From Opeltia flavorubescens (Eukaryota > Ascomycota > Lecanoromycetes > Teloschistales > Teloschistaceae): 64,000 nucleotides of DNA. The position numbers and the translations under genes are program-made. Shown here piece by piece: positions 1-64,000 of this stretch; the stretch's first letter is position 1, and every line of letters starts with the position of its first letter. The DNA lies in assembly GCA_000442125.1 (NCBI GenBank), contig KE546968.1, positions 1,893,795 to 1,957,794 of the forward strand, read 5' to 3'. Under the pieces are notes generated by a model, which had not been told where the DNA came from, searched no databases, and saw only the letters and a list, made by a program, of their open reading frames with translations.

Positions 1-1260
1 TATCTAGCTTATTTATTTTTTAAATTTAATCTAATTAATTAATCGTTTATAATCCTTTATTAACTCGAAACCTATATTAAACGCTACTAATTTTTAAAAT
101 TATACTAAATTATAACCGACCTATAACTAGTTTTTATTTTTATTCGGTTATATAAATAGCTATAATATATATTTTTTTATTATTAACCGTTTTTTATTAA
201 TTAATCGTTTTACTTTTTAGGCTTTTAAAATTATTTAACTTTAATAATATATTACCCTCTAGTTTATTATACGATCTATTTATAATTATAATTTCGAATC
301 TAATAGAGCTATTAAAGCGCTAAAAGAGATATAATACTAGATTTAATAATATATCGTTAATAGAAAAAATTAAAAAGCTAGAAAGTAAACGCGGGCCGGT
401 TACTATTTATAATATACTATAAGTCGAATAAAATATTATAATCGATAAAAAACCGGTAGAATTACTTTCTATTTAGCGTTTTAACGATTTCGAGATCTAC
501 TATACTTTAATAAATTTAGATAAAAAAGAAAAAAAATAATTAACGACTATAATAAAAGCCACGGATAATAATAATATAATAGATATAATTATATAACTTT
601 TTAAATTAAAAATAAATATCGGTAGAATAAAAATAGATTAGTAGCTTTTATATATAAAGCCTCGGCCTAATATAATTAAATAAATCTTTAAAAAAGGAAT
701 AAAACGCCGATAGAATCTATTATACAAGGAAAATAAAAATTAGATATATAATATTCTAAGACGCGGCTTTTATTAGGTCTATTAATTAAATATTAATAGC
801 TTTAATAGTCTAGAAAAGATTTTTAATACTCTAATATATAAATTCTAATAGCTAACTTTTACGATATTATTTAATAGCTATTGCGTAAATAGTAATAGTT
901 ATATTATTTATAAAAAAAGCCGACCGCGTTAGATATCTTCGCTAGAAAAATCTTATACGATATTATTAAATAATTTATAGAATATAATCTAGGAATAGTT
1001 TAACGCTATTAATAATAGAATATATACTAAATATTAATATCGAGTACGGAAAACTAATATTATTTTTAATTAGCTTTTTAAATAATTAATACTTCGGAAT
1101 TTGTTTTAAATAGCTATAAAAAATAAATATACTATTTTAAATAGCTTTATTAAAATTTAGTATTATTAGATTATATTAAATAAAAATTAGTATTATAAAA
1201 TAGTAATAAAAGGCTTTATATTTTTTAGTATAGTTTTTAGCTATACTAAAAAGTACTATT

Positions 1261-1344
1261 TAAGCGTAGTCTAGTCTACCGGGCCTAGCAGGAACTCTGG
1301 CTTATTCTAATATAATAGTTGAAAAAGCCGTTGCGCTACGCTTA
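1261..1344. repeat. 84-bp GC-rich pocket bounded by 9-bp inverted repeats
   Basis: The stretch begins TAAGCGTAG (1261-1269) and ends CTACGCTTA (1336-1344), a perfect 9-bp inverted repeat. GC is about 44% (37 of 84 by hand count), roughly twice the sampled average of the window. It keeps four CpA/TpG sites in 84 bases, against three in the first 1000 bases. It is therefore a short segment that largely escaped RIP. It could be a small inverted-repeat element, a junction between older repeats, or a chance unique remnant. No target-site duplication is evident outside the 9-bp arms, so a transposon end is not proven. Confidence 0.45.
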
Positions 1345-2836
1345 TTTAATCGGATAATTTTAAAGAATAAACTAAATTAATCCCGTTATTTATTTTTTAA
1401 TAAGTCTTTTTAATTAATAAAGCTTTTTATTAAATAATAATATTTTTTAAATAGTTTTAAATTTAATAGTTTTTCTAAAAGGGTATTAAGCGTTTAATAA
1501 GTAAGCTTTAGCTTTTATATATCGCTAATATTATAGTACCGATAACGTTTCCTTTTATCCTATAATATAATTAGGTTTATTTTTTTCTAACTTCTAAGCT
1601 CTATAAAATAACTAAATAAACCTCGCGGGTTTACGGTTAATAGGCGTAAAAAAATATAAATAATTTTTTTATTAAACCTTTCGATTCGTAGAGGATAGAT
1701 AAAAAAAGTTTAGCTATTTAAAAATTTCCTATTCTAAATTAGTTTAAAGAGCCGCGATAATTTTTTATTTATTTAATTATTAGAAATAAATAATAGAGTA
1801 TAAGAGCTATTATAAAAAAATAGCCTATTAATAAATAATATTAAGATAAGTATTTAATATTCGACTTTATACTACTTTTCTCGCGAGATATATAATAAAG
1901 AATATTAATACTAGAAGATCTTAAAAAAATATAAATCGAAGAGATTAAATATTAAATTCGATATAATTTTATAAAAGTAATTAATAGAAAAACGAACGCT
2001 TTTATTAATATTTAAAAGGTAGTTTTTAATAGATAACTACCGTTTTAATTATATTTATACCTTATTAGTATAATAAATTTAATAAAAGATTAGTAAAAAG
2101 TAATTTAATAATATTAAAAAAATAAATATTTTATAAACTTAATTTTATACTATAATATTCTCCCGCGAAATAATATATTTAGTATAATATAAGTATAATT
2201 TATTATCGACCGGGCGGTTAGTTACGGGCTAATTCCCGGTAAATTTTAATAACTCTCTTTATATATATTATTATCGCGAGCGTAATATTTTAACTTTTTA
2301 AATTTTAGAAAAAGAGCTTAAAAGATATACTTATTTTATAAAAAAATAAAAGCCCCGTTAATTTAATATTATAATTTATTTATTAATATTAAAATAATTT
2401 ACGTTAATATTTAATTACGCGATAATTTTTTTAGAAAAAATTAAAATTAATTAATATTTTATATTAAATTTTTTTTATATTCTTTATATAATCTATTTTA
2501 TTATTATTATTTAAATATTATATATCTATACTATTATAATATTATATTTTCTATTAATTTCTAAAAGTTTTTTAAACTAGATTAAATTTTTAATTAAATA
2601 ATCTAGATTAATTTACGCGTTAGCTTTAATTTTACAACTAGCAGCCGGTTAATTAATTACTAATTAATGTTATTTATAAACCGCTAAAGTATTTTTTTAC
2701 GAATTTAACGTTTTTTAAAATCTTATTATATATTAGTTAAAAAACCTATTAAATATATTATAATAAGCTATTTTATAATATATTTAATTAAATATTTATT
2801 TATTTTAAAATAGTCTACTATAATATAAAGGATTCC

Positions 2837-2856
2837 TATATATATATATATATATA
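2837..2856. repeat. (TA)10 microsatellite
   Basis: Ten uninterrupted TA units. RIP makes TA steps from CA and TG, so an older CA or TG microsatellite is a possible precursor, but this cannot be told from the sequence. Confidence 0.9.
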
Positions 2857-5800
2857 AAAATAAAGCGGAAAAACCTCTTTAATAGCTACTGAAATTCGAA
2901 AATCGTAGTATATTTTATTTTAGGATAATAAAATAAGTAGAATCTACCGATATAAATATTTATTTAGAGCGCCGAGTATTAATTAAATATTTTTTTTAAA
3001 ATTCTTTTTATAAATCGACTAGATATTAATTATAACTCCGCTATTAAAATATAATAATTTAATTTATAGGCCTAGAATATAATATTTTATTCTCGCTTAA
3101 ATTTAATATCGAATCGCCGTTTTTATTTATTTTTTGCCTTTTTATATTTTTATTAGGAGGTATATTCTATAATTTCTTTTTTTTATTAACCTTCTCGACC
3201 TTAAATTTATATTATATTATTAAATAATAATTATAATAGAGGTTCGAAGTTTTTTATAATAATTTATTCTTTATTAGTAAGCCTATTAATATATTTAGGC
3301 GTACCGACTATATATTATTATTACTTCCCTTTTTTTTATTTATATTTATTGTTTTAGCCTAAGATATTATTATTAAAATAGAGGAAGCTTTAAAGTGCTG
3401 ATACTTAGAAGGAATACTCGCGAAACTCGCTATAGCTATATTAATTATTAATTCTAGTAATATTTCGGGTATTATATCGAGAGGATAAAAAGTATTTATA
3501 GTATATTTATAAAAAAGGTTATTATTTTATAATTAAGCGGCGAGCGCGTTTAAGTATTTAAATTAGGAGGTCGGAGTTTATAAAAAAGCTAAAAAGCGGT
3601 ATAATATTAGTAAGTCGATTTTATAAAAGAATAAAAGAAAGAATTATCTAGATTTATATTTTAAATAGGAGTTTAGATTAATAATACGCTAGTAATATTT
3701 ATTGGAGGCTAAAAGAATTAAATAGAAGAAAAAGTATAATTAATTATCGATATTTATAATATCTTCTTTAATTTATACTATTAGTATATTAAATAGTACC
3801 TTTATATTATAATAGTATATAGTATATTATTAAGGAAAAGATATAAGCGCTATAAAGAATATAAAGTATAGAATAAATAGACTAATTTTAGAATTAATAC
3901 GATATAACCCGATTATAAACTAATTAAATATTATTAATAGTCTTATACTATCTAATATACTATTTTTTTAAATCTGGAAAGTTACTTTTATCTTAATTAA
4001 TAATACGCGTGGTAATTAAATAGATTATTAAATAAAAATTTTAAGATCCTACGGATATTAAATTTAATTAAAGATTTTCCGATTTTTAAATATACCCGCG
4101 TTTATTAAACTACTGTATTTTTTATACGTCGCGTTTTTAATATTATCTAGGCTTTATATATAACTCGAGCCGTATAAATAGGCTAGCTAAAAAATTAAAC
4201 GTAGTTATTAATATATTAAAGGATATTTTTTTAATTAATCCTTATTTATTTTTAATAGCCTAGATATAAAAAATCTAGCGCGATTACAGCGATACTATAG
4301 AAAAGCGATATTTATAAAACTTTTATTCTAGCGACTTTAATAAATAAATAACGATTTTAATTATTACTATAATAGTATAAATTAAAAAATAGTATTTTAA
4401 TAAAGCTATTACTAAATAAATTACTAAATATCCTTTTTATTTTTTTTATACGAGTCTAGATTTAAATAGTTTAGATTAAAATTTATTCTATTTATAGTTT
4501 AACGTAATAGATTTATTTTCTAAAACTACGTAAAACTAATTTAAAAGAGAAAAAATATAGAATATATTAATTAAAAACTATAGGAGGTTAGTTTTAATTA
4601 TTATTTTTTTAATATTTTTTAATACTATATCAGCTTTTAAATAATTTTTTATAAGAGAGAAGTCCTATAATAAAATAGGTTTCTATTAATATCGTAAAAA
4701 CCGTACGGCTTCTATATTTATATAGTTTTTAATATATCCCGCTGGCGGATATTATAAATATACCCGAGCTAAAATTATAGATAGTTAAAAACCAACTTTA
4801 AAAATTATATAAAAAGTATATATAAATAGAGATATATATATCTACGCTTATAATTATTAGATAAGAAGTCTATATTAAAAAAAATTTTTATTAATAAAGT
4901 TAAATCGATATAAAAATTCCGCTAATTTAAATATTAATATTTCTTTAAAGTTTTATTTAAAACTATATAAGCTTTATAATTTAATATAAATTTTATAAAT
5001 ATTACTATATAGTATATAAAACTAATTTATTTTAATTTCTTAACTATAAAGTATAGATAGTCGATATTATTAAAACTTACTATAGTTGTTTTTAATAACG
5101 AATTTATTTAAAAATAAAAGTTTTTAAATTTATTAAGCTCGATCGAAATTACGTTTTTTTCTATTTCTAGATTATATTTTAATACGCTTTAATAGTTTTA
5201 AATAAGAAAATAGATCTTTTATATAAAATCGATTTTTTATATAGCGTTATTTATATTTAATAATTTATTATTTTATTTAGCTTTTAATCGCTAATTATTT
5301 TCGTTTAACGTTATAGAATTCTCTTTAGATACTTATTTAAGAATTATCTACCTTAGTAGTACTCGGACCTCAATAGCTTCTTTATAAAGTATAGCCTAGT
5401 AGTATTTATAGCGTTATTATACAGGTTTATTATCCTATAAATCTAAACTAAATCTATTATCTTTTTTATTAAACAACCTCTAGTATTAAATATATTCGAG
5501 TTTTAGATATAAAATAGGATAAGATAAAATAAAGGTAGTTATAGTAACTATTTCCTATAATTTTATATAATAAAAAAAATTAAAAAGGCGTAAAAATCTA
5601 TAAAAGCTAATTAATAATTAGACGTATTCGATCGCTCGGTTAAATAGAAAAATATTTATAAAATAACCGGCGATAGAAAAACTTTAATAGAATAGCGTAT
5701 ACTTTTATATTAATAATAACTCTATATTATTAATAAAATAAAGTTAAAAGGCTAAATTAATTACTTTATAATATTTTATTAGCGGCCGCGCGGGTAAATA

Positions 5801-5950
5801 AACGGGGCTTAGCGTACTAGTTAATTAATTTAGGTATCGAGTAAATTTATAGAAATATAGAATTAATTTATTTTAATTAAAGGATAAAAAAATAATAATT
5901 AAATATTAAAGTCTAGCTTTTAAAGATATATTAGTATTTATAATATTTTT

Positions 5951-5994
5951 TATATTTATAATATATAATACTCTTTATATTTATAATATATAGT
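5951..5994. repeat. Two-copy direct repeat, 25-bp period
   Basis: The block TATATTTATAATATATA occurs at 5951 and again at 5976, separated by a short ATACTCTT-like linker. It is a simple local duplication in AT-rich DNA with no visible function. Confidence 0.7.
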
Positions 5995-8418
5995 AAAGAA
6001 ACTTTTAGGATATATTTTTACTAAAGCTAGAGCGCCCTTTAAATACTCTAGGCCCTTTTTTTTTTTTTAGCCGCTTTTATTAGATTAAAGTTTTCTTTTC
6101 TAGCGGTTCTTCTTCTATTATACTATTTAATTAACCTGGATTTCGGTTTATTTAGTCCGGCGTTATTTATTTAATTTACGCTTAAATATTATTATAATAA
6201 TATTATAATTTTATAGAAAATACTAGAATTTTTTAAAGTTTTTATAATATAGTATTCTATAATCTATATTTCTATTATAGATTTCCACGTTATTTTTTCC
6301 TACTTTAAAGGCCGCTGCGAAGTAATATTAAATTTTTACTAAAAATATAATTTTTTCCGCTGATAATATTTAATTAGTTTCTTTAATAGTATTATTTTTA
6401 TAGTCGATTTTTTTATATATAACTATTCCTAATTATAAATATTTATCTTTAAGTCTTTATTTATTTATATATAAATAATCGATTTTAAAGTTATTAGTAG
6501 TACTATAAAATATAGTATTATTCTCCTAGTTAAATAATAATTATAAAGAGAGTTAATCTACGATTAATTTAGCTATAATAATTATATCTATATAACTATT
6601 AAAACCGTAAAAGATTTCTAAATTAGTTTTAGAATTTAGATATCTCTTAATAAAGCTTTTAACTAATAGTTTTTTAGACTAATTATTTAATATTTTAGCT
6701 TTTAGAGATATTAAATAACGGTATTCGATATTAAGGACCCGATTAACTTTAATTTTACCGTATATAGAGTAGACCTATCCCTAATTAATAATCGTAAATA
6801 AATATTAATATAGTTTAAATTAGAAATAATCGAATATTTTATTAAATACTAATTTTTTTCCCGTTAACGCTTTAAAATCGCGATAAACGGTTTATATAAA
6901 AATATCGCGGACTTTATTAATTTAATTTATATTTATTATACTTTAATTTTTTATTATATAAATATATAGTATTCGCGTAAAATCGGGAAGCGATTTTAAA
7001 TCCTTTTCTAATATAAAGTCGTATTTAATTAGGCCCGTATTAATTTTTCTTATTATTTATAGAAGTATATTTACCACGTAATTTTTAACGTTAAAACGCG
7101 GGCTTTATTTTAATCGCGTTTTTATACCGTCCTTCTTATAGTATTAAATAGACTATAATATATTTATATTAGATTTAAAGATAGGGAGTAGTTTTATAAT
7201 AAGCGATTAGGAAATATCGAACTTTAAATTTAGGATCCGTTCTTCTTTTTATAGTAATTTAAGGCTTTTATCCTTAAATTTTCGTTCGATTTCCCTAATA
7301 TATTTAAATATCGTCCTAGGGTAATAAATTATTATATTTTTATAGCGGTAAGAATCCTTTTATACTTTAACTAGCGTATTTTCTAGATTTAGTCCGTATT
7401 TTAATTTATTATAATAATTATTAGTATTTATTACTATATTTAATATAAAATTAATAGATAAAATTAATTACTAGTATTAATATTTAAGAAAATATACTAT
7501 TTCCCTATATATTTTAATATCTAGATATAGCTATTCGCTTAATATTTCGGGATAGATTACTATTAATTAATAATTAAATAGAAAAATAGTAATTAAAAAA
7601 GATTTTTAGTATTATAAATTAAGGTTCTTTTAATAAAAAGTTTATTTTTATATATATTATTATTACTAAAATATATTTACTCTAGAAATAATTACTTATA
7701 ATTATACGGTAGTTATACTATAAGGAATTGTAATTTAAATAGTGCCTATAGCTATTTATTTATATTTTTCCTATTTTTATAGGACTTTATATAGCGTAAT
7801 AATACTAATATTAAAATCTAGTAAATACGGTCTAAAAAACTAAGCAAGCCTATTAGATAAATATAGTTATTCTAAAATTTAAATTATATTTATAGAAAAC
7901 TCCCGGATAGGTATATATAATTACTAATAAAAGTAAAATTTAATAATTATTAGAGTTTTAGGAGTATTCGAGCTATAAATTATAATTATTAACTATTAAT
8001 TAGTATTATTATATATAATTCGATAATACTCGCTTTAAAATCTCTTTTTAATATATAAAGTACTTTTTTTAATTAAACCCACCTTATCGAAGCGGATTAC
8101 TATCTTATATAATATATTATAGTTACTATTTAATTATTTTTTATATAAAAGCTAAACTTTAAACCTATTTATAATAATAAAATATTTAACTTTTATTAAT
8201 TATTAATTATATAATATCTATTATTAATTAAAGGGTAAAGTTGAATAATTTAGTATATTATTAATATTATCGATTTAAAAACGCGAGTTAAATTTAAAGC
8301 TTATTTTATATAAAATTTATATTAAATAATCTCTAATAGTAAATTTCTCTATTTCTATATTTATATTCGGTAAGATTCTTTTAAAAGATAATACTAATAT
8401 TATATATTTAAATAGAAT

Positions 8419-8452
8419 TAAGCGAAGTAAATAGTATAAATAAGCGAAGTAA
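8419..8452. repeat. 12-bp direct repeat, 22-bp spacing
   Basis: TAAGCGAAGTAA occurs at 8419-8430 and again, identical, at 8441-8452. It lies just outside copy A of the repeated element. No function can be assigned. Confidence 0.8.
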
Positions 8453-8789
8453 GGATCTATATATTAGGAAATAGAACGTACGCGCTATTTAAAGACGGAA
8501 GTAGCTTTTTTACTTATAAAATTCTAAAGTTATTCTAAAATTAGTAATAACCGAGGGTTATAATTCGGCGGTAAGTTTTATTATCGAATTTATTATCTAT
8601 TTACGCTTTTTTAAATTATATAGTAATAAATAGTTCTATATTATATAATAATAAGCGAATAATTAAAGGAAGAGAAAAAAAAGCAATTTCCTAATCTTTA
8701 TTAGTTTATAATCGATTCTAGCGCTTATAAATAGTTTAGAAAACTGTAGATAAAAATACTATAAGGATAGATAAATTTAAGCTGCGGTA

Positions 8790-10240
8790 AATTAAAAAAA
8801 AATAAATAATTAGTATTCGAGGTCTATAAATACTTAATTATAATTACCGCTATACGGGTTCGGTATTAGATTATATTAAAGGTTACCGCTAAGCTTTATT
8901 ATTTTAAATTAGGCTTAGTTATTTACGCCTTTAGTCTTATTAGAACTATATTTTATATTATTATAATTATTCAACTACCTAATTACTATTCTTTCCTATA
9001 TATATAGATATATTTCCGAAATAATATTATTTTTCGTATAATAGACTATATAAATATATATTTAACTTTTATACTTTTAAAATAATTGTATCGCGTAAAG
9101 TATCTTCTATTTTTTTATTTAATTATTTTATTTAATTGCTTATACGATTTAATTTTAATAAAAATCTACTACGTTCCTATTATATTAGAAAACGGCGATA
9201 GTAGAATCGAATAACTATTTATTTTTAAAGTTAGAACGGTATTTAAAAACTTTCTTCGTTACTCCGAATTAAAGGATATCTAGTTTATTTTACTAACGTT
9301 CTAAATCGACTATCTTAATAGTATAGAGGGCCTTATTAAAATAGCTTCTATTATTTATACTATTCGCTATATAAACTCCCTTTTTATTATTCTATCTAAA
9401 AAAATCTTTTAAATTTATAAAATAATCAATCCGTAAATAACTAATAATAAGTAGATCCTAATCGAATAACGTCTATTTCCTCCGCTATTTAATAGAATAT
9501 AGGCTTAGATAAAAATAATATTAATAATTAGCGAGTCGCTATAAATTATATATATATTATAAGTTAGTTAAAAACGCGATTAAAAGCTTTAAGTATAAAA
9601 GCGAAAATTATTAGTAATAAAAAATATATAATCCTCTATAAAGTTTATTAGTATATTATATATCGTTATTTCGACTTTTATACGCTAAAAAAATAGTAGC
9701 TAATCGCTATAATAGAAAATTCGCCTAATAAGGCCGGGGTACCACTTAATATATCTATATTAATTTTCGAATTAAGTAGTAAATTTCTTTAATAATAGGA
9801 ATATTTTATTAAATAGGCGAATAATATAAATTATAGGTAGTATTCGGATAATTAATTAGACTACTACCTTAATATATTAGTATATAGGCCGCCGAAGAAA
9901 AATTTCTAAAAAAATAAATCTAGAATAAACGGCGAGAATATTACCTTCTAGCGATTTAAAAAATAATAGAAAAATATTATCTCCAGTAAATAAACCTAAA
10001 TATTATAGAGAAGATTTATATTTATAAAGATTTAGAAGATTTTATTATAAAACCACGTTTAATACGGTAAAAGTAGATCTAGATAGTATAAATAGTATAT
10101 ATTCCAGCCTGAGATCTAATAAAAAATAGGGAAAAAACTAATAAAATTATATTGGAAGTACTATATTAAATAAACTTTTTTTAATTATATCTATTTAAAG
10201 ACGGATATATATATATAACTAAACTTTTAATTTTAATATA
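8790..10240 (-). pseudogene. Decayed coding region of the repeated element, copy A, downstream half
   Basis: Read on the minus strand, this region shares short protein motifs with copy B at 55005-56560. Both have a phenylalanine-threonine-glycine-aspartate motif followed by a hydrophobic run (near 9980-9930 in A and 56300-56250 in B). Further on both have an Ala-Leu-Leu motif, then Phe and two isoleucines (about 9730), a Tyr-Phe-Asn-Lys motif (about 9340), a Lys-Leu-Asp-Ile motif and a Thr-Lys-Lys motif (about 9280-9240). Conservation is at codon level, which supports a real former gene and not chance AT similarity. I do not recognise the family. Isoleucine, leucine and tyrosine are over-represented, as expected after RIP, so composition is no guide to function. 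Confidence 0.6.
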
Positions 10241-10274
10241 TATAAATTACTAAGTTAAATTAAACCACGATCTA

Positions 10275-10496
10275 TTTATTTTTTTTAATCGATATTATAT
10301 TAGTACAATATATATAAAACGGGTATAATTCTAATATAAATATTTTATCCAGCGAATTAATTCGATTTCTAAATTTTTTTCTAAATTTCTTCTTAAGTTT
10401 CTTCCCAAGTTTCTTCTTAAGAGAAATTATATATATATTTTTATTTAATATTCGATTAATTATTAAATAAACTATAGTTCTTATTAATAAAAGTTT
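10275..10496 (-). other. 74-codon lysine-rich open frame inside copy A
   Basis: On the minus strand, 74 consecutive sense codons run from 10496 to 10275 and end in TAG (10274-10272). That is long for this window. The middle is strongly basic, with repeated Leu-Lys-Lys-Lys and Phe-Arg-Lys-Lys units encoded by four 12-bp repeats (10371-10418). It keeps a few TG/CA-containing codons (CTT GGG, CTG GAT, TGT), so it looks less RIPped than its surroundings. There is no ATG, so it is not presented as a gene. It lies between the two decayed coding halves on the same strand and could be a basic linker or tail of the old protein. Alternatively it stayed open by chance because A-rich codons give RIP few targets. 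Confidence 0.4.
10371..10418. repeat. Four 12-bp tandem units, multiple of three
   Basis: Units start at 10371, 10383, 10395 and 10407, with the pattern AAGTTTCTTCTT and small changes. The 12-base period keeps the minus-strand frame open and encodes a lysine-rich four-residue repeat. No counterpart was found in copy B. Confidence 0.75.
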
Positions 10497-10532
10497 TTAT
10501 AGAAGACTTATTACTATTTTTAGATTTTTAGG

Positions 10533-10593
10533 TAGATTAATAAAAATTTAGCGCTTGCAGTAATACTATAAACGCTAAGCTTTTATTAATCTA
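10533..10593. repeat. 61-bp palindrome with AGTAATACT core, copy A
   Basis: An odd-length palindrome centred on 10563, with no spacer. Twenty-five of 30 arm pairs match and all five mismatches are transitions, the kind RIP creates, so it was probably perfect before decay. The centre reads GCAGTAATACT. A palindrome with the same core lies at the matching internal position of copy B (57872-57920), with similar flanks on both sides. It sits between the right decayed coding part and the lysine-rich frame. In RNA it would fold as a strong hairpin. Its role is unknown: intergenic hairpin, recombination site, or the join of two inverted ends are all possible. Confidence 0.8.
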
Positions 10594-10609
10594 AACTATT
10601 ACTATTATT

Positions 10610-12370
10610 CGAATAGCTTAATATTCCGCTTTAAACTTTAACACCTGTTTATTAAATATTTAGAGCTGGATTTTAATTATAAAGGTCTAGTAATTTATAT
10701 AAATATACCTATCTAGTTATATTATAGTAGCTTTTTTAAAATCTCTAGTACTATTAATTACGTAGCGTTTTATTCGAAGAGCTTTTAATATCTATAATAC
10801 TAAAATAAAATAAGCTCTAGATATAAATAAAACTCTAGGAATTATATATATATTAGTCCAATATCGGGTCTAAAAGCTACTAAACTATTTCTAGCCCGGT
10901 TCTAAAATAATTAGAAATCGAATAGAATAAAATAATCTAATAGACAATTTCTAGATTAATATAATTATAATAGTATTATTTTTAAATAAGATATATAAAC
11001 TAGTAGAAGTCTAGTTAAAGACCTAGAAAAAAAACTTCTAGTAAAATTTCCGATAATTATAAATTGTATAACTAATATTAAAAATTTATTAAAAGGAATT
11101 CTATTAATATTTTTAAAAAAACTTTTAAAAGTATACTAAAATTTAAAATCAATAATAAAAAACTCGAAACTACTAAAAAAAAATACTCGCTAAAAAAAAC
11201 GTCCCGAAAAATTACCGGTATATTTTATCTAAACTTACCTGTAAAATAAGGAATTAATATTACTATTTAAATATAAAATTTTTTTAACTATATATTCTCT
11301 AATATTCAACTAGTAGTAATAAGAATTAAATTATTAGGATTAGCGAATATATAATTTATAAGTACTATATATTAACTATATATAATAAAACTTTTAATTA
11401 AGATAAATATAGGCGTTTTTATTTTATAACTTAACTTCTATATATATCCTCTACCGCGCTAGATAAGTAAAATCGAAGTCCGATATATTAAAATTTAAGA
11501 TACGCACCTATATAACGGTAAAAAAGTAATATTTAGTAAAATAAGATCCCTTATACTATTAAATAGATACTAGGTAGATATTATTACTCGAACTCCGCTT
11601 ATATTATAACGACGTTCTTTTATAAAAAATAGTACGCCGGATATTAAAGTTTATCTACTAGTTAAAAGAATTTACTAATTAATATATCTTTAAAAAAGCA
11701 CGTTACTTGTTTACTATTTATTTTATATATTTTAATACTTATAATATTACTATATACGTTATATCTAATAGTTTTTTTTAGTACTTTATAATTTAATTAT
11801 TAATAATTAGATCGAATTATTTAATCCTAATCGTTTTAAATTTATAAATACGCTCGCTTTACTTATAGAATTATTTAAGGCACGATAGCTTTATATTATT
11901 AACTTTATAGTTTTATTCTAGTATTTATTATTCTATTAATATATATCGATTCGGCTTTTTTAATTATTAAATTAATTAAGACTAAACGACTTAATATTTA
12001 ATATATAATACTTTAACTTTTATTTATTTTAATTTTACTTTAGTTATTTTATTTTATATATATTTACTTTATATTAGTAACTTTAAACCGTATATAACTT
12101 TTAATTTATCCGTTTAGAATTGCTATACTTTTTATTAGATTAATTTTAAATCTAAGTCCTCGATATTTTTTATATTATCTAGAACCTTATATATAATTAT
12201 TTATATAACGCTAAAGGCTATTAAAACGAATACCCGTTTAGCGGTATATATAAAAGAGTATAAAGTTTCTAAAGTTAAAAAACGCGTAATATAGCTAATA
12301 AATATTTTATAATTATAGATATAAAAACTATTAATAAGGAATAAACGTCTAAAATACTATTAATTTGTAA
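10610..12370 (-). pseudogene. Decayed coding region of the repeated element, copy A, upstream half
   Basis: This aligns with copy C at 62160-64000 over its whole length. Good anchors are 11260-11460 with 62990-63180, and 11580-11830 with 63310-63540. The minus-strand frame is the more open one around 11100-11650 and shares short motifs with copy C, such as Tyr-Ile then Lys-Leu (about 11440) and Lys-Phe-Tyr-Ile then Ile-Leu (about 11290). At least one triplet that is a stop in A is a tryptophan codon in C, direct evidence that the stops are RIP products. No domain is recognised. Around 11700-12180 the plus strand is T-rich, giving an A-rich coding strand. Confidence 0.55.
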
Positions 12371-12379
12371 TAGATATAG

Positions 12380-15300
12380 TTAAAATAGCTCTAGATATCT
12401 TTAAAAATAAGATACCTCGAGCGTTTATTTATTAATTTTAAAAGTTATTACTTTTACTAATTATCGCGTAAAATTAATACTTTTAATTTTTTTTAATATT
12501 AAATTACAAACTTATTAAGCCTATTATTATTCTTAAAGGGCCGTAAAAATAAATATAAAAAGTAATATAGCTAAAATTATAAACCGATTTTTTTCTAATA
12601 AAAAAATCCTTTATAATAAATTTATAGTAATTTAAGCGTAAAATCGAGTATAAAAATAAATAAATTAATATTCCTCCTTTTAAATTATCGTCTAGTATAT
12701 TAAACGCTCGATAATATATATAAAGAGTAGTATAAAAGAATTTATAGATAGGTACTTCTTTTTCTAAATATTTAATATTTATATCCGATATTTAATAATT
12801 TAAAAGTATATTAAAATAGATAAATAAATAGATAATTATTTCTAATTTAAAGTTATTACTTTCGATATTAAAAATATATTACTTTTAATCAGCGATTTTA
12901 ATCTATTTTATTTACTTTTAATATTACTTTAAAAAGGTACTAATCTAGTATCGAAACCTTTTTAGTTAGGTCCAGCTTCCTAATATTCTAACGTTTTCAA
13001 AATATAGGAATAATAGGCTATTAAAGCTCTACTTACTATTTAAAAAAAAGAGAACCTAGTTTTTTAGCTAACTAATAAAATTATATAGTTCTTTATTAGA
13101 CTAGTATCCCTATTAAAATTTTAGACGTTAATATAATATATTTATAATTAGAATAATAGATTAAGTTTAAAAGGAAAGAACTTATTATTAGAATATAAGG
13201 CGCTATTAATACTTGCTTCTAATTTACTAGAGTTATAAAAGATTTTAAAGACTATATAATAGATAATAAACTATTAATCCGCTTAGATATTCGACGCTTT
13301 TATATATAGACCGTTTATTTAAAAGTTTCTAAGTTAATTAAATAGCGATATAAAAAAATTAGAGTATATTATATTAAATTAAAAAGTCGGTAAAATAAAA
13401 AAATTATATTTAAAATTATATAAGATAGCTAAGGTTATACTGGAAATAATAGATAGCTAAAATTCGCAAGCGTTTTTTTATATTATTTTAATTATCCGCT
13501 TATAATTTAACCGTCTATTAAATAAAAGTTATAAAAAATTTAAAACCTTTCAAAATAAAAGTTTAACCTACCGGGTAGTTATAAAGGGGTTAAAAACGTT
13601 CTTCCTTTTTTTATTCCCGGATAAAACTATAAAGTATAGATTTTTAATATCCGATTTCTGCTTATATATACTAAATAAATTATAGGAGCTATAGAATTAA
13701 ATTATACTACTATATTACTATTTTTAAGTATATTATAAAAATTATAGGCTAGGTATAAGAAGTCTATTATAATTTAAAAGTCGGTATAATTATATATATT
13801 ATTTTTAAAAACTCTATCCCTTTCTTTAAATATAATTTAAATACTTTAAAAAACCTACCTTCGAATTTAATAATTTAAGAATTTATATTCCCAGCGGAGT
13901 ATAACTCGATTAGAAAAACAATTAAATACTATATATAGGACTTTAAATAAAATACTAGTAGAATAAATATATAAAAGTTATATCGCAGGATATAAAATAT
14001 AATTATAGATTATTAGGGTATATATAATATTATTAAAAAAGAAAATAAAATAAAAGAAGCTTTTAAAGATTTATAAAGCGCGGTGGATATATTAAAAATA
14101 AATATTAATATACCTCCGTTATCGCTATAGGATAAATAATATCGTAATATAAATAGATTTTAAATTAAAAATAAAAGGCTTATATAATTTTTTATATTTT
14201 TTAGACTCTATATTATATTAGATAAGTAATTATTTATAGATCCTATTTAAATAAACTCGATCCCCTTTTAATAATATAAGATAAATTGGAGGATAAAGAG
14301 TAATATTTCTAAATATTTTAAATTTATTATCTAATTGCTAATTATATATTTTAAACTTTATTACAAAAATAATTTTCTATATAATTTATAATCTAGTAGT
14401 ATTTAATACGCTTTAAATATATTTTACTTATTTTATAATTATTTTTAAAAGTTAGGTATTATAAGCGAGTAAAAGAAGAATAATAATTTAAAAAAAATAA
14501 AAAATTTAATTAAAAGAGTAGCGCTCGTAAGAAAATATATCGAGTAAAATATATTAGTAAAAAGTAGGGTAGATATTTATTTAAAAAGATTAGAATAAAA
14601 TAATTATTTTAATATTTAAACCTTTAGGCTTTTAAATTTTAAAGAAGTCTAAGATAGTAATTTAAAAACAATAAAATTTAATATCTAGCCTGCTTTAGAA
14701 ATATAGATAAATATAAAATTAATCTCTTATTTTATATTCTAATTATCTAGTTTAATTAGTATAATATATTTTATCGAGCTATAGGCTTTACCAAAGCTAA
14801 TTAACTATTAATATTTAATTTAAATAAAAACTAGCTTTTAATTAATATTATCGCCTTTAATTACCGAGTATAATATAAAGCTATATTTTCAGTCGGTTTT
14901 AATAGATAGTAATTTTTAATATAATTCCCGCTTTATAGGATTTTTTATAAGTTACAGAAATTATATTAAAATCTATTATTAGCGATAAACTAATATTATT
15001 AAAAATATTAATTATATTCTACCGGATTTTATATTCGGTTTTATATATAAATCTTAATATAAAAAGTTTTAAGCTATTTTATAATAATAAAACCTATAAT
15101 ATTATTTATATATAAATTCTTTAAAATATTCGCTCTAAATAGTCCGCTCTAACCAGTATTATATAGTATAGGCCCCCGAGTATAACGCTAATACGGCTAT
15201 ATATTTATAAGTATTTAAGCCGCTATAATTAGTTTATATCGCTATATAGGTATACTATATAGGTAGGTATATAATTAGAGAATTTATATCTCTTATATAA

Positions 15301-18300
15301 TCGCTAAAAATAATAGAAAAATAGAGTTTTTAAAATATAAAATATAGTAGTAGTTAAAAAAGTAAATATAAAATATTAATCGCGGGTTTAAATTTATAAA
15401 ATAATTTAATTATTTATTTTATTAAAAAAACGGAAAGTCTTTTATAAATTTTATAATTATTTATTCTATATATTCCGTCTTTACGCGGTAATTAGATTTA
15501 ATATCTTTTTATAGATTTTACTAATTATTCCCTTCTTATAAAATAAATATATAATTTTTTACTATAGGATTATAGTATAATAATTTATCCGAAAATCGCT
15601 ATTAACTTTTAATTAGGTTCTTTATCTATTTATATTATATCTATCTCGAATCTAACTACTTTAAAATTTTTATTAAGATTTTATTACTAATTAAATAACT
15701 AATCCTTTTAATATATAAAAAAAATAATATTCGACTAATAGTTTACCGAGTAACTAAAACGGTTTCTATTCTAGAGCTAGTTTAATTAAGGCTCCTGAAT
15801 ATATAAGGATATCTTATTACTCTAAACTACCTTAAATATAAATTATTTAGAGGTTTTAGCAATTATATACTACAATTAAACTATAATTTAATAATAGTTT
15901 TAGAGGGAGCGATAATATAAAATCCGGTCGCGAGATTCTAATAAAGCCTTATTTAATTATTATTAGATTTATAATTTAAAATACTTTTTTCGCGTTTTTA
16001 ATTCTTTAAAAGTAGTATTTTAATAAAATATAATAAGATATTAAATACTTAATTAAAGTATTAATAAAATAAAAAAATTATATTTAATATTTCGAACTAA
16101 ATACTTTAATTTATATTAAACCTTATTTTATATAGTATATATAATCTTACTACCTACTTTTAAGTATCTATAATATATCTATCTAATATATAATAGCCTA
16201 GCTATATACTAAATATCTAATTACGCTATAAGACTACTTTAATCTAGCTATAATAATAATAAAGACTTAAAATAATAAAAAGCTTATTATTTAGTTAAAT
16301 AATATCTTAAATAGTATTATAAAAAAGTACAAGTAGATACTAAATTTTATTAATAATTATAGCGGTCTAGTACGCGATTATACAATATCCTAGTTTATAA
16401 AGATAAAAGATACCGCCGAATTTCAAAAGTAGTCTAATATAGTAAAGGAACTTTTTATAAAGGTATTTACTAAAAATAATAATAATATAATACTATATTA
16501 AAATATTAAAAATAAAGATAAATATTATAATACGCTCGATTTATTTAGATAGCTAATATTAATCCGGTAATATTATTTTATATACCTTTAGAATCTAATT
16601 TAAATAAAAAAACCGAAAATTTTAAATTTTTTTCGAGCGATTTTATTATATTTAATATTACCGAGGTTAGTATTATTAAAGATTCTAGTAAAGTTTTATT
16701 AGAACTAGATAATTAAAGTAACGATAAAAACTATAATATATTTAATTAATATATATAATTAATATTTTTTTAATAGTATTATCTTATTTATATTTAGATT
16801 TTAATTTAAATAAAGAGATTATAAAGTCTAACCCCCCTTTAAACGACCTTTCGACGCTAAAATTAATAGAAGTAGATTTAAATAGGTTAGAATATTATAT
16901 TATCGACTAGAACTACTAAAAAAAAAAGATCCCTAATAGTAAAAATAAAGCAAAATATTATAACCAGGTATATAACTACAACTAAATTTTATAACTTTAG
17001 CTAGCTATATTAATTTTTAAATAACGTTAATTATAGAATTAAAATTTATTATTACTATTGTAATTATAACTAGCCAGGCTTATAATTATATTTAAAATAA
17101 ACTTTTATCTATTTTAATTACTTTCTAGTTATATATTAGAACACGCGAACTAATTATAAATTAAAAGTATATAATATCTATTAGTAAATCTATAGTTAAA
17201 AAATAGAAAAGTTATACTACTTTAAAAAAAGATATAATTCCTAAAATAACGGAGTTTACTATTATTATCGATTTACCCGATATAAAGCTACCGCTTAAAT
17301 AAAATATATTATATAAATCTATATAAACGTTTTAAATTAGAGTATTTTATACTATAACAGCTAAAGCGTTAGATAATATATAGAAATATCCAGAAATAAT
17401 ATCTTATTTAAAAGAAGGGATAAAAGTATATATTTTAAATATATTTTTAAAAAAAAAATTATATAATCTAAAAGATTAGATTATTAAATATAATAGAAAT
17501 ATTTTTCTAGAATAAAACGATAGTTATTTATAGCCGTAGAATATAAATATAACTTCTAAAATAATCGAGGCGGTAGAATATATTAAAAAAACTCGAATAG
17601 GTGTAATTTTCCCGGTTTATTAATTAGACCTTTCGATAATAATATTTATAGCCGCTTTTACTATAGATTTAGCTATTTATAAAAGGAAAGAATTAGAAGC
17701 CTTTAGAAATTTTTATAAATAAAAATAGTAATTTACCTAATTATAAAGGTTAAAGGTTTATAAAAATAATTTAATACTTTATTAATACGGCTTTATATTC
17801 TACCGCGCAGTAATATACTAGTATTTATATATAGAATTAGACTTTATATAAATTCGGACAATATTTAAAGATTTATTTAACGGGATAAAAATATTTAAAA
17901 TTATAAAGGAATAATTAAGTAAAATATTTCTATTTTTAGCGCCTAGAAATATTACCGCGTACGTATAACTAAAATCGAGTTATTTAAAAGCTTTATTTAC
18001 TAATATTATATTTAAAGATTATTATTTTCCTAAATAATTATTAATCTCTATTTTATAGTATTTAAAAGTATATTCCTTCTAGTTTTAGAATCTCGAAAGG
18101 TTTTTATAAATATAAATTACTAATTATATCCGCTTAAATAAACTAATACCTCCGTTTAAATTTAAACCTAATATTATTTTAAAGTTTTCTATTTAGAAAT
18201 TAATATTTTTAGTTAAAGATATATTTTAAATAATATAGCTAATAGTCTAACCTAATAGAATATATAGTTAAAACTTAAAATTTAGGTTTAATAATAGTTT

Positions 18301-21300
18301 TACGCTAATAAACGCGGTCTTTATAATTATAGATAAAATTATTTAATTAATTTTAAATAACTTTTCGAACGATTAAATATATATTAAATTAATAATCGAA
18401 TTAAAATTAGTATTAATCTCTACTTTTTTAGTATATATTATAAGTTAGAGGGATCTAAAATTTATAATATTTCTATCTCGTTATAATAAGATATAGTAAT
18501 ATTAAAAAAATATCTATAGTAATTACTTTAATAGTATAGATAAAAAAAATAAAATTTTAATAAACTTTATAATTAAGCTCTAATAAGTATATTTTAGTTT
18601 ATTAAATACCGAAGTTAATAATTAGATATATAGCTTTTACCCGCTTTATTACTATTTTATACTTTTCTAATTCTATTTAATAAATTATAAAGTAGTAAAT
18701 AAAAAATAAAGTCTTTATATTACGCGTATACTAGTTATTTTCTGCTTTTCCTTTAATATAAGAATTAGCTAGTTTAACTAGTTTATTTCGTAACTAGAAA
18801 AGTATACTTTTTTTATATAAATAGTACCTTTTTTAAGTTAAAGATATAATTTAGAAATCCCGCCCTCTTTATAAAAATTATTATATTATTTTTCCTCTTT
18901 TCGCCGTATATATAAATAGCTAATAGTTATATAGTTCCTTTAGCGATTTACTATACCCTATATATTATTATATACTAATTAATCGCTTATTTTAATAACG
19001 GCTAGAATATTATTTTTTAAATATTTATATCCTACTTTATATCTATTATCCTCTACTAGCCGAAAACTTACAGTCTAATATAGATAAATAGGCGGGATTC
19101 CCCTTTATTTATCTATAGACCTTTCGAGATCTAAACTTATACTAAGTATTATAAAAGAATAAAAGGTACTAAAATTCCAAAATTATTATCGATTAGTATA
19201 AATAGCGAAAATATTAAATCCTCTAGCTTTAATATTCGAGATTTTATAGATTAATAAACGAGGAGACTTTATTAGCTAATTTAAGTCGTCTACTAGCGAA
19301 TTATCTACTATAACTCGAGGCGCACCTAAAATATATCTTATATTAGAATTTACGGTAATTTATTTACGCTATATTATATTAGAAATCTTATCGAATACTT
19401 TTTACTCGGATTTATCGGGTTTTAAAGGCTTATATAAACCGTAAATAGAAATTATAAATAATATATAATAGAATAAATAAATTTTAAAGCTATATAAAAA
19501 ATAGTAAATAAAATAATTACTAGCGATAATACTTTTAAATAATTATATCCGAGTATTTATAATCTTTCTATTAAATTTTTATACCGGACGTATAATAGTC
19601 CTAATAATTATTTACTATTTAATAAAATTAACGACTTTATATTCTTATAAATATCGAGGCTTAATTTATTTAAAGTTATAAATTTTAGCGCCGTTATTTA
19701 ATATAATAGATAACGATTATACTTTAAGCGAATTTATATTAGAGATTAACCGAAGCTTAGCTATCGATATTAAAATTAAAAATTATAACTTCCTATATTA
19801 TAATTATCTCTATTTATTTTTATAGAACTCTATATTATTATATAAAGCTACGCCCCCTTTTAAATTTTTCTATTCCTACTATTATAGAGGATAGTCCTTA
19901 ATAGATATTATTATAATATTTTCCCTTTTTTTATTACGTAGCTTATTACCTAATCCCGATTCTAAATTATCTATTTTTTAGGATAGATAATTTAGTAAGA
20001 AAGAGAATAAAAAAGATAAAGATAGCGCTAAAAGTAAGGAACTAGCTATTAATAAAAGATTTATAGCGAGCACCTATTAAATCTATCTAAAATATAATAT
20101 AAAAAATTACCCGGATTTATTAATAAATAAAATCGGTAGAAAAATAGATAAATATAAAATATAGAAAATTAGGAATTAAAATTACGTCGCTAAAACTATA
20201 AAATCTAAAAATACTCTAAATTATATTTTAAAATAAATTAGCGTTATAAGTACCTAGAATTATAATATAAAAGCGAGGAATATAGATCGGGCGCGATATA
20301 ATATTATAAAAAAAAATTAATAAAAAAAAAGCCCTTTATAAAGACTTTAAATAAAGAAACCGTAGATATTATTAGTATATATATTTATTAATATTTTAAA
20401 AGTTTTAGAGTATAGTATTTATATTTAATTAGAAGTCTATTATAATTTTTATTTTAAATTAATAATTAAGATAAAACTAGAAAATATAGGCGGGAAAAAT
20501 TTAAAAATAAATAATTCGGTATTAATTTAAATTCTAAATTTAATAATAGTTAATTATTAAAAATAAAAAAAGTTTAAAAAAAATTAAAAATAATAATTTA
20601 AAAATATTATTTAAAATATTCTATCTATTTTAAAATTTAAAATTATATTATTAAAAGTATATAATATTAAAATATTTCTTATTTAATAGAATACTATTTT
20701 ATTTAAAAAGAGCTTAAATATTTTTATATTTCGATTTATTATAAGAATCTATTATTTAATAAATAGAAAGTAATTATTTAAATCTAGATTATATTAAAAT
20801 AAAAACTAGATTATAAATAGATAATTTAAAAAGTTTACTAAAAGTAACTATCTATATAATTCGGTATAAAATACTTGTAATTAATATATATAATTTTTAT
20901 AATATATATTAAAACGGGCAACTTTCGGGTTATATTTATATCCTAAAAAGCCGTTTATAATTTTACTTAAAATAGATTTATATTTTTTTCCTCCCGATTG
21001 TATAATAATATAATTAGAAATTCTTTAATTAAAAAAAATAGTAGTTAAAAAAGCAGCGAATAAATAATATAATAAAAAAAAATAGAATATAATTTATTAT
21101 ACTAAGAATACTAGTTATTATCGATCGGCTAATTTTAGATTTCTTATAATATACACCTTTTTCTAGTTTAAGAGATTTTATAAACTCGAACTTATACTTT
21201 TAACTTTAAATATATTTATATTCTTTTCCCCCTAATATTAGTATCTATAAATTTATACCAGTTATAGCTTCGTAGAATTATAAAATAAATACTCGAAGCC

Positions 21301-23690
21301 TAATTTATATAAATATATTAATAATAACTACCGTTATAGCTAGTTTAGACTTTTATATTAATAAAACGAGACGATAAAGCGTACGGTATTACCGCGAGCA
21401 CTAAACCTTTTAGGGCTACTAGTCGCCTCTAGGCCCTAGTATTAGGCTATTCTACTATTCCTTTTTATTTAGTATTTTAAAATATTTTAATAAGAACTAT
21501 AAATATTATATATCTTTTATAAATAATATTTATCTCGTCTAATACTAACTATAGATTAATTTAATTAATATAGGCGCGGGCCTATTAAATAAAGCGGATA
21601 AAAGATATAAGTAAAATCGAAGAAATATTAACGGTATTTTTATCGAAGCGCTCCGGCGAGTTAAATTAATAAAAATAAAATATATTTATTTAATCGAGGA
21701 CTTAATTCTTTATTATTATATAGGCTAGTATTATAAAAAAGGCCCGTTTAAAAATTTTTAATAAAATTTATTTATTAAATTAAAGGACGCGTTTAACCTA
21801 TTATATATCGTTTTTCCGGTTTAAATAATCTAATTAATCGTTTTACTATTTCGATTAAAATTATATAACTCTTTTAGCTATTTATAACCAACTCTACCTT
21901 TTATAAATTAGCTTTACCTCTAATAGAACTTTTCCGGCTATATACGCTACTATACCGCGATTAGTTATCTAGGACCCTATTTTAGCTAGAAATCTATTTT
22001 TAGCGATATTATTAATCTTCGAATCATTTATATTAAATAACGATAAGCGAATATTTAAACGGGCTCTACTATTATAAAAATACTAATATAGCTTTAAAAA
22101 AAAAAAAGCGCTTTATATTTAATATATAATAATAGTAGAAATTAACCGTAAATCTATAAAAATAAAATTAAAAAAGTAGTTATAATAGTATAAAGAAAAG
22201 TTTAAGTAAATATAAATAATATAGCTATAAAAGTACTATAATATAATAAAATATCTATTAGTTTTTTTAACTATTATTAATAGATTAATTAATAGGATTT
22301 TAATCGTTATATACTAGAAAATCTAAATTTTATAAAATTCGTCTTATTTTATTTAAAAAAAGTTAAAAGATTTAAAAAAATTTCCTATATATCTAATTCT
22401 CGCAATTATTATATAGGCCTGATTTTAAAACTCCGTTTATTTATTTAACCCGATTTACTTTTAATAAAAGATTTTTTATTTATAATATATTATATTTTTC
22501 GATAAGATTTAATTTACGGTATAGCTAGTATTTCCTAAATAAAGGGATTTTATTCTATTCCTTTTTTACCCCTAATAGCCCTATATATTATTTAGATTTT
22601 AATAGCGTTTTTTATAGTTATTTATAGAAAATAATATAACTTTTTTATTAAATATTCGATTATATTTTAGCTAATTAAATCTATTACGCCTTTTATATTT
22701 TCCTTTTTATTTATTAATAGAATTACTTTTTATCGCTCTAATTTTAAATAAAAAATTATATTTATTTATTATAATCGAATAAAACTATAAATATATCTTA
22801 TCTACTCTACTTTTAAATTATAAAAAATATACGGATTATTTTATTTTTAATTAGATTACTACTATATTTATATCTTTATTAAACTTTTAGTAAATATTTA
22901 TTTTTTAATTATTCCGCCCTATATTTATATCGAGACAATTATAAAAAAGTAAAATAAAATTAAAAAAATACGCTAATGCCTAAAATAAATAAAATATAAT
23001 TTAAATCTTAAAATTTTAGTTTTATAAAGCTGGAATTTTAAAAAAAGCTGATAATTTTTATCTAAAAACTTTTCTACTACTTATATCGCTATTAATACTC
23101 TAATTAGATTAATTATAATTTTAATAGCTATTAATAACAATTTAAATATAATATACTTTAATTAAAAATCCATTATAAAAAAAGGAAATTCTAGCCTTAA
23201 AAGCGCGAAACTAGAGTTGAATATAATAGTTAACTTCTTTAATAAAGACGGAAAATAGAATATATTATAACTAGGGTTAACGGTATATATTTTATAGCTT
23301 TTTCGAAAAAAAATACTCTTATAAATATATAACGAATCTCTATTACTTAAATTATATTATAAATAAGCTCGGTTTTTAAAAAAATTCCTTAAAAGGATTT
23401 CGCTAGAATTTTTATATCGTTTATTATATAGCGGAAGTAGTAAAATATTTATAAAGTCTCGAATAGATAGTAATAATAAAATATAAAATAAAAAAAATAC
23501 AGCTACTAATAGTAGGGGAGATTTAGGTTCCGCCGAAGATATTTAATAAAAGCTTTAATTTAGATATAATTTAAACGAAAATAATTATAAATATCTCGCT
23601 TTAATAAATATAAACGATATTTAAAAATAAATAAACGATCTCGAATTAAATAATAAGAATATATAAGCTAATAAAGCGAGTAATATAAGA
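12380..23690. other. Decayed repeat DNA, no recognisable gene
   Basis: Every frame read here is interrupted at short intervals. Some stretches look like old coding DNA (for example about 17600-18700), with fairly open plus-strand runs, but no motif was firm enough to name a family. A GC-richer pocket at 21361-21450 is listed separately. No RNA gene, tandem array or clear inverted repeat was found in the remainder. Confidence 0.55.
21361..21450. other. GC-richer pocket in AT-rich DNA
   Basis: About 46% GC (41 of 90 by hand count) against about 20% for the sampled window average. The richness comes mostly from CpG, CpC and CpT; only one CpA remains, so it was RIPped but began GC-rich. TAGGGC (21411-21416) and GCCCTA (21433-21438) form a 6-bp inverted repeat. 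It could be an element end or the remains of a structured, regulatory or RNA-derived sequence. I see no tRNA-like A and B boxes. Confidence 0.4.
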
Positions 23691-23729
23691 ATAGAATAGA
23701 GAATTAATAAACGGGTTAATAATTAAAAG

Positions 23730-24002
23730 ATTATATAAAGGAATAGTAGATAAATTGGCAATTAAGTAATTATATAAAGGAATAATAGATAGATTAGCAA
23801 TTAAGCAATTATATAAAAAAATAATAAATAGATTAGCGATTAAATAACTATATAAAAAAATAATAGATAAATTAATAATTAAATAATTATATAAAAAAAT
23901 AATAGATAAACTAGCGATTAAATAATTATATAAAAGAATAGTAAATAAATTAATAATTAAGTAACTATATAAAAAAATAGTAGATAGACTAGTAATTAAA
24001 AA
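23730..24002 (+). repeat. Seven 39-bp tandem units, coding-type minisatellite
   Basis: Units start at 23730, 23769, 23808, 23847, 23886, 23925 and 23964, each exactly 39 bases, with a degenerate unit before (about 23701-23729) and a partial one after (24003 to about 24025). Thirty-nine is 13 codons. In the plus frame starting at 23731 the second unit (23770-23808) is all sense and reads LYKGIIDRLAIKQ; the others differ from it mainly by transitions. The first two units keep several CA/TG sites, and later units have fewer. The repeat peptide is amphipathic and basic, suggesting a helical repeat domain in a former protein. I do not know which protein. The even 39-bp period with no spacers excludes a CRISPR array. 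Confidence 0.85.
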
Positions 24003-27000
24003 ATAATATAAAAGAATAAGAATATTAAATTAATTTTATTTTTTATAACGGCGGGAGATATAAATAATATTCTTAAAGACGATATAAATATAAAAAATAA
24101 AAAAAAAATATAGAAAAAAAGGAAAAAAGCCGTTATTAAGAAATTTAATAAAATTGGTTTCTATTTCCGCGTTTTTTTTTATAATAGTATTTAGGAATAT
24201 TATACTAAAACCTATATAGAAATATACCGCTGCTTATAAAAATTCGGTTATTAAAAAGTAAAAAATAATAAAAAGTATATATAATTCTATATCGGCGGAT
24301 TTTATAATAAATTTAAAAAATAATATTAATTATTTATTTTAAACTAATAAATTTTAGAAAAAACCTAATAAATAGCATTTAAAAGCTATTTCGGATAATT
24401 AAATTATAAAAGCTCTAGTTTCGATTATAAAGATTTTTAATATTAAAGAATATTTTATAAAAGTAATAACTAATTTTATTTAAAATATATTTAATATCCT
24501 GTATTTAAATTTATTATATCTATTACTCGATTAATAAAATAAATTTAATAAACCCGGCTTAAACTATATTAAATAGGAAATTAATAGTTAAATATTTTAT
24601 TTAGACCGTTTTATAAAGCTAAATTAAATTTTAAAAACAACTAAAAATATTAAACGCCTAAAGCTTTATATATACTTTCTAGCGTTATTATTCAAAAAAA
24701 TAGTATATAATTTCCGTATAAAATATAATTTTAATAGAATAAGATATTCTAAAAATTTAAATAGTTTATAAAAGTTAAAAAACCTTTATAATATAAAATT
24801 AGATATTATTATTAAAAATAAAAGTAGATCGGATAAAAAACAATAAATATAAAAAATTTAAAATATTTCTAGCGTCTATAACGCGTTTATAATACTTTAT
24901 TTTTTATTGGACCTATCGGCTAAAAAGTAAATAAAACAGCTTAAAAACTATTATAATCAAATTTTAATATATTATTTTATAATTAATAGCTTTAAGGAGC
25001 TTTTTTTAATATTATTTTCTAGTACCGCTATTAAATAAGTTAAGTACTTTATTTTAGCGCCGGAGGTCCTATCTTACTCCGTTTAATACTAATTATTTCG
25101 AATAATAATTATCGTATTAATTATATATATTTCGTTATAATATTTTAATATTTAAAAAAAAAGAATAAATAATTATAATAGTTTAATATACTTTTAAAGA
25201 AAGGGTTTAATAATTTAATTTTTAGCTATTAATTAACTTTTTAGCTATATTTTTCCGAGATAAAATTCGACTAAATATCGCGGTATAAAATAAAGAATTT
25301 TTTTTTTTTATTTAAACTAGATACTAAAATAAATAAATAATATAAAGTAATACCGCTAAAAAGGAAATAAACGAAACTTAAATAGGTAATAGAAGTTAAT
25401 CGAGACGATAAATAAATTTAACTAGTATTATATTTTAGAGAATATATCCGTTTTTAAAGACGATAATTATTTATTAACTTTAATATAATTATTACCGTAT
25501 AAAATATTAGTATTTTTATAAATTTTTAAAAAAAGCTAGAATTTAAATATATTTAAATCGAATTAATAATAATAAAATAATAATTAAATTATAAAAAAAA
25601 AATTCGATAGTTTAACTAAAATATTAATTATTATTAAAAAAATCTAGAGTTTTCTATATTTAATATTTATACTCTAGTCTATCTCGCGTGTAATTTCTTC
25701 TAGTTTTAATTAGTAAATTCTTCTACTATATTATTTTAAACGGTAGTATTAAATTTAAAAATAAAGGTTAAAAGTTTTAATATATTATATTAAAAAATAC
25801 TATAAATAATTTATAATAGAAAATTAATAAATATCCGACCTTTTAAATTAAATATATATATAAAGATTAAAATTATTATTAACCCTCGCGCTATTTTATT
25901 TAGTTTTATTATATATATTTTTTTATTCTTTTCCCTTTATTTTAAGTTTTTTAGTTATTTTTTAATATATTTTTTAAATTATCGCTTTTAATCTTTTTTT
26001 TATTTTCCGCTTTTATAGCCTTATTCTTTTATTAACCGTTAGCGGATTTCTCGCGTATTATATAACCTCCGCTTAAAAGTTTTATATTATTTAGACCCTA
26101 TTTATTAAATATTAAAACTATTAGAAACTATTTAGTACCTAAAAGAAGTATTTTTTATAATAGAGTACCTTAATTCTTTACTATATTTAGACCCCGATTT
26201 TCTAATAAAAATAAGTATAAATAAATTACAGGATCTAGACTAATTAATAATTTCTATTAATTAACGGCTAGATCTAGAGCCTTTTAACGCTTTACTTTTA
26301 CGCGTTAGCGATAGCGATAGAAAAAATACGGAGTAGGTTAAAAATAATTTAGTAACTTCCTTTAATATTAAAATATAGAATTTATTAATATTTATCTTTT
26401 AGCGTTTATTTAATTAATTTATAGACTTTCCGATTTATAGCAAAAATAGATATTATTAAGCCTTTATAGTTTATATAAGAAAGTATATCGATATTTATTA
26501 GGGTCTAGACGCCGTTTATCTTTTAATAAATAAAATTCTATATATTTTAAATAATATTAAAAATATTATAGACTACGTTTTATATAATAACTTTTATATA
26601 CTTAATCTAGAGCTTTAATAATAATAGGAGGCAATATATAAATACGCCCCTAGAAAATAGTATCCGCCCGTTTTATACCTATATATTAAAATATAAGTAC
26701 CTATTTTTTATAAAATTACGTATATTATTTCAAGAATTGCTAGCTTTATAAACTCTTTTTTTATATTTATAAAAGGACTTTATTTTTAGTTTTAAGCTTT
26801 AGATATAACGGACTTTTTAAAGTATATAAAAGTTATAATAAATAAAATAGACTATATTAAAATTCTACGTGTTTTTTTTAAATATATAAAAAAATAGGAT
26901 AATTTATAAATTTATCTAGTTTTCCCCGGTTTAAATAATATTATATAATTTAGTCGATTTTAAAATATATTTTTATTATAAAAAATAAAATAATAATATA

Positions 27001-28293
27001 ATAATATATTAATCCCGGTTTTATAAAAAGCTATATAAGCGTTTAATTATATTATTAATATCGATAATTTTAAATCTATATAGAATAATATTCTAATCTA
27101 TATATAATTATCTAGTTTTACTAGTACTTTAAATTTATAAATACTCTTTATTTCTAGTACTTTTAGTTTTTCTAAATTTTAACTTTAGATTCGATTTTTT
27201 AATTTTATACTTATTATTTATAAACTTTTTTTTTTTTTTAAATATATTTTCGATTTTAATTAAATTAATTTAGATCGATTTTTTTTTAATTTTATATAGA
27301 GTAAACGGTTATAATTCGGATATAATACCTTTACTAGTCTCGCTTTATCGCTAGCTAAACCTATAGTATTTTTATAGCGGCGATACTATATCGAATATTA
27401 TACCGCGGTTATTAAATAAAAGAAATCTAGTAATTAAAGGAGCAAGTTCTATTTTTATTATTATTTAAAAAAAAATTATACTTTTATATTTAAGTCGAGC
27501 GCTAGCTCTATAAATTATATAGTTAAATATTTTATATATAGCTATTATTACGATATTAAAGAGCTTTTATTTAATATATCGCTATATATTTTTAAATCGC
27601 CGAGCTTTAAAATACTCGCGTTAAATTCTATCGTTTATAATAGATTTCTAGGGTAGTTTAAAAGAGGTAAAAAAAAATTATAAAATAATTTAAATAAATT
27701 TATAAAGTCGATAAAACTAAATTATATATAGAATAAAATAATTATTTATATAATATTTATTAAAGCCGAATTATAGAATTTTAAAATTTAAAAAAAATAT
27801 TATATTTTATATATTCTACTCGATTAGCTGGTTTTTTTTTTTAATTTAATCTACAACTACCGCTTTATTATAATTATATACTTACCGCTCTACGTTTTTA
27901 TTATTAGAAGCTAAAATTTCGCCTATTTTATAAGAAGTAACTATAATAGGCACGCCGTACTTTTTAAAATAGCTTTAGCTTATTACTATTAGACCGATAA
28001 AAGGATTAATAGGTTATTTTAAATAAATTTTATAATTATTTTACTTCAAATACTATATGCTTTTCAGCCTATATCTAAGTTTTATTAAATACCCACTCTA
28101 TAGTATTTACGCCGTAAAAAGCGGTAGTATAATAATAAAATTAAAGTTTTTATAAACCTAGATTTTAAACGTATAATTAAAAAATCTAACTTTTATTAAT
28201 TATTAGATCTATTTAACTAGCAATCCTTAAAATTATACGATCCTAATTTTTTTAAATAAAAAGCAGCTTACTAATATTTAAAGAGCGGATTCG

Positions 28294-28314
28294 ATAATAA
28301 TAATAATAATAATA
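28294..28314. repeat. (ATA)7 microsatellite
   Basis: Seven ATA units without interruption, starting just after TCG. No function is apparent. Confidence 0.85.
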
Positions 28315-28878
28315 GTAACGGAAATAATTATAAAATAGAAATTAAATCGAATTAAGCTAGTATTAAATTAAAAATAGTTAGTTATAGAAATAAAAAAATT
28401 ATTTTCGTTCGATTTCTCTTCTAATAATCTATTTAATTAAAGAAAATCTATTCGCTATTTATATATTTAATTAAAGGCTATTATAATATTTATATAATTA
28501 AAACTCTCGCTACTTCTTTAAATAGTTTTTTATAGGGCCTTTTATATTTTAATAATAGTTATTAAAAGCGCGATCTAATAAAATTATTATTTGTTTATTT
28601 TTTTTTTTAAATATATACGGTATTATTATAAACGCTAGACTATTTTCTTTAAGGCTTTTTCTATTACGCGACGCTAGTATTTAATTATATTAACTCGTTA
28701 ATACTTATTTATATATCGCGTTTATAAGTTTATAAAGTATTTTTTATATAATAGCGGATAGCTTAAAGCTAGGATTTTTCTTAAATTTAGAAATATTTTT
28801 AGATATAGTATTATAAATCGAGGCGTTTTATATTAGAATAATTCTCTTATTAATATAAATTAGAAATTTAAAGAAAAA

Positions 28879-28886
28879 GGGGGGGG
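28879..28886. repeat. Run of eight G
   Basis: Eight G in a row, notable in DNA of about 20% GC. GG pairs are not RIP targets unless preceded by T, so G runs can persist. It may also mark a sequencing-prone homopolymer. Confidence 0.85.
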
Positions 28887-31800
28887 ATAGAAATAAAAGA
28901 TTATTATCGACTAATACTATTATTTATAGTGCGACTTTATTTAAAAAACTTCTATTTCTATTTTAATCTATAGGCTACTCTTTTATAAAACGGTTGATTT
29001 TAAAATTAGAAATCCTATTATATAGTTATAAATTATAGATTTTATAATATTAAATAAAGTAATTTTATATCAGGCCGTTTTATTAAATTCTAGTAATCTT
29101 ATCCGCTATAATTAAAGAGAATATAACCGGGAAAAAATATTTTAATAGTAAAAACTATAGATTAAGCAGTATAAAAGACTATAAAGAAAAAATTAAAAAA
29201 TAAAAGATTTTTTTATAATTAGAAAAAGAATAGAATAATTTTAATATAATAGCTTTAATACTATAAAAGATATAATATATAATTTTTATTAATTCAGCGC
29301 CTTTAATAAAATAAAAAGTCTATATTTTATTAGTATTTTATAAATAAAACCGATATTTACCTTTAAATCTTACTTTTAGTAATATAATACAGAAATAGAT
29401 ATAAATTATAGTTAAGTAAATCTAAATCGGCCAGTTTTATAAAATTAAATTATCCGTTAATTACCTATTTTATTATCAATTAATTACCTCCTATAATTAA
29501 ACTATCCAAATTTTTAATTTATATTTCTAGGATATAAAGATCGCTCTATAAAAAGGAGAACTATAAAAATAAATATACGCGATTAGGTAAAATAAACCTC
29601 TTTAATAAAAAAATAGAATATTTAATAGATTATTAAAGCTTTAAAACTTTAAATATTTTTTATATAATAAAATAATCTAATAATTTATTTTTTTAAACGC
29701 TAATTAAATTATAGCGAGCTTTAAGATCTAAATTACCGTACTTAATCTATATACTTTATATAATACCGCGAAACTAATACTTTTAAAAAAGTTTATTTAA
29801 AAAAAAAATAAAATTTCGATTTATTTAAATATAAACGAATTAATTTTAATATAACTAAATTTTTTATTTATATATTTTTATCGTTTTTAAAGAGAATAGA
29901 ATAAGTATAAAATATTAAAAAATCTTTTTTATAACTAATATAAATTTATTTTTATTTTAATTTACAATTTTATTTTAAAATACTTTATACTTTAGTTATA
30001 CTATTTATTCTAGTCTTTAAAAACCCGGCTTTATCGATTTTTTTAAGTCCTTAAGCCTATATTATATTTTTATTAGTAGATCTAGGTTTAAAAAATAAAA
30101 ATCGCTTTTTATAATATTAATATATAAAAAGTAATAAATCCTACTAAATATAAACGCGTCTACTGTAGAAAATTCGTGCTTTTTTTATTTCGACGATCTT
30201 ATATCCGATCGATTCCTAAGTATAATTAAAAGCTAGAAAACTAGCAGTATCTTAAAAAAATATATTAATAATTAGAGTAGATATATATATAGATTTTTAA
30301 TAATCAGCCCTTTTTTTTTATTATTAAAAAAGTCTATAAATAAAGTATAAAAATACCTAGACGTTTTAAAAACAATCTAGGAGAAATAAATATAGGTTTT
30401 AGATATAAAGGCGGCTATATAATATAATATTAAATATAAAAAAATCGATTTATAAACTTATAATTAAATAGATTTATTTTTAACTATAATTTTAATATAA
30501 AAATCGGACTTTTAAATTTAATTTAATAAAGTTTAAGCGCGAAAGATCTATTAAATAAGATTTAAATTCAGTAAAATCGCCTTTAAAAATATATAAATAA
30601 TAAAAAAAGTTTATTTAAATATATTCGAAGCGTAATTATTATTTAAATAAAGAGAATATTTAAAAATTAAAAAGTTATACTAAGTTTTTAAAGAAAAATA
30701 GATACAAGTTATTACTTATAATATAGAGCGTCGTTTATAAATAAATCGGCAGTATTAATAAAATAAAATAAAGATAATTTAAATAAATTTAATAAATACT
30801 ATTAAAATTAAATAATAAGTATTAGATTATAATAAAGCTTTTATTAAAATAAAAAAATTATACTCTTTAAATAGATTTAAAGGCTTTAAAGCTATATAAA
30901 ATATATAGTAATTAATATCTATATAAAATAATAAATCGGTTTTATATAATTAAAATATAAGTTCTATAAATCTTTAGTTCTATTCCCTAAAAAAAGATAG
31001 TTATCTATTCTATTTACTTCTATCCTATAATATTCCTCCCGTTATACGCTTAAATAAATAATTTAATATCGTTTTTATAAGCGTTTTAACTATAATAATA
31101 TATAAAATAAACGCTTATAATAGCTATAACTAGCTAATTTAAATTTATATATTATTATTACTCTTTTTTTTTTTAATTCCTTATCTATTTTTATCCGTTC
31201 TAGGTATATTGTCTATTATAATAAACGGTCTACCCTTTTTATTATATTTAACCGTCTTAAATAAACTTATAAAATCTTTAGTAGAAAGATATTTCGATAT
31301 TTCGGCGTCGTTAAATATCTAACCGATTAGCTATTTTTTCTATTCTTAAAGCGCGAGTAATCGTTTATTTATAATATTTTTTATTACGAAGCGGGTAATA
31401 TATATTTTATATTTTTATTTAAATTAAAAAACGCGGTAGAAGGTTAAATAATTATTAGTAGATTTAACTTTAATATTATAGGAAACTTTTTTTATTATTT
31501 ACCGTCGCCGTTAAATTAAAAGTCTATATTAATAATTTTAAATATTATAGTTAGATTAAATCCTTTACTTTTATATTTAAAAGATATAATTAAAATATAT
31601 TTATTTAGGTCCTTTTTAAAGTTTATAATCGTATAGTTATATTTTTTAAAATTTATTATACCTTTATACTAGTAAATAGTAAGCTAGAAATTTTTATTAA
31701 AAATTCGGTACTTATAATATAGTATCTCTAGCCGCGTTTTTTAAAATCTTTTTAAAGTATTTATATTCTATTATTTTATTAGTATTAAATAATTTATAGT

Positions 31801-34603
31801 TAGATTAAATCGCTTATATTATTAGCTATTAAATAAAAATAATAATTTTTTTATTTAAATATTCTATTAATTATTTTTTAATTTATTTAATAATAGTTAT
31901 ACTTTTAATAAAAAGTAGTATTTTTTAAATAATACGGATCTAGCGAAGCGAATTTTTAAACGGCCGATACTTTTTTTATAAATAAATTAAATTATTAAAT
32001 AATATTTTATTAGTATTAATATTATAACGAAACTTATAAATATTATTATAAAATATATTTAAAGTATATTTAATATTATATTATATATAATTCGCTTTAC
32101 CTTTTTTATTATTTATAATCTAATAAGCTATAATTAAAAGGTATTCCTAATAATATAAATATATATAATTTATTAGATATAGAATTGTTAATTAAGTACT
32201 ATACCTGAAATAAATAATATATTTAAAAAATTCTATAATATTTCGATTATTAATAAACGAGCGTAAGTATTTTTAAAATATCTAAAATAATTTTATTTAT
32301 AGTTTAAAATAGATTTATTTTTTTTTTTTTATTTTTAATTTAGAATATTTTATATCCGGTTATTTATTATCCGCTTTATTATCGATTAATCTATAAAATA
32401 TAAAAATTAGCTTTTTACTCGCAGGTTCGTCTCGAATAAAGGCCAAAAAATACTAAATATTATTTATATTAAAAATATCTTATAGGATATACTATACTAA
32501 AAATAAATAGGTAGTTATTTATTAGAAATAGGTTATTATAGCTATTATAATATTATATAAACTATCGCCTATACTTTTTTTTACTATAATATTAACTAAC
32601 CTAGCGTACCGATACTATATATCCCGGTAGAAAAGGTTTTTAATTTTTATACTTTCTAGTAATACAGTATTAATATAGTACTTTAATAATTTAATAATAA
32701 GCGTTTTTAATATTTTAATTTAGTATATTCGCTAAATTATAATCGAGGCTAGTTAATTTTAAAGCCGGCTTATATAATTCGAGTTATTTTTTTTATAAAA
32801 GTTTTTTTTAAAGCTGCTTAAAATAGTTAAAAAATATAGCTATAGAAATTTAAAATATATATATAAGTCTTCGATCCTATTTATAATTAATATTCTAGAG
32901 ATTATCTATTAATATATCCTCTTAAAGATTTAATAAGCGTTTAATATTTATATAGTATAATTTTTAATCTTTTATATTTTATTAAATATAATTCGGTAGA
33001 AATAAAATTAATAAAAAAAGTTATATTATAATATCTATTAAGTTCTATTTATAGTCTAGCTATCTTTATTTCGCTTCTATAAATTAAATAAGATTTTAAC
33101 TTATTTATATATCGTTAAAATAATATCTATTTTTTAAAAAAAAGATTCGATTTTAGAGCTTTATAATCTCGCGTTTTTATAATATAATAATATTATTTTA
33201 AAAATTCCGGGGGTAATATAAAAATTTAACTCTCGCTTCTATTATTTAATTAGAGATATAATATAAATAATTAATATATTTTTATATATATTCTTAGCTA
33301 GTATTCGATTTATAGCTATTATAATATATATTATAACTATTTTATTAAATTTTATTATATCGGCTAATAGACTTTTATAAAGTTCTTCCGATTTTAATTC
33401 TCGCTTTTATATTGCCGCTATCTTTAATAGCTAATAATTGAATAATCGAGCTTTTATACTTTTAATATACTATCTTCTAGTTTTATACTTCGTTACTCTA
33501 GGGTTAAAACTGGCCGCTACCTCCTATAATTATAACTTCTCTTTTATAAATTCGGCGCGCTAAATTTTAAGCGTACCGAATATAAATAAATTAATATATT
33601 TTTATTTTATTCCTTTATAAAGTATTAATAAAAAAAAAATTTTTTAATTTTTATCTACTTTTTTAATAGCGTTATACTCTAGTTAAATTTCTAATAAATA
33701 CTCGAAACGTTTAATAATATTTATTTAAAGTAAAAATAATAACGGCTAAATATATTTTTTAAAAAGTATAATAGATATATTTATCTAATTATTATTAATT
33801 ATAGTATTTAGAAATAATTAAAAAAGGTAAAATTTTAAATAATTTGGATTAAAAAGAAATTTAATAAAAATCTTAATAATTTTATAATAGAAAAATAAAG
33901 TTAATAATATTAAATAATAGTAATATAGCTACTAATTAATATAATAACTAGTAGTAATAGTATTACTAGTAAATATAAAATTTAATACCGTTTTATAGGT
34001 TTTAGATAGCGATTATAACTTTACTAGCTAAAGCTACTAAAATTATAGCTTAACTTTAATATTTAATAAGATATATTAATATTTATTTTTAATTACTACT
34101 ATATACTATTTAAAATAAAGCTTGGCGTAATATATATATATAAATAAAAAATACTTATTATAGATCCTAATAGAAAAATTAATCTATTAAATATTATAAA
34201 AGCCGTTAATAATTTACTATTAATTAAAGGAGTTGTAGTTATATTAATTATTTATTAATAAAATATCTGGATTATTTATTTATTTATTTTTGTTTTTAAT
34301 TTAGTAATAATAATAGGATTATAGATTTATTATATAGGATTATAGCTCTCGATATTAATTAAATAGAGCTCTGGTATTAAAAGGGTTAAGTAGTAAATAA
34401 ATAGCCGTTTTATAGTTATATAAAAAGTTAAAGAGTTATAGATTAAATAGGTGGTATATATAAACTTCTAGCGATCGAAATAATAAGTAGAATTTATAGC
34501 TAATATCGAGTAAATAATTAAAAAGAGACCTTTTTAAAATTATTAATTATTATATAATTTATAAAAACCGATAAGTTTTTTAAATAAAATATAGATTAAA
34601 ATA

Positions 34604-34618
34604 TATAGTAATACTATA
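34604..34618. repeat. 15-bp palindrome with AGTAATACT core (weak family member)
   Basis: TATAGTAATACTATA is a perfect odd palindrome centred on 34611, the same core as the longer palindromes at 10563, 43202 and 57896. Beyond the 15 bases the arms match only patchily and some mismatches are transversions. The right flank (ACTATAAACG) resembles the right arm in copy A. It may be a more decayed member of the same family or a chance AT palindrome. Confidence 0.35.
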
Positions 34619-36436
34619 AACGTTTATATATACTATAAAAAGACTAGATCGGTATTAGAATATAAAATAGAAAATATTCTAATCGGCCGAGTAAAATTTT
34701 ATATAATCTATTATAGATTATTCTAATAATTAATCGAATTAAATTGAAAAAAAAAAAATTAGATTAAATAGATTTACGGCTACTATTATTTAGTATTATA
34801 TTATTTATCGTTTAAATAATACTTGTAGTTTTTTAAATAAGAACTATTATCTAGATTAAGGCGGTAATTAATAAAAAGGAAAAAGTTAGAATTAGATAGT
34901 AATTATAGGAGAACGAGTATTTTAAAAAGTCGAAAATAGAAAAAAGAAAAAAACGCGCGATATTTACTATAAGTTAGTATTTAGCGAGTAAAACTTTTAA
35001 TCTTTAAATTCTAAACTTTTTTAAATTAATAAGATAAACGAATTTATTATATTTAATAAATAGTAGAAGCGGTAAATATATATTTTTAATAGTACTCGGC
35101 TTTTTTTATATTCTCTATAGGCCCTAATTTTATTTTAGTTAAGGTATTAGATTTTTTATTCTTTTAATATAATATAGAATTAACTATTAACTTTATTTTA
35201 CCTCCGATTTTATACCGTATAATATATAATAAAATAATAGAAAAAGTAAAAAAGCGATATAATATAAAATAAAATAAAAATTAAAACGTAAAATTTTCGC
35301 TTTAACTTTTTATAGTAAATAATTTACTATTACTTTAATAATATAATATATATTTAATTAACAATTATTAATATAAATTTATTAATATTCTATTTATAAT
35401 TATATTACTACCTTTATTTTTATACTTTTTAGTTTATTCGAGCTAATAGAGTAGTTGGCTGAATTTAAAATAAACGTTATCCTATATAAAAAAAATATAT
35501 ACTTTTTCTCTCTAAAATTCTAAATAGTCGAGTTTATTAATTTAAATAAAAGAAATATATATTTAACCGATATTAAATTTATATAATTTATAAAGCTTCT
35601 AGCTTAATATAATATTACTGTAAATAGAATTAACCGCTTTTTAATATATAAAAATAAAGGAAATAATATACTTTATATTATAATCGACCAGCGACTTTTC
35701 TAGAATATAATAAATAATTATTAGAAAAAAAATTTTAATTTTATAAAGTTATATATTAAAAACGCCGTTATTTTTAATAAATATTAAATTTAATAATAAT
35801 TTATAAACCTTTAATTAAATAGTAGCCGATTAATAAAAAGTATATATATTATATTCTCTACTTTTAACCGCCGTTAATCTCTTTAATAGCTAATAAAAGA
35901 GTTTATTATTTCGAATAAAGCAATTTTCGATTAATAATAAAAAACGTAAAAGTATATTTTTGTTTTTTTTATCCACGCCTGCTTTTCTAAAAATCGTCTC
36001 TTTTTAAAGAGAGAGTTAACTCGAATCCCTATACTAGATTAAAGTATAAGCGGGATAAAAAAAGCGATTAAAATTAGCCTGCTATTAGCGGTAAAAAAGT
36101 ATAATAATTATTATTATATAGCGTATTAAATAGTTATAACAATAGTATAAATAGCGTTTATCTATATAATAAAGAGGATAAGAAAAACGAAAAAGATAAA
36201 AAGGTTAAAAAGGATAAATAGAATAAATAAAACGGAAATTATATTAATATAAATAAAAATAAGGGCTAATAACTATAAATCTTTCTTCCTACTTTACTAC
36301 CGATTGTTTTCGAATCGGTTTAGCTAAATATAATAAAATAAATATTATTATAAATATATTATTTTATAAGTATATCTATAATAGTATATTTAAAAAGGTT
36401 AAAAATTTCGCTAGTTTTAATATTAGTAATAGGTTT

Positions 36437-36437
36437 N
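36437..36437. other. Ambiguous base (N)
   Basis: The only non-ACGT base in the window, inside AGGTTTNGCT. It is a base-call ambiguity, not a scaffold gap. Confidence 0.95.
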
Positions 36438-39400
36438 GCTTTTCGATTTCTAATATAATAAGATATATTAAAGATTACTAGTAGCTAGTAATTTTTCTCG
36501 CGATATATTACTAGAATAGCAGTTATAGGCGGGTTAGAATATTAATTAACGATATTTCTAAATTAAAAAAAGTAGCTAGTCCTCGCTTTTTATTATTAAA
36601 TATCCGGCTGATTATATTCCGGCTAAACTTATATAGCGATCGGTATAATAATCCTTAAAATTATATTTTATAAAAGGTAGCTATTTATTAATATAAAATA
36701 GCGTAATCTACTTTTAAAGCTTTATTATTATTAGCAAAATATTTCGCCCGGTTTTAAATACTCGAGAAGCTAGAATATTAAATAATAGTACTTATATAAA
36801 CTATTTTCGTTTTTTTATTAAATACGCTCTTTTAAAAGGATAAATTTAATATATATTTAACTAAATAATATAATCTAATAATTCGAAAAGCTAATTAAAA
36901 TTATTATTTTTATAAAGCTAGAGGTTATATTATATATTAAATATATAACTATTACGGACCTTTAATATATCTTTAATAAAAATAGAAATTTAAAATTAAT
37001 TAAATATAATAAAAACAAAATTTCGCCTATAAATAATATATTAATTATTATTTTAATTATTTAATAATTATTTAAATCCTTTTAAAACGTTATAAAATAT
37101 AATAAAATTTTTAAAATTTTAAAAGGTTCGAGGAGAGAATTAGTAAATAAAAAAATAATTTATTACTATATTTATCCGGGTCTAGCGATTATAAATAAGA
37201 GCTATATTATTAAAAAAGAAAAAGTAGGACCGTTTAAATACCTTAAAATAATAAAAAAGGCGTATTCTAATCGACGGCTATAGTTTATTATATTTTCTAA
37301 AACAATATTCGACTTTTTTTTTATAGATATTCTAATACTAATAAATATCGTAGGCTTTCCGGAGTAGAAGAATCCCGGTTATATATACTATAATTTTATA
37401 CCGTCGAGATTACGCGCTATAATAAAGATTATTTAGATAAGTAGATTAAACTTAAAAAATATAAAAGTAAAATATATATTTAATTAAGCTATTTAGGCGT
37501 TTAATTAAAAACTACCGAATTTTTTTATTTATTAATAAAAGAAGAGTATATAATTTAATAAACTACTATTTAAACTTTCTCCTTTAATTAATATAACCGA
37601 AAAGGTATTATTAATATTTATATAGCTATAAAGTATTAATACTACTACGAATAAATAAAAAAAAAATACTAAACGCTAGTTTAAGTCGGCGAAAAAAAAA
37701 TAATAAAAAACCGTAGAATATTACGGATAATATTTAGCCGGGTTTTTTAAATTAAACGCCGATATAGTTTTAAAAAGTTTATTAGCTCGCCGGATATAAC
37801 TATTTTATATATTACTATCTTTAGTAAAACGCGTAAATAAATATAGCTAGGAGATATAAATAAATATAAATACGGAAAAGTACTACTATAATAAGTTAAA
37901 GATAATAAAAAGCGGTTATCTATTAGATTAAAAGTAAGCTCGGTTTAAATAAACTCCGAAGTTTAAATAAGTTATAGAAATCCTAAAATACTATTTTTAA
38001 TATCTAGCGCTAATTATATTTAATTTTCTAGAAGTATATTTTATAATTTAGAAGGTAAGTTTTCCTTTTAAATTAAATTATCTAGCCTAATTTTTCTATT
38101 ATAGTACCTCCAGAAATACGAGACTCTATACTATCGACTAGTATTCTATAATATATTAAAAGGAAAGATTATTATATATATATTTTAATTAGGAGAAGAT
38201 AAATAAAGTATTTCTCTCGCCTTTAACTAAAAATTAGATATATTATTTAAAACGGTTTATAAAATAGCTATTAGCTTTATACTAACCTAAATAATTTTAA
38301 TTATTATACTAGAGCCTATATACGATAACTAGATTTAATAATAGATTTTATTTAAGATATTACGATATAGTTAAATAAACGATATTTTCTTCTATATACT
38401 AATTAGTAACGTACCGTTGAAAACGTTAATAAATAAAAAGCAACTTTTTAAAGAAATCTTTATTAAAGATATATTTTTAATTATAAAAAATTAAAAAGAA
38501 TTAATAAAAAATATTTTTATTGAAATTAGAAATTAAAATCTTAAAAAAAATTATTTAAAAAAAACGCTATTTTTATAAATACAGTACTATAATATTATAT
38601 CTTTATATATACTAGTTATATCCTATATACGCTATTTCCGATATAGAAATACTAATCGCTTTTTTTTGTATTATAACTAGCTAACTAGCTTTTAAAATAG
38701 CCGTAATAAACTAAATATATTGATTTTAACGGAATTTATTTTAAATAGTTATTTTTTCTATTATAAATTCTATAAATAGTTGTTTATAGTATTTTTATTT
38801 TAGTAATTAAATATATCTTAGAAATAGATTGTTTAAATAACTATTTAATAACGATATATAATTATATTATTAAATTCTCTAGTAAAATCTTTATAAACTC
38901 TCTATATTTATATATAGGTAAATTTTTACTAAAATATTAAACCTTTATAGTTTATATTAAACCGTTTTTAATTAAAAAGACTATTTTATTATATATAATA
39001 ATACCGTATACGTTTTAAAGTTATTTATATTATATATTTCGAGTATATTAATAATTTTAACCCGGTAAAAAAAATTATAAAAAGTTTAAATATATTAAAA
39101 TATATTCTTCTAATATATTTCGGCTAAATTATTTTATAGTCTAAAATAGGGGCTTTAATAGGAATAAACTATATATTACTCTAATTTTATAAAAATTTTA
39201 TAGTATTTATAAGTTAGAATTATATTTAGATAATTAAATTAGTAAATTTTATATTTAGAATTAGCGAGTATTAAATTATAAGTTTAAAATTCGCGGTATC
39301 TAGATAACTATTTTATTTCTAGTTATTTATAGTATTAAAAAGTTTTATACTTTCTATATACTATTATAGTATATATCTACTTATATATATTAAAATTAGG

Positions 39401-39517
39401 TAAAAATAAAGCTATTTATTCGTATATAAATACTTATTCTAGTAGATTAGACTATTATATAGGATATAATTATATAAAATATATCTAATTAAACTATATA
39501 GAGCTCGCTAGCGTTTT

Positions 39518-39589
39518 TCTCTGGTAGGCGTTATAAAAAAACGGGGTAATCAACTTCTAAACCCCTATTTTTAATATTATAACCAGGGA
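39518..39589. repeat. 72-bp imperfect hairpin, GC-richer and partly RIP-escaped
   Basis: The outer arms TCTCTGGT (39518-39525) and ACCAGGGA (39582-39589) pair with one transition mismatch. The inner arms GGGG (39543-39546) and CCCC (39562-39565) pair within A-rich and T-rich flanks. The apical loop is about 15 bases. The segment keeps TG and CA steps, unlike its surroundings. It could be a small foldback element or an RNA-type structure; it does not fit a tRNA, having no B-box-like GGTTC in the right place. Confidence 0.5.
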
Positions 39590-39599
39590 TAAAATATAA

Positions 39600-42500
39600 A
39601 TTAATAAGGTTTAATTATTATACTTATTTTATTTTCTAAAATTTATTTAAACTTTACTATATAATTTTTTAATAAAACTATAATTTAATTATAATTTTAT
39701 TAGGTTCTTCTTAGTATTAGTTTTTAAATAATAAAAAATTAATAATTTAAAATTATTTACTATTATAAACCAAAATAAACGATAGCAAACAGTTATATAT
39801 AATAATAGGCCTATTCGAGGGAATTATATTACTAGCCTGATTAGATCTAGAATATATAAGAATTTAGTATTTAAAACTCTTATAATAATACCTTTAAACC
39901 GGTTATATATATATTATAACTAAAGCCTATTAATTATTTCCGATTTATTAGTAGATTTAACTATTTAAATTTAATATTAAAATAGGTTAAATCGAAGTTA
40001 AAATAAAATTATCTTTTTTATTTTTTTTTATTTATTTATTACCTTTATTTACTAATATTATCTAGTTTTAACTTTAACCTTCTCTAAAATTATAAAATCT
40101 TTTTAATTACGGTAGCTATTTTATACTCTATCTAATATATTATTATAAATTATTGGAATTAGACTATATTCTATTTAAATATAAGCTTTTAATAAAGATA
40201 TCTTTTATATTTTAATATTTAAAATAATTTCGTCTAAAATTATAGATATAAATAGTTTCTAAGGTATATAATTTCTATTTTATACCGTAAATTACCGCGA
40301 ATAAAAGAAAATAGTACTAGAAAATAACTAATTTAAATTCCCTATAAAGATATACTTTATAGTTTACCGCTTATTCCTTCTCTCTATTAATATCTATTAA
40401 CTAGTAGATAATTTTATAGGCTTAACTAGACGCTATTAATATAAACTTTCGATTTTAAAATATTATAAATAAATTAATTTTAAGGCGAGTCTAGTATTCT
40501 ATAGCAAGAATTATTTTATTTCTATTAATTTAGACTGGATTTTAAAATAAAACGACGAGTTATAAAAATTTATATATTCGATTCGGGAAATCTATAAAAC
40601 AACGTTTATATAAACGATATTATAAGAGAAGGCCGCTATATAAATAAAGTTTTAGAAATATTAATATATTCTAGTAAAATATTATAATATACTAGTTATT
40701 ACGTTTTAAAAACTAGTAATAATAATTTATAAGCTTACTTTTATAATTATATAATTAATTATAATTATACAGTTAACTATAATTAAATAGCGCGAAATAT
40801 TATTTATTTATTAAATATACTTCAATTTATTACTAAATATATAAAAATATAAATAAAATTTTATTAATAATCTAAAAAAGATTCGCGGTTAATTTAGTAT
40901 AAAAGCTTTTAATATTATTAAATTCGTTTTAAAATAAAAAGTTACTCTATTAAATTATATATATTAAATATAATTTTAGATCGATTAATACTTTATATAT
41001 ACCTCCGCCTTTAAAATAGAAGAAAACTAGTATATAAAACTAAAAACGTCTAATAGCGGACGTATAGTTTATAAAAGTTTCGCTAATAGATTTTATTTCT
41101 TTAAACTCTTCGATTATAAAGGCTATTTATAGTTTATCGATTATAGCGTTTAAAATAAATAAACTTTATTCTATTAATCTATTTAGCCGCGAGGTATATT
41201 AAATAGAAATTTTAATAAATTAACTAAAAACGACTTTTTTAAAGTTTAAAAATATATTTTAATCGATATATTTATTTAAATAAACGCCGCCTACGTTTTT
41301 TATTTTATTAATTAAGGCCTATTAAAATTTAGATTATACTAGTAGGAATATATAAATATAAAAGGGCGTATAATATTTTTATCCTTTAATAATATAATAC
41401 TTTTTAGTAATATTATTATTATAGTTTTTTTTAACTTTTATTTTATATCTATTCTACTATAATATAATCGGGAGCGGAAGGCTATACTACCGTTAATATT
41501 AGTTTTAGCGGCTCGTTTAAAATAGTTTACGGTATAAATATAAATAAATTAACTACAGCTCCGGATATAAAAATTACCGGTATTAGAATAGCGGTTTAAA
41601 AATGCTATAAAGATTATATTTAATTTATATTATAATAAATTTAAACGGAAATTTTCTAAAAAGAAATAACTAGCCTAATACTATATAAAAGGGCCAAGTA
41701 TTCTATTTACGAAGAATATAATAGAATTCAGCTAGTTTAAACTAGCTCAACTATAAATCCTATCTAATTTAAAAGCGACCTATATAGTTAAAAAAATTAA
41801 ATAAAAATATCGAATAAATATATTTAAACAACTTTTATTTTAAATAATTAGAATTTTATATAATATTTTTTTTAATATACTTCTAATAGCTTTAATTTTT
41901 TAAATAATAAATATTATAAAAATTACGCGGCTAAATTACTACTAAAAGAAAAGGTTTTATAGTTAAATATTTATTAAATATATTTAAAATACGAAATTTT
42001 TTCTAATTAAGTATAATAGATATTAAATCAGGTTTAATAGGTTTAAATTTCTATAAAAAAACTTTTTATTAATTTAATTAATAATTAATTTATTTTCTTT
42101 TATATATAGTTTTAAAATATATTCGTATTAAAAATAATTATAGTTTTTAATAAATATTCCCTTTAATATTACTAATTTAAATAAAAATATTTATACTTTA
42201 ATAATTAAAATAAATACTACCTAGTACTAAAAAACTTTAAAAAAAAATAAAAAAAAGATTAATAAAAGAGATTTCGATAGGTTTTATATTATTTTTAATA
42301 ATATCCCTATTCTACCGCCTTTATTCTACGGCTATAGCGAGAAAAAAGGTCCTACTATATATCGATTCAGCTATTTTTAATATTTTTAGCATTTAGTTTT
42401 ACTAAAAAAATTTTAGAGATATTCTAACTATATAAAAAAATTAAAAGCTTTTAAAAATTTAAATTAATATTATTTAAGCGGTTAAACTATAAAATTCAGC

Positions 42501-45500
42501 TAGTAAATAATATTATAACTCGCTTTTTACGCTATTATTATATAAGAAATTGTATAAAGATTAGAAAAAATATAAACCGAATCTTTAAATATTTATATAC
42601 TCCTCGTTTCCGTTTTTAATAGGAAAAACCGAGGATATTAATTCTAAAGCTATAGTTATAAAATAGATTTTATAGTAAAAATAAAATAGAAAAAAAATAA
42701 AAAATAGATATTAAAAGTTTTTCTATAATAGGAATCTATACTATTATTAGTAAATTTTATATAGTAATTAATATAAATATTTAAAAAAAAAAAAAAACTA
42801 GATTTTATAGCTAAAAGCTCTATAATATAATATATTTTTTATATTTTTTTCTAGTCGCTTTAATCTACCGCCGTCCCTATTTTTAATTATTTTCTAAAAC
42901 GGTATTTATATAAAAACCGCCTATAGCTAAAGTTATATTTACTACTTTTAATTAGCGCTAGACGCGTATTTTTTATCTTTTAGCGCTTACTACCGCTCTG
43001 GAAATAAATAAACTATTTTCGATTTTTTTTTATCGATTATTTTAAAGGATTTTATTATATAAAATAAATTTCCTATATAAAACTATATTATAGATAGCGG
43101 AATAATATTTTATATATTTCGTTAATAACGGTATTATAGTTATATAAAAGGAAAAAAATATATTTAATTTTATAAAAATAATAGGCTTAGTATATACAGT
43201 AATACTATATACACTAAACCTATATTATTTAATTAATATAAATAACCTATTATATAATTAAAAATAAATATTCTAATTATTTTATATATTATTATTATTT
43301 TTAGTTTATCGCGTATACTAATAGTATTTATATAAAACCTTCGAACTGCTTTTTTATATTATACTAGATAATTTATTTAATATATTATAAAATATTCGCG
43401 TTTATAACTTTATAAATATAATTAGATTATATAAATTTTATAACTTATAAATAAAAGCGTAACTAATATTCAATCGATATATTTACTCTAATAGAATTTA
43501 AATAATAAAAAACTAAATATAATTTTCTAAAAATCTAATTTTTTTTTATAAATATTATCGGTTATTAAAATCTATAAATAAAATTATTAAATAAATAACG
43601 CGTTAAAATTTAAAGTCTAAATTAAAAGAATATTTTATCTATTAATATTTTTAATTTTTTTAATCGATTTATAATTTAATAAAAAACTATTATATCGATT
43701 ATATAAAAATTATAAAATAAATAAAATATCGTTTTTAATAAATTTTTATTTATATCGCCGAGTCTACTTTAAAATAAATCTATAGAATTTTTTTTTTTAT
43801 ATTTTTTTAACTATTTATAACGGAGTTATTTTAACTTTTTCGCGATAAACTTTCGATTTTTAAAAAAATAAAATATTCTTTTTAATATTTTATTTACGCG
43901 GTTCCTCGTTAAAATTATAATTAAAAAAAAATAAAACGAATTTTATCCGGAATAAAATATAAATCTAATAATAGTAGTTATATATATAATCTACCTAGCT
44001 ATTTTTATTCGAAGTATATAGTTTAGTTAAACTAGAAATAAATAGCAATTTTATAGTTTTAATATACCTTTATATCTATTATATTTTAAATTTATTTTCC
44101 TATTATTAAAAATTAAGCTATTCGGCCGTAGCCGTATAAAGGTTTTTATTTTAAAAATAAGATAATTTATTATTATATATTTTATTATTAATTGTTTATA
44201 ATTATCTTTAAACCGGTTATTAATAAAAAAAAAACTTTTATAATATAAATTACTCTTTTATTAATAGCTTATAATACGCTATAGCCGGTGTTTAAACTAT
44301 TTATATCTAGTTTTTACTAGCTATTTAAAATCCCACGACTATTAGTTTCCGGGATAATTTTAAACGAGATAAATATAGTTTAAATCTTAAAATCTATAAC
44401 GGTAAATAATACAATTAATAGTTAGTATATTATTAAAATTTTTAAAAATAGATTTACGCTTTATATAATAGATTTTATATCCTTTATTATTTATAAATTT
44501 AACGCGTGCGACTAGTATATTAATATCTAGGCCGTTTTCTATTCTATAAGATATAGTTTAATTAATAGGATACTAAGTTTTAATAATATTATTTAAAAAT
44601 ATATCCGGGTATTATAAAAAACGGAATTTAAAAATAAATCGCTATAAATTATAATTTAACTCGGCCTAGTTATAGAAATATATTAGATAATTTACGCTAA
44701 AAACGATATAAAATTTTATAAAGTTAAAATATAAAAATAGTATAATTAAAAATAAAGCGATACTTTAATTAAAACGATATCCTAATTATAAAAATAGCCC
44801 GGTTACGTATATTCGGTTTTATAATTCTCTAGAATATTTTAAACGGATATAATTAAAAATTAATATAAATAATTAAAACTAGGTTATTTAATAGGAAAAC
44901 CTAATTATAAAATATTATTAGCGTATATTTAGGTTATTATTTTTTTTTAGATACTTTCAGGTAATTTTTATATTTTTTTTTAAACCTTTAAATATAGTTT
45001 ATAAAAAAATAGATAATTTTTTATTTAAAAAAAATATAAACCGCTATTTTAAAAATTTAAAATACTTTTAAAAAAATTAGCTACTATTAATAAAATAAAA
45101 ATTAATAAACTATTAGTCTTTTATTTAAAAAAATAAATTTTAATTATTAAATTTATATAAATATTTTAGTTAGCTTTATTTATTATTTTTAATTCGATAT
45201 TAAAAATTTTATAAATTTAATTACCTATAAAATTTAATTATATATTTTTTCTTTTAGCTAGTAGTACCAGCGTTAATAAAAACTAGATATATATTTAGTA
45301 AATATACTTAAATTAAGGATATATTTAAAAATTATCGCTTATCCCGCGCGAGTAGATATATTATAATAATAGCTAAAAGTTTTTAAATAATAGAAATACC
45401 TATTAATTCGATATTAATATCTTTACCGTTTTTCTAAAAACTTGAATTCTCCAGTTTTAATACGGGTATATAGTTATAATCTAATATTTAAATATATTTC

Positions 45501-48500
45501 TATATTTTTATTTTATTTCTATATACTCTTTTTTATTTATTCTCGCGTTTTAAATATACTTTAAATATTTTTTAAATCCTAGAATTACATTTAAAAAATA
45601 TAAATACTTTTTTAATATATTTTATTATTATCCGATCTTTTATCCTCTAAAAACGAAAAAAATTAATAAATACGGTTTTTAATTTCTAAAAATCCGAATT
45701 TATAATTTTACTTGTAATTTATAATTTTTAATAAAAAAATAGCTTTTAATTATTTTTTTTTTCTATTTTTTATTATTTTTTTGTATATTTTATTAATTAA
45801 GAACTATAGTTTTAATAACTATTTAAAAACTAGTACTAATTTTAAAAAATCTATATATAATCGTCCTATAATTCAATAAAATTTCTTTTTTTATAATTCA
45901 GCCGAAATTACTTTATACTTATAATTAAATATACGCTATTTTTAGTAATAAATCAAAACGGATTTTATTTTATTTATAAAAATTAATAATTTATTTTAAA
46001 TTTAGGCTACTACAAATCTATATACCTATTTAAATTAGTTTTTTATCCTATACTAATAGAATCGGGTTCTTTTATCCTATATTCTTTTATTTTTAAATTA
46101 ATTTATTATTTTTTCGTTTAATCTAGCTTTAATACTTTTATTCCTAATTTCGGCTTTTTTTTTTTTAAAAAATAAAAATCTCTAAAGTTAATTACACGGT
46201 ATTTCTTATACTATACTAATATAGTATCGATAGTTATTAACCGGAAAAATTTCTAATTAACGCGATAAATTTTTTTAGATATAATTTAAAGAATCTAAAT
46301 AAACGGTACCTTTAAATAGCTATTCGATTTTTAATAGAATTAAAACAAGTAATAAATAACGCGATATAATTAAATAAAGCCGTTATAAAATATTTTCTAT
46401 TTATTTATTATTATTTATATACTAGATTATTTATTTAAGGCTTTTTTTATTTATAATCTACTACTCCTATTAACTTTAACTAAAAACTATATCGCGAAAA
46501 TCGAACCGGACCTATTTATAAAATCTTCGACTTTATAATATATACGGTTTTTTAATAGGCGTAAATAAGTATACGAAAAAATTAAAAAAATATACCTCTT
46601 AATTAAATAAACTATATTAGATATACGCTCTTTTAAATAGAGAAAAATCCTTTCGTTTTTTATTCCCGCTTCTATACTTATTAATAAACCACCTTTTATT
46701 TAAAGTATAACTTTAACTTCGGCTTTAAATTATTAGTATATATATAATTTTTATTTAACGGTTGTAAAATAGTCTATAAATAAAATTTATATTAATAAAA
46801 TTCTATATATATTATAGAATATCTTTAATAAAAATAGTCTCGAATATATAAAAAAATTTATAAGATCTACTACTATTATTAATATTAAATAGAAAGACCG
46901 TTAATTTCTAGCTACTATATAAATTTTAATATCCCGGTTATATACCAAAAGTATTTTACTATATTATAAAATAAAATAGCTGTAATAGAATATTATCCTA
47001 GGTCCTTTTTATAACCGGCTAGCGATACTAAAATTCTTTTTATAGTATTAGCGTATATTTAACGATATTAGACGATATATAACTATTAATAATAATAAAT
47101 TTAAAACCAAAAAGGGTCGAGGGCGTAAATTTATAATAAAAAATAAATTTATTATAATAATCTATAACTCGGAAAAAAGCAGCCTCGATAATACTAATTT
47201 TAAAAAAAAAAAGCGGAAAATTAATACTAATATTAAATATATTCGAGCTTTTTATACTTTTATATATATATTTAATAATAGAATCCTACCCTTTTTAAAT
47301 TCTAAAATTCTACTAAACTTTAGAGGAGAAGTAAAGCGGTAAATCTATATTATTTTTTAATTTTTATTTATTTTAACTTCCCTAATTTTTCTTTAAATTA
47401 AATTTTTTTAAAAACTATATTCGATTTCTATATAAAATCTTTTCTATTTTTATATAAACGATTCCGGGTATTTTACTATTATTAATTATATTTAAAAAAA
47501 TTATATAAAGCCTCTCGCCTATAATATAGATTTACTACCTTTAATACCTATTAATAAATATATTTCCGATATTTTTTTATTTCTATTTTTTTAATAGTTT
47601 ACTAAATAATATATAAGCTAAAACTAAACTAGAAGGAATCTTTATATTAATTTTTATAACGGGTATATAATTTAAATAGTTTTTATATTAAAATTATTTT
47701 AAACTAGATTTAAAAGTCGGTCTAACCGGTTTAATAAAAAATATTAATAAAATTAGAGGTGAATATTATATAAATATATAGACTCGACTAGTAAATATAA
47801 TTATTTTCTATTTTATAATCTTTATACTCGGCGAGTTTAAATAATATAACCTTATTTATAATAAATTCCGATTTATTATTTTTTTCTAAATAAATATTTA
47901 GTAAAGCTATAATAATAGGTTTATTAAATTTTTTTCTTTTTACTTTTATATAAAACCTCGATATAGTATAGTATTATAAAAAATTTCTTAAATTTTAGAA
48001 ATTATTAATTACGTTCCTTTTATATAACGATTCTTTTATATATTTCTATATATTCAATTTTATCTAGTAATATTAAAATACTATATTCAAAAAAATATTA
48101 ATTATATAAAAAAAACCTACTATTTTGCTAAAAATAAATATATTTTCTATTATAATATATTTTATATTAATTTAGTTCTATTATTAATATATATTATTAA
48201 AGTCTCGGATTTTATAGTATAATTTCTTCTCTTTTTTTTTTATACTATTTTATCGAAGATAAAAATAGTATTATAAAATTATATTAATTAAATAAAAAAA
48301 CTTATTTTATTTAAATAAGAAAATTTATATAGAATTTTTTTACTATTATAAATATTTAATCTTTACTATAAAATATCTATAAAATTAAATATCGATCTAA
48401 AATTTAAAAAATTCCTATATTAAAAGGTTATAATTTAATCGACGGATAGATAAAAAAATAAACTAGACCTATTTAATAGAATATTTATTATACGATTTAA

Positions 48501-51500
48501 ACTATTAAAAAAAATAAAAAAATTTCTTTCTATTTTTAATAATAATAATATCGTAATTTCTATTAGATTTTATATTACGGTTTATACTTTTATTCTTTAC
48601 TTTTTAAAGGATTAATAAATTAATTTATAGTTATATAGTTTAATATCAAAGTAGTTATTTAAAACTATAGTTAATAATTTTTATTATAATTTAAAATTTT
48701 ACTTTTTATAAAATAAAATTAGTATATAGTTTAAAATTATACTATTAACGTCTTATAGTTAAATTAATAGCGTTAGCTGTATTAATAGATAAAAATATAT
48801 TTAATCTATAAAATTAATAATTATATTAGTAACTAGATATAAATAAAAAAATTACTTTTATTTAAAAACCTATACTATTTATTATTCCGTCGGGTTAATT
48901 ATAAAGTTTATCTATTATAATATTAAATAGTATATACTTAAAGGTTTATTACTAACCGATATTATTATTAATATAATATAAGTAATTTCTATTATTTACT
49001 TTATTCTATCTGTAAAAGCTAATAATTTATTATTAATTATTATTAAAATAGAGTCTCGTTTATTTATCCTATAATAATATCGAATATATTACCTATTAAA
49101 ATATTATATCGTTTATAGCTGGACGATATTAAAAAAAAATCCTTTTATTTATAATTTAAAGTTTTAATCGATATAAAAACTATTTAAAAACTTTAATTTT
49201 TATAATTATATTAATAAAAAAATATATTATTATTAATTTTAAATAATATTCTAATAATAAAAACTTAATTATAAATAAAATTTTTTTTTTAATAATCTAC
49301 CCTATACCCTTTAAAAGCTAGCGCAGTATTAGTCGATTATTTTTTTTTATTCTAGATCGGCTTTTATATTTAAGTCGATTAGGGTTTTAAATTCTAATCG
49401 ACTTTTATTATCGATATTAATTAGATCGAATATATAGTATAAATCTTTTTATTATTATTATATAGTCTCTCGTTTAATAAGTTTAAATCTTAATTTATAT
49501 CTATTTAATAATTTTACTACCGCGAGAAAAAATAAAGAATTTAATTTAAACCGAAGACTTTTAATTCGGCTGCCTATATTTTATAACTATTCTACTTTAG
49601 ATTATTAGTACTTTAGAATAGTTATTAAAAAGACCCTATATATTTTTTTATAACGGGTAGTATTTCGAGATTTATTTATTTTTATATATATACTTTTAAC
49701 CTAGGATAAAGCTATAAATTAGCTTAGAATAATATTTTTTATTAGCCGCGAGATAGGTAGGCTATTTATTCTATAATATTATAATTAAATACTATAGTAT
49801 ATTTAATCCGAATTATATATAGCGCTAGAAAAAACTATTTATATTTTAATAATATTAATTTCTACTTTTATTTATATAGAATCTATTAAAAGGCTTTTTT
49901 AATTATTATATTATACTATTTTACTTTATTTTTATTAAAGCTATATTACTAATAATATTTATTTTTAATCGATATTTTATTCTATAATTATAACTTTATT
50001 TTTTAGCTCTTCGAAATTATATAAAATAGGTACCGTTAAAAATTATTCGACTAATTTATTAATTTTTAATAATTAAACTAATTAATTAACCGTTTATAAA
50101 TTTTTATCGAATTTTTATATTATACGGGTATTCTTTTTATTTAAAGTTTTTATATTATAGTCAACCGATAGTTTATTTTTACTTTTATAAAAATATATTA
50201 TAAGCTATAATATAGATTTTTCGTCTATTAATCTAGTTCTATCTATTAGTTTCTATTAACTAACCTTTTTATATAATAAACCGCTTATATAAATAAATTT
50301 TAATTATCTACTACTTTTTTTTCTACCGGGTAATTTATTTTTTATATTAGCTTCGGATTTTATAGAGCTATTAACGAGCTAGAAAAGAATTAATTCTAGA
50401 TTTAATATAGTATAATTATAAACTAAAGCTATAGAGTCGAAAAATAAGTATAAACCCGCGACCTCTAATAATTAGCCGTAAACTAAATAAGATATTATAA
50501 TTAAAAATAATCTCGTTAAATTACTCCCTAATTAGCGCGATAATAATCTCGCGGTATTTTATCCGTTAAAAAGCCCGAATAAAGTAAAAAAAAAGTAATT
50601 AGTAATTATAATAACAGCTTCAAGTAATAATTATACTACTAATATAATAATATAGCTATTTAGATTAAAGATAAATATAAATAAAATAATAATAAATTAG
50701 GAATTATTATCTACAAATTTTTAGCTTATCTCGATCGGATAGGTCTTCTAAAAAAGAATCGCCCGTTATTAGGATAAATTATAGGAGAAAAGTAAAAATT
50801 AGATATAAAATATTTTAAAATAGAAAATTTATACTAATTATAAAATAAAGTATAAAAATTATAATAATCTAAAAAAAATTTTTAATACTATTATCCGCGG
50901 TTTTTAGCAGCTAATTTTTATATTATATATTATACGCTATTATATTAATTATAATAGTTATAATTATAATCTAATAAAAAAATCGTATAAAATATCTTTA
51001 TTAAAAAAGCCTTATACGGTATTACTAGATATTTTATAAAATATAGTATAAAAATAGTTCCTTAATAAAGAGATTTATTATATATATCGCTTTTAAATAT
51101 AAAAAATAAACGTTATTTTTAATCGGCTGCCTAGAAGATTAATTATTAGGGAATCTTATTAGATTATAGTCGAAAATAAAAACTAAACTTTCTATAACTA
51201 CCTTATAATTTATTATTAACTAAAATAATATAAAATATAGATATTACGCGGAATATTAATAGAAAAATATAAATTTATTAGTATTATTATTAAAAATATT
51301 ACTCTAAAATACTTTATAACAATTTAGTTAAACGAATTTAAAGGACTTTTATATTTTAATACTATATAAAAATATAACGCGGAAAAAATTTAATAGTAAA
51401 AGTTTATTAAATAAACGAAATTAATTTTTTTATTTATTTTCGAATATATTTTAAACAGTTTATAATTTATAAAAAATAAATATACTATAAACTTTCGATT

Positions 51501-54500
51501 AAATTATTATATAATAAATTTTTTTTATTAAAGCCGCTATATCTATAAATAAAATAAAAGAAATTTAGAATATATTATTTTAATAACTCGAACCTTTAGC
51601 TTTTATAATTATTCTATTTATCTTTTTTTTTTTTTTTATATAAAAGCTAATATTCTTATAGTTTTTTTTAATTTTTAATTAAATTCGGTTAGTTTTAATT
51701 AATCTTTAATAAATATAACGAGCTTATTATAAAATTTTTAAAAATTATTTAATTTTTTAATTATTTTTTTTACTACTAGAAATTATAGTTTATATCGCCG
51801 ATTTATTTAAAATTTTCTATAATATTAAATTTTAATAAAAAGGGTCGTTCCGGCTAATTCGGTTTTATAAATTTTATATTTTATTATACTTTTAACTAAT
51901 ATTTTATATTAGCTTGCTCGTTTAAAAGAACGGATTTTATTTTATATATAAAATCGACTTTTTTTTAAAAATAATAAAATTATAACGCGGCGTTTTTTAA
52001 TTTAAAGTTTTCTTTATTAAATAATCTCGAATCTTTTTTAATAAAATATAAAAGGATTTTATTAATAAACGGTTTATTAATTTTTATAATTTATTTTAGA
52101 TAAAGAATAGGTCTATAAAAACAATAGTAGAAATATATAGGTTCGTTATTCTAAATATTAGAAGTAAATTCTATAATTTTTTTTTTTTATAATCGAGAAT
52201 AGGTAGAGTATTAAATATATAGCGAATTTTTATTAAGGCTAGTTATAGTAGGGTATAAAGCGATAAAAATTGGATCGCCGATAATTACTAGATAAATAGA
52301 ATATAGCTATAATACTTCTTCTTTTATTTACTTTTATTCGATCGAGAGTAATTATTTATATTTAGAAAAACCTATTAAATATAAAATAAGTTCTTTCCCA
52401 ATTAGATTAGATATTTAAAAAGCCGTACTTTTATAAAACAGTCGGCCGTTAAAATAATATAGATAAACGCTTCGTTAAACTATCTCGGTTTAAAATAAAA
52501 TAAATATTATATAAAACGGGAATTTATAAATTAAATTACTTTAATATAGATTTTATTTTATTTTTTTTTATAGTATAAAGTTTAAAATAAATTCTTTACT
52601 ATAGATTTAATATATCGAAAAATATAAAAAGATTATTAAATATTTTTAAAAGAGTAATAATCGCGCGAGTAATTAGCTATAATTTAATATATCGACTATT
52701 ATAAAATAATTAGCTAAAATTAAAAAAATATAATTAATCTATTTATACTCGTTTTATTTTCTATTTAAATCGTTACGGATATATTATATAATAATATCTT
52801 AGGTTCGATCGACTTAATCCCCGTTTAATAAATTTTAATTTTTTATTATATATATTTGAAAGATTCGAATAATATTTAGTAATAAGCTTTATATTTATTT
52901 TAGCAGATAGTTATAGACTACTAGACCTATATATATTTTTTTATTTATCTATAATAATATATTTACTAAGTAGTTTCGACCGTTTATCTAGTATATATCC
53001 TATTCTAATAATATATCGTCGGTTTTTTTATAGCCCTAAATTATCCGTAATATATATATATTAATTTAAAAAATCGGTAGGAGTATTTTTAAATTAGTAG
53101 AACTCTAGAATTAAAAATTTTTAATAGATAGTTTATCTAATAAAAATTTCGGGCTTTTGTTTTTATAATTCCTTTTTATTTCTTTAATATAGTCGAAAAT
53201 TAAACTATAATATTAATTTTTTATTTTTTTCCGTTTATAATACTCTTTTAATTATAAATCGGGTATATTAATTAAATATAATAATATTATTTATATTTTA
53301 AAATACTATTAGCGCTATATATAATTTTTTAACCGTAGCTTTTCGGCTAATTATATACAATATTTATTATTTTAATACCGTAATATAAATTTTAAATTTT
53401 AACGGCTTTTTTTATAATCCCGATATACTAGTATAACGGAATTTTATAAAAGGTTTACTCGTAGTATAATTTAAATTTATTAGAAATTTTATAGTAAACT
53501 ATTCTAATAATAATAGATTTTTAAATAGGTTTCGTTTCGATAAAACTCTAGACCGTAAAATTATCTAAAGTTTTAGCGGCGTAGCCGGAGAAAAAAGCTA
53601 TTTAAAAATCTATAAACTATAAAAAGTCGCTATTTTTTATAGCTAAAAAACTCTATATCCGAGGCTAATAAAAGAAAATAAAAGATAGGCTAAATATAAT
53701 AAATTCTTTAATTAGAAAGTTTAGAATTTATACTATTTATTTATTAAATTTAAAAAAATTTTTATATTAAAAGAAAAAAAAATAAATAAATAAAATTATA
53801 AATAAAAAACGGAATTTAGTACTCGCGATAAAAAGTATTTTAATTATCTTTAATATCTATTTATCAATATTTTTAAATATAATTATACTATAATTATTTC
53901 GAAATTAATAACTAGTATATTAAACTATATTAAGCTCGATTCGATCTAATTTTATTTTGTTAATACTACTATTATTTTATATAAATAAATTATCCTATAA
54001 TAGCTATCCCGCGAAATTAATTCTTCTATTATTAATAAAGTAAAAAGCTGCGTAATTTTATAATAAAAATAATTTTAATATCTATTAATATATTTTTATT
54101 ATAATATCGGTTGCTATTTTTAAAAAATAAAATTATATAAGCTAATTAATTTTATATATTATAATTTATTTAATTCTATTTTATAATTTTAAACTAATTT
54201 ATTTAAATTTATATTATATCTATATTAAATAGTTTTTAATAATAGATTTTTTTATTTTTTAATTCGCGTTTAAAACGATACTCGCTGAATTAAATAATAG
54301 TAAAATATATTTAAATAAAATCAGATAGGGTTTTTTTACTCGCGTTAATATTAATATTAACTATATATTAAGCAAAACCGCTACTACTTTTTTTTTCCCG
54401 ATATAATAGACTATAGGAAAAACCTCTATTATTATATAAATAATCCCAAGCTAAATAATATTATAAGTCGTCCCGCTATTAGCCTATCTAGTAATAATTA

Positions 54501-54760
54501 GAATAGTTTCAGCCCTATAATTAGAGGTATATCTATAGTATAAACGAGCGGGGTAAATAAATAATTATTTAGTAGATAGAGCGAGCCCGCCGATATAGAA
54601 ATATTTAAAAATTTTAGAAATAAAAATAGTTAAACTTTAATTATAAAGTTAATAAATCTTTTATAATATTAATAGTAAAACTATTATAAATTTAATTGAG
54701 TTCGAAAATCGATATTTAATAATTAGTAATACTAATAACTCCGTGATTATTTTTATATTT
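39600..54760. other. Decayed repeat DNA, no recognisable gene
   Basis: Very AT-rich, with sampled lines down to about 8% GC near 45000. No frame stays open and no family could be assigned. Apart from the palindrome at 43181-43223, I see only short simple-sequence runs. The stretch 45000-49500 is one of the most T-rich parts of the plus strand. Confidence 0.5.
43181..43223. repeat. 43-bp palindrome with CAGTAATACT core
   Basis: An odd palindrome centred on 43202, with no spacer. Eighteen of 21 arm pairs match in the central 41 bases and the three mismatches are all transitions. The outermost A/T pair also matches. It shares CAGTAATACTAT with the palindrome in copy A, and its arms (ATACACTAAACC) resemble those of copies A and B. 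The flanking DNA did not align clearly with the repeated element in either orientation. It may be an isolated member of the palindrome family or the only legible trace of a further copy. Confidence 0.75.
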
Positions 54761-54764
54761 ATTC

Positions 54765-54792
<28 letters not shown>
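54765..54792. repeat. Run of 28 T
   Basis: An uninterrupted T28, the longest homopolymer noticed. About 240 bases to its right copy B begins, whose coding strand is minus, so on that strand the run is a poly(A) lying downstream of the element. That would fit a poly(A)-tailed retroposon on the minus strand, but copy A has no such run at the matching place, so chance expansion is as likely. Nearby bases keep a few TG/CA steps (GTGATT, GACAAA). Confidence 0.85.
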
Positions 54793-54795
<3 letters not shown>

Positions 54796-55004
54796 TACGA
54801 TAATATAGAATTTCGTTATAAATTATAGCTACTATCGAATACTCGAGAAACTAAGACAAATAGAATAAAAATTGAGTTTTTATCGGTTTATAGCTATTAA
54901 TAATCTTTATATATAATTAAAAAAAATATAGAAAAAAATATTTCGAGAATTTGTATAAAATACGATAAATTATATAAAAGTATTTTATTTATATTTTTCG
55001 ACCG

Positions 55005-58000
55005 TATAAATATAATACTAATTATTATAGCGTTAATCTAGCTATAAACGCAATAAATAGTCTATTACTTTTTTTTATTTTCTATTTTAGGTATACCGAT
55101 CGTTATATTAGTAGAATTTTCCGCCAAATTTTACTAAATTAAATTAGGTTTAACGTACTACTTTATTTACGCGGGCACGTCGTCGATTTTATCCGAAGTA
55201 TATAATTTTAACGATTTTAATATACGTCTCGCCTATATTTATAAATTTAAACGTTAAAACTATATCGTTTTTTATATAAATAATAAAAGGAGTAATATTC
55301 GAATATTATATATTTATAATAGGTAGATTATATAAAATTTTTTTTCCTATCCTTCTATTTAACTACTTTATTTTACGGTTTTTATAATCTAGCTTTAATA
55401 GAAACCCTTTAAATTTCTAGCGCGCTAGAAAACCGTAATATCGAGATACTAAAGCTTTTTAATATATAGGTTAGAGTAGTAATAAAAAATCTTTTTCGTT
55501 AATATAAACTAAAAAATATCTAGTTTATCCCTTTAATATTATATATATATATTTTTTCTAATATAAAAAATTTTATTAAAATAGGTTTAATAATTTATAC
55601 TATTTATTATAAAACGTCCTAATTCCTATAACTCTAGTTAAAGAAGGACTTTAATATTAATCTAATAGCCTATAAATAATTAATAATAAATAAAAGCTAA
55701 TTATAAATAATATAGTTTATCTATAGCCCCGAATAATATATTTCTAGTTAGGAATCGTTCAACTAGCCCGCTAGCGGTTTCGAGTTATTTAAACGGTTAA
55801 AATTAGTCGGGAACGCGTATAAAAATTCTAATATAAAAGTAAAAATTAATAGTATAAAATTAAAAAAATTATATTTTAAATCCGGAATTTATTAAAAATC
55901 TTTCCTTTAAATTTAAAACCGGAGCTTTTTAATTATAATAATAAAATATACCGGAGCCTTTATATAGTTTATTAATATAATAGCTTTTATAACCTCTTTT
56001 TTAATATATTAAACGAAATATAATTAATTAATATAATAGGAAATTTATTTAATAAAGCTAAAGTATTATTTAATATTATAACAAGAGCTTCCGAAATAAA
56101 TAACGAAAATATTTAATAAATATAATAAAAGGAATAAATAAATAAAATAATTTATAGACGAGGTTTAAATAGGAAATTAGACTATAATAATCGGAAATTA
56201 ATATATAATTTACCTAAAAGAAACGTCTAGAAAAGTAGGGCTGGAACTAGTCGTAAAAAAATCGTCTTTAGTAATTTAAAAGGTAGTAAAAAAAAACGAT
56301 CTCCGGTAAATAACTATAAAAATTATAATAAAATTTTATTTCCGCGGAAATCTAAATATTTATATTATAAAACTATATTTAATATAATTAAAGGATATAT
56401 AAAAAATATTTTTTAAATATAATCTAGTATATAATCTAGTAGAATATAAAGGAAAAAATAATAAATTTAAAATAAAGGTACTATATTTAATAATAGTCTA
56501 TTTATTATATATAATTAAACGAAGATAAGTATATATAATTATAATACTAGTTTTAATATATAAAAAAACTCGAGCTAGGTTATAATATAATATAAATAGC
56601 TAAACTTTTATTAATTATTCTATTTATTAATTAAAAGGTAGTTAAAAAAGTTTATAAAAATTATTATATTCTAGACTACTATACTAAAATAAACGGTAAT
56701 TATCTAATTTTAATTATTATTTTTTTATTATTTAGTAAAATAATATATTAAATAAATTAGTATTTATTATTTAAATACCGAAAATTAATTTTATATCCTT
56801 TTATCTTTTTTTAAATAGAAGTATATTTATATAAAATAGCTATAAAATAAAATTTATATAAAAAACGTATTAATAAAAAATAAGAATTGTATATTTTATA
56901 TATTTAAATATATAGATTCCTTTTAAATATATTCTATAGGAATATAATTTATATAAATAATATTATAAGCCTTTAATATTTAGTTTTATTTTTAACTACT
57001 ATATATAAAAACGAATAATATACCCCTATTATAATTAATTTATAAAATTTTAACTATATCTAATAATTACTAGAAATATAAAGAAAACTATAATATTATC
57101 TTTATAAAGAATAAATAGTACTTTAATAGCGGCTATAGAATTATAAATAAAAAACCGTTTTTTATCCGGCTAATATATATTAATATTATTTATAAATAAT
57201 TTAAATTAATAATAACTTTTATTATTAATTAAAAGCTAACTTTAAAATTAAATAAAAAAGAAAAAAATAATAAATTCTATTTTTCGAGCGCTGCTATTAC
57301 CTAATCTATATATTCGATAAAAGAAAGGTTAAATTTTATAAAATATTTTTATAAATAGGCTAACGTTTAAATAAATATCTTTTAGTTCTAGTATTAATAA
57401 TTAATCGATTTTAAATTATATAAAATATCTATTATTTTTTTAATAAAGCTAAAATATTTATAATAATTTTAAAAATATATTTTAATTTTATATTTAAATA
57501 GGATTAGTTAAATTTAATTTTTAAAGAGTTAATCCTTAAAATCGGCCTCTCGAATATATTTCTATAATAATCTATATAATTTATATTTAATATTACTAGG
57601 ATTCGAATTAAAAAAGAAAATATTTTTAATAAAAATAAAAAAAATAGAAAAAGCGTTTTAAAAAATCGGTTCTAGTTATTTTTTAATAAATTAATTCTTT
57701 TAATCGGTTAACTATATATAATTATAGTAGATATAATATTAGTATAGATTTTGTATAATATTTAATATCGAGTAATAGATTAATATCGTTTTTTTTCGCT
57801 AAAAATATAATATAAATAATTCTATTTAATTAATATCTATAAATAAATAAATAAGATTTATTAAACGGATATATTAAAGTTTAATATATATAGTAATACT
57901 ATATATACCAAGCTTTAATACCTATTAACTGCAGTTATTATCCGAAAATTTTACTATTTTATTCTAAATTATATAGATCGATTAGTAGATAAATTTTAAG

Positions 58001-58260
58001 TAGATCTAATTAAAAAGATTTAAAAATTTAATATACTTTTTTAATTATAATATAGTACTACTATTATATAATACTAGATATAAATAGCTGTATTAAATAT
58101 TATAGAATATTAGAATTTTTCGTTTATTAAAGATTTTAACCGATATAAATTTATTATAAATAAAAATTACCGGAATTATATATATAATTTTTAAATTATT
58201 TATAATATTTAAATAGTTATTAAAAATCTAGTTTATTATAATTACTTTAATACTAAAGCC
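55005..58260 (-). repeat. Unclassified repeated element, copy B (RIP-decayed)
   Basis: The left part, 55005-56560, aligns with copy A 8790-10240. Strong anchors are 55140-55190 with 8905-8945, 55515-55620 with 9270-9380, 55980-56060 with 9660-9740, and 56280-56560 with 9960-10240. The right part, about 57700-58260, aligns with A from about 10290 to 10870 through the palindrome. Between them B has roughly 1.1 kb with no counterpart in A, either an insertion in B or a deletion in A. Coding strand is minus, as in A. Many in-frame stops fall at positions shared with A. Similarity beyond 58260 could not be followed. The family is not recognised, and the element is clearly broken. Confidence 0.75.
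57872..57920. repeat. 49-bp palindrome with AGTAATACT core, copy B
   Basis: An odd palindrome centred on 57896. Twenty-one of 24 arm pairs match and the three mismatches are transitions. Flanks on both sides align with those of the copy A palindrome (AGATTT before it, TTAT-CGAA after it), so the two are the same internal component in two copies of the element and not separate insertions. Confidence 0.8.
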
Positions 58261-59905
58261 TTTTAAAAATTAAAAAAATTATAAATAAAAATATTAAGTC
58301 GATAAATAATTTATAGTTCGATATATATATTTATAGTAGTAAAAATATATAATAAAACGCCTATAAAAAAAATATTTAAAAAAATACTAAAATTTTATTA
58401 AACGGAGCTTATAAAATAAAAGCTTTAATTAATATAGTTAAAAAACGCGTTTATATCCTATATAATAAAAATAAATTTTATCGAATCCTTTTATAATTTA
58501 TTTTTTATATATCTATTATTATTATTTATAAAACTTAAATAATATATTTAAAGAAATTATAATTAATTTTAATAAATTTAATACTATTTTCTTTCAATTA
58601 ATAATATTTATACTTTTACCCGCCTATTATAATATATAATATATTATTTTTTCCTTTTATTTTTACTTTTTTTATACCGCCGTTTAATATTACTATTAGG
58701 TTTTATCGTTATAAAGTAGCTTTATCTAATATATCGAATACTCGCTTTTATAATATATTTTTAAACTATTTTAATTATTATTTATAAATATATAATTTCA
58801 ATTTTATAATTTTAACCGTTATTATAATATAATTAAATCCGTTTAATTTACTCGCTAGTTTTAAATTATTTTATAATATATATAATCGTCTTCCAGCGAC
58901 TTAATAAAATAGACCCTATAAAAAGCTACTTTTAAATTATAAAACGGCGTATTAATAGATTATAAAATTTAATATAATAAAAATCGGTAATAAAAATATA
59001 AATATACTAAAAAAAATATTTAAATACTTTATAATCTATATTAATTTATAGATTTTTTAAATATATAAATATATAAAATCCTTTATTTTAGCTAAGCGTT
59101 TTTTTTTTTTATATTTTCTATTATTTTTAATAACTAATATTTATCTTTTACCGCAGCCTTCGCGCCTTCGAATAATTTAAAAAACCTAATTTCTATAATA
59201 CTAGAAAAGACGGAACTCGAAAAATCGGAATTTAAAGTAATTAAAAGTTATATTAAACCCTTTCGAGCCGAATAATTAAAAAAAAGGAAAAATAATACTA
59301 TATAAGACGTTATATCTATAATTATAAATATATCGATAGTTAAATCTAATATTACCGCTTTTACAATTCGGCGATTTCTATATAATATAATAGTAGCAGC
59401 GAAATAATAAAGAACTCGACCGTATATAATATTAATACTATTATTATTTAAAATTTATTCTAATAACTCTATTTTTTATACTATATTATATAGGTTAAAA
59501 ATTATAATAAAAGGCTAGAACTATTTAGTTTAAAAAAATAGTAATTAAAAAAATAATAATTAGAAAATTCGATATATTAAAGGATAATCCGAAGATAAAA
59601 AAAATTTAAAAATTTTCTAATAATTTTACTAAACTTTTATTTTTATAGTAGTAATATATTAAATTTTTAAAAAAACTAATTAATAATAGCGGGAAGGTGG
59701 TTTTATTTATATTCGCGATATTTTTTCTAAAAATAATTAGTTCTAACCGAATAGTTAAGCGTATCGAAAATATTTAATAATATAATAAAATATATAACGC
59801 TCTCGATTACTTTATTATAAATAATATTAATAATTTTATAAAAAAAAATAATTCTAAAAGCTTTAAATATATCTTTTAAATTTTTAAAAAATTTTAGAAA
59901 ATAAG

Positions 59906-59943
59906 TTGTACCGTATATTTCTATATATTAATATACGGTACAA
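59906..59943. repeat. Perfect 13-bp inverted repeat (hairpin) with TG/CA preserved
   Basis: TTGTACCGTATAT (59906-59918) and ATATACGGTACAA (59931-59943) are exact reverse complements around a 12-base AT loop, and one further A/T pair extends the stem. Unlike almost all of the window, both arms keep their TG and CA ends. A perfect unmutated stem in RIP-saturated DNA suggests either a recent small insertion or escape by shortness. As RNA it would form a strong stem-loop, but no T or A tract follows directly to make it a simple terminator. Confidence 0.8.
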
Positions 59944-60292
59944 TAGATTAAAAACTCGGAAACGTATTCGATAATATAATAACTTTTTATAAAAAAGGAA
60001 GCTATATTAAATTAGAGAAACTAAAACGGATATATATATAAAATCGGTAATTAGAGTTTAAAGGTAAAATATTCGATATCGAGGTATATTAATATATAAT
60101 CGACGGCTTAAATATAACTCTACTCGTTTATATTATATTAGCTATATAATAATAGCCGGATTTAAACTTTAATACTATATATAAAAAAATTAAAAGCGTA
60201 TAAAATATTATAAATATCTATTAAATCTATATTAATAAAATTGGACGTTTATTTTTTATTTTTTTCCTAAAAAAGGTAATAAAGTATAATCC

Positions 60293-60316
60293 TTTTTTTT
60301 TTCTTTTTTTTTTTTT
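60293..60316. repeat. 24-base T tract with one C
   Basis: Ten T, one C, thirteen T. A simple low-complexity run with no evident function. Confidence 0.85.
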
Positions 60317-62159
60317 AAACTTTTACTAATATATTTAAAAAAAATATAAAATAAATTATAAAAATATTATTAAATTATTATAAAAAATAAAAGGAAATAA
60401 ATAAAATATATAATTACTGGATATTAAAAAATTTTTATAAAATTTAATTATCGATAGCGCGATATAAAATAAAATTATAGATAAATTCTTCCTTTAATAT
60501 TATAATAGTATTTAGACTAGTAAATTAATTATTTAAAAATAATTTTATAAATTTATTTTTATTTATAAAAAAATTCTATAAATTAAAAGAAGCGGTTTAT
60601 CGGAAAAAAAAAAATTAAAAAATATAGTTAAAAAAGTCGATAGTAAAAAAAACGAGTTAGATTCTATAAATACCTAGTTATAAAAATTATTAGCGAATAA
60701 AAAAAATAGTTTACTATTAAAAAAAAGATTAAAAATTACAAATAGAAAGGTCGATAATAAAAAATCTAAATTAAATTCTATAAATTATAAAATTTAAAAT
60801 CTATTAATAAACGATATTAATAGTTTAATAGCTAAAATAAATAATATAAATTTTTTAAATTAAAAGGATTAAAATATATTAAATCGCTTTTTAAAATAAC
60901 CGATATATAAAATAGTATATATAATATATAAAATAATATACCGTTTATATATATTTAATAAAATATTAATCTAAAAAATATTTATATTATTAGGCTATCT
61001 AGTTTTATACTATTTCGCGGAATTTTCTAACGCTATTTTTTTTCTGGATATTAATTTTAAATTTTTTAATTTAACGAAAATCGGCTTTTTATTTTAAAAG
61101 GAGGAGCTTTCGGAAATTTCTAAAATTAGGGCTAGAGCCGCCTTTTGCTATAGTATTTAATCTTATATATATTATAAATACAAAATAATTATAATATTAA
61201 ACTAATAGTAGATTAAAATATTAAACCGGTATTTAACTATAATATATATTAAAGCTTTTATAGTTATCGATAATTATTATAATTAAATAAATAATCGTTA
61301 TATTAACTATCGCGAGAATAATTAATTATATAATATAAACGTAATAGTAATAATATAAAATTATTAGATTTATATTCGAGATTAGATTTCTAATTTATTA
61401 GAAATTTACTTTAAAATTATTAAATATATTTATAAATTATAATATAATTATAATAAAATATTATAAAAAATATTATAAAATATATTAAACCGCCGCCGCT
61501 AAAATTATCGAAAGTTCCGTTAGTTTAAAAAATTAGAAAAAATTTAATATAATTGTAAATAATTTTTAATAATACTAACCGCGGTTTTTAATAAAATTTC
61601 CTTATATTAAAATCGTTTTAATAACTATAGCTTACTATTAAATATATTAATATAAAAAAAAATATAAATATCCGCTAATTTAGAATTTAAAACCTTTTTA
61701 TTAATAACCGGGTGAATTTTAATATTAAAAATATTTAATTATAGTAATACCTTTAAAATATAAAATATTCGATTTAAAATTTCGAATATTAAACTATTTT
61801 ATAAAAAATATTAAAGAAATTAAATATAAATATAAATAAAAGTAATAGTATTTTATTAAATATATAAATTAGTTTAGTTTAATCTATAACTATTAGTTTT
61901 TTTATAAAAAATAATATTATATTAAAACTAGAATTTTAATTAATAGATAGTAGAATTATAATTTATTATTTTCTAACCTATTTTAATTTATAATATATAT
62001 ATAGTTTATAAAATATACTTTTAATAGTATTTTTATATTAATAATCGAAAAACTCGAAAACTAAAAAATATTTATTATAGATTTTACTTTTATTTATTAT
62101 TTAATTTATTATCGGGTTTTAATTATTAAATAAATAATATAAATCTATTAGGCGGTATT

Positions 62160-64000
62160 AAAACTTATTATACTATTAGTTATTATTTTACCTACTAGTC
62201 CGATAATTTAAATTTTATAATTTATATATATTATTTTACTAATCTCGAGGTATTTATTTATAGCTAGTTTTTTAAATTTAATAAAAAAAAAATATTTAAT
62301 CTAGCTTCTAAATTTTATTATATTATTTTTTTATTTAAAAATTAAATATATTCGTTTAAATATTTCGATAATACTATCGAATAAATATAATAATATAAAG
62401 ATAGGCGTATTTAAAAAAATATATATAGATTAATTATATATAAATACTATTATAATTTCCGCTAGAACTTATTATAGCTTTTTATTTAATATAAAAAGAA
62501 TTAGATTAAAATATAATTAATTAGTAATCGGGATTCGGTTATAATTTCCTCGAGAATATAATTATAATTAAAACGTTATTTTATATTAAATAATAAATTA
62601 AAAAAAGATCCTTTAATTTATAATTAGTATATTTAATAAAAGATCGAATTTTAGTATTAGATTTAAAAAAAATATAAACTAGTAATAAATTTAGCAAGAA
62701 TTTTAAAAAAAAAAAATCGGATAAAACTTCGGATATTTATAAATTTTATAATTTTTATTTATTTTAATAAAAGGTCTATTTATAGTTTTAAAAATATATA
62801 AAACTATATATTAAAACTAGAAATTAATAATAAAAAGCTTAAAATTATAAAAAAAAAATATTTTTTAAAAAAAATATTCTAGTTAAAAACCGATATACTG
62901 CTTTTAAATATATCTAGAAATTATAGTACCGAATTTATTTAAAAGCGTATAAAATTTATTAAAATATAAATAAAAACTAGTATTATAATCCAAATATAAA
63001 ATTTTTATAATTATATATTTAGCTTTTAATTATAAAGTTTAAATTATTAAAGTTAATAAATATATAATCTATTTATCTAATATTTTAGCTATATAAAATA
63101 AAATTATTAACTTAAATAAATAAAAACGTTTTCGCTCTATAATTTCTATATATATTTTTTATTGTACCTAGGTAAATATAATTAAAAACTAACGCGATAA
63201 AATTTAAAATACAAAACTTTTTTATTAAAGTCTCTAATTAAAGGAATATAAAAAATAATAAAATATTAAAATTATCGATATAATTAAATTAATATTAAAT
63301 AGATACTATAACTAAAACTTCGTTTATATTATAGCGATATTTTTTTATAAAATATAATATATCGAATATCGAAATTCTTCTACTATTTAATATATTTTTA
63401 AAAAGGTATACTATTTATTAATTATTTATTTTTTATATTTTAATATTTATAGTATTATTATATATATTAAATTTTATAATTCTTTTTTTAATTTTCTATA
63501 AATTAATTATTATTAATTAAATCGAATTATTTAATTTTTATTATTTTAAATCTATAATTATATTTATATTTTTTATAAAATCAACCGGGCTATTATAACT
63601 TTATATTATATTATCTATTTTATAATATTACCTCGATATATTTAATCTTTTTAGCGTTTATCGATTATATTTTTTTAATTATTTAATTAATTAAAATAGA
63701 CCGATTTAATAATAAATATATAATATATTAAATTATTAATTATTTTAATTTTATTTCGATTATTTCTTTTAAATATAATTATTTTATATATAATTTATAT
63801 TCTTTTATTTTTTTTAAATTCGGTTGTTTTATAGTAGGCCTTTAATTTTTAATATAATTCGAAAAGCTATTATAACGGATTTAAAATTAATAAAAAGCTA
63901 TTAAATATTAAAATATATCGAAGCTAATAAATTTATACTTTAGCTAATAAATATAGTATTCTAATAAATTAACGAGCCGGTTTAAAATAAAAACTGTATT
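62160..64000 (-). repeat. Unclassified repeated element, copy C (partial, runs off the window)
   Basis: This aligns with copy A 10610-12370 in the same orientation to the last base of the window, so the element continues beyond it. Good anchors are 62680-62860, 62990-63180, 63310-63540 and 63840-64000. The minus-strand frame is shared with A. At the position of the A/B palindrome C has similar sequence for the left arm (about 62140-62160) but not the mirrored right arm, so it either lost half of the palindrome or never had it. No counterpart of the downstream half (copy A 8790-10240) precedes it within the neighbouring few kilobases, so this is a partial copy or one whose rest is too decayed to see. 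Confidence 0.72.

Follow-up and report, generated by a model that had tools for sequence, protein, structure and literature searches.

Results

The window (the whole 64,000-nucleotide stretch of Opeltia flavorubescens DNA analysed here) carries two decayed units, copies A and B, together with a set of palindromes and decayed relatives of these (Table 1). It lies inside an RIP-decayed block of about 100 kb on contig C4, with TTAGGG repeats at the block end, and its base composition is 13 to 21% GC in 2 kb steps. Contigs C15 and C19, where further members of the palindrome family are found, start with telomere repeats. What looked like an interstitial telomere within the block on C4 proved to be an alignment artefact; the contig end alone has runs of telomere repeat.

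Copies A and B escape a megablast self-comparison of the window. They were recovered by comparison in purine/pyrimidine code, which is insensitive to C-to-T and G-to-A decay, and transversions separate them at 18.7% of 5,483 aligned bases. By this measure, A and B are old copies.

Table 1. Positions of units, palindromes and decayed relatives in the window
Feature	Position	Strand	Details
Copy A, decayed subtelomeric unit	105..14463	+	purine/pyrimidine self-alignment to copy B; limits approximate
Palindrome A1	10533..10593	+	61 bp, arms of 30, centre A at 10563, core AGTAATACT
Right flank of A1, common with B1	10594..10773	+	purine/pyrimidine alignment
A2, decayed relative in copy A	11731..11763	-	centre 11747; scan score 40
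D, decayed relative	28607..28639	-	centre 28623; score 39; control mean 0.005 per block copy at 39 or more
E, decayed relative	34595..34627	+	centre 34611; score 38; control mean 0.055 at 38 or more
H, decayed relative, weakest in window	38985..39017	+	centre 39001; score 37; control mean 0.25 at 37 or more
Palindrome C	43181..43223	+	arms of 21, centre 43202, core AGTAATACT
Copy B	50150..64000	+	continues beyond window to about 66087, about 190 bases before telomere repeats; limits approximate
Palindrome B1	57871..57921	+	arms of 25, centre 57896, core AGTAATACT
Right flank of B1, common with A1	57927..58104	+	purine/pyrimidine alignment
B2, decayed relative in copy B, A2 counterpart	63439..63471	-	centre 63455; scan score 41

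Palindromes and decayed relatives

The motif is defined as an odd palindrome of 33 to 61 bp centred on GTAATAC. A sequence-only reading of this DNA had described odd palindromes at 10533-10593 and 57872-57920 that share a core and have only transitions as arm mismatches, and both points were borne out, B1 being slightly longer (57871-57921). Identical arm pairs number 25/30 in A1, 21/25 in B1 and 18/21 in palindrome C, which that reading lacks. The remaining pairs are transitions (5, 4 and 3, respectively) with 0 transversions, and in purine/pyrimidine code the pairing is complete (30/30, 25/25 and 21/21). Transitions are likewise the sole kind of arm mismatch in F. Over the inner 21 arm positions of A1, B1, C and F, transversion differences are confined to positions 8, 10, 20 and 21, and both arms have changed every time, a two-sidedness that is partly built in because the members were selected as palindromes. 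Given A1, the probability of B1 staying perfect over 21 pairs is 0.013, or 0.007 at the local rate, figures on which the choice of members as palindromic also weighs.

Among A1, B1, C, G, A2 and B2, folded as DNA, A1 reached z -4.3 and -4.9 against shuffles on the two strands and B1 z -5.9. C folds weakly (z -2.3; 6/200 shuffles equally good), B2 not significantly (z -1.3), and G and A2 give no single-hairpin fold. An inverted-repeat finder run on the window placed B1 15th among the best 25 of 88, with A1 outside those 25.

Together with C, five decayed relatives (A2, B2, D, E and H) supplement the two palindromes originally described. They carry 1 to 3 transversion mismatches per 16 arm pairs. 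No control among 200 Markov copies reached a scan score of at least 40, the score of A2, and the flanks of A2 and B2 are homologous on both sides.

The palindromes are real and far above chance expectation. Counting those with a spacer of 0 or 1, arms of at least 20 and perfect purine/pyrimidine pairing, the window holds 3, against a mean of 0.075 per Markov copy (n=40); equal frequency in random sequence, which the sequence-only reading had named as the outcome that would speak against a functional part, is not what was found. In 99,270 bases of the block, 5 have arms of at least 20, against a mean of 0.15 and a maximum of 2 in 60 Markov copies. RIP-simulated DNA had also been proposed as a comparison, and the real count exceeds it: 30 simulated sequences of 62 kb gave 3 palindromes with arms of at least 20 in total, the longest arm being 24. 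Neighbouring real gene-rich DNA (62 kb) has no palindrome with arms of 18 or more.

Flanks and units

The flanks of A1 and B1 had been described as alignable. This holds for the right side, where 80/101 positions match in purine/pyrimidine code (0/19,813 random pairs as high) and the local alignment beats 288/288 and 250/250 control pairs before it stops about 210 bases from the centre, but not for the left side (51/101). The flanks of C and F have no firm homology with those of A and B or with each other, and the motif occupies at least three contexts with non-aligning flanks. Edges of homology fall at the left side of the A/B palindrome and about 44 bases outside the palindrome in C19 right, an effect that comprises two comparisons and was noticed after the fact.

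Four places (C4 right, C15 left and both sides of C19) have the part of the F unit that contains the palindrome, in one copy each. The motif is present in all four and keeps one orientation relative to the contig end, from which the C19 right copy is 34 kb away. A1, B1 and C have one common orientation, all on one arm. In 3/3 copies (C19 right, C15 and C4) the F unit includes a segment bounded by 13-base direct repeats and about 1.1 to 1.6 kb long, within which the C15 copy has a 19-base tandem array. The notion that a hairpin-capable part is tied to the element is upheld in both A/B copies and at 4/4 F-unit places.

Genome-wide distribution

Tolerant patterns applied to the 34.4 Mb genome detected well-paired relatives only in this block and at C15 left, C19 left and C19 right; the C19 right member has one transversion mismatch, beside the centre. 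The whole-genome tolerant pattern gave 65 matches with perfect inner pairing in exactly 6 (A1, B1, C, F, G and C19 left), while the remaining 59 would be expected to include about 0.5 perfectly paired ones, at a chance of 2^-7 each. The totals of the free-inner-arm pattern show no excess over the backward control (65 vs 73), and it is pairing alone, not match count, that sets the palindrome family apart. Among the matches of a further pattern search, those on C5, C7 and C13:551353 were rejected as having in common another sequence, the arms of which do not pair, and C2:82876 as having its centre off the core; those on C6, C11, C13:319474, C14 and C21 were judged by matched letters alone. In these pattern searches, which follow up an earlier proposal to look for co-occurrence with the element, fully paired members are found only in chromosome-end blocks. 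A stricter pattern had no match in a prokaryote genome collection and one among viral contigs, within a long frame of a phage-like-looking contig and with unmatched inner arms.

Coding and RNA content

Pfam gave no match in six frames of copy A or in the 9 of 12 C15-unit frames that were scanned, decay limiting the sensitivity in both. A purine/pyrimidine hexamer coding trace had no copy A segment among the block's 40 best (scores 15.7 and up; maxima of 14 to 22 in a null of ten sequences). In copy B, 65383-65943 exceeded the null, with a score of 25 on one strand and 24 on the other, and 59655-60854 scored 20.5, from which we draw no inference because the model scores both strands of real genes too. 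Codon periodicity of the A/B transversions is absent from 21/23 blocks, with chi-square values of 7.0 and 7.7 in two. The earlier placement of the palindrome between two reading frames is not supported, as copy A has no listed coding segment, Pfam match or clear codon periodicity. The window has no Rfam match at gathering scores.

Reverse transcriptases with RIP scars are still detectable in the genome, with stops in 41/43 RVT_1 matches and none of these in this block. The Helicase_C matches listed are likewise all outside the block; a Helicase_C remnant with 3 stops was seen 1.6 kb from the C5 right end.

Discussion

We tentatively favour the view that the palindromes represent one hairpin motif, carried by apparently non-coding, AT-rich subtelomeric units of a RIP-active and apparently filamentous fungus, the arms of which may have been kept matched by fold-back template switching. 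Self-matching most likely persisted in otherwise unrelated stretches because the sequence formed a DNA hairpin. The motif would fold back while single-stranded at chromosome ends, during replication or end resection, and switching of template from arm to arm, plus some selection on the core, would keep the arms matched. RIP and related decay would have scarred the units afterwards. There is a faint indication that the hairpin could serve as the break and join point for units moving between chromosome ends. Template switching that creates and mends hairpin stems has been described (PMC8794818), and so has, in a cdc13 mutant of budding yeast, the folding back of inverted repeats within long single-stranded DNA (PMC10164571). 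Mending of arms would not be universal, since A2, B2, D, E, H and C19 right carry transversion mismatches, and the retention of one core and inner arm within unrelated flanks needs more than template switching to account for it. Selection perhaps helped to keep the arms matched. A bolder proposal, which we consider doubtful, is a dedicated structured DNA element of fungal subtelomeres, a long hairpin with a fixed GTAATAC tip that is upheld by compensatory change within several unrelated end repeats and is the break, switch or nicking site for copying units from one chromosome end to another, perhaps through a relic rolling-circle (HUH) system.

Retention of the GTAATAC core and inner arm within unrelated flanks could also reflect a structured site, in a mobile or subtelomeric element, that is bound by a recombinase, resolvase or nuclease, as distinct from a rolling-circle origin; selection by a protein of the element would have preserved core and pairing up to the element's death by RIP. 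The F-unit segment, with its direct repeats and tandem array, is consistent with such a site. However, neither copy A nor the C15-unit frames covered yielded a Pfam domain, whereas scarred reverse transcriptases are still detected elsewhere in the genome, and we regard the idea as rather unlikely, if worth serious attention. A miniature foldback insertion, in which the palindrome is itself a tiny mobile element that inserted repeatedly, would account for one motif with unrelated flanks and for decayed and well-paired copies lying next to each other. This is less easily reconciled with the absence of flanking direct repeats of at least 2 bases (0/5 palindromes: A1, B1, C, F and K) or with contexts that are mostly in one block and not spread over the RIP blocks of the genome. 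When the sequences around H and C were used as queries, no copy with a matching empty site came up. We judge this origin unlikely.

The minus-strand tip has exactly NANTATTAC at its apex in 7/13 members (A1, B1, C, F, G, A2 and E). Most CRESS-DNA genomes are canonically marked by NANTATTAC at the apex of a stem-loop (PMC6186406), and its presence here would suggest the rolling-circle origin of a HUH replicon, CRESS-DNA-like or other. Copy A exceeds the under-6-kb genomes treated in that source; the F segment does not. K, D and H carry G where NANTATTAC requires A, and this G is probably original, because RIP-type decay turns G into A and never back; C19 left, C19 right and B2 are without NANTATTAC. 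By our own estimate, the 9-mer is expected at about 0.5% of random odd palindrome tips. Viral_Rep (PF02407) had no match, the control genomes of the same search being likewise silent, and the 33 matches to PF00910, which we take to be ordinary ATPases, include none with internal stops and none in the block. Such an origin appears very improbable. Helitrons, also considered, are characterised by a Rep/helicase and by a 3´ end with a short hairpin and then a CTRR end. A1 and B1 form stem-loops when computed as DNA, a shape that would suit an RNA hairpin in the unit's transcript or terminator, but the lack of a coding trace in copy A and of an Rfam match in the window makes this improbable. Finally, chance palindromes might be expected in RIP-decayed DNA as AT-rich as this; the counts of palindromes and scan hits nevertheless exceed both Markov and RIP simulations and the palindromes have a common core, and we find chance hardly credible.

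The hairpin-bearing units are reminiscent of the STE classes of Aspergillus flavus as described in PMC9910759, which are AT-rich and subtelomeric, have copies at several chromosome ends and a fixed telomere orientation, and are without a discernible transposon. The window has at least 70% AT over at least 2 kb, and the position is subtelomeric on C4, C15 and C19. Copy A (six frames) and the C15 unit (9/12 frames) contain no discernible transposable element, and the polarity of the F units to the telomere is constant (4/4). In contrast to the present units, the main text on the STE classes has the terms “palindrom” and “hairpin” 0 times. Stagonospora nodorum, according to PMC3017866, likewise has a subtelomeric family with RIP scars, the telomere-associated RecQ helicase repeat X26, but copy A and 9/12 C15-unit frames yielded no helicase domain. 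Two-sided stem changes are shared with the template-switch hairpins reported in PMC8794818, which are from RNA genes and not, as here, from decayed subtelomeric DNA. The likeness to the CRESS-DNA origins outlined in PMC6186406 lies in the stem-loop tip and the difference in the lack of any Rep found and in the three members with a probably original G. A literature search for AGTAATACT or AGTATTACT gave nothing evidently relevant among the matches listed, and among those listed for subtelomeres, palindromes, RIP, cruciforms and AT-rich DNA none evidently describes the motif.

In conclusion, comparison in purine/pyrimidine code recovers homology between copies that is nearly invisible to ordinary DNA comparison. 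Loss is the expected fate of long palindromes that lack a spacer; here, a palindrome family with matched arms persists at chromosome ends despite heavy decay. Because the code separates the marks of RIP, which are transitions, from transversions, the family provides a natural test of arm mending by template switching versus selection.

Results

Palindromes in the chromosome-end block

Because RIP makes only transitions, palindromes were compared in purine/pyrimidine code only. Three palindromes with arms of at least 20 bases lie in the window (A1, B1 and C, all with core GTAATAC), against 0.075 in 40 Markov copies, and five lie in a 99,270-base stretch of the surrounding block, against 0.15 in 60 Markov copies. 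The five are A1, B1, C, F (left of the window) and an unrelated one at -18717, negative coordinates lying left of the window start. RIP-simulated shuffled DNA gave three such palindromes in 30 sequences of 62 kb. The unrelated palindrome is odd and spans C4 -18758 to -18676, with arms of 41 (33 positions identical, 8 transitions, 0 transversions). An imperfect 102-base palindrome (C4 -3905 to -3804; 86% in purine/pyrimidine code) sits at the edge of a segment common to contigs C4 and C15.

The genome containing the window (C4:1893795-1957794) comprises 34.4 Mb in 23 contigs, and C4 ends in TTAGGG repeats 2.4 kb beyond the window. The AT-rich block spans some 100 kb. In the window, the observed-to-expected ratio is 0.09 for CA and 0.07 for TG, and there is no ORF of 120 codons among those listed. 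The block is taken as a chromosome end that RIP has decayed, in a filamentous fungus, a designation that draws on general background on RIP and TTAGGG repeats. The sequence adjoining the left telomere of C19 (C19:1-3600) is found again within the C4 block at -22273 to -25862 with a purine/pyrimidine identity of mostly 91 to 98%; end segments have therefore been exchanged between chromosomes. The window also holds a tandem array of about 7.7 copies of a 39-base repeat (23716-24019). Elsewhere, 1.6 kb from the end of contig C5, lies a Helicase_C remnant with three stops (C5:1949944-1950126), perhaps a RIP-decayed telomere-linked helicase.

Coordinates of repeat copies, palindromes and direct repeats (window coordinates unless a contig is named)
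Feature	Position	Arms	Transversion mismatches	Remarks
Copy A	about 105-14463			purine/pyrimidine alignment
Copy B	about 50150-66087			purine/pyrimidine alignment; adjoins telomere repeats
A1	centre 10563	30	0	purine/pyrimidine code
B1	centre 57896	25	0	purine/pyrimidine code
C	43181-43223	21	0	third palindrome
F	-10178 (C4:1883616)	at least 20		one of five in the block stretch
K	-3287			17 perfect pairs, core AGTAATACC, score 35
13-base direct repeat, F unit on C15	C15:9408 and 10747
13-base direct repeat, F unit on C19 right	C19:755485 and 754392
13-base direct repeat, F unit on C4	-10133 and -11763

A family of related motifs

A whole-genome search with RIP-tolerant patterns, controlled by the backward pattern, returned totals of 17 versus 7 and 31 versus 17, with F, G (C15:9465), C19:9218 and C19:755428 as members outside the window. 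When the inner arm was left free, the 65 matches showed no excess over the backward control (73); perfect inner pairing occurred in six of the 65, exactly A1, B1, C, F, G and the left C19 copy, and one inner mismatch in eight more, the decayed palindrome B2 included. The right C19 copy has a single transversion beside the centre. A tolerant scan of the block found nine places scoring at least 37 (A1, B1, C, F and the decayed A2, B2, D, E and H), against 0.25 in 200 Markov copies. K is a probable member only, since controls give 2.0 at its score. Counting K, G and both C19 copies, the family numbers 13. With 34 kb separating the right C19 copy from the end of its contig, and about 77 kb separating F from the C4 telomere, "chromosome end" here denotes end blocks and no fixed distance.

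Units carrying the palindrome

The sequence-only reading placed A1 and B1 at the same internal position of two element copies with alignable flanks. The position was confirmed: the palindrome stands at the left-hand limit of a block, about 240 bases long, common to copies A and B, which differ by transversions at 18.7% of 5,483 aligned bases. The flanks align on the right (80/101 purine/pyrimidine matches) but not on the left, where 51/101 is the chance value, and gapped alignment gives the same picture.

F, G and the two C19 palindromes share flanks and define one unit, the F unit, present at four contig ends in identical orientation to the contig end (4/4). The segment that the right C19 copy shares with the others begins some 70 bases to the left of the palindrome centre and extends for about 1.2 kb. 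A 13-base direct repeat lies near both ends of the unit in all three copies checked, and the C15 copy contains a 19-base tandem array. Directly left of G lies a dispersed repeat roughly 290 bases long (C15:9087-9387); among the 40 of 185 candidates scored, at least 20 other genomic places carry it.

Pfam gave no match in the six frames of copy A at E values up to 1, nor in 9 of the 12 frames of the C15 unit at E values up to 0.1. RVT_1, used as a yardstick, was matched in RIP-scarred copies elsewhere in the genome (stops in 41 of 43 hits), and none of the 43 hits fell inside the block. No Rfam match at gathering scores and no tRNA were found in the window, and target duplications of two or more bases were absent at all five palindromes looked at. 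Transversions between copies A and B showed no clear codon periodicity (none in 21 of 23 blocks, chi-square 7.0 and 7.7 in the other two). A weak test for coding traces was negative for copy A and for only part of copy B. Past the window end, a coding-like purine/pyrimidine signal in copy B (65383-65943) scored 25 and 24 on the two strands, where null maxima ranged from 14 to 22.

Discussion

Transversions among A1, B1, C and F within the inner 21 arm positions occur only at positions 8, 10, 20 and 21, in both arms every time, a two-sidedness that is partly circular because members were selected as perfect palindromes. A fairer question is how likely B1 is, with A1 fixed, to remain perfect over 21 pairs; the probability is 0.013 at the A/B transversion rate and 0.007 at the local rate. 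The flanks of C and F have no firm homology to those of A1 and B1 or to each other; the right flanks of B1 and C ranked in the top 1% of 288 controls in one comparison, a signal not reproduced with a RIP-aware matrix, under which 38% of 250 controls scored as high. Thus the motif has been better conserved than the sequence around it. Decayed members exist, and this upkeep is therefore not universal.

As single-stranded DNA, A1 (z -4.3 and -4.9) and B1 (z -5.9) fold better than shuffles; folding is weaker for C (z -2.3) and G (z -2.0, not as one hairpin), and A2 and B2 fold no better than shuffles. The favoured reading of the motif is a fold-back site within subtelomeric repeat units. Long single-stranded DNA in which inverted repeats fold back is described for a yeast cdc13 mutant in PMC10164571, and mending of stems by template switching in PMC8794818. 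Homology edges adjoin the palindrome in two comparisons, which hints that it served as a join point; both were spotted only in hindsight, and a rough estimate gives each a chance probability of some percent. The tip NANTATTAC, present in 7 of the 13 members, is a lead only.

In Aspergillus flavus, subtelomeric AT-rich repeats are described in PMC9910759 as free of transposons and of constant polarity. The units reported here resemble them and carry the hairpin motif in addition; neither "palindrom" nor "hairpin" appears in the main text of that paper.
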